Shown: positions 1 to 34,889 of the stretch, in pieces
How positions within the stretch are numbered: the first letter of the stretch is position 1
Layout of the letters: each line of letters opens with the position of its first letter
Notes under the pieces: model-generated
Told to the model about the DNA's origin: nothing
What the model saw: the letters and a program-made list of their open reading frames with translations, nothing else
Database searches by the model: none
Position numbers and translations under genes: made by a program
From: an uncultured Verrucomicrobiales bacterium
GTDB lineage: Bacteria; Verrucomicrobiota; Verrucomicrobiia; Verrucomicrobiales; Akkermansiaceae
DNA: 34,889 bases
Assembly (NCBI GenBank): GCA_913060685.1
Contig: CAJXVQ010000007.1
Coordinates: forward strand, 1-34,889
Reading direction: 5' to 3'

Positions 1-48
1 TCTACACAGAGTAGATCGTCGGCAGCGTCAGATGTGTATAAGAGACAG
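1..48 (+). other. Illumina Nextera P5-side adapter with i5 index (sequencing artefact)
   Basis: This is not genomic sequence. Bases 1-7 match the end of the P5 oligo, 8-15 (AGAGTAGA) match Nextera index N504/S504, 16-29 are the read-1 adapter, and 30-48 are the 19-base Tn5 mosaic end finishing in AGAGACAG. The order and orientation are exactly those of a finished library molecule. Adapter and index identities are recalled, not looked up. The mosaic end encodes MCIRDR in the frame of the first gene, so an automatic caller will start that gene falsely at base 32. Confidence 0.98.
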
Positions 49-49
49 G

Positions 50-3000
50 ATGACCCAACAATTTGCCCAGGGAGTTGCCACAAATGTCGAAGGGATCTCG
101 AAGGCCTTCGATCAATCGATTCCCGCAGAAGTGAAGTGGCTCCGCCAAAACCGGCATCACAACTCCCACGTAATCTACCGCTTCCGCGGTTATTTTCACG
201 AACCTGCCGAGGTGACCCGCCGTTTCAAGGTGGAGCTTGGGAAATATCAGGTGCCCGAGAAGACGCATCCCTCGGTCGCGCATCCTCCCCAGTTCCTGCT
301 CGCGATCGATGGTCGGAGAATTACCGGTGAGGATGGCCGCCTGGAAGGTGGACTGAACCTGCGCGCCGGCTTGCACCGCTTCGAGATTTGGGCGACCGGC
401 TGGGATTGCGCCATCGGATTTGGTCGCGATATCAAGTTGCAGGCCAACCTCGACGATCCCGACAAGTTCGCCGATTGTCCTGACAATTTCTTTGATCCGA
501 AGACATTTCCCGATGGTGTCTTGGAGCATCGTAATGCTCCTGCTGAAATTGCGGCCGACGCCGATGGCACTCGGTTCAACGTCACATTTGCACCTGACTC
601 ACGTGCCCGGTTGATGCGTCTGGTGTTCCTCGATCAGGGGGGACCCGTTCCTGCCGTGAACCGGATCACCTTGAACGGTCCCGACGGGAATAAGCTGTTG
701 CCGGTCGCCGAGGATTTTTCATCGCTCAATAAAAATGAAACCCTGGAGATTCTTACCGGGGATAAGATCTTTGTGCGCTACGTCGATGACCGCTTCGTGA
801 CCGACAAGAAGGAGAAGCATGAACGCTTCCTCAACGTCTCCTTCAGCGATGGTCGGGTCGAGTTCGCCGACATGGAACCTCGCTGGAATGAGAGGGTTGG
901 CAAGGATATGCCTTTCTATGAAAAACTTCTTCGTTTCCCCTACGACCAACCGCTCAGCATTGCGGTGCACGATGCGGATATGGATGTGACGGTTGAACCA
1001 GATACGGTGAAAGTCAGCATTGCCAGCGAAACGGGTGGAATCAAGGAGCTCATCGCCACCGAGACCGGTCCATCTACCGGTATCTTCAAGGCGGTGATTA
1101 CACCGGTGGCAGACGCTGCATCAGGCGAAACGCAGATCCAGGTCGCCGAAGGAAGTCATTTGACGGCAATCTACCGGGATGCCGAAAACAATCGTCCGGG
1201 TGTGCCGATGGAACGTCGAGGTAAGATTGTCCACGCAGGATTTCAGCTACCCGAGCTCCAGATCGCCCACTCCTCCGTGGAATTCCAGGAGCGTGACAAG
1301 ACAATCGAGAATAGCCGGGCAATCTGGCTTGTGGAAAATAAACTCACCCCGGTAAGCAATCCACCCGAAGGAGGGATCTCCTTGATTCACGGCAGGATGG
1401 CGTATCTCGAGATGAAGGCTCCACACCTGGCTCTGCGTAATTCCTCACAAGTGAAAGTTTATGCCCAGACCGAAGCCGGGCGTGCTGCCTCTGAAAACGG
1501 TGCAACCCAGGATTTTGATATCAATGTGCCCGGCACGGTAGAACTCACCGGCGCGCTGGGAAGTGTGCTGATAGGCAACGAATGGAGGGGGCTGCGGAAT
1601 CGCGAGAATCGTCGTAGCTGGGAGAGTCGGAACTATTCCGGTGGACACGTGGAGTGGGGGACTCCCAATCCTGTCGCCAGCGACCGCTTCCGTTTCTCCG
1701 TGCCACTGGTCGCCGATGTGTTGCCACTGCGTGGTGTCATCACTTACGAGGAACGTAGGGATCTCCAAAAACAGATTGAGACCTCCCGCAGCGCCTCGCG
1801 TATCCTTGAGCAGGTTGGTGGTGGATTAGTCGTCCGTCCGGGCGAAAAAGTATTCTTCGGTTTCCGTTATAAGAAGAGTGATGGCGAAGATCATTGGATC
1901 ACAGCCTCCGCAGAAGTGATCACGCACCCGCTGTTCGAGGTCATGGACGAGGACTTCAGCAAGCGGCTCACCAGTGTTTATGCTGGCGAGACTCTTCATT
2001 TGAGGGTCAACGACCTTGGTGCTGATTTAACCGATAAGAGCGATATTGTGACAGTCCTCCTGCAAGCGAAGTCAGGAGCCAAATCCCGGGTGGAATTACT
2101 GGAAACCGATCCCCATAGTGGTGTCTTCACCCGCGGATATGTTCTGAGTTATGCAAGCACCCCCGGACCTCTGCCCGATGGTTATGACGTCAGGCGTCAG
2201 GGGTTCCCAATCACCTATGGCGATACCGTGGCTGCGCGCTACACCGATCGCAACGGAGTGAAGTCACCGCTCTCGATTGTGGCGATCAGTAAGGGAGCCG
2301 ATGGCACGATTCAGCCGTTTTCCAAGCAGTATGAGGACGCGGACGTTGCAATGCGCACCCAGTTTTCCCTCGCGGAAGCCTACCTGGAGATCGCGAAACG
2401 GCATCGTCGTCTTGGCGAGACTGAATTGGCAGCCCGTGAATACGAGCAAGCGAAGCAACTGCTTGCCAATGCGATGGATCAGTTTCGCGATCCTGAGACC
2501 CGAGCCCACGCTGAATACCTCCTCGGAAATCTGACCCTGGAGGAAGCCGATACGACGGAGGCCGGCGAGCTGAAGGAAGATCGATACCGCGCGGCGTTGT
2601 CACGCTTCATGACAGTCACCGGGAGCTACTCCGGCACTCTTCATGCCTCCAAGGCGCAGTTTAAGATCGCCACGATTTACGAAAAACTCAAGGAGCCAGA
2701 AATCGCGGCGCAGGAGTATGTCAAACTCGCCTACAAGTATCCCGATTCCGAATTCCTTGCTACCTCCATGGCGAGGCTTGGCAGCCATTTCCTGAAGAAA
2801 GCTGCGGGTTACGAAGCAAAAGCAAAACCGCTTCTGGAGAAGGGCACGACGGAAGAGGACAAGGATGCGATGTTCGAGGGGGAGGCGATGCAGAAGATGG
2901 CGGTGCGTGAGTATCTCAAGACCGCGCAGATTTTCGGTCGACTTCAGCAGCGTTTCCCAAGCCATACCATGGCGGGTGCCGCTGGTCTGCGGGCAGGCCA

Positions 3001-3289
3001 GGCCTACATGCGCGCCGGAGAGCTCCCGGAGGCAATCGATGCCTTCAATCACGTCATCAACGAGAAAAGCTACGACGGCAAGACCATCCGATCGCAGGCG
3101 ATGTACTGGACCGGCAAGTGTCACCAGGAGAAGCGCAACCAGATGGCCGCTTATTCGATCTATAAACGTCTCACATATGATTTTCCGGAGAGCGACTGGG
3201 CTGCCTATGCACGCGGCCAGCTTTCCCAGGAGGCCTTACTTAATTTGGAGAACAAACTTGAACTGGAGAGACTTGAGGAAGGGCAATGA
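50..3289 (+). CDS. Giant PA14-like / ETG-repeat / TPR envelope protein, 5'-truncated
   Basis: This is the C-terminal 1079 residues of a large, probably secreted protein whose start is lost in the adapter. The ATG at 50 is only the first in-frame Met of real sequence and probably not the native start. Residues 40-120 resemble a PA14-like beta domain, with an aromatic-rich strand, an AIDGR turn and a RAGLHRFEIWATG strand. Ig-like repeats with an ETG-x-x-TG-x-F type core lie near residues 302-352 (ETGPSTGIF) and 649-705 (ETDPHSGVF). Residues 767-1075 are helical TPR-like repeats such as LAEAYLEIAKRHRRLGE and YLLGNLTLEEAD. The whole visible protein aligns with the C-terminal 1050 or so residues of the next gene, so the two are tandem paralogues. 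Its TGA overlaps the next ATG (ATGA at 3286-3289), which indicates translational coupling. The function is unknown. The domains suggest a periplasmic or surface scaffold or carbohydrate-binding role, and this is inference. Confidence 0.85.
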   Translation: MTQQFAQGVATNVEGISKAFDQSIPAEVKWLRQNRHHNSHVIYRFRGYFHEPAEVTRRFKVELGKYQVPEKTHPSVAHPPQFLLAIDGRRITGEDGRLEGGLNLRAGLHRFEIWATGWDCAIGFGRDIKLQANLDDPDKFADCPDNFFDPKTFPDGVLEHRNAPAEIAADADGTRFNVTFAPDSRARLMRLVFLDQGGPVPAVNRITLNGPDGNKLLPVAEDFSSLNKNETLEILTGDKIFVRYVDDRFVTDKKEKHERFLNVSFSDGRVEFADMEPRWNERVGKDMPFYEKLLRFPYDQPLSIAVHDADMDVTVEPDTVKVSIASETGGIKELIATETGPSTGIFKAVITPVADAASGETQIQVAEGSHLTAIYRDAENNRPGVPMERRGKIVHAGFQLPELQIAHSSVEFQERDKTIENSRAIWLVENKLTPVSNPPEGGISLIHGRMAYLEMKAPHLALRNSSQVKVYAQTEAGRAASENGATQDFDINVPGTVELTGALGSVLIGNEWRGLRNRENRRSWESRNYSGGHVEWGTPNPVASDRFRFSVPLVADVLPLRGVITYEERRDLQKQIETSRSASRILEQVGGGLVVRPGEKVFFGFRYKKSDGEDHWITASAEVITHPLFEVMDEDFSKRLTSVYAGETLHLRVNDLGADLTDKSDIVTVLLQAKSGAKSRVELLETDPHSGVFTRGYVLSYASTPGPLPDGYDVRRQGFPITYGDTVAARYTDRNGVKSPLSIVAISKGADGTIQPFSKQYEDADVAMRTQFSLAEAYLEIAKRHRRLGETELAAREYEQAKQLLANAMDQFRDPETRAHAEYLLGNLTLEEADTTEAGELKEDRYRAALSRFMTVTGSYSGTLHASKAQFKIATIYEKLKEPEIAAQEYVKLAYKYPDSEFLATSMARLGSHFLKKAAGYEAKAKPLLEKGTTEEDKDAMFEGEAMQKMAVREYLKTAQIFGRLQQRFPSHTMAGAAGLRAGQAYMRAGELPEAIDAFNHVINEKSYDGKTIRSQAMYWTGKCHQEKRNQMAAYSIYKRLTYDFPESDWAAYARGQLSQEALLNLENKLELERLEEGQ

Positions 3290-6200
3290 TCAGTCATCAG
3301 CAGAAAACAATCAGGAGTCAGGCTGCAGGTCACGTGAGAGCCCTTGGGGCGGCGTTCGCTTTCCTGGCATTCACTACTGGCTGGATTGCGGCGTCACCAC
3401 TCGACGATCAGATCGCCGCGTTTAAGGATGCGCCGACCCAGACCGAGGGCGCGGTTACGCAGATCTTGCAATCGGGTATCAAGGAGCATCGCTCCGCGAA
3501 GGGCTTTGCCGCCGTGCGCACGTGGCTGGGAGCCAACCCGACGAGCTCGCAGCAGCTCCTATTCAAAGCAGGACAGGCGGCAGAATATGCCGTAGAGTGG
3601 AAGGACGCCGCCGGCTTCTACCGAAAGCTCCTCAAGAGTCCCAAGGTTGATTCCGGGCTTGCCGCCCAAGCGGCACCTGCGGTTTACCGTATCATGATCA
3701 ACTCCCTCGGAGACTCTGAGGCCGCATATCTATTCATGCGTGAGGACGGCGATCGTTTGAGAGCCTATGGTCGAACCCGTCAGTTTGATTCCTGGTTCCT
3801 TGAGCAGGCTCAGAGTCGCGCTGATTTCGCCGCGATGGCGAATCGACTGGCTGCGGTCTTCAACAGTAACGATTCACTTGAGCCCTATGCGGGCAATCTC
3901 GATGCCTTGCTGCGTGAGTTGGAGACGTTTAATCATGATGACGAATCTCTGTTTGAGTCTTTGGATACATTAGCCGCGGCGAAACGGACCACCCCTCAAA
4001 CCAAGGCGCGGATTGCATGGGTGAAGGAGATCGTTCCCCTGGCAGCCACCATGGCGGAATTGGTCGGCGCTAAGGAAAAAATTCATGATCATCTCATGGA
4101 TGATGCGATCAAGGCCGCCAATGCCCTTGTTATGGCACTGCCCTATGAAGGATCGATGGCGGTGGCGAAGGGCTGGATGCACTTCAATGCTGGCGACTCG
4201 GGGGTCTTCGCGACCTTTGTCATTCCACGACGTGAGGAAAAGGCCGCCCCGTTATTGAAGGCCCTGCGCGGCCTAACCGCTGATCAGGCTCGGGACATTC
4301 TTGCCTCCAAAATTGCAGGTGCCAAGAATCGGATTCCTGCCGGGTATCTTTTTTCCCGGCAGGACCTACGGGTACTCGTGCCCCAGATTCCAGAGGTGTT
4401 CAATACTCTGACGGCTCCGGACGTACCGCTCTTCGATAAGACTCTCACTCTGGAAGAGGCGAAGGCGATGGCTCCGCATCTTGCCCGCAATCCCCATGCC
4501 CAGGCGGCGATGGTTCGCGTGTGGGCCAAGCCCGAACGCAAATACAGCCTCGTCGTCGATGACCTGATGAAATCGGAAATGTGGCGTTTCACCGACATCA
4601 AGGACCTCAGCAAGGGGATTTGGAACAGCGGGATGTTCGAAAAGGACGGGAATGATTCCGACCCGATCAAAAAATACGAGAATCTCGATGCTCGTTATCA
4701 GCAGCTGAAAAAGCAGATCGACCCGGAGGCCAACAGCAAGGATCGTCTCACCGCATTCAAGGCATTGCAGAGGGACCTTTTATCTCCCGGGCCAGTCCTT
4801 CCCGGATCAAACGTGCTCTGGGATGAACTCTTCGCCCAAGCCCCGGATGCCGATAAGGTGACAATGATCAAGACTTTGTGTGCGAACCTTGGGGGAGGGC
4901 GTGAGTATTTGCTACACCGCGCACTCGGCAAATCGCAGTTCGGCAAGGGCGGGGCACTCCCGTGGCAGGCCGACGTCTACGACAACCATTTCCGTTACCA
5001 TCAGAAGGGGACAAGAGAGACTGCCGGAGATCTCATAACATACCTCGGTGGCCTCGTTCGCGCCCAGATGAAAGCCGGAACGATTTCCGAAACAATCTTT
5101 GGCATGTGGCTTCACAGTATCGATCCCCGCAAGCCGGAGGCTGTGGAGTTCATCAAGGTGCTCGTGGCCTCGCCGGCCTACGCCAAACTCGACCCGGCCT
5201 ATCGGCGCGTTGCAGCCGACAAAAGTCACTTCGGCAAGGCAGCTCTCACTGCCGGTGCCATGGCGCTCAACGATCCCGGGTATCTCAGTCGTGAGTTGCT
5301 TGCCCTGGAAGCGGGCGCCACTCCCGCTCAGGTGGAAGCCGCCCTCATAGCGGCAGTGGACCGCGCTTCCAAGGCTCCCGATTGTGTCACCGTCATTGGC
5401 CTCACTCAAGTGGCCGCCACGCCCGAGTGGACTGGCGGAACACGTGCTCTCGTCCTCTCGCTTTTCAATGAGAATGTGGGGTTAGGAATCATCCCCGCGA
5501 AGCAGGGATACGAGCCGTTGATTCAGCGACTCACCAAGGATCTCTCGGAGGAGAAAAGCTGGGGCACGCTCGAACCTTACGTCGCCGGACTCTGGCATGC
5601 GGCCTCAGGCACCGACGACAAGAATCATTACCGGGCCGCCGAATCGCTCACGCAGTTTGGAGAGGCGGCCTTTGAAGACGGGGCTTCTTCGCTCGCCATG
5701 ACCGTGGCCCGGAGCGGCAGTCGTAGCGAGGCCGGTCGCGCCCTCGCTGCCAGCACGGATCCGCGTCTTGTTCGCATCAGTGGTCGTCTCCGCCAAGTCA
5801 CCGGCAAGGCCGCCACCGAGGTCGGTGCCGTGGAAATTCCGGTCGATGAATCCGATCCCGCGTATCTCATTTACAAGTCGAATGCCGAATTCGTACAAGG
5901 CAATGTTGACTCCGCTTGGGCGCTCTATCAGGAAGGGGCCGATCAGTTGCAGGCGGTTCTTAGGAAGACCTCGGTTGAATACGGATTTTGGTTATTGAAG
6001 CGTAATACCGAGACTGGAAATACCGACCTCGCCGAGCAGTTGGTGAAGGAGTTGACGATCTGGTCACGCCAGGCCGAGGGAACCTTCAGCCTTGAACAAG
6101 ATGCCGAACTCAAGATTTCCTACGCGGATCTCGCCTTCCTGAAAGGGGCTCTGCCAACTTCACGAGCCTGGTATCGCAAGGTCGCTGATGCCAAGGAATA

Positions 6201-9200
6201 CCAGGGATCGGATATGGGAATGCGAGCTGCCTTGGGATCGGTAAAAATCGACCGTGCTTCCAGGAATTTTGGAGCTGCCATGACCGAGCTCGATAAACTG
6301 ATGCGTATCAAGAATCCCGGCTCCCGCATCAAGGTTCACTACGCCCGCGCCGAGGTGTTTATGGATCAGGAAAACTATAAAGAAGGACTCGGCGAAATTG
6401 AGTCCGTCCTGCGCCGGGAGCCAAAACACCCGGATGCCCTGATCCTTCGCGGTAAGATTCACAACCATATGCGCAAACTCGTCGAGGCGAGCGAGATCGA
6501 ACTTGGACCATCCCAGGAGAACACCGTGATTGTGCCGGGCGAGGCGGTAAAAATTAATTTACGTGACCCCACACTCCGGGTCTCCGGAGTTGGTGCTGAT
6601 ATCGAAGTCGAGATCTGGGCAAAGTCCGGTGACAAGGAACGCGTCATGCTGCGCCAACTTGGTGACAACAAAGAGAAGTTCCGCGCCGAGGTGCCGACCG
6701 CGCTGGGACCACCGATTCCCGGTGATAAGATTTTGCAAATCCTCGGCGAGGATGAGATCCGTTTCGGTTACTCAAAACGATTTCGAGCCAAGATGGACGA
6801 TCTGCCGGAAGATCCTGAAATTGTCATCGGAGTGGCGTCGGATGCTCAGCTGGCACTCGCGGCAGGCGCCTTTCCACCTCGCGAGGGCGAACGACGTCTC
6901 GATATCGAGGAGCTCGGTCTTTCAACGGCACAAGCAGCCCTGGGGACGCGCTCAGTAAGGCCCGGTAATCCGGTATACCTTCGTGTCAACGATCCGGACC
7001 AAAGCAAAACTTCAGCCATCGATGAAATCTACCTCACTCTGACAACTTCGAGTGGCGATGAGATTCGCCGTCTCAAGTTGACCGAGACCGGTCCCTTCAC
7101 CGGAGAGTTCCAGGCCATCGTCCCGACCAGTGGGGCTCAGGCATTGGCCTTTGCCTCCGAGAGCGCGCCGGGCAGTGACCCGAACATGGCGATTAGCGCC
7201 AAAGACTATCCCGGATGGTCCGGCAAGGTCGGCGACCGGGATAGCATGCGCACATTCGGCATTGATCTGAACGACAACGTGCCGCTCGACAAAATGTCGC
7301 TTGTTTCCAGTGGTGCTGGTCAGTCGCTGACCCATTTTGTGTTGCAGACATCGATGAACGGCAAGGAGTGGACGACGCGGGCACGTTATCCCGAGGAGAA
7401 AAACCCCGCCCCCTGGGACGGCCGTCCACGGGTGTCCTTTAGCCTCAGGACCGATCCTGCCACTCATTCCATCCCCGGGGACCGGACCCTTCCCGACGAC
7501 TGGACACAAGCCATGGAGGTCGCTTCCCTCCGCCCGAAGAGTACCTACAGCGCCGAGATTGCTCCCAACCTCTCCCTTGGAATGCTTCCCAACGGGGGAT
7601 TTCACCCGAACGAAACGGTGCTGCTCCAGTTCAGAGCTCTTTTTTATCAGCCGGCCGCCGCGATCCGCCGCTTCCGCCTCGAGGGGTTTCCGCTCGTCAG
7701 TGAAAAGGGCGAAACCCGGACGATCTTCATGATCGACGGCCAACCCGCTTCCTCGGAAATCGACGACCCGCTTGGTATTGAACGCAAATTTGGCCCCGGA
7801 CTTCACGAAATCGAGGTTTGGTCGACCGAGTCACTTGGCGAGTTGAAGAAGCGCAAGCCGGTCCTCTCGTGCGATGTGGCTGGTAAGGACGAGCTCGCAC
7901 CATGTCCCGACGCGATGTTTGACCCGAGCACCTTCCCGGAGGGGGTTCGTGCAACGATCCAACAGCCTGCCGCAATTACGAAGAGCGACGACGGCTTCGA
8001 TATTGCCTTCGGCGATCGTACCCAGGCACGTCTCACTCGCTTCGTCATTGCAGGCTTCGAGGGTGTCGCGCCGGTGATCAAAAAAGTGACACTCAGCGAC
8101 CGCGGAGGCAAGGTTCTGTTGCCGGTGACCCAGGACTACCAGGCATTGCGTGCGAACACGGAGCTGGAGGTGCTTCCCGGCGACCAGATTATCGCCCGCT
8201 ATGAAGATCCGGTCACGGCGACACCCAAACGCTCGAAGCATGAGAAGCGCCTGACGGTTGCTTTCAATAACGCGGAAATCTCCGCTTCATTTCTGAACTA
8301 CGAGACTACGACCGAGGGTCGTGTCTTGGTGTTGGAGCCGATCCGCCGTTTCCGTTTCGACGACGCGGTCGCGATCGTTATCAACGATCCTGACATGGAT
8401 GGCAGCCCGAAGCGTGATGCGGTTGAATTTAAGATTACGACCAGCAGTGGAGGTGAGGCGAAGGTGAAGGCGTTGGAGACCGAGGAGCACAGCGGCCGTT
8501 TTATCGGTAAGATCTTTCCCGTTGAAGGTGAACCATCGCGAGCGTCGGAAATCAAGATGACCAAGGGTGGAACGCTGACCGCGGTCTATCGTGATCAAGA
8601 GAATCTCAGTCCGGGTATTCCCACTGATCGAAAGGTGACGATCTCTCACGCGAATTACGAAATGCCATCGTTGGCCGCTTACAACCTTACGAGCAAAAAA
8701 CTCCCGCCAGCAAAGCCAGAGGAGGAGCCAGCGAGTCAGCCCAAGACCAGAAAGGGCAGCAGATTGGCTCCTGAGATTGTGCCGGAGCACCGGACCCTGG
8801 ATTACCATTATATTGGTGAGGAAAAGTTATCCGATGAGGATCTGCAAGGTGTTGTGGGTGCGAGCCTGCGGTTTGATGTGGTGGTTCCCCATCTTGCTCT
8901 TGCAGAGAGCAGTGAAATCCGGGCTTACATTCAGACTGACGCCGCACGCAAGGCGGCCAAGGCTGATTTAAAATCGTCCTTTAACGTCAGCGTGCCCGGC
9001 ACGATGAAGCTGACTGGTGCATTGGAGGGGGCAGAAGTTATGACCCCGAGTGGTTATCAGGTTGGAGCCAATCCGCGCTCACCATCGAACCAACCCCCTT
9101 TGGAAGAGGGACGCTTTTCGTTTTCCATTCCACTCATTCTAGGTGACCCGCCAACGGTGAGCTACGCGAACAAAGCCGCGGAGGCGCTGCCGAGTTCGGC

Positions 9201-10716
9201 AATCCCGGCCGGGCTTGTTGTCCAGGCAGGGGATATCGTGCACCTCGGCTACCCGTATAAGAATGCGGAAGGCAAGGTGATGTGGAAGACGGCAAAAATC
9301 AAAGTCAGTAGCCATGGTTTCCTCGACGTGATGGATGGTAATTACAACACCGCGCTCAACAGTGCCTTTGTCGGTGAGAAAGTATACCTCCGTGTGTTGG
9401 ACCGTGGTCTCGACACGGGGCCGGGACGTGATTCCGCTGCGGTGACGCTCAAGTCAACCAGCGGCGCTACCACCGAATACGAGTTGCGTGAAACCGAGCC
9501 GCACTCAGGAGTATTTAAAGGCGTCTTCGCGCTTAGCTACGCTGATGAGAAAGTGTCTGCCAAGCTGCCACCCGTCGCACTTAATGGCTTCCCGGTACGA
9601 TACGGCGATGATGTTTCCATTTCCTATTCCACTTCGGAAGGAATCCAATCGTATCAAGTGAACGTCAACAAGGGTGCCGACGGAACGATTGAGCCCTTCA
9701 GTAAACGATTCACTGGCGACGAGATGGCGGTGCAAACGAGTTTTGTCTTGGCCGAATCCTTTTTTGAACTGGCTAAAAAGCACCGTGAGATGGAGCAGGA
9801 GAGCTTGGCTCGCCGCGAGATGGCTCACGCTCAGAAACTCCTTGCCGAGGCGATTGCGACCCACCGCGATGAAGAATTGCAAGCCCATGCCGAGTATCTC
9901 CTGGGGAACCTTTCCCAGGAATACGCTGATCTTTCGAAAAACGATGAAGCCAAGCTGCCCATGTATCAGGATGCGCTGGCGCGTTTCATGAAAATCACGA
10001 CCGACTATCCTGATACGGAATTTGCTCCGAAGGCGCAATTTAAGACCGCGCTGGTTTACGAGAAGATGGGTGAGATTGATAATGCCGTGGAAGAGTATGT
10101 GAAGCTTGCCTACAAATATCCCGATGACGAACTCATCCCGGAGGTGATGTCTCGTCTCGGTGGCTATTTCCAGAAAAAGGGATTGGCGCTCAAGAAAGAG
10201 GCCGATCCATTGCGGGAGAACGAGGATGATCAATCGAAGTCCGAGGTGTTCCGCCTCGACAAGCTCTCCTACCCGCAGTTTCTCAATGCCGCCATGGTGT
10301 TCACCAAGCTTCAAGAGCGTTTCCCGGACGACAAGCTCGCTGGCCTCGCCGGTCTCCGCGCGGCGCAGAACTTCATGCGCGCCCACCAGTATGTGCAGGC
10401 GATTGAGGGCTTTGAAGTGGTCTACCGGAATGAGAAATACGAGGGGCGTGAGATTCGCTCCCAGGCGATGTATTGGTGCGGCCTGAGCAACGAACGATCC
10501 GCCGGAATTATGTCGGATGGAAACTACAAAGGACGTGGCAAGGCCATGAATGACGCCTACAAACTTTACCGCCGTGTCACCTTTGATTTCTCTGACAGCA
10601 AATGGGCGAAGTATGCACGCGGTCGTCTCACTGATCCGGCATTCGAGAGGATCATCCAGGTCGAAAACGAGGCGCGTGAACGCATGATCGAGACCCTGAA
10701 GGAAAGCACCAGATAA
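3286..10716 (+). CDS. Giant secreted TPR / PA14-like / ETG-repeat protein (2476 aa)
   Basis: The start is the ATG in the ATGA overlap with the upstream gene. It gives a signal peptide, with a hydrophobic stretch at residues 19-34 and probable cleavage near A35/A36, so the protein should be exported. Residues 40-1085 are almost wholly helical, with TPR-like units clearest at 860-1090. Residues 1069-1169 form a beta-rich Ig-like unit. ETG-type Ig-like repeats lie near 1230-1283 (ETGPFTGEF), 1696-1747 (ETEEHSGRF) and 2034-2088 (ETEPHSGVF). A PA14-like domain lies at 1445-1516, followed by a conserved CPDAMFDPSTFPEGV block. Residues 2147-2455 are TPR-like and parallel the end of the upstream paralogue. 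Compared with that partner, a 1400-residue N-terminal half is visible here. The TAA shares a base with the next ATG (TAATG). It sits two genes upstream of exbB/exbD and is plausibly an outer partner of that energised complex. No enzymatic motif was recognised. Confidence 0.9.
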   Translation: MISHQQKTIRSQAAGHVRALGAAFAFLAFTTGWIAASPLDDQIAAFKDAPTQTEGAVTQILQSGIKEHRSAKGFAAVRTWLGANPTSSQQLLFKAGQAAEYAVEWKDAAGFYRKLLKSPKVDSGLAAQAAPAVYRIMINSLGDSEAAYLFMREDGDRLRAYGRTRQFDSWFLEQAQSRADFAAMANRLAAVFNSNDSLEPYAGNLDALLRELETFNHDDESLFESLDTLAAAKRTTPQTKARIAWVKEIVPLAATMAELVGAKEKIHDHLMDDAIKAANALVMALPYEGSMAVAKGWMHFNAGDSGVFATFVIPRREEKAAPLLKALRGLTADQARDILASKIAGAKNRIPAGYLFSRQDLRVLVPQIPEVFNTLTAPDVPLFDKTLTLEEAKAMAPHLARNPHAQAAMVRVWAKPERKYSLVVDDLMKSEMWRFTDIKDLSKGIWNSGMFEKDGNDSDPIKKYENLDARYQQLKKQIDPEANSKDRLTAFKALQRDLLSPGPVLPGSNVLWDELFAQAPDADKVTMIKTLCANLGGGREYLLHRALGKSQFGKGGALPWQADVYDNHFRYHQKGTRETAGDLITYLGGLVRAQMKAGTISETIFGMWLHSIDPRKPEAVEFIKVLVASPAYAKLDPAYRRVAADKSHFGKAALTAGAMALNDPGYLSRELLALEAGATPAQVEAALIAAVDRASKAPDCVTVIGLTQVAATPEWTGGTRALVLSLFNENVGLGIIPAKQGYEPLIQRLTKDLSEEKSWGTLEPYVAGLWHAASGTDDKNHYRAAESLTQFGEAAFEDGASSLAMTVARSGSRSEAGRALAASTDPRLVRISGRLRQVTGKAATEVGAVEIPVDESDPAYLIYKSNAEFVQGNVDSAWALYQEGADQLQAVLRKTSVEYGFWLLKRNTETGNTDLAEQLVKELTIWSRQAEGTFSLEQDAELKISYADLAFLKGALPTSRAWYRKVADAKEYQGSDMGMRAALGSVKIDRASRNFGAAMTELDKLMRIKNPGSRIKVHYARAEVFMDQENYKEGLGEIESVLRREPKHPDALILRGKIHNHMRKLVEASEIELGPSQENTVIVPGEAVKINLRDPTLRVSGVGADIEVEIWAKSGDKERVMLRQLGDNKEKFRAEVPTALGPPIPGDKILQILGEDEIRFGYSKRFRAKMDDLPEDPEIVIGVASDAQLALAAGAFPPREGERRLDIEELGLSTAQAALGTRSVRPGNPVYLRVNDPDQSKTSAIDEIYLTLTTSSGDEIRRLKLTETGPFTGEFQAIVPTSGAQALAFASESAPGSDPNMAISAKDYPGWSGKVGDRDSMRTFGIDLNDNVPLDKMSLVSSGAGQSLTHFVLQTSMNGKEWTTRARYPEEKNPAPWDGRPRVSFSLRTDPATHSIPGDRTLPDDWTQAMEVASLRPKSTYSAEIAPNLSLGMLPNGGFHPNETVLLQFRALFYQPAAAIRRFRLEGFPLVSEKGETRTIFMIDGQPASSEIDDPLGIERKFGPGLHEIEVWSTESLGELKKRKPVLSCDVAGKDELAPCPDAMFDPSTFPEGVRATIQQPAAITKSDDGFDIAFGDRTQARLTRFVIAGFEGVAPVIKKVTLSDRGGKVLLPVTQDYQALRANTELEVLPGDQIIARYEDPVTATPKRSKHEKRLTVAFNNAEISASFLNYETTTEGRVLVLEPIRRFRFDDAVAIVINDPDMDGSPKRDAVEFKITTSSGGEAKVKALETEEHSGRFIGKIFPVEGEPSRASEIKMTKGGTLTAVYRDQENLSPGIPTDRKVTISHANYEMPSLAAYNLTSKKLPPAKPEEEPASQPKTRKGSRLAPEIVPEHRTLDYHYIGEEKLSDEDLQGVVGASLRFDVVVPHLALAESSEIRAYIQTDAARKAAKADLKSSFNVSVPGTMKLTGALEGAEVMTPSGYQVGANPRSPSNQPPLEEGRFSFSIPLILGDPPTVSYANKAAEALPSSAIPAGLVVQAGDIVHLGYPYKNAEGKVMWKTAKIKVSSHGFLDVMDGNYNTALNSAFVGEKVYLRVLDRGLDTGPGRDSAAVTLKSTSGATTEYELRETEPHSGVFKGVFALSYADEKVSAKLPPVALNGFPVRYGDDVSISYSTSEGIQSYQVNVNKGADGTIEPFSKRFTGDEMAVQTSFVLAESFFELAKKHREMEQESLARREMAHAQKLLAEAIATHRDEELQAHAEYLLGNLSQEYADLSKNDEAKLPMYQDALARFMKITTDYPDTEFAPKAQFKTALVYEKMGEIDNAVEEYVKLAYKYPDDELIPEVMSRLGGYFQKKGLALKKEADPLRENEDDQSKSEVFRLDKLSYPQFLNAAMVFTKLQERFPDDKLAGLAGLRAAQNFMRAHQYVQAIEGFEVVYRNEKYEGREIRSQAMYWCGLSNERSAGIMSDGNYKGRGKAMNDAYKLYRRVTFDFSDSKWAKYARGRLTDPAFERIIQVENEARERMIETLKESTR

Positions 10717-11072
10717 TGATGAATCAACGGGAACAAGAACTCCTCCGGGAGGAAGTCGGCGATGCCAGGCCTGAGCTTTGTATTCGCAGCAACGCCCGAA
10801 TCGATACGGGGCGTTGGTGGCGGCGGACGCCTCTGTGGATTTGTGTGGTGTCAGGTGAACTCATCATGCTGGCAGTGGGGCGTCGCCGTTATTCAGCTCG
10901 CCTTCCTCTTTCCCGTTGCGGGGAAAGCCACTACAATCACGCCACCGGCGAATTTGTGGTTGTCCCGGGCGAAGAATTAAAATTCAGCCACTTTCCACTT
11001 TCGCCACGCGAAGCTCTTGAACTCCTTCGGTTTTGGAATTCATCAAATCTCACTTCCCATACCCGTAACTGA
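10716..11072 (+). CDS. Unknown 118-residue protein, possibly PH-like
   Basis: The ATG overlaps the TAA of the giant gene by one base (TAATG), and a second ATG follows directly, so the start could be 10716 or 10719. The protein has no signal peptide and only a short hydrophobic strand (WICVVSGELIMLAVGRRRY) that is too short and charged for a confident membrane span. The alternating strand pattern, ending in a helix with SPREALELLRFW, resembles a small PH-like or beta-barrel domain, but I do not recognise the family. It ends 16 bases before the exbB start. Its tight placement between the giant genes and exbB argues that it belongs to the same complex, perhaps as a cytoplasmic accessory (inference). 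Confidence 0.7.
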   Translation: MMNQREQELLREEVGDARPELCIRSNARIDTGRWWRRTPLWICVVSGELIMLAVGRRRYSARLPLSRCGESHYNHATGEFVVVPGEELKFSHFPLSPREALELLRFWNSSNLTSHTRN

Positions 11073-11088
11073 ACATCCGTTAAGAATT

Positions 11089-11733
11089 ATGTTAGAACAT
11101 CTTTTAAAAGGAGGACCGTTGATGGTCCCATTGATCTTGTGCAGCTTGATTAGCCTAGCCGTCGTTTTTGACCGGTGGTTTGCCTTTCGTGATAATAGGA
11201 AGGTCAACACCCGCTCGTTGCGATCGAAGGTTCTCGGCCATCTCCGAAAGAATGACATTGATTCAGCAGCACGCGAGTGTGAGACGGCACGCGGACCCAT
11301 TGCCTCGGTTCTTCTGGCCGGCCTCCGTTCCTACCAACATCTGAGTGGTAAGAAGGAAAGTTCGGAAACGATGCGACTCGTGGTCGGGCAGGTAATGGAA
11401 GACTACAGCACACAAGCCATGGGTGTGGTGAATCGGCGCCTTGATGTCCTGACCACGATCGGGACAGCGGCACCACTGTTGGGGATGACCGGAACGGTGA
11501 CTGGAATGATCGCCTCTTTTGCCGGACTTGCTGATGCCGGAAGCGTGGGTGGTAGCGGCGGAGCAGTGGCGAATGGTATTGCCGAAGCGATGATTACGAC
11601 TGCGGTTGGCTTAATCGTCGCGCTTCTCGCGGTGATTCCCCAGAGTGTTTTTAATCGTTGGAGTGATGAGATCGAGCTTGAGATTGAGGAAGCGAACAGT
11701 GAGGTCGTTGAGTTTATCCTGACCCACCACTAA
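11089..11733 (+). CDS. exbB: MotA/TolQ/ExbB proton channel family protein
   Basis: This is the inner-membrane stator subunit that, with ExbD, couples the proton motive force to envelope work. The start chosen is ATG 11089 (MLEHLLKGGPLMVP), giving 214 residues, because an upstream in-frame ATG at 11017 would overlap the previous gene and add a non-family leader. TM1 lies near residues 11-32. The conserved TolQ/ExbB core GTAAPLLGMTGTVTGMI falls in TM2, and AMITTAVGLIVALLAVIPQSVFNRW forms TM3 and its exit helix. The length is short but normal for bacterial ExbB/TolQ-like proteins. It is followed 19 bases later by two exbD genes. Whether it works as Ton, Tol or another stator is not decided by sequence alone, so the symbol denotes the family only. 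Confidence 0.92.
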   Translation: MLEHLLKGGPLMVPLILCSLISLAVVFDRWFAFRDNRKVNTRSLRSKVLGHLRKNDIDSAARECETARGPIASVLLAGLRSYQHLSGKKESSETMRLVVGQVMEDYSTQAMGVVNRRLDVLTTIGTAAPLLGMTGTVTGMIASFAGLADAGSVGGSGGAVANGIAEAMITTAVGLIVALLAVIPQSVFNRWSDEIELEIEEANSEVVEFILTHH

Positions 11734-11752
11734 GCATAACCAGGAACACCCC

Positions 11753-12166
11753 ATGAGAAAACGCGATCGGAGAGAGAAGAAGCACCGCTCGGGAGAGATT
11801 CCGACCGGTTCGTTCTCGGATATCGCTTTCCTGTTGATCATTTATTTCCTCGTCGCAACAACCTTGGTGAAGGTGAAGAGCATTACGGCTGACCTCCCAT
11901 CCGGGGAGAAATCAAGCCAGACCCAATCAGACAAAACTCCCACCATCAATCTCAAGAACGATCTGATCATGTTTAACGACAAGAGGGTTGATCTTGCCGG
12001 GCTTAACGAACGTCTGTCGGCCCTTGATCTCCCGGAGCAGGAAGCGGATAAGCGGATTATTCTTTTGGAGTCAGCAAAGGGAACTCCTTACGAAGTCTAT
12101 TTTCAGGCCCTCGCGGCCATTAGTGCAAACGGCGGCGTGGTCGCTCTCGTGGAGGATGACAAGTAA
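11753..12166 (+). CDS. exbD: ExbD/TolR family protein, first copy
   Basis: This 137-residue protein is the single-TM partner of the upstream ExbB. A basic cytoplasmic N-terminus (residues 1-14) is followed by a TM helix at about residues 20-40 that starts FSDIAFLLIIYFLV. The Asp is the conserved proton-binding residue of the ExbD/TolR/MotB class. The periplasmic domain follows (residues 45-137) and ends with the family's usual VVALVEDDK-like strand. AGGAAC lies just upstream of the ATG as a ribosome-binding site. A second exbD starts 3 bases after its stop. Confidence 0.93.
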   Translation: MRKRDRREKKHRSGEIPTGSFSDIAFLLIIYFLVATTLVKVKSITADLPSGEKSSQTQSDKTPTINLKNDLIMFNDKRVDLAGLNERLSALDLPEQEADKRIILLESAKGTPYEVYFQALAAISANGGVVALVEDDK

Positions 12167-12169
12167 GCG

Positions 12170-12592
12170 ATGAAGAAACGAGCACAGCGAAAGAAGAGGC
12201 GGATGGTCCCGGTGCCGATCGCCAGCATGGGAGATATCGCTTTTTTGCTGATCATCTTTTTTCTGGTGTGCAGTGAAGTCGCCAAGGACAAGACCAACCT
12301 TCAAGTCACCCTTCCCAATTCCGAGTTCGTGAAAAAGACAAAGACGGCGGTGGCAGCGCGAGTGGCGATTGATGCCGATGGCGTCATTTACTTTGATGGC
12401 GCGCGCGTTGAGAATTCCAAGGATGTTGAATGGGGAGTCCGTGCCGTCCTTGCCAGCACCTCGACCGACGACCAACGTCACGTTCAATTTAAGTGCGACG
12501 CCGCACTCCCGAAGGAAACCTTCGAACCTGTCATGAAAGCAATCGCCGAGGCGGGAGGAATCATAGAAGCGGTGGGGGAAAAAAATCAGTAG
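12170..12592 (+). CDS. exbD: ExbD/TolR family protein, second copy
   Basis: This 140-residue protein has the same layout as its neighbour: a basic N-terminus (KKRAQRKKRR), then MGDIAFLLIIFFLVCSEV with the membrane Asp retained, then a periplasmic domain. Outside the membrane helix the two copies differ strongly, so they are probably specialised subunits of a heteromeric stator, not a recent duplication. It starts 3 bases after the first copy and ends 12 bases before the TonB-like gene. Confidence 0.93.
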   Translation: MKKRAQRKKRRMVPVPIASMGDIAFLLIIFFLVCSEVAKDKTNLQVTLPNSEFVKKTKTAVAARVAIDADGVIYFDGARVENSKDVEWGVRAVLASTSTDDQRHVQFKCDAALPKETFEPVMKAIAEAGGIIEAVGEKNQ

Positions 12593-12604
12593 TCAGAAAA
12601 TCAA

Positions 12605-13066
12605 ATGGAAGAAAAAGAGATCAGGAACCAGTCGAATCACGATGAAATTTCACCGGACGAATTGATGGAGAATTTCCGGGGGCGGAGTTTGAAATCGATC
12701 ATTCTCTTCACGGTGGTGATCCATGCCATTCTTCTTTTGGGAACGAGTATTCCTTTCCTCAAAAAGTCGATCATGGGGCGTGATACCTCCGGGTTAAGTG
12801 AACAGGAACGGATGGAGTTGGCGATGAAGGAGGCGACCCAGTCATTACGGGATATCGCCGAGGAACATGGACTAAATGTTCAGGACATCAGCGGCAATTT
12901 TACCGACGGAGGCCCAAAGCGTGCCCGTCAAAAGGCGCCCGAAGCACCCGCTTCGGAGCCCAAAGTTCCTGAACCTGAATCGAGCATTGAGAAAGAGCTC
13001 AAGGTGAAGAGCGGCGGCCCCGACGTTCCCAAGATCGAAGACGACGAAGAGGATCTTTTCAAGTAG
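12605..13066 (+). CDS. Short TonB-like single-pass membrane protein without a TonB C-terminal domain
   Basis: This 153-residue protein has a charged cytoplasmic N-terminus, one TM helix at about residues 28-48 (SIILFTVVIHAILLLG), and a periplasmic tail rich in Pro, Glu and Lys (KAPEAPASEPKVPEPES). The TM directly after a basic segment, followed by a Pro/Glu/Lys linker and placed just after exbB-exbD-exbD, is TonB-like. However, the tail ends in an acidic EDDEEDLFK sequence and no TonB receptor-binding domain is present. It may be an accessory anchor that links the stator to the larger downstream proteins (inference). It ends 28 bases before the DUF4159 gene. Confidence 0.75.
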   Translation: MEEKEIRNQSNHDEISPDELMENFRGRSLKSIILFTVVIHAILLLGTSIPFLKKSIMGRDTSGLSEQERMELAMKEATQSLRDIAEEHGLNVQDISGNFTDGGPKRARQKAPEAPASEPKVPEPESSIEKELKVKSGGPDVPKIEDDEEDLFK

Positions 13067-13094
13067 GCCCTGAGTCCACCGGTTTGCTGGCACT

Positions 13095-14711
13095 ATGAAA
13101 TCCAATCAAAAAAGTTCTCTTCCTACCGAATGGGTCGATGAGATACCCACGCGCCCTTCGCTCTCAAAGGCGATGGTCGTCTGTGTGGCCACCGTGATGC
13201 TTTCGGCATTAGGTTGGGCTGCCTGGTCATGGGGGCCACGGGCATTGTCGGCTTTTTTTGGCCGTAATTCCGGGGTGATGGAGGTTTTTGAATCCCTGAA
13301 TCTCATTCGGGCACTGGCAATTTCCTTTCAGGCCTTTGGAGTGGTGGGACTTCTGTGTGCTGTCACCGGGTTGCTTGGGGTGGTGCGAAGTCGTGTGACC
13401 TACCATCTTCTTCGGAATTCGCTGATTCTCGTATACCTTGCTGTCGCTTGTTATGTCGTCATCGTTTGGATGGGGCTTTTTGCGGTGCTCGATGCGGAGG
13501 TTGAGATTGATGGCGAAAAGCAGGATCGAGCGACGATCCTATTGCGTTGGTGGTCCGTTTGCTGGCCAGCTCTTGCGGTCGCTCTCTATGCCGGCTGGTT
13601 ACGATTGATGTTGAAGAGTCGCTCGGTATACGCAGCCTTCACGAGTAAGAAAGGAGAGCCGATGTCCGGTGACCGGGTTCTCGAAGACTTGCGGACGCAT
13701 GGACGGGATCCTCGTCATCGTCGAAGCCTCTACGCCAGTTTTGGCACGCACGTGACAATCCTGATCATCATCCCGTGGTTGCTCAGTCTGGGGGGGCGTG
13801 TTGAGGCCTATAAGGTTCCCAAGGGAAGTGGTAACCCGGTCGTGGCAATGGTGAAGATGGTGAAGCCGAAGAAGAAAAAGAAGAAGACTCTGACCCTGCG
13901 TGCCAATTCCGATATCATCATGGCCATTCCTGATTTGGATGAAACCGAAGTGGATCAGGAAATGGAGAAACAAACACAGGCGACCTACGAGGCTGGTGCG
14001 ATTGCCAAGGCGGGTAAGATTGGCAAGGGTGGGGGTACCGAAGGTGGCTGGCCGGCCGGAATGGATGATTACAAAATCCGCTTCATTCGTCTTGATCATG
14101 GTGGAGCAGGCTGGGACGACGGGATGAATGAAACCGGTGCCGATATTAATTTCCTGCGCGCGTTCGCCAAGATGACCGGTTTGAAGAAAATCGCCCGCAG
14201 GGGCGAGAGCCATTCAATTGGATTGCTTAAGAAGTATCCCAAGGACGGATTCCCTCCCTTTGTCTATCTGACTGGCAACGGAAGCATGGGGCGGGTCAGT
14301 TCGGGCGATATGAAGATTCTCCGCGAATACTGCCTCGGCGGGGGGATGCTCATCGCCGATGCGGGCAGCGCCCGTTTTCATAGCAGCTTCATCCATTTTA
14401 TGCGCCAGGTCTTTCCCGACAAGCCGCTGATTGATATCGCTGATGACGATATGCTTTACCAGGCTCCCACCCGCTTTCCTGATGGCGCTCCGGCATTTTG
14501 GCATCACGGTGGTCGGCGTCCGTTGGGGATCAAACACGACGGACGCTGGGTTGCCTTCTATCACCCGGGCGATATGAATGACGCCTGGAAATCCCAAGGC
14601 TATACCGACGTCTCACCCGAGATGCGTGATGCCGCTGTGAGTTTGGGCGTTAACCTTGTCAATTATGCCTTCAATAATTGGGACGATGCTGTGACCAAAG
14701 CCAAAAAATGA
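13095..14711 (+). CDS. Five-TM protein with TonB-like lysine linker and C-terminal DUF4159 domain
   Basis: The 538-residue protein has predicted TM helices near 27-46, 71-97, 108-131, 152-172 and 213-233. The fifth is followed at 257-264 by a KPKKKKKK run and an acidic linker, a layout reminiscent of the TonB segment that crosses the periplasm. Residues 326-530 match DUF4159 as I know it: DYKIRFIRLDHGG at the start, a central FVYLTGNGSMGRVSSGDMK strand-turn, and LGGGMLIADAG. DUF4159 has a class I glutamine-amidotransferase-like look and often occurs with BatA-type proteins, and its activity is not established. I see no obvious catalytic Cys-His-Glu triad. Its TGA overlaps the next gene's ATG (ATGA, 14708-14711). 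Confidence 0.85.
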   Translation: MKSNQKSSLPTEWVDEIPTRPSLSKAMVVCVATVMLSALGWAAWSWGPRALSAFFGRNSGVMEVFESLNLIRALAISFQAFGVVGLLCAVTGLLGVVRSRVTYHLLRNSLILVYLAVACYVVIVWMGLFAVLDAEVEIDGEKQDRATILLRWWSVCWPALAVALYAGWLRLMLKSRSVYAAFTSKKGEPMSGDRVLEDLRTHGRDPRHRRSLYASFGTHVTILIIIPWLLSLGGRVEAYKVPKGSGNPVVAMVKMVKPKKKKKKTLTLRANSDIIMAIPDLDETEVDQEMEKQTQATYEAGAIAKAGKIGKGGGTEGGWPAGMDDYKIRFIRLDHGGAGWDDGMNETGADINFLRAFAKMTGLKKIARRGESHSIGLLKKYPKDGFPPFVYLTGNGSMGRVSSGDMKILREYCLGGGMLIADAGSARFHSSFIHFMRQVFPDKPLIDIADDDMLYQAPTRFPDGAPAFWHHGGRRPLGIKHDGRWVAFYHPGDMNDAWKSQGYTDVSPEMRDAAVSLGVNLVNYAFNNWDDAVTKAKK

Positions 14712-15928
14712 ACTGGAATCCGGAATACTTTAGCGAAATTGGTTATCTCGGAGTTGGTCTTTCGGGAGGAACCTTGTTGATGTGGTTGGTTTATTTGAAG
14801 AAGCCCGCACGCTTGTGGAGCACGGTGGCATTGGCTTTGGTTGTGGTGTCTTTTGTCTGTGCGAGAATTAATTCGAAGGGCCATGTGAATCGAATTCAAC
14901 CCGATCGGAGCGCAGAGCTTGTGAAGCAGGCGGCTCTGGAAGAGGCGAAACAACAAGCTTTGCTTGATAGCCGTAGCGACGAAGTGTCCAAGATCCGCTT
15001 CGCAGAGGACGGGGCCAGTGATTTTCTTGATCGCGCGGGCATGGATGATGCCGATCTTAAATATTTTGAAAGCAAGGGAGGCTTTGGCGAACCCGGGTGG
15101 AAGAGAGAAAAGAAAACCCGCTCGGGGGGCGGGGGAGACGGAAGCCTTGAGTCGGAGATTGGTGGCGAAGATGTTATTGGCGGGGTGCAATCCGAGGAAT
15201 TTGAAGCAGACGAGGGAAGTGAACCGATCATCATGGCGGAGGCTGACATGGTCATGGCGAACCGGCTCGATCTTTTGAATCTGCGACTGACCTTGATTCT
15301 TCTGGCGCTTGCGATTTTTATCGTTCTTTACGACTACCTCAGGCGTGCAAATCTGTATGGGAAAGCTTCAAGGCCTCTTCCTTTGCCGAGTTCATGGCTC
15401 AATGCCCTGACTCCCATGCCGCCTCTGGTGGTTTCAAAGAAGCGTCATCGAAAGTCCGCCCGGAGCGAGTTGGCACGGCTGGCGAAGCGTGGTGATTCGT
15501 TTGTCTACCTGACTGATGATCCCGCCCGGGTTGCCAAATTTCCCAAGTCACTGAGAAGACTGCCATTCATTGGTGGGAGGGAAGAGTTGATTCCAGCAAG
15601 TGCCGGAGTCGATGATGATTTCATCTTTGAAACTGTTTGGTACGGACGTAGTTCGTTTGTGGTTGATCGCCCGGAAAGAGCGCTCACATTGCTTGCCGGT
15701 TTTCTGGCGAGGCTCGAGCAACGAACGGTTTCTCGAGCCAGGGTTTCTCAAACCGCCCATCTCGTTTGGGATCTATCGATTCCAATGCCCCGGGAAACCC
15801 TTGAAGAGGCGATGAAGCTGGCCCACGCGACCGGGTTTTCAATTCTGATCCTCCGGGAAAAATTATCGAAGGCAGCGCAGGCGAAATCCAGCCCATCCAA
15901 ACTCGAGGGAGAACCCATTCCATCATGA
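14708..15928 (+). CDS. Unknown three-TM membrane protein (406 aa)
   Basis: The start is ATG 14708 in an ATGA overlap with the DUF4159 gene. A further upstream in-frame ATG at 14678 would lie inside that gene and is less likely. Predicted TM helices are at about residues 11-30, 36-53 and 190-210. Between them lies a charged, partly coiled region (EEAKQQALLDSRSDE) and a Gly-rich low-complexity linker near 138-155. The C-terminal 190 residues form a soluble domain that I do not recognise. The layout resembles BatA/BatB-type membrane proteins of aerotolerance operons but no VWA MIDAS motif is visible. It couples to the next gene by another ATGA (15925-15928). Confidence 0.75.
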   Translation: MNWNPEYFSEIGYLGVGLSGGTLLMWLVYLKKPARLWSTVALALVVVSFVCARINSKGHVNRIQPDRSAELVKQAALEEAKQQALLDSRSDEVSKIRFAEDGASDFLDRAGMDDADLKYFESKGGFGEPGWKREKKTRSGGGGDGSLESEIGGEDVIGGVQSEEFEADEGSEPIIMAEADMVMANRLDLLNLRLTLILLALAIFIVLYDYLRRANLYGKASRPLPLPSSWLNALTPMPPLVVSKKRHRKSARSELARLAKRGDSFVYLTDDPARVAKFPKSLRRLPFIGGREELIPASAGVDDDFIFETVWYGRSSFVVDRPERALTLLAGFLARLEQRTVSRARVSQTAHLVWDLSIPMPRETLEEAMKLAHATGFSILILREKLSKAAQAKSSPSKLEGEPIPS

Positions 15929-18900
15929 AGACACACTTTTTTAAGATTCTCTGTTTGTTGCCAGGCCTTGTCGCCGTGGCTCCTGCAGAAGAGCGCACGC
16001 TTACGCCCGAACAGATGGAGGCGATCGCCAACCAAGGGACACCTGAAGGCGAGCAGAACCAGCGCCCAAAGAAGCTGGTTGACCTCACCAAGGGTGAACT
16101 TCCGCCCGAGACGACAGACCGGCCTTGGACCCTGGGGCCAACCGGGATCGTGGGAATGTGGACAGGCAGGTTCTCTGGAGATCAGTTCCAGGTGTTGACT
16201 ACCATCAAAGGCTCACCCTCCGAGGGGAAGTTTTTGCCCGGCGATGTCCTGATCGGCTTGAATGGGAAGAAATTTGTCGCCGGTGGTCACCTTGGTCATC
16301 TGATAGGTAACGCGATCATTGAAGCCGAGCGCGAGAAGAATGCGGGCAAGATCAGCTTCCTGGTCTGGCGCGATAAAAACTATATCAATCGCAACGGGAA
16401 AAAGGATGTGGTCGGAGTGGATATCGATCAGCTTTTTGACAAAGCCCGCGATGACAATTCGCTCTACGAGTGGAAAAAAGAAGAGGAGCGCACGAAAGAG
16501 GCTCAGGGCTTCGGTGAGTTTCCCATCATTCCGAGTAATCTTGAGATCAGTCTGACGATCCGCACCTTTCCCGACTATAGTGACACCGCTCCCTACGATT
16601 GCCCGAAGACCGTACAAATTCTTGAAGAGGCCTGGAAGGTGTTGGAAAAAAAATTTATCGTTGATCCCAAGGTTCGCCGCAGTGGTGGTGGTATGTTAGA
16701 GGCGATCGCGCTTGTTGCTTCAGGGAAGCCCGAGCACCGCAAGATGGTACACGACTGGGTGCGTGGTCCCCACGCCAAGCAATGGCATCCGCCGACTGTC
16801 CCTGCCGGGGCGATGTTCGAGCCAGGCTATCGGGGTGGCAAAGGTTACCAGAGCTGGCACCATGGATTTACGGGACTGAATTGTGCTCTCTACTACGAAG
16901 CGACAGGTGATGAGTTTGTCCTGCCCGCCCTGCGGAAGTATGCCATTGACACGGCCCTCGGTCAGAGTGGTGGCGGAAGCTGGGGGCACACCTTTGCCTA
17001 TCCATCCTTCAATGGGGGTGAGTTCCACCGTATGAACCCCGGATACGGCGCGCTCAACGCCGCCGGTAACCGCTGCTTCTTCCTCATCACCCTCGCAAAA
17101 AAACTCGGCGTCGAGCATCCCGAGATCGACCAGGCCATCAAGCGCGCCCACAAATTTTTCGGCTCCTACGTCGACCAGGGAGCCATCCCCTACGGCGACT
17201 TCGGCGCTGCTGCCACCGACGATAGCAACGGAAAGAACACTGGAGTGGCCTTCTCAATGAAGCTGCTCGGCGACAAACACGGCGCCAAATACTTCGCCAT
17301 GATGTCGAGCCACTGCGCCTTCACCCGCCGTGGAGGACATGCCGCCGATTACCATGGAAACTGGTCTTCATGGGCTGCCACGATGTGTGGGCCCAAAGTG
17401 CGTATCTACAACGAGCGCAACCTCCGCTGGCGGCGCACGCTCTGCCGGATGTTCGACGGCAGCTTTGTCTATCATTCGCCGACGTGGGAATACAAGACAT
17501 TGCGCGACCCCACTGCCACCGAGATTCTCCACCAGGCGGTTTACCTCAAGCAGACCCTCATCACTGGCAAGGACTCCGACGAGGATCTTTATCCGACCGA
17601 TCGGGAAATGAAGCAACTGATGACCAGCGCTCGTGCACAGTTCAACGATCCGTGGCTTAAGGAACTCGATGGCAGCCCGTGGCAGGAGCGCAGCACGAAG
17701 GAACTCATCGACCTGCTCGACATCTTCAAACCAAAGGCGCGCGGAGTTTTTGCCCGCGAACTGGGCAAGCGCTTCATGGCCGGGGAAAAAGAAATTGTTC
17801 CCAACGTCGTCGCTTTGCTGGCGAGCAAGGAAGCTCGCTTCCGTGACGGGGCCCTGCGCACCCTCGGTGCTTGCGGCAACGATGTCGTACTGCAAAATTT
17901 GTCCAAACTCACTCCGCTGCTCAGCGATCCGAAGGACTTCGTTCAGATCACGGCGGTGAAAGTGATCTCGAAGGCCACCGATGCCGAGGACACCCAGCTG
18001 GCGATGTTGAACGCCACCTTGGAGGAACCCCAGACGGTCTCACCCAACGCCGTGAACAACTCGACCCAGTATGCTCTCTTCGGCAAGGATAACACCCTCG
18101 CCAACACGCCCTTCGAATCCGGTTTCGACGAAGAACTCGTGCGGCAGGCCCTCGAGGAACTCATTGCCCTCGACCCCGCCTTCAAGCACTTTACAGGCTC
18201 CCGCCTCAAGGCTTGGGGCAAGGACACGATTGTCAAGATCGCCGGACCACTGACCTTCGCCGCCGAGGAGGAGCAAATCGTCGATCAGATGTTCGCCAAC
18301 CGCTGCGAGCCGTCACAGGCGTTGCTCGGAAAGTTTGGTTACCGCGAGGGCGTGTATAGCACCGCCCACAGACTACTCAAGAAGGCCGCCATCCCTCGTC
18401 ACATCCGACCACACGTCGGCTTCAAGCGTAATTTGATCGATCCTGATGTTGTGACGCGGCAACCGGGCGCATTTCACGAGTTTATCGAACCGCTCGGAGT
18501 TGTCCTCACCGACGATCCGCTGCAGCAGGTCATGAAGCTCGTAGGAGATAAGAAGGTCTACATCGATATGATCAAGTTTTATGACCTTATCGCAGCGGAG
18601 AAGAAATCAATCACCCTGCCGAGCATCGCACCCGACGTGCAGAAGATGTTCCAGAGCAAACTCGATGCCCTGGACGGCACGGGAGCAAAGATCAAGCTGT
18701 GTCGATCTGAATTAAAAGACCCGTCACGTAAAAACTATTTTCGTAAGATGGCGGCGATGGATTTCCTGAACGAGATGCTTGGAGAGGACGCTCTGGAGGA
18801 TCTTGTGCCCTATCTTGGTCACGACTACTGGAGGTTGCGCAAGCACAGCCAAAAACTTGCGGCGGAACTTGTGACCGTTGGTGCCGGCGATGCGCTCGCC

Positions 18901-19884
18901 GCATTTTTCTCGCAAACCGCTGACCCTGCGTCCGCTGCGGGTATTCTTGAGGTGTTCGCCAAGACTAACGCTGATGTCGGTCCCTCACTCGCCAAAAGCG
19001 CGATGAAACACAAGGAACCTCAGGTTCGTCAGGCTGCAGTGAAGACCGTTATCGCCCTCGGCGGCGAGAAGGTGCTGCCCGAAATTCTTGCCCAGCTGAA
19101 GCAGTCGACCACACAAGAGGACCTGCGCGGCTGCGAGCAGGCGCTGCTTTCCCGACGTGACGATCCTGCCCACATTTCACGGGTGCGCGATGGTCTCATT
19201 GAGCTGCTTCCACAAGCGACTGAAGCCGTGCGGTCCTCCCTTTATTACCTGCTCGCCCAGATCGGTGATACGCAGAGCATCACGGCACTGGAGAAAGCGG
19301 CTGGCACGGATAGCGTGGCTGAGTTGGAAGAGATTATTTTAGCACTTTCCTACTCACTTGGTCGCCCTGCTGACGAGTTGATGCTTAAGCTCGCCAAGGT
19401 CGACAAGCAGACGGCCAGAGTTGTCGCTGCTCAGTCGGTGCGTCGCATGGTGCTCGGGCCGAAAGGGTTCGGGGACATCACCAACGCCGAGCGTCTGGAC
19501 TTTGCCGAGCCGATGCTGAAGCTCTCCCTCGACAAGCGCCTCATTAGCTTCCTTGCCAACGTTCACGAGGCACGCGCGCTCCGGACTCTGATGTATTGCC
19601 TGGAAAAGGGAGTCGAGGAAGCCGCCGAGAGCCTTGTTGCCAATGCCGAAGGCATGAAAAAACTCTCAGCTAAGGATTCCAAAATCGCAGCCAAGGCAAT
19701 ACGCGACGTCATCGAATTTATCGAAGTGAGTCGCCTCCGTGGTGGCCCATCAGCCCACATGTCGAAGGAAGACAATTATTACGGCTGGAAAACCCTCCAA
19801 GCTCGCGCTGGTAAAGTGCTTCTCAAGGTCTATAAACCTGAGACTGCGCCGATTCCGGAGTTTGATCCGCTTGATCTGGAATAG
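15925..19884 (+). CDS. Secreted PDZ / DUF6288-like toroid / HEAT-repeat protein (1319 aa)
   Basis: A signal peptide spans residues 1-21 (hydrophobic core ILCLLPGLVAVAP, cleavage near PAEE). Residues 72-150 form a PDZ-like domain, with GPTGIVG as the carboxylate loop region and LPGDVLIGLNGKK as the typical second half. Residues 210-520 contain HHGFTGLNCALYYEATGDE and SGGGSWGHTFAYP, an alpha/alpha-toroid type domain that I associate with DUF6288 of Planctomycetota and Verrucomicrobiota (recalled, not searched). Residues 590-1290 are HEAT-like helical pairs, for example MKHKEPQVRQAAVKTVIALGG. It is the last gene of the long operon, so it is likely an extracytoplasmic partner of the ExbB/ExbD machine. 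No catalytic residues can be named with confidence. Confidence 0.85.
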   Translation: MKTHFFKILCLLPGLVAVAPAEERTLTPEQMEAIANQGTPEGEQNQRPKKLVDLTKGELPPETTDRPWTLGPTGIVGMWTGRFSGDQFQVLTTIKGSPSEGKFLPGDVLIGLNGKKFVAGGHLGHLIGNAIIEAEREKNAGKISFLVWRDKNYINRNGKKDVVGVDIDQLFDKARDDNSLYEWKKEEERTKEAQGFGEFPIIPSNLEISLTIRTFPDYSDTAPYDCPKTVQILEEAWKVLEKKFIVDPKVRRSGGGMLEAIALVASGKPEHRKMVHDWVRGPHAKQWHPPTVPAGAMFEPGYRGGKGYQSWHHGFTGLNCALYYEATGDEFVLPALRKYAIDTALGQSGGGSWGHTFAYPSFNGGEFHRMNPGYGALNAAGNRCFFLITLAKKLGVEHPEIDQAIKRAHKFFGSYVDQGAIPYGDFGAAATDDSNGKNTGVAFSMKLLGDKHGAKYFAMMSSHCAFTRRGGHAADYHGNWSSWAATMCGPKVRIYNERNLRWRRTLCRMFDGSFVYHSPTWEYKTLRDPTATEILHQAVYLKQTLITGKDSDEDLYPTDREMKQLMTSARAQFNDPWLKELDGSPWQERSTKELIDLLDIFKPKARGVFARELGKRFMAGEKEIVPNVVALLASKEARFRDGALRTLGACGNDVVLQNLSKLTPLLSDPKDFVQITAVKVISKATDAEDTQLAMLNATLEEPQTVSPNAVNNSTQYALFGKDNTLANTPFESGFDEELVRQALEELIALDPAFKHFTGSRLKAWGKDTIVKIAGPLTFAAEEEQIVDQMFANRCEPSQALLGKFGYREGVYSTAHRLLKKAAIPRHIRPHVGFKRNLIDPDVVTRQPGAFHEFIEPLGVVLTDDPLQQVMKLVGDKKVYIDMIKFYDLIAAEKKSITLPSIAPDVQKMFQSKLDALDGTGAKIKLCRSELKDPSRKNYFRKMAAMDFLNEMLGEDALEDLVPYLGHDYWRLRKHSQKLAAELVTVGAGDALAAFFSQTADPASAAGILEVFAKTNADVGPSLAKSAMKHKEPQVRQAAVKTVIALGGEKVLPEILAQLKQSTTQEDLRGCEQALLSRRDDPAHISRVRDGLIELLPQATEAVRSSLYYLLAQIGDTQSITALEKAAGTDSVAELEEIILALSYSLGRPADELMLKLAKVDKQTARVVAAQSVRRMVLGPKGFGDITNAERLDFAEPMLKLSLDKRLISFLANVHEARALRTLMYCLEKGVEEAAESLVANAEGMKKLSAKDSKIAAKAIRDVIEFIEVSRLRGGPSAHMSKEDNYYGWKTLQARAGKVLLKVYKPETAPIPEFDPLDLE

Positions 19885-19920
19885 GATGTCGCTGTTCGAA
19901 GAGGGGTGTCCGAAGACTTC

Positions 19921-21339
19921 TCAGGGTTTGCTTTTGAAAGCGGGCCGAAAATTAGCGGCGGCTTTGTGGGCTTTTTGAGTGTCGAGTGCACGACCGGGAT
20001 CACCTTGATCCTTGAGCTGGTTGTCGAGGACTTCGGAGAGAGTTTTTTTGATCCCGGCGTGGCCGGGGTCACTGGCGAGGTTGGTCATTTCGAAGTGATC
20101 TTGAGTGGTGTGATAGAGTTCCTCGGCGGGGCGTTTCATGAAGCGGTTCACGAGTTTTTCGTGGTGGGGATTTGAGAAAGACGAGAAGACCCAAGTCTGC
20201 CAGTAGGGATTGTGGTCATTTTTCCCCATGAGGTGTTTCTCGATGTAGAGGTTTTCCGGGGCGAGGTTCCGGATGTAGCGCCATTCGCCATTGGTGACGG
20301 AGCGGATCGGGTAGGAGGGACCTTCGGGATAGTTGTTGTGCATGCCGAAGGCATATTCGCGATGGGTGTCTTTTCCGCTGCGAAGCACCTTGGCGAAACT
20401 GGTGCCGTCGAAGGTCTCTGGATTAGGAGAGGCACCGGCCAGATCGAGGAGAGTTGGTAGGACGTCGGCGTATTGCACAATGGCTTTGGTTCGTTTGCCG
20501 GGAGCGATCTTGCCCGGCCAACGGGCGAGGAGGGAGGTGTGGAGGCCGTTGTCCCAGTTGGTCCACTTGCACCCGGGGAATTGGGCGCCTTGTTCACTGG
20601 TAAAGAGGACGAGGGTCTCGTCGGTGAGTTTGGTCTCGTCCAAGAGAGCGAGAAGTTCGCCGACTTGTGAGTCCATGTAGGTGATCTCGGCGAGATACTT
20701 CGAAAAGTATTCCCGGGTCATGGGGGTGTTTGCCAAGTAAGAGGGAAGCTTAAGTTTGGCGGGCGGGTAGGCGGAGGCGTCGCCCATAACCCAGGGGGCG
20801 TGGGGTTCGGTGAGGGCGACGATGAGGCAGAAGGGTTGCTCGGAGTTTTGGGTGAAAAAATCTTTGGTGCCGGTGAGGTTGTGAGGCTGGGTTGGGCTGC
20901 GGACACAGCTGGAGTCGAAGCCGCTGATGCGCTGGAAGGGGAAGGCTGACTTTGGTTTGACATGGACTTTACCGGCGAGACCAACGCGGTAGCCGAGTGC
21001 TCCGAGGTGGTGGGGCATGCTTTTGGTGTCAGGGCGGACGGTGCCGTGATTCCAGGCGCAGCCGTTTCGGAAGGGGTAGAGGCCGGTGTAGAGTTCCGAG
21101 CGGCAGGGAGAGCACATTGCCATGCCAAGGTAGGCGCGGTCGAAGACGAGTGATTGCTTGGCGAGGGTGTCGAGGTGAGGAGTTTTGGCATTTTGGCCTC
21201 CATTGAGCGGGAGGTCGGAGAAGGTGCAATCATCCGCGATGATGATGAGAATATTGGGCTTGTTTGTGGTCTCAGCAGCGAACAGTGAACACCAGCTGTG
21301 AAGGAGGAGAATGAGAGATGAGATTCGAAAGATGATCAT
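19921..21339 (-). CDS. S1-family sulfatase, heparan-N-sulfatase-like
   Basis: The 472-residue protein has a signal peptide (residues 1-21, ending SLFAA) and is probably periplasmic. Asp36 and Asp37 (IIADDCTF) are metal ligands. Cys76 of CSPCR (76-80), followed by SELYTGLYPF, is the residue converted to formylglycine. The motif variant with Cys at the fourth place, and KVHVKPKSAFPF instead of the usual WHxG block, resemble the SGSH-like N-sulfatase branch. The substrate is unknown. It is the last gene of the minus-strand operon, 33 bases after the hydrolase gene, and ends 36 bases from the convergent HEAT gene with no clear terminator hairpin between them. Confidence 0.92.
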   Translation of the reverse strand: MIIFRISSLILLLHSWCSLFAAETTNKPNILIIIADDCTFSDLPLNGGQNAKTPHLDTLAKQSLVFDRAYLGMAMCSPCRSELYTGLYPFRNGCAWNHGTVRPDTKSMPHHLGALGYRVGLAGKVHVKPKSAFPFQRISGFDSSCVRSPTQPHNLTGTKDFFTQNSEQPFCLIVALTEPHAPWVMGDASAYPPAKLKLPSYLANTPMTREYFSKYLAEITYMDSQVGELLALLDETKLTDETLVLFTSEQGAQFPGCKWTNWDNGLHTSLLARWPGKIAPGKRTKAIVQYADVLPTLLDLAGASPNPETFDGTSFAKVLRSGKDTHREYAFGMHNNYPEGPSYPIRSVTNGEWRYIRNLAPENLYIEKHLMGKNDHNPYWQTWVFSSFSNPHHEKLVNRFMKRPAEELYHTTQDHFEMTNLASDPGHAGIKKTLSEVLDNQLKDQGDPGRALDTQKAHKAAANFRPAFKSKP

Positions 21340-21372
21340 GAGATTTGAGAGGGGTGAATTTTGAGAGATGTT

Positions 21373-22656
21373 CTACTTGGATTTTAGACCGACCGTATTG
21401 ACTGAGATGACGCGGTATTGGTGATTTTTTCCGGTCTCTGGTTGTGGGTCGGTGAACTGCATTTTGACGAGAGGTTGGCCGGGAGTATCGCTGTATTGGA
21501 GCCCTTGGAAAATGGGGCGGCCAAACTTTGGTGTTGGTTTGTCGGGGACAGTCCCGATTTGGGTCCCGTCGCGTATGATGATGAAATGCGCGAGTCCGCT
21601 TTCGAGGTCGGCGGTGCCGTGCCAGGTGAGTTGATGATTTTTGACCTGGAGGTTTGTTGGAGCCGGAGGAGGGGTTTGGTCGGGGATCCGGGTGTCTTTG
21701 GTGTAGTGGACCCAGGCTTGGTCGACGGATTTACTGGGAAGCCAAATTGAGAGTCCGTTAAGGAGGGGCATGGTGCGGCTGATTTTTTTAGCCATGGGTT
21801 GGAGTTCGGTTGCCGGGGCGGTCGGGAGACGCACGGTGAGGCAGGCATCGAACCAGGGGATGGCGAGGTAGCGTTGATTACCACATTCGTGAGCGGTGAG
21901 GGGATCAATCGCGATGCCAACGAGGGCACTTTGCATCTGCATGATTGTAAAGAAGGTCTTGTTGGCTGGCCAGACTCCTGAGAAGCGGCCGGTGGTGACG
22001 GTGACCCCTTCCCTTGTTCCAAGGTTGCACATGATAGGAACCTGGCGGGCTCCCTTTGGGACGAGATGTGGTTTGATTGAGGGTTTTTCGGGATTAGGGA
22101 TCAGCAAAGGCACGCCGGAGCGGAGCCAGGCGGCTGCGATGCGCTCAGGGTGGAGCATGACCATGCCGCCTGCCCAGTGGCCGCCGCCGCTGTGTCCCCA
22201 GAGAGCCCACGGAATTTTCTCGAGTTCGGGGTGATTCGAAAGCTTGCCGAGGTCGGTGAGGGACTTTTGAAAAGTAGTGGCGGAACCGTTTCGTGGGTCG
22301 CACCAGAGTTGGCAATCTGCTTCCTGCGGCTGTTCATAGGTGGGAGCGAGAAGAGCGCATTGATGTTTTTGTGCTAGGGCCTGCCAGTGGAGATCGAAGG
22401 CTCCGGTGAGGCCCGATTTGCACGAGCCAACGCCGCAGCCGTGCTGATGGACAACGACGCCGCGGAGGGTTTTAATGCCGGGGGGAACCCAGAGGGTGTA
22501 TTGGACCGGAAAAGCGAGTTGGCCCGGTTTGTCCGAGGCTTCATAGCGCACTCGATAGTATGGTGCTTCGGCGGGAGGGGCGATGTCGTAGGGTGATTTT
22601 TGTGCCGAAAGAATTTGGATAAACGCCAAAGTGAGAAGGGAAAATCGCAAGGCCAT
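21373..22656 (-). CDS. Secreted alpha/beta-hydrolase (esterase-like) with C-terminal FN3-like domain
   Basis: The start is ATG 22656 ([12 protein letters not shown]), giving 427 residues with a signal peptide (cleavage near SAQ, residue 19). The frame stays open upstream to 22830, but that part overlaps the sulfatase gene out of frame and does not look coding. Residues 40-325 form an alpha/beta-hydrolase: VVVHQHGCG is the oxyanion region, GHSGGG (154-159) the nucleophile elbow with Ser156, and His256 in TAHECGN is a candidate catalytic His. Residues 327-425 are Pro-rich at the start ([11 protein letters not shown]) and FN3-like. Cys74, 79, 115 and 119 could form disulfides. In this operon it may remove acetyl or other esters from a sulfated glycan (inference). 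It starts 28 bases after the upstream sulfatase stop. Confidence 0.85.
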
Positions 22657-22684
22657 TGTTTTAAAGGAAGATGAAGTCGTGAGT

Positions 22685-24214
22685 TTATCGTCCGTCGCCG
22701 GTGTAGATGATTTTTCCGTCTTTGGGAGCCTGCGGCCAAGGCGTTGTTCCCGGTGCCCATTCCTTGGGCTGGGTGTCCCGGATCTTCCGGACTTCTTCTT
22801 TGACCCAGTCGGGGACGTTTGTGTTCTCATTTTGTCCGTAAACCCAGGGGAGGGCGGGTGTCATAAGGCGATCCATGCCGGTGAGTGGGGGGCGTTCGGC
22901 GCCGACTTTGGTGACGCGGGCGGTGAGCTCTTTGACGATGTCGGGATGCTTTGCGGCGATGTCGGTTTTCTCCGACGGGTCAGCTTCAAGGTCGTAGAGT
23001 TCCTTGCCAACGAGCTTGTATTTTCCTTTGCGAATGGCCGGAAAGCGAACGCTGCCCGAGACTTCGAAGATAATTTCATCGCGCGGGCTTTTGGCGGTGC
23101 CGAAAAGGACGTTGGTCATGTTTTTTCCGTCAAGTGGACGTTCCTGTTTGAGGTCGGCTCCGGCGAGGGTGGCAAAGGTGCTGTAAAGATCGGTCACATG
23201 CATGAGTGAATCTTTGGTGGAATTGGCGGCGATCTTGTCGGGCCAGCGCATGATGCATGGAACCCGGACTCCGCCTTCGTAGTTGGTGTTTTTGGTGCCG
23301 CGATAGGGGGCATTCATTTCCTCGCGCAAGCCGCCGTTATCGTTGGCGAAGATGAGGAGGGTGTTGTCACCGAGTCCGCTTTGATCGATGGCATTGACGA
23401 TGAGGCCGACGGCATCGTCGAGGCACTTGAGGGCGGCATGGCGCTTGCCATATTCTTCGACGTAACGAGGGATTTCTTCAAGAGGTCCATGGACGGCATT
23501 GAAGGCGACATACATGAAGAGGGGTTGCTCTTTTCGGGTCATGCGATGATCGGCGATGACGCGGACGGCTTCATTTGCGATAAGGTCGGTGCTGTAGCCG
23601 GGTTCAAAGACGGGCTTTTGATTGCGGTGCCAATCGTAGACCGCGAAACGAGCGGGGGCATTGTGTGGGATCGTCTTGTTATTATAGTCGATGCCCCAGC
23701 CATAGTGACCGTATTGGTGGTCGAAGCCCTGACCCATTGGGAGTTGTCCGGGGAGCCATTCTCCGCAGTGCCATTTTCCGGCGATCGAAGTAAAGTATCC
23801 GGAGTCCTTGAGTGCTTCGGCGACGGTGCGTTCTTCGCTGGCGACGCCATGGACCCGTCGGGTTTCGTCTCCTGCTTCGTTCTTGACCAATTTCATGCCG
23901 AGCTTGGCGAGATAGCTGGGCTTGCCGAAGTCTTCCGATCGCCAATCGCTCCAGGTTCGGAAGGCATATCTGCCGGTGAGGAAGGCCGCTCTCGTGGGAG
24001 CGCAGACGGCATGAACGTAGAATTGGCTCAGGCTGACTCCTTGGTCCCGGAGTTTGGTGATGTGCGGAGTCAGCTTTGGATTCCCGCCATTGAAGGCGGG
24101 TTCATTCCAACCCATGTCATCGGATAGGATGAAGATGATGTTGGGTTTCGATCCGTCGACTGGTGAGGCTTCAGCGAGGGCCAACGAGGCGAAAAAGAAG
24201 AGAAGTTTTTTCAT
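22685..24214 (-). CDS. S1-family sulfatase, arylsulfatase-type
   Basis: The 509-residue protein has a short signal peptide (residues 1-16, [13 protein letters not shown]). Asp32 and Asp33 ([11 protein letters not shown]) bind the metal. CAPTR (71-75) followed by [11 protein letters not shown] is a canonical formylglycine motif, with Cys71 as the nucleophile precursor. AGKWHCGEW and [20 protein letters not shown] supply the other active-site blocks expected of arylsulfatases. The full length is normal. Its stop lies 28 bases before the hydrolase start, and its own start is 13 bases after the TIM-barrel gene. Maturation needs a formylglycine-generating enzyme, which must be encoded elsewhere. 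Confidence 0.94.
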
Positions 24215-24227
24215 GGGTAAAGAGAGG

Positions 24228-25115
24228 TTAAATGTCGCAGATGGAGATGGCTTCGTGGAGGCCTTCGAGCGGGTCTCCGGTTGGGATCCATTCGTGACCG
24301 ACGTAGCCGGTGTAGTTGATTTCGAGGAGAGCCTTCATGAGGCCGCGGTAGTTGATTTCCTGATCATCGCCAATCTCACCACGGCCGGGGTTTCCGGCGA
24401 TCTGGACGTGGCCAATAAATTCGTGATGTTGCTTGATCCGGCGGATGAGATCACCGTCCATGATTTGGATGTGGTAGGCATCGAAGAGGACTTTGAGGCC
24501 GGGTGAGGAAACGGCTTTTACGATTTCCACGCAGTCATCGATGTGATCGCCTTGATAGCCGGGGTGGCCTTTCATTTTTTCGGCAACGCGTGAGTTGAGG
24601 GGTTCGAGAACCAGGGTGACCTTGTGCTTTTCGGCAAGCGCGGCCATTTTCTTGAAGCCTTCAATGCAGTTTTTGGTGCCCCCTTCACGGTCGACGATAC
24701 TGCCATTTTCTTCCTGCGAGGTATCGAGGAGTCCGGTGAAGGTCATGACATTTGGAAAGCCGGCAGCGCCGGTGGCGGTGATCGCTTTTTCGAGAGTGGC
24801 GAAGACTTCGGGATGGTGCCCTTTGTTATTCATGCCACGAACAAAAGAGTGGGACTTGGTGGCGGCGCAGACGAGGCCGGTTCCTTTTAAAAGGGAAAGT
24901 TGGTCTGCGTCGAAGAGTTCGACGCCGGAGACTCCGAGTTGCTTGGCATGACGGATGAGGTCCTGGGGCGTCCACTTGGCTCCGACGGCGAAAGGCCAGG
25001 CCGCGATGACCTGTTTGATGCGTCCTTTTCGGGCGATCTTGTCCTGAGCGGCCACTGGCGCGGCGAGCGCGGCTGCGCCCAGGCCGGTGAGAAAATTTCT
25101 TCTGGATGGAGTCAT
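24228..25115 (-). CDS. Tat-exported hydroxypyruvate-isomerase-like TIM barrel (xylose isomerase-like)
   Basis: The start chosen is ATG 25115 (MTPSRRNFLTG), giving 295 residues. An ATG 27 bases upstream lies inside the neighbouring gene. Residues 4-24 are a twin-arginine signal (SRRNFLTGLGAAALAAPVAA). The rest is an AP-endonuclease-2/xylose-isomerase-like TIM barrel. Metal and catalytic candidates are Glu171 (LVLEPLNSR), Asp212 (LFDAYHIQ), His236 (GHVQIAGNPGRGEIG) and Glu275 (GHEWIPTG). That set is typical of the hydroxypyruvate isomerase/sugar-epimerase family. Export of such an enzyme suggests action on a sugar in the periplasm. The exact substrate cannot be read from sequence. It starts one base after the stop of the upstream sulfatase, so the two are coupled. 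Confidence 0.88.
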   Translation of the reverse strand: MTPSRRNFLTGLGAAALAAPVAAQDKIARKGRIKQVIAAWPFAVGAKWTPQDLIRHAKQLGVSGVELFDADQLSLLKGTGLVCAATKSHSFVRGMNNKGHHPEVFATLEKAITATGAAGFPNVMTFTGLLDTSQEENGSIVDREGGTKNCIEGFKKMAALAEKHKVTLVLEPLNSRVAEKMKGHPGYQGDHIDDCVEIVKAVSSPGLKVLFDAYHIQIMDGDLIRRIKQHHEFIGHVQIAGNPGRGEIGDDQEINYRGLMKALLEINYTGYVGHEWIPTGDPLEGLHEAISICDI

Positions 25116-25116
25116 C

Positions 25117-26532
25117 TTATTTGAGGTGTCGGTGTGGGGCATTTTTCACGCTCTCCAACTTGGCGGAAAGACGTTTCACGATTTCAGGATGTTCCTGGAA
25201 AAGGTTATTGGTTTCGGCGGGGTCTTTTCCGAGATGGTAGAGCTGCCCGGTGGGGCCTTCGGGTTTGGGCTTTATAAGCTTGGGTTTGCTGAAGCCTCCT
25301 GAGCCGAGTGCGGCGATGAGCTTCCAGTCACCCTCGCGGACAGTCATGACCCTGGCGCTTCCGGCGCGCATCACGAAGGTGTTTCGCGGGGAGGGTTCGC
25401 CTTTGAGCGAGGGGAGGAAGCTGAAGCTGTCGGGGCCCGCTTTCTTTGGAATCTTGGCACCCATGATGTCTGCGAAAGTGGCCAGGAAGTCGGTGAAACA
25501 GATGAGTTGTTTGCTCGTGGAGCCGGGTTTTGTGACACCAGGCCAGCGGGCGATGAAGGGCATGCGATGTCCTGCTTCCCAGGCGTCCGCTTTCATGCCT
25601 CGAAGCCCACCTTGTGAATCGTGACCATATTTTTCGACATCCTTGTCGTACCAACAGGGGCCATTGTCTGAGGTGAAGATCACCAAAGTGTCTTTGTCCA
25701 TTTCTGCTTCTTTGAGAGCCTCGAGAACCTTGCCAACTTGTGCGTCAACCATCATGACAAAGTCGCCGTAGATACCGACCTTGCTCTTCCCCAAAAATTC
25801 CTTTGAGGGAAGCCACGGAGTGTGCGGAGCAGGGTAGGCAAGGTAGAGCATGAGCGGATCTTTCTTTTCATGCGATTTGATGATCTTGACTGCTTCGTCG
25901 GTGAAGTTGGGCAACACATCATCGATATTCATATCGGGCGAGATGCCTCCGGCCCGACGCATGCGGCCCTGAATGCCATTCCAACCGGTCTCTTCCGCCG
26001 AGAGTTCTTTTTCAATGTGTCCGGTTGGAGGTTGGACCGCTTTGTTGTTCCGGATGTAGAAGTAAGGCGGAATGTCGGTGGAGGCGCGGATGCCAAAGTA
26101 GGAATCAAAGCCGCGATCGACCGGACCGCCCGGGAGTGGCTTGTCGTAGCCGTTCTCCTTGAAGCCGACATGCCATTTGCCAACCATGGCGGTTTGGTAT
26201 CCTTGTGTCTTTGCCAGTGAGGCGATGGTCATTTGACCTTCTTCAATTAGGGGGTTTTTAGACCAACGCCCAACGTCGGTGCGGAAAGGGTAGCGACCGG
26301 TTAAGAGGCCGTAGCGAGACATATGGCAGAGAGGGCCGGGAGCATGGGCGTCGGTGAACTTCATGCCATCCCGGGCGAGAGAATCGATATGAGGGGTCGC
26401 GATTTTGGACTCGGGATTGAAACAGGCGGGATCACCATAGCCCATGTCATCGACCAGAATGATGACGATGTTTGGTTTGGCATGGGCGCTCCAAGTGAGA
26501 GCGAGCAGGGTGAGGAGAAATCGTGTGGACAC
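25117..26532 (-). CDS. S1-family sulfatase with non-canonical CHMSR motif
   Basis: The start codon is GTG at 26532. It gives a signal peptide (FLLTLLALTWSAHA) and 471 residues. Asp28 and Asp29 (ILVDDMGYGDPA) are metal ligands and the block VGKWHVGF is intact. The formylglycine site reads PLCHMSRYGLLTGRYPF: Cys69 and Arg73 are in place, but the usual Pro or Ala two residues after Cys is Met71. The rest of the fold and the neighbouring motifs look complete, including IFTSDNGPCWY. It is the first gene of the minus-strand operon, 130 bases from the divergent membrane-protein gene. It may still be matured, or may use Cys unmodified, or may be inactive. Confidence 0.9.
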   Translation of the reverse strand: MSTRFLLTLLALTWSAHAKPNIVIILVDDMGYGDPACFNPESKIATPHIDSLARDGMKFTDAHAPGPLCHMSRYGLLTGRYPFRTDVGRWSKNPLIEEGQMTIASLAKTQGYQTAMVGKWHVGFKENGYDKPLPGGPVDRGFDSYFGIRASTDIPPYFYIRNNKAVQPPTGHIEKELSAEETGWNGIQGRMRRAGGISPDMNIDDVLPNFTDEAVKIIKSHEKKDPLMLYLAYPAPHTPWLPSKEFLGKSKVGIYGDFVMMVDAQVGKVLEALKEAEMDKDTLVIFTSDNGPCWYDKDVEKYGHDSQGGLRGMKADAWEAGHRMPFIARWPGVTKPGSTSKQLICFTDFLATFADIMGAKIPKKAGPDSFSFLPSLKGEPSPRNTFVMRAGSARVMTVREGDWKLIAALGSGGFSKPKLIKPKPEGPTGQLYHLGKDPAETNNLFQEHPEIVKRLSAKLESVKNAPHRHLK

Positions 26533-26662
26533 GAAGAAAGCCTATTCCAGGGAAGCGGGTGTCGGGAAGGAGGAAAAGGATGACTTTGATTTCCTTGTCA
26601 CCTTTTCGGAGTGGGTCGCGTATGCTCCCTGAAAACCGAACTATGGAAAGGAAAGCAGCGAA
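26533..26662. promoter_or_regulatory. Divergent intergenic region, probable promoters for both flanking operons
   Basis: This is the only gap between the minus-strand sulfatase operon and the plus-strand membrane/DUF1800/DUF1501 operon, so both should be transcribed from it. On the plus strand TTGTCA (26595-26600) and TATGCT (26621-26626) resemble -35 and -10 boxes, but the 20-base spacer is longer than ideal. A GGAAAGG purine run near 26645-26651 may serve the gene at 26663. I could not pick out a convincing minus-strand promoter, and no operator palindrome is evident. Confidence 0.35.
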
Positions 26663-27157
26663 ATGATTATGGCCGACGTCCTCTTGTGGACTTTTGTGAT
26701 TCTGGGATTTTTTGTCATCACGGTGGCTTATTGGGTGGCTGCGGTTGCCTTGGCTCCGGGGTTGGTTGAACGAAGCTGTGATCGCTTTGGCAGATCGCCT
26801 TGGAAGGCGTTGCTGATCGGGGTGGCCATGGGGATTCCGCTGATAGCGGCTGGGCTCGGATTGGCCAATGGTGGTCTTCCGGTCTTTAAAGTCGCGGGGG
26901 TTTTGGTGGTTCTTCTGGTTTTCCTGCTTGGGCTTTGTGGTTCCGCAGGGCTCTGCTTGAGGATTGGAAAGGGCTTGGCGAATCCAATCGACGAAGCGCA
27001 GCCGTGGCTGCGGGTGAAGCGAGGCGGGACCGTGCTTGGTTTGATGATTATCTTTCCGGTGTTGGGATGGTTCTTTGTCTTTCCGGTGGCAATCTTTACA
27101 GGGATTGGTGCCGCCTTTCTGGGGTGGCGGGATGGAAGAAAAGTGGTGACCGAATGA
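26663..27157 (+). CDS. Small integral membrane protein, unknown (164 aa)
   Basis: Four hydrophobic segments are visible at about residues 5-30, 47-68, 74-97 and 122-150, with short charged loops (VERSCDRFGRSPWK, IGKGLANPIDEAQPW). ATG 26663 is chosen as the start. A second ATG two codons later is equally possible. No family was recognised. Its TGA overlaps the start of the DUF1800 gene (ATGA, 27154-27157), so it is translated with that pair and may assist its membrane location (inference). Confidence 0.7.
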   Translation: MIMADVLLWTFVILGFFVITVAYWVAAVALAPGLVERSCDRFGRSPWKALLIGVAMGIPLIAAGLGLANGGLPVFKVAGVLVVLLVFLLGLCGSAGLCLRIGKGLANPIDEAQPWLRVKRGGTVLGLMIIFPVLGWFFVFPVAIFTGIGAAFLGWRDGRKVVTE

Positions 27158-28638
27158 AGAAGCAGATGTCAGATGCCGTTTCACGGCGTGCCTTTTTGAG
27201 AGGAGCGGCCGGGGTGGCTCTTTTTGCGACTTCGGGTTGCGAAAAGGTGGAGGATTGGCTGGGCATGGGGCCGGACGAAGGACCGGTAGTGCCTCCTTCG
27301 GGTGATGGCATTGATCTGATTTCACACGTGCTCAATCGAGTGACCTTTGGGCCCACGCCATCGGAGTATGCGCGAGTCAAGGCGATGGCAGGATCCGGGA
27401 AGGAGGCGGTGTCTGCTTATTTGGAAGAGCAGCTGGAACCGGATGAGATTGAGGACAAAAGAGCCCATCGAGCGGTGCGGAGGTTGGAGGCAATTCATGC
27501 TCCGCTGGGTGAAATGTATGAATACAAGGAAGCGTTTTTATTGGAGCAATTGACTCGTGCGACGCTGATCCGGGCGACGCGAAGCAAGCGGCAATTGTTT
27601 GAGATTATGGCTCATTTTTGGAGTGATCACTTCAATATCGATATTTCAAAAAAGGAGTGCCGGTGGTTGAAGGCGGCGGATGACCGGGAGGTGATCCGGA
27701 AGCATGCGATGGGGAATTTTTCTGATCTGGTGCGGGCTTCCGCGCTGAGTCCGGCGATGCTTTGGTATCTTGATGGGCGGGAGAATCGCAAGCGGAATGA
27801 GGATGAGAAGCCCAATGAGAATTATGGTCGTGAGTTGTTGGAACTCCACACCCTCGGGGTGGGTGGGGGATACACCCAGCAGGATGTCATGGAAGTGGCG
27901 CGGTGCCTGACCGGTTGGACGGTGAGGGGAAAAGATCGATTTTTCAAAGGGAAGGTGGAGTTTGATTCAGAGGCGCATGATGACGGGGCCAAGCTTGTTT
28001 TGGGGCATGACATTGCCGCGGGAGGTGGGGAGAAGGATCTCGAGGAGGTGCTGGAGATCGTTTGCGGGCATCCATCTACTGCGCGTCATGTCGCTCAGAA
28101 GCTTTGTGTTCGATTTATTGCCGATGAACCATCGGAAGAATCGGTGGATGAGGTTGCAAAGGCATTCTCGGCAAGTGGTGGCGATATCGGCACGATTTTG
28201 CGTGCGGTTTTTGCGACCGGGGAGTTTCTTGACGGTGCGCGGGGGCAGAAGCTGAAGCGTCCGTTTGAGTTTATCGTTTCGGCATTGAGGGGGACCCGGG
28301 CGAAGGTTTCGTCTGAGATGGATCTCGTTGATTATCTGGTGCGGATGGGGCATGCCCCGTTTCAGTATCCAACTCCGGATGGCTATCCGGACGTGGCCTC
28401 ACCGTGGACCGGGACGCTGCTCTGGCGATGGCACTTTGCGATCGGCTTGTCTCGAAATGAGGTGAGCGAGAAGATTGAGGTGAATGAGGAGGAACTCATC
28501 GAGAAAGCGGGGGGAATCGAGGGCCTGGCTTCGTGTTTGTTAGGGCGGGTTCCGTCGGTTCAGGAAAAGGCGGCGATGGAGCGATCCGGTGAGCCGCTTG
28601 CCCTTCTTTTAGCTTCACCCGGATTTCAATGGCGATGA
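27154..28638 (+). CDS. DUF1800 protein with Tat signal
   Basis: The start is ATG 27154 in an ATGA overlap, giving 494 residues. The open frame extends upstream to 26935 but that part lies inside the previous gene. Residues 10-28 form a twin-arginine signal (SRRAFLRGAAGVALFATSG) followed by Cys29, which could be lipidated. Family hallmarks of DUF1800 are present: FWSDHFNIDISK, NYGRELLELHTLGVGGGYT and ARCLTGWTV. DUF1800 and DUF1501 genes are usually paired in Planctomycetota, Verrucomicrobiota and others, and their biochemical role is unknown. This one is followed directly by a DUF1501 gene. Confidence 0.92.
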   Translation: MKKQMSDAVSRRAFLRGAAGVALFATSGCEKVEDWLGMGPDEGPVVPPSGDGIDLISHVLNRVTFGPTPSEYARVKAMAGSGKEAVSAYLEEQLEPDEIEDKRAHRAVRRLEAIHAPLGEMYEYKEAFLLEQLTRATLIRATRSKRQLFEIMAHFWSDHFNIDISKKECRWLKAADDREVIRKHAMGNFSDLVRASALSPAMLWYLDGRENRKRNEDEKPNENYGRELLELHTLGVGGGYTQQDVMEVARCLTGWTVRGKDRFFKGKVEFDSEAHDDGAKLVLGHDIAAGGGEKDLEEVLEIVCGHPSTARHVAQKLCVRFIADEPSEESVDEVAKAFSASGGDIGTILRAVFATGEFLDGARGQKLKRPFEFIVSALRGTRAKVSSEMDLVDYLVRMGHAPFQYPTPDGYPDVASPWTGTLLWRWHFAIGLSRNEVSEKIEVNEEELIEKAGGIEGLASCLLGRVPSVQEKAAMERSGEPLALLLASPGFQWR

Positions 28639-29738
28639 AAGGGACAGGAATCATATCGGGGAATGGAGACGAGCAGCGGACGCTGGTGGTGGTTTTTTTA
28701 AGAGGGGGCGCGGACGGGCTGACCTTGGTGCCGCCGGTGGGGAACCGTGAGTATTACAAAGTCCGGCCCACCTTGTCGGTTCCGGAAGATGAGCTTTTGA
28801 AACTTGGTGAGGCGAACTGCGGACTGAACCCGGCGTTCTCAGGCTTGCACCAAATCTACCGCGACGGTGGGTTGACCGTGGTTCCTGCGGTGGGATCGAA
28901 CGATGATACGCGCTCGCATTTTTATGCCCAGGATCTGATGGAGCATGGCGGGCAGATTGCCGGTGGTTGGTTGGGACGGTTTTTGCGATATCGGGAAGGG
29001 AGTCCGCCTTCGGCGCTTTCTGCGATTGCGCTGGGCAAAGCGATGCCGGAGGTTCTCCGGGGTGCGCCAGCAGCCACGGTGATGGAATCGATGGATACTT
29101 TTGCGCTCGGGAGTGGGTCTGGATCGACCGCGGTTTTACAAAAAGAACTCGGAGCGCTTTACGGTTTGGAGGAAAATATTTTGGGCCCGGCAGCGCGTGA
29201 TACTTTGGAGGCCTTGGAGCGAGTCGAGAAGTTGCGACGGGAAGATCTCGCTCCGATGAATGGCGCGGAGTATGGTGACAATGCTTTTTCGCGGGGACTG
29301 CGTCAGACTGCCCGGTTGGTGAGGGCCAAGGTCGGCCTGGAAGCTGTTTCGCTGGATCTCGATGGGTGGGATTCCCACTTTGCGCAGGAGACTCTTATCA
29401 CACCCTTGATGACGCGACTCTCCGACGGCCTTGCAGCCTTCCACCGTGACCTTGGTGGCTTGATGGAGAATGTCACGGTGGTGGTGATGACTGAATTTGG
29501 GCGAAGGGTCGCGGAGAATTCTTCCTTTGGAACCGATCACGGAAGAGGTGGGACGATGCTCGTCATGGGTGGAAGCGAGCGCGGGAATGTTCTTGGTGAA
29601 ATGCCAGAACTTGAGACCGGTATTTTGGTGGGACCTGGCGATGTGCCGGTGGTCACCGACTATCGGGAAGTGCTCAAGCCGATCTTAATCCGTCATGGCG
29701 CGGGTCAATCGATGGGGGATATTTTCCCTGAGGCCTAG
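28635..29738 (+). CDS. DUF1501 protein lacking its own signal peptide
   Basis: I prefer ATG 28635, in an ATGA overlap with the DUF1800 stop, giving 367 residues. ATG 28629 would add two. The family is recognised from FLRGGADGLTLVPP near the N-terminus, DLDGWDSH, and TEFGRRVAENSSFGTDHGRGG near the C-terminus. The fold is sulfatase/alkaline-phosphatase-like in related families. DUF1501 proteins normally begin with a Tat signal, but here the sequence enters the domain almost at once. The frame upstream closes at TGA 28590 with no other start codon. Export may depend on the Tat-bearing DUF1800 partner (inference). Its TAG overlaps the TAG of the convergent penicillin-binding protein gene. Confidence 0.92.
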   Translation: MKGTGIISGNGDEQRTLVVVFLRGGADGLTLVPPVGNREYYKVRPTLSVPEDELLKLGEANCGLNPAFSGLHQIYRDGGLTVVPAVGSNDDTRSHFYAQDLMEHGGQIAGGWLGRFLRYREGSPPSALSAIALGKAMPEVLRGAPAATVMESMDTFALGSGSGSTAVLQKELGALYGLEENILGPAARDTLEALERVEKLRREDLAPMNGAEYGDNAFSRGLRQTARLVRAKVGLEAVSLDLDGWDSHFAQETLITPLMTRLSDGLAAFHRDLGGLMENVTVVVMTEFGRRVAENSSFGTDHGRGGTMLVMGGSERGNVLGEMPELETGILVGPGDVPVVTDYREVLKPILIRHGAGQSMGDIFPEA

Positions 29739-31879
29739 TTGACCGGAATAGCCCGCGGGATCTCGTCGACGGGAATTCCGCGTGGGATTTCATTTTCGAC
29801 CGATTCCACGGAGAGAGAGCGGCCGGGGGCGATGGGGCCATTTTTGATGTTTGGGAGGCGGTCGGAGCTCTTCATGATATCGACCCAGATGGGGAGAGCG
29901 AGGCTGGCTCCCGAACTGCCTTTGAGGATGGTTTGGCCCTGGTCCATGCCGACCCAAACGGCGCAGGTCATCGCCGAGGTGTAGCCGGCATACCAGCCAT
30001 CGGTGGGGCCATTGGTGGTTCCGGTCTTGCCGCCTGATGGCGCGCGAAATCCGTAGGTGGAGCGGATGGATCTGCCGGTTCCGGCCCTGTTGACGTCTTC
30101 CAGAATACGGGAAACTTCCCAGGCTGAGTCTTCCGCCGCAGCCCGATAAGCAATGGGTCCGTTCTTCCAGAGGATTTTTCCGGAGCGATCTTTGATGGCC
30201 TGGATGTAATAGGGGCGAAAGCGGGTGCCACCATTTGGGAAGATGGTGTAGGCGCTGGCGACGGTTTCGGGAGATGCTCCCCATGAGCCGAGATAGGAGG
30301 AAGGAAAGCGGGGAATGTTGTTGATATTGAAGCCGGAGGAGCGGGCAACTTCGAGAACCTCGGACATTCCGGCTTTCGAGGCGACCCGGACAGCGGAGGT
30401 ATTGCGCGATTCGACGAGGGCGCGGCTGACGCGCACTTTTTGGTAATATTTGCCATCAGAATTGGCGGGGTTCCAATTCCGGTCGCCGCCGGGAATTTCA
30501 CCGGGTCTGATGGGGGCGTCGCTAATGTAGTGGTAGGGTTTTACGTTCTTGTCGAAGGCGGCAAGGAACATGAAGGGCTTGAACAGGGATCCAATTTGGC
30601 GCTCGGATTGGAGGGCACGATTGAACTGGGATTCCTTGGCACTACGACCTCCAACAATGGCGAGGACGGCACCAGTGTTGTTATCGATGACGACGGCGGC
30701 TCCTTGCAGGTATTTGGGATCACCTTTGCCATTCCATTGAGAACGTCTTTGGTGAGGAAATCCACGCCGGCTTTCGATCTGGTAGAGTCGCTTTTCAACC
30801 GATTTTTCTGCAATTTTTTGGATCTTGGAATCAAGGGTGGTTTCGATGATCAGCCCGCCGTCCCGGATGTTTTCCTTCTCAAGGATCCTCTTGAGGTCCC
30901 GGCGGATGGCATCGAGGGCGTAGCTGCCTTCGCCAAGACTATTGGGCGAGGCGATCGTGAGTTCCCTTTTTTGAGCGGCATCGGCTTCTTCCTGGGTGAT
31001 TGCTTCGTTTTCGACCATTTTTTTAAGAACCCAATCGCGTTGGAGTAGGGCTTTGTCGAAGTAGCGGAATGGCGAGAATTTGTTGGGGGCCCGGATGATG
31101 CCGACGAGGAGGGCTGATTCCTCGAGGCTTAGCTTGGTGACAGATTTATTGAAGTAGGTGTGAGAGGCGACTTCCACTCCGCGAACCGAACCACCCCAGA
31201 AAATGCGGTTCATGTAGTGCTCGAGAATTTCGTCTTTTTCGAATTTTGATTCAATGCGGACGGCGATGAAGGTTTCGAGGATTTTGCGGTGAATTCCGCG
31301 AAGTGCGCCTTCCTTGGACTTCTTCAAGGCGTAGCTATTACGCGCCAGTTGCATGCTGATTGTTCCGCCACCTTCGATTTTTCCACGAGTGAGAGCGCGA
31401 AGGACGACCCGGCCCATTGAATAGAAGTCAACCGCGCCATGGCTGCGGAAGCGCTTGTCCTCCTGCGCGATGAGAGCATTCACGAAGTGCTCCGGAACCT
31501 CATCGTAGGCGATGATACGGCGATTTATGCCGTGAAGGAACCCGATTTCCTGTCCGTCGGAATTCTTCAGGATGTTTCCATTTCGATCGAGGATTTCGGT
31601 GCGAGCAGGCATATGGACCACTTCCTGCAAATCATAGGTGCAGGCGATGATGTAGTAAGTGATTGACAGCAGGGTGCCAAAGACCATGGCGATGAGTCCT
31701 CCCGAGAGAGCGAGTCGCGAAGGCCATTTGAGCCAGAGAGGAAATTTGCGGGTCAACTTGCCGATCAGGCGAAATGGTCCGATGACGACGTCACGAGCCT
31801 CGAAGTTGAACCTCGGTGCTTTTTTCTTTGCGGACTTCTTGCGAGCGGTCTTTCTTTTGGCCTTTTTACGGGGTGGCAT
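29735..31879 (-). CDS. Class A penicillin-binding protein (transglycosylase/transpeptidase, PBP1A type)
   Basis: This bifunctional peptidoglycan synthase has 714 residues. Residues 1-23 are a very basic cytoplasmic tail, and a TM helix spans about 56-80. The GT51 glycosyltransferase domain (90-290) contains EDKRF with Glu140 as likely catalytic base and GGGTISMQLARN. The transpeptidase domain (390-690) has SLFK at 431-434 with Ser431 as the nucleophile, SRN at 491-493, and KTG at 618-620 in GGKTGTTNGPTDGWYAGY, so all catalytic motifs are intact. The last 18 residues are a tandem nonapeptide, EIPRGIPVD then EIPRAIPVN. A possible 35-residue reading frame ends 15 bases upstream of the ATG. It acts in the periplasm, anchored in the inner membrane. 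Confidence 0.95.
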   Translation of the reverse strand: MPPRKKAKRKTARKKSAKKKAPRFNFEARDVVIGPFRLIGKLTRKFPLWLKWPSRLALSGGLIAMVFGTLLSITYYIIACTYDLQEVVHMPARTEILDRNGNILKNSDGQEIGFLHGINRRIIAYDEVPEHFVNALIAQEDKRFRSHGAVDFYSMGRVVLRALTRGKIEGGGTISMQLARNSYALKKSKEGALRGIHRKILETFIAVRIESKFEKDEILEHYMNRIFWGGSVRGVEVASHTYFNKSVTKLSLEESALLVGIIRAPNKFSPFRYFDKALLQRDWVLKKMVENEAITQEEADAAQKRELTIASPNSLGEGSYALDAIRRDLKRILEKENIRDGGLIIETTLDSKIQKIAEKSVEKRLYQIESRRGFPHQRRSQWNGKGDPKYLQGAAVVIDNNTGAVLAIVGGRSAKESQFNRALQSERQIGSLFKPFMFLAAFDKNVKPYHYISDAPIRPGEIPGGDRNWNPANSDGKYYQKVRVSRALVESRNTSAVRVASKAGMSEVLEVARSSGFNINNIPRFPSSYLGSWGASPETVASAYTIFPNGGTRFRPYYIQAIKDRSGKILWKNGPIAYRAAAEDSAWEVSRILEDVNRAGTGRSIRSTYGFRAPSGGKTGTTNGPTDGWYAGYTSAMTCAVWVGMDQGQTILKGSSGASLALPIWVDIMKSSDRLPNIKNGPIAPGRSLSVESVENEIPRGIPVDEIPRAIPVN
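29738..29791 (-). repeat. Tandem 27-base (nine-codon) repeat at the 3' end of the PBP gene
   Basis: Two adjacent nine-codon units encode EIPRGIPVD and EIPRAIPVN just before the stop codon. The codons differ at several positions, so the duplication is not brand new or was selected at protein level. It extends the C-terminus with a Pro/Ile-rich tail. Confidence 0.75.
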
Positions 31880-32104
31880 CGTGTTGGGGCGACCTTACGC
31901 CTCAAGAAGCGGAGTCCAAGGACTCATTTGCTTGTCGATTGGAACTTGGAAGGGAAGGCGGTCCTTGAGAATCGTGAGATCCTTGGGGGCGGCAAAAGGC
32001 ATGACATATCCGACGGTCAATGACGCTTTTGCGCAGCATCGCGATCTTCGATTGAATTTTTTCGAAACAAGATGACTCTTACTAGACGATTTTATTTTAG
32101 AACC
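31880..32104. promoter_or_regulatory. Divergent intergenic region between the PBP and HtrA-type genes
   Basis: Transcription of the PBP (-) and of the protease pair (+) must start here. On the plus strand TTGAAT at 32052-32057 is a possible -35 box, with no good -10 at the expected spacing. AT-rich TATTTT occurs just before ATG 32105. The region also holds the possible 35-residue minus-strand frame. No hairpin terminator or operator palindrome was evident. Confidence 0.3.
31895..32002 (-). CDS. Possible small protein of 35 residues upstream of the PBP gene
   Basis: ATG 32002 begins MPFAAPKDLTILKDRLPF, and the frame ends at TAA (31897-31895), 15 bases before the PBP start. Composition is protein-like, with a mix of charged and hydrophobic residues and Pro, and codons resemble those of its neighbours. 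GGA lies 7-9 bases before the ATG. A TTG six codons upstream (32020) is an alternative start. It has no signal peptide or TM helix. I do not recognise it. It may be a real small gene co-transcribed with the PBP, a coupling leader, or chance. Conservation in relatives would decide. Confidence 0.45.
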   Translation of the reverse strand: MPFAAPKDLTILKDRLPFQVPIDKQMSPWTPLLEA

Positions 32105-33082
32105 ATGATTAAGAATCTATTACCCATCCTTTTTCTCGCCGGGACGGTTTGGTTGCCGGGACAACAGAAGGTTGAGAGCCTTGGCGATCTCAAGAAGCTG
32201 CAGGGGCAGGTCCAGAAGGTGGTCCGTGAAAAGACGGCGGCAACCGTTTCCTTGGTATCGCGGACAGGAGCATCCGGAAGTGGTGTGATCGTCTCAAGTG
32301 ATGGCTTGATTCTCACGGCGGCTCATGTGATCGAGGGCAGTAAGGAAATGTTTGTTATTTTTCCGGATGGCCGGCAGGAGCGGGCCAAGGTGCTTGGAGC
32401 GAATTACACACGCGATGCTGCGATGGCGCAATTGATGGGCGAGGGTCCTTGGCCTCACGTCGAAGTTGGCGATTCCGACTCGCTGGAGGTGGGTGACTAT
32501 GTCGTCGCGATGGGGCATCCCAAGGGATATGATCCAACCCGCCGTCCTCCGGTGAGATTCGGTCGGGTGATGACCAAGGGGGGGCTCGGTTTTGTCACCA
32601 CGGATTGTACCTTGATCGGGGGAGACAGCGGGGGACCGCTTTTCGATTTGAAAGGTCGTGTGGTTGGGATTCACTCGCACATCGCACCGGATCGCCAGAT
32701 TAATAACCACGCCGGGCTTTCGGGTTTTAAGGGATCATGGGAGAGTATGGTGGCCGGGAAATCGTGGGGAGTTTTGGGAGGAGATGCTCGTGATCCGAAC
32801 CGCCCGGTGCTGGGATTGAATCTCCGAAATACGTCGGGAGGTCTCGTTGTAGAGGAGGTTCCCGAAGGTGGGCCTGCTTTTGAGGTGGGTTTTTTGCCGG
32901 GTGATCTGGTCACTGCGATCGCCGGTGCGAAGGTGACCCAGGTCGGAAAGCTTTCGGAAATCTTCGTGGACCTCCTTCCCGGGCAGGAAGTGGAGGTGAA
33001 ATTTACTCGCGATGGAAAGAAGCTCAGCAAAAAGGTTACGCTGGCCCGCCTCGGAAATATTTACAGAAACCAACGACGATAG
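32105..33082 (+). CDS. HtrA/Deg-type serine protease with C-terminal PDZ domain
   Basis: The start chosen is ATG 32105 (MIKNLLPILFLAG), giving 325 residues and a standard signal peptide. ATG 32072 would add 11 basic residues and is possible. The S1C protease domain has a complete triad: His74 in LTAAHV, Asp104 in TRDAAMAQL, Ser175 in GGDSGGPLF. Residues 233-315 form one PDZ domain (VLGLNLR, EVGFLPGDLVTAIAG). It is exported and should act in periplasmic protein quality control or regulated proteolysis. It is shorter than DegP, with a single PDZ as in DegS, but has no membrane anchor beyond the signal sequence. A paralogous pseudoprotease gene starts 6 bases after its stop. Confidence 0.92.
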   Translation: MIKNLLPILFLAGTVWLPGQQKVESLGDLKKLQGQVQKVVREKTAATVSLVSRTGASGSGVIVSSDGLILTAAHVIEGSKEMFVIFPDGRQERAKVLGANYTRDAAMAQLMGEGPWPHVEVGDSDSLEVGDYVVAMGHPKGYDPTRRPPVRFGRVMTKGGLGFVTTDCTLIGGDSGGPLFDLKGRVVGIHSHIAPDRQINNHAGLSGFKGSWESMVAGKSWGVLGGDARDPNRPVLGLNLRNTSGGLVVEEVPEGGPAFEVGFLPGDLVTAIAGAKVTQVGKLSEIFVDLLPGQEVEVKFTRDGKKLSKKVTLARLGNIYRNQRR

Positions 33083-33088
33083 AATTCC

Positions 33089-34201
33089 ATGAAAATAGTC
33101 ATTTTAGCTACCCTTGTTTGTGCTGCCAGCTTGCAGGCTCAAATTGCCCAACCCAGGATTCCCGTTGCCGATCAAAAAGTGACCGACCAACAAGCAGGTC
33201 AGATTTTCAAGGCTCTTCGAGCGATCAACTTTGAGGCTAAGAAGGTGGTCTTTCCCATTTATTCCGGGCGTCAACGGGTGGCCTACGGAATTTCGATCGG
33301 GGAGAATCGACTATTGACCAAAGCGAGTGAAGTTGCCCAAAGGCGGATGATTTTCACCGAGAATCGTCAGCAGGAGTCTCTCTCCGCCCGGATTGTCGGG
33401 ATCTATCCGGATCATGATTTGGCGGTTTTAAATGTGCCGGGGTTACAGGCTCCTGCGGCGAAGTGGGCTGATGCTGAGAAGTTGGCGGAAGGAGCATTTC
33501 TGACTGCGATCAGGTCTGATGGAGAAGCTGTCGCGATGGGAGTTTTGAGTGTCCGTGAGCGGAGCCTTAAGAGCACTGACCAGGGGTTTCTGGGGATCGA
33601 GATGGATACTCTGGAACTTGAGAGTGGAGTGCGGGTGCGCAGGGTTGTGCCAGCTTCTGCGGCTGCCGAGGTTGGAATCCGGGGTGGTGATGTCATCACA
33701 AAGATCGCGGGTGAGGAAGTCAGTGGCTTTTACGAGGTATCGACCAAGCTTCGGCGGCTTCGGAGTGGTGAACAGCCTGAGATCGAGTTTTTGCGAGCCG
33801 GGGTTTCCCGGAAAGTGAGGCCAAAGTTGAAAGGGCGCGAGATTGAAGAAGAAGGATCTCAGCGTTTGGACCGAATGGACAAAATGAGTGGATCGCAGAG
33901 TCGCGTTCGTGGTGACTTTGGGAATGTGATTCAGTCTGATATGGAGCTTGAGGCCTCTGATGTGGGACTGCCGGTGGTCGATCTTGAAGGGCGTATTGTC
34001 GGGATCGTGATTGCCCGGGCGGGCCGGATCAGCACCTTGATTTTACCTGGTGATGATGTCGCGGATGCGTTGGCTGGCGAACCGGAGCCCTTTGTTGCGG
34101 AGGGCCGGGTCACTCGTAGACGTACCCTGCCTGACGAAGCAAGGCGTGAACGGATGCGCCGAATGACGGAGGATCTTCAGCGGGCGCTGAGGAGGAAGTA
34201 G
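33089..34201 (+). CDS. HtrA-like pseudoprotease with PDZ domain inserted inside the protease fold
   Basis: The 370-residue protein has a signal peptide (residues 1-18, ending LQAQ). Residues 50-160 look like the first part of an HtrA protease domain: LLTKASEV sits where TAAHV is expected (Ser80 for the catalytic His) and DHDLAVLNV keeps Asp110. Residues 166-250 are an HtrA-type PDZ domain (GFLGIEMD, AAAEVGIRGGDVITKIAGEE). After it, residues 279-328 resume the protease pattern: NVIQSDMELEASDVGLP matches the Ser loop, with Val292 where Ser should be, then VVDLEGRIVGIVIA. Two of three catalytic residues are lost, so it should not cleave. It is cotranscribed with the active HtrA and is probably its regulator, chaperone or adaptor (inference). 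The C-terminus is a strongly basic helix. It ends 4 bases from the convergent RarA gene. Confidence 0.85.
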   Translation: MKIVILATLVCAASLQAQIAQPRIPVADQKVTDQQAGQIFKALRAINFEAKKVVFPIYSGRQRVAYGISIGENRLLTKASEVAQRRMIFTENRQQESLSARIVGIYPDHDLAVLNVPGLQAPAAKWADAEKLAEGAFLTAIRSDGEAVAMGVLSVRERSLKSTDQGFLGIEMDTLELESGVRVRRVVPASAAAEVGIRGGDVITKIAGEEVSGFYEVSTKLRRLRSGEQPEIEFLRAGVSRKVRPKLKGREIEEEGSQRLDRMDKMSGSQSRVRGDFGNVIQSDMELEASDVGLPVVDLEGRIVGIVIARAGRISTLILPGDDVADALAGEPEPFVAEGRVTRRRTLPDEARRERMRRMTEDLQRALRRK

Positions 34202-34205
34202 GTCG

Positions 34206-34841
34206 CTACTTTTTCCCGAATTGGGTTCGCCAGAAGTCGAGGCGATCTTTGATGCGTTTTTCCATGCCGTTGGAGGTCGGCTGATAGTAGCTGCGGCCCT
34301 CGGGGAGGTAGGCTTGCGGGGTAAAGTTACCATCGTAGTCGTGTGAGTAGAGGTATTGCATCGCGGCGGTGTCGGCTCCTGATTCTTCGGCGAGTTTTTT
34401 GCGAAATCTGGAGCGGAGGTGTTCGGGAACTTGCAGGGTGGCTCCTTTTTCGATGTCGGCTTGGGCAGCTCCGAGAGCCTTGTAAGCGGAGTTTGATTTT
34501 GGAGCGGTGGCGAGATGGACAGTGGCGTGGGCAAGGGGAATCCGGCCTTCGGGCATGCCGAGAAATTCGAAAGCTTGCTGGGCAGCCATTGCGATCTGGA
34601 GAGCGGTGGAGTCGGCGAGGCCGATGTCCTCGGAGGCGGAGATCACGATGCGGCGGGCGATGAAACGCGGGTCTTCGCCGGCGTGGAGCATTTTGGCAAG
34701 CCAGTAGAGGGCGGCATCGGGATCGGAGCCGCGGATGGACTTAATGAAGGCGGAGATGGTGTCGTAATGTTGATCTCCATCAGAGTCGTAGAGGATCGCT
34801 TTTTGCTGGATCGATTCCTCGGCGATGGCGAGATCGAGAAT
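34206..34841 (-). CDS. rarA: RarA/MgsA replication-associated ATPase, C-terminal half (cut by contig end)
   Basis: 211 residues remain. The recognisable RarA C-terminal region runs from YDSDGDQHYDTISAFIKSIR through GSDPDAALYWLAKML, EDPRFIARRIVISASEDIGL and YLYSHDYDGNFTPQAYLP. The AAA+ ATPase half with Walker A and B, normally about 220 residues, is missing because the library molecule ends at 34841. Bases beyond that encode MYKRQ from the Nextera adapter and are artefact. RarA (MgsA) acts at stalled replication forks in the cytoplasm. The gene itself is probably intact in the genome. Confidence 0.95.
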   Translation of the reverse strand: MLDLAIAEESIQQKAILYDSDGDQHYDTISAFIKSIRGSDPDAALYWLAKMLHAGEDPRFIARRIVISASEDIGLADSTALQIAMAAQQAFEFLGMPEGRIPLAHATVHLATAPKSNSAYKALGAAQADIEKGATLQVPEHLRSRFRKKLAEESGADTAAMQYLYSHDYDGNFTPQAYLPEGRSYYQPTSNGMEKRIKDRLDFWRTQFGKK

Positions 34842-34889
34842 CTGTCTCTTATACACATCTCCGAGCCCACGAGACCGAGGCTGATCTCG
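34842..34889 (-). other. Illumina Nextera P7-side adapter with i7 index (sequencing artefact)
   Basis: Bases 34842-34860 are the reverse-complement Tn5 mosaic end, 34861-34875 the read-2 adapter (CCGAGCCCACGAGAC), 34876-34883 (CGAGGCTG) match index N710, and 34884-34889 begin the P7 oligo. Identities are recalled. It is the counterpart of the left-end adapter and marks where real sequence stops. Confidence 0.98.

Follow-up and report, generated by a model that had tools for sequence, protein, structure and literature searches.

The window analysed here, a stretch of DNA of 34,889 nucleotides from a marine verrucomicrobial genome, carries an operon in which a motor of the ExbB and ExbD families is joined to two candidate transducers and to giant exported proteins. 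We give about even chances to the reading that this operon encodes a trans-envelope force machine driven by the proton motive force, most likely one that grips, hauls or moves along polysaccharides. Within this reading the motor and its coupling are well supported, the load is probably a glycan-binding surface assembly, and polysaccharide is the substrate that we would propose. Planctomycetes and Verrucomicrobia are major marine degraders of sulfated algal polysaccharide, and to our knowledge the route by which such polymers reach and cross their envelopes is poorly understood. The energised set, which comprises 8-12 genes and up to about 10,000 protein residues, is conserved from Akkermansiaceae to Planctomycetota; it extends the diversity known among proton-driven force transducers, and supplies concrete genes and residues that are testable in a cultured carrier of the operon, Rubritalea profundi (L088).

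A co-directional operon conserved among PVC bacteria

Ten co-directional ORFs, nine complete and one truncated, lie head to tail on the + strand between positions 50 and 19884, in the order A and B (giant TPR proteins), C (small), ExbB, ExbD, ExbD, G, H, I and J, with successive spacings from A to J of -4, -1, 16, 19, 3, 12, 28, -4 and -4 bp. Sequence reading and an adapter scan identified bases 1-48 of the window (no strand) as a Nextera read-1 adapter, an assembly artefact in which TCGTCGGCAGCGTCAGATGTGTATAAGAGACAG matches exactly at bases 16-48. The scan found the final ~50 bases of the window to be adapter as well, and the same genome's other examined contigs end in matching adapters. The apparent ‘MCIRDR’ start of gene A is therefore artefactual, and the gene is truncated by the contig edge; a complete protein of 1,085 aa is ruled out, since the adapter creates a false start and relatives encode longer proteins. 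Thus, all ten coupled genes of the preliminary description are present and co-directional, but one of them, gene A, is only a truncated part. The ExbB gene most likely starts at 11089, which gives a protein matching its orthologues in length, and not at a TTG at 11017, while gene I starts at 14708. A scan for promoters and terminators returned only consensus matches, near shuffled background. Sulfatases were considered as further members of the unit and rejected, as they adjoin J directly only in the window's genus.

Gene order was then compared among relatives. ExbB and the two ExbDs were found just upstream of H, on the same strand, in 83 of the 86 non-redundant H relatives with enough upstream sequence, and a giant protein was found upstream of H in 66 of 71 non-redundant relatives, most loci in these counts having been located through H alone. 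Among 97 genomes of relatives, 23 had both the giant module and H, one had the giant module without H, none had H without the giant module, and 73 had neither. This conserved gene order places the grouping far above chance, and rules out chance adjacency. It also answers the check proposed in the preliminary description, in that the stator genes of the relatives compared were generally not separated from those for the giants and for DUF4159. Every named organism among the H relatives is a PVC bacterium, and about 24 of the 388 genomes from Verrucomicrobiota and 15 of the 294 from Planctomycetota encode a strong match to H. Rather than being confined to the window's genome, the locus thus belongs to a family that spans the PVC group and falls into several sub-types; that genome itself has two of these. 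One relative assembled as a single contig (G399) possesses the full operon together with a separate type II operon. Type II operons adjoin DUF1501 and PSCyt/PSD1 genes.

The motor and its candidate transducers

The motor genes encode an ExbB/TolQ-family subunit of 214 aa (11089..11733, + strand; PF01618, 90 bits; start inferred from orthologues) and two ExbD/TolR-family subunits, the first with membrane Asp23 (11753..12166, + strand; PF02472, 68 bits) and the second with membrane Asp22 (12170..12592, + strand; PF02472, 62 bits), so that the intact membrane Asp first ascribed to the stator is present in both ExbDs. Among 89 operons, the ExbB motor-channel residues T160 and T195 (numbered from the TTG at 11017) are 100% conserved, and the membrane Asp is conserved in 99% of ExbD1 and 100% of ExbD2 proteins. 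With both families above cut-off, the window holds the ExbB-family channel Thr and the ExbD membrane Asp of 5:2 ion-driven motors. We suggest that an inner-membrane motor of this 5:2 type is built from ExbB, presumably pentameric, together with the two ExbDs, which perhaps pair as a heterodimeric axle. The machine's ExbBs fall together on one side of a branch (88/72 support), apart from the genome's seven other ExbB-family proteins, and ExbB and H distances correlate over the 89 operons (rho 0.92).

TonB and TolA bind their motors through a helix carrying a Ser/Thr-x3-His motif. A helix of this kind was found in two proteins encoded downstream of the ExbDs. Gene G (12605..13066, + strand), the first candidate transducer, codes for a 153-aa inner-membrane protein with one helix, containing Thr36-x3-His40, followed by a charged, Pro-rich tail; 30 of the 31 operons of sub-type Ia have the [ST]x3H motif in G, versus 4 of 236 control helices. 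Gene H (13095..14711, + strand; 538 aa; PF13709 DUF4159, 99 bits), the second, is modelled with a helical membrane part whose last helix contains Ser215-x3-His219, a flexible linker and a periplasmic DUF4159 domain, and retains the motif in all 32 Ia and all 18 Ib operons. Structural comparison of the modelled H end domain identified a DUF4159-family crystal structure (4i66; Z 22.4), with GATase folds next. The full SHLS spacing is not retained in the G and H helices, and neither protein had a PF03544 or other TonB/TolA match in Pfam at E 0.1. The two proteins initially called TonB-like therefore possess the TonB-type helix but not the TonB C-terminal domain. By analogy with TonB and TolA, G and H may dock on ExbB through their Ser/Thr-x3-His helices, and their flexible linkers would then pass motion to the periplasm, where H ends in its DUF4159 domain. 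Since the His is missing from H in sub-type II and in most of III, such two-armed docking would not be universal; in most sub-type II operons it is missing from G too. Gene I (14708..15928, + strand), the three-TM protein of the preliminary description, codes for a membrane protein of ~406 aa with about three predicted helices and, as judged from profile matches after H, is kept downstream of H in sub-types Ia and Ib.

A profile search of the window found no TonB-dependent receptor, TolA, TolB or Pal beside the operon, as had been noted at the outset, and such domains do occur elsewhere in the same genome, which has seven TonB-dependent-receptor plug domains on other contigs, three TonB C-terminal domains and five OmpA domains. 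With its defining parts missing and the TonB, receptor and OmpA genes lying separately, an ordinary Ton or Tol-Pal locus is rejected as a reading. The machine has in common with TonB-ExbB-ExbD and TolA-TolQ-TolR the motor families and a Ser-x3-His helix docking motif; it differs from them in having two ExbDs, and in lacking a TonB/TolA C-terminal domain and a receptor, TolB or Pal alongside. It is likewise highly improbable that an ordinary TonB-ExbBD set merely adjoins the giant genes: although ExbB and ExbD belong to standard families, their linkage with H and the giants is kept over much of the PVC group, and the TonB C-terminal domain and receptor that such a set would bring are encoded elsewhere in the genome. 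By conserved linkage, stator, candidate transducers and giants are one unit, in agreement with the coherent energised machine, distinct from a Ton or Tol locus, that had been proposed.

Giant exported proteins as the putative load

Gene A (50..3289, + strand; TPR_6, 46 bits) encodes the C-terminal portion (~1,078 residues) of an exported giant that has ~2,600 aa in relatives. The window's part aligns with residues 1511-2606 of a full-length orthologue, and a different contig of this genome (G000:C428, or L053) carries the first ~1,350 residues (covering 52-1350) along with an upstream TPR gene of ~780 aa. Ig-like ‘ETG’ repeats are followed by a YbgF/BamD-like TPR region, which scores 79.3 bits against TIGR02795 (YbgF), under the cut-off of 90.1.

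Gene B (3286..10716, + strand) encodes a giant exported protein of 2,476 aa with Pfam matches to F5/8C, TPR and YfiO, and consists of a TPR solenoid, S-layer-like Ig domains with a CBM32/discoidin-like domain, and a C-terminal YbgF/BamD-like TPR region. An AlphaFold model of the stretch 1070-1800 (pLDDT 82) was matched to the N. maritimus S-layer (Z 16.3, rmsd 4.5 over 229) and to the CBM32 structure 4a44 (Z 15.2, rmsd 2.2 over 124), and gene B is accordingly predicted to have a CBM32-like part, at about residues 1280-1610, embedded in its S-layer-like Ig domains. CBM32-like (discoidin) folds are also known for non-glycan binding. Gene C (10716..11072, + strand; 118 aa), between the giant and ExbB, is kept in sub-types Ia and Ib; it had no family match, and no transmembrane helix was predicted. 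Gene J (15925..19884, + strand), which accompanies sub-type Ia only, codes for an exported protein of 1,319 aa (PF19805 DUF6288, 271 bits; HEAT_2, 61 bits). The preliminary description of A, B and J as three very large exported proteins is upheld for their TPR and HEAT modules, but Pfam confirmed neither the PDZ domain placed at the start of J nor the ‘PA14-like’ module, which in the model is a CBM32/discoidin fold interrupted by an insert.

We suggest that the load consists of the exported giants A and B together with their TPR partners, as a large periplasmic or surface assembly bearing predicted glycan-binding (CBM32-like) and S-layer-like domains. The motor could pull on or remodel this assembly in cycles, which would most likely allow the cell to grip polysaccharides, haul them or move along them.

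The same proteins bear on two other readings. The giants might be the periplasmic scaffold of a motor comparable to GldLM/PorLM of type IX secretion, one that drives secretion or assembly by exporting or building surface proteins. The weak PorW/SprE-like TPR similarity of gene A (19 bits against a cut-off of 250) and the DUF1501 and PSCyt/PSD1 genes beside type II operons point this way; we consider it improbable, however, as none of the operons read had a recognisable outer-membrane secretion channel. Alternatively, a Tol-Pal stand-in or companion might hold or constrict the outer membrane via giant CpoB/YbgF-like TPR proteins. Such a role in envelope maintenance would fit the resemblance of the C-terminal TPR regions of A and B to YbgF/CpoB and BamD, and the fact that TolQ scores best for ExbB among the curated ExbB/TolQ models. 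It is improbable in view of the spread of H, which is patchy in Verrucomicrobiota and Planctomycetota, unlike that of a housekeeping division system, of the OmpA-domain proteins found elsewhere in the genome, and of the glycan-binding and S-layer-like folds, which would be unexpected. We also put forward, tentatively, a distinct PVC machine class, in which a mixed ExbD pair would drive two transducers at once, working a giant glycan-binding, S-layer-like surface lever that draws polysaccharide towards the outer membrane or across it as a proton-powered alternative to SusCD/TonB receptors. No outer-membrane barrel was recognised in the operon.

Likeness to known envelope machines

The Agl-Glt machine of Myxococcus xanthus combines TolQ-like AglR with TolR-like AglQ and AglS, a TonB-like protein, GltG, that binds AglR, and TPR proteins that include the 4,132-aa GltI (PMC3169522). 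Compared by parts list, both machines have one TolQ type and two TolR types, a TonB-like transducer and TPR giants. The operon might encode a surface-motility (gliding) machine, with envelope-spanning giant TPR proteins adhering to the substratum while the motor and its TonB-like transducers push or pull them. This parts list, the same in kind (PMC3169522), and the adhesive look of the giant modules argue for gliding. We nevertheless regard it as unlikely: GltG has FHA and TonB_C domains, both absent from G and H, and the glt and agl genes lie in three separate clusters as opposed to one operon here. In addition, the operon lacks a motility regulator, and a literature search found no motility record for the carriers, which are mostly uncultured. 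Agl-Glt, for which gliding is proven, has no DUF4159 protein on its parts list.

A parallel to the polysaccharide-handling machine that we favour is the Fibrobacter succinogenes operon FSU_2396-2403, which encodes OmpA, TPR proteins of 84 kDa and 147 kDa, ExbB, ExbD, ExbD and a TonB-family protein (PMC6851124, PMC4619616). Most of these proteins are raised on cellulose, the TPR proteins are found in the cell envelope, and the authors read the operon as a Ton uptake system (PMC6851124, PMC4619616). Likened by description alone, the two share TPR proteins, ExbB, two ExbDs and a TonB-type protein; the Fibrobacter TPR proteins are smaller, and none of the genes is named as DUF4159. The job initially suggested for the window's operon, capture of polymers or transport in the envelope, is still a proposal, and is strengthened by the CBM32-like fold together with this parallel.

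A 2025 paper noticed PVC loci, including one in Tichowtungia, with TPR, tolQ, two tolR and a vWA transducer (PMC12204202, section 8). These have in common with the window's operon PVC hosts, TPR, one TolQ, two TolRs, a conserved-His helix, a flexible linker and an alpha/beta end domain, which there is a vWA domain (YfbK-like) and in H is instead a DUF4159 domain with a GATase-like fold. DUF4159 is unmentioned in PMC12204202, and a literature search for DUF4159 found no paper naming the operon by this marker. ‘Undescribed’, the word first applied to the operon, is thus better given as hardly described. H is less likely to be a vWA transducer, as DUF4159 and GATase-like folds were closest to its end domain and no vWA was among the 50 structural matches listed. 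vWA genes were rejected as a hidden operon member, as no consistent vWA gene was found downstream of H. In two genomes (G262 and G404), a vWA match lies ~4-5 kb downstream of H.

Gene content and upstream part of the operon

The preliminary description placed ten coupled genes at 50-19884, and the ORF layout bears this out: ten ORFs run in one direction with intergenic gaps of -4 to 28 bp. Family scans of the window proteins found TPR matches in the giant exported proteins A and B, and identified ExbB (PF01618), both ExbDs (PF02472), H (DUF4159) and J (DUF6288 with HEAT), with no family match above chance level for the small protein C, the candidate transducer G or the three-helix protein I. 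Directly past J, the minus strand (19921-26532) encodes three sulfatases, a 485-aa protein without assignment and a xylose-isomerase-like protein. Adjacent DUF1800 and DUF1501 genes occupy 26935-29738, and the stretch 29735-34201 encodes a bifunctional penicillin-binding protein (PBP1 type) and two trypsin-PDZ (HtrA-like) proteins.

A Nextera read-1 adapter was found at 16-48, in an adapter stretch covering 1-48, and the window's end (34842-34889) is likewise adapter. Because the contig starts with adapter, A is truncated and its first printed residues are non-biological. Untrimmed Nextera adapters also end contigs C254, C428, C146, C489, C433, C206, C639, C476 and C640 of the same genome (G000), and such contig ends give rise to false protein ends in the assembly, e.g. 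MCIRDR and LLYTSPSPRD. Full-length A in relatives has 2,594-2,606 aa. The window part aligns to residues 1511-2606 of A from genome G066, and a 1,351-aa ORF on C428 (locus L053; also flanked by adapters) aligns to residues 52-1350, preceded by an ORF with 77-88% identity to the ~780-aa TPR protein found upstream of A in relatives. From these two sequence matches, C428 is very probably the upstream continuation of the window operon, with a gap of ~160 codons between. A relative, G399, carries the complete operon on one contig, in the order TPR - TPR (790) - A (2,594) - B - C - ExbB - ExbD - ExbD - G - H - I - J, its first TPR gene being cut by the edge of the fetched region.

Linkage, distribution and sub-types

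An H alignment searched against 84,980 species returned 219 relatives, of which the best 80 were fetched; the named organisms among these 80 belong to Verrucomicrobiota (Kiritimatiellia and Lentisphaerae among them) or Planctomycetota, judged by titles that may mislead for MAGs. Loci were located via H, independently of the motor genes. Of the 86 non-redundant H genes whose upstream sequence reaches 3.2 kb or more, 83 are preceded on the same strand by ExbB and at least two ExbDs, and a giant protein lies upstream in 66 of the 71 with at least 8 kb. The stator thus keeps its linkage to the giant and DUF4159 genes in relatives, where the preliminary description had named their separation as evidence against it, and it is almost certain that the machine exists as a coherent unit. 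Across 97 relatives, a strong H and the giant's beta module occur together in 23 genomes, the giant alone in one (81% complete), H alone in none and neither in 73 (Fisher p 2e-21, a value inflated by the relatedness of the genomes). Strong H matches (E < 1e-40) were found in 24/388 Verrucomicrobiota and 15/294 Planctomycetota genomes (two of the 15 being query sequence sources), a spread that is wide but patchy. Five loci (L050, L119, L120, L135, L154) encode shorter DUF4159 relatives of H with no stator genes adjoining, possibly decayed or repurposed H copies.

A simple gene-content rule, which labels a few loci wrongly (e.g. L233, L136, L143), was used to define sub-types. The window's, Ia, has the gene order seen in G399; Ib reads giant - C - ExbB - ExbD - ExbD - G - H - I; II reads PSCyt/PSD1 - DUF1501 - TPR (~725) - giant (~2,375) - ExbB - ExbD - ExbD - G - H - TPR; and III reads giant - TPR - TPR - ExbB - ExbD - ExbD - G - H. 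G000 holds two operons, the window's Ia and a type II operon (L052, C254:1-9120) with giant, ExbB, two ExbD, TonB-like and DUF4159 genes, the last cut by the contig end. DUF1501 and PSCyt/PSD1 genes lie beside type II operons in other loci, and DUF1501 also occurs in the window. In L225 (genome G477), a planctomycete operon, the H gene is present twice in tandem. A tree was built from 46 machine ExbBs together with seven further ExbB-family proteins from G000; the machine ExbBs all fall to one side of a branch (support 88/72; 90% of bootstrap trees) and sub-types are mostly clades. Support for this apparent separation is moderate because the non-machine rows are long-branched. ExbB distances correlate with those of H (0.92) and of the ExbDs (0.83-0.86).

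Motor residues, docking motif and predicted folds

Across 89 operons, the ExbB channel residues T160, T195 and their neighbours (long numbering) show no variation, and 99% of ExbD1 and 100% of ExbD2 proteins keep the membrane Asp. The core of the SHLS motif in E. coli TonB is Ser-x3-His. It is through an SHLS-motif helix that TonB and TolA bind their motors (PMC12204202). A helix-bearing ORF occupies the G position, between ExbD2 and H, in 80/89 operons. [ST]x3H is present in G in 30/31 Ia and 10/12 III operons; in Ib the His is retained (15/16) with the residue four before it mostly different, and in II the motif is mostly absent (His in 5/21). H carries it in 32/32 Ia, 18/18 Ib, 3/15 III and 1/24 II operons. 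It occurs in 4/236 other predicted helices of the same loci; because spurious ORFs are among these controls and the operons are related to one another, the contrast cannot be turned into a strict probability. The Leu and Ser that follow in SHLS do not have the TonB spacing in G or H. Since both keep [ST]x3H, two different proteins, G and H, are candidates for docking on the motor in Ia.

The H model (pLDDT 78.7) comprises a helical membrane part, a disordered linker (about 247-307) and an end domain resembling 4i66, a crystal structure of DUF4159 type (Foldseek E 2.6e-8; Z 22.4, rmsd 1.8 over 185; E 3.8e-7 by sequence). The next matches, glutamine-amidotransferase-like folds and the IFT52 N-terminal domain, have Z of 8-9, which a common arrangement alone could explain. 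At the end of the fourth helix of H (13731-13800), most orthologues have a lipobox-like Gly-Cys (29/32 Ia, 17/18 Ib, 21/24 II), a possible sign that the protein is lipidated or cleaved internally; the window's H reads SLGGR, with Arg in place of Cys. A model of B residues 1070-1800 (pLDDT 82) contains an Ig-like string for which the Nitrosopumilus S-layer is a structural match (Z 16.3). It also contains a CBM32/discoidin domain similar to 4a44 (Z 15.2, rmsd 2.2 over 124), seemingly divided by an insert. A and B also weakly resemble the anammox S-layer family in sequence.

Proposed mechanism and comparison with known systems

The analysis establishes which parts are present, how they are linked, which residues are conserved and what folds are predicted; the mechanism is inferred. 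A pentamer of ExbB and a mixed pair of ExbDs would form the motor, G and H would dock on it, and force would pass via the G/H linkers to the giant TPR/Ig proteins, by which the machine may grip or move polysaccharide. The machine would work in like manner to TonB/TolA and to the Myxococcus gliding machinery, Agl-Glt (PMC3169522, PMC9389320). The operon fails the defining domain tests of Ton and Tol-Pal, in agreement with the earlier view that this is no ordinary Ton or Tol locus. Proton-driven force transduction is likely. A glycan-related surface role, to which we give slightly less than even weight, is indirectly suggested by the CBM32-like fold in B, the sulfatase-rich neighbourhood in the window, the PSD1/DUF1501 genes adjoining type II operons and the similarly laid-out Fibrobacter operon FSU_2396-2403, for which growth on cellulose raises most of the encoded proteins; we consider the chances evenly balanced that this explanation as a whole, the role included, is right. 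The nearest published sighting is a class of PVC vWA transducers whose function its authors left open and whose loci contain TPR, tolQ and paired tolR genes (PMC12204202); some of these may be the machine operon with H taken as vWA.
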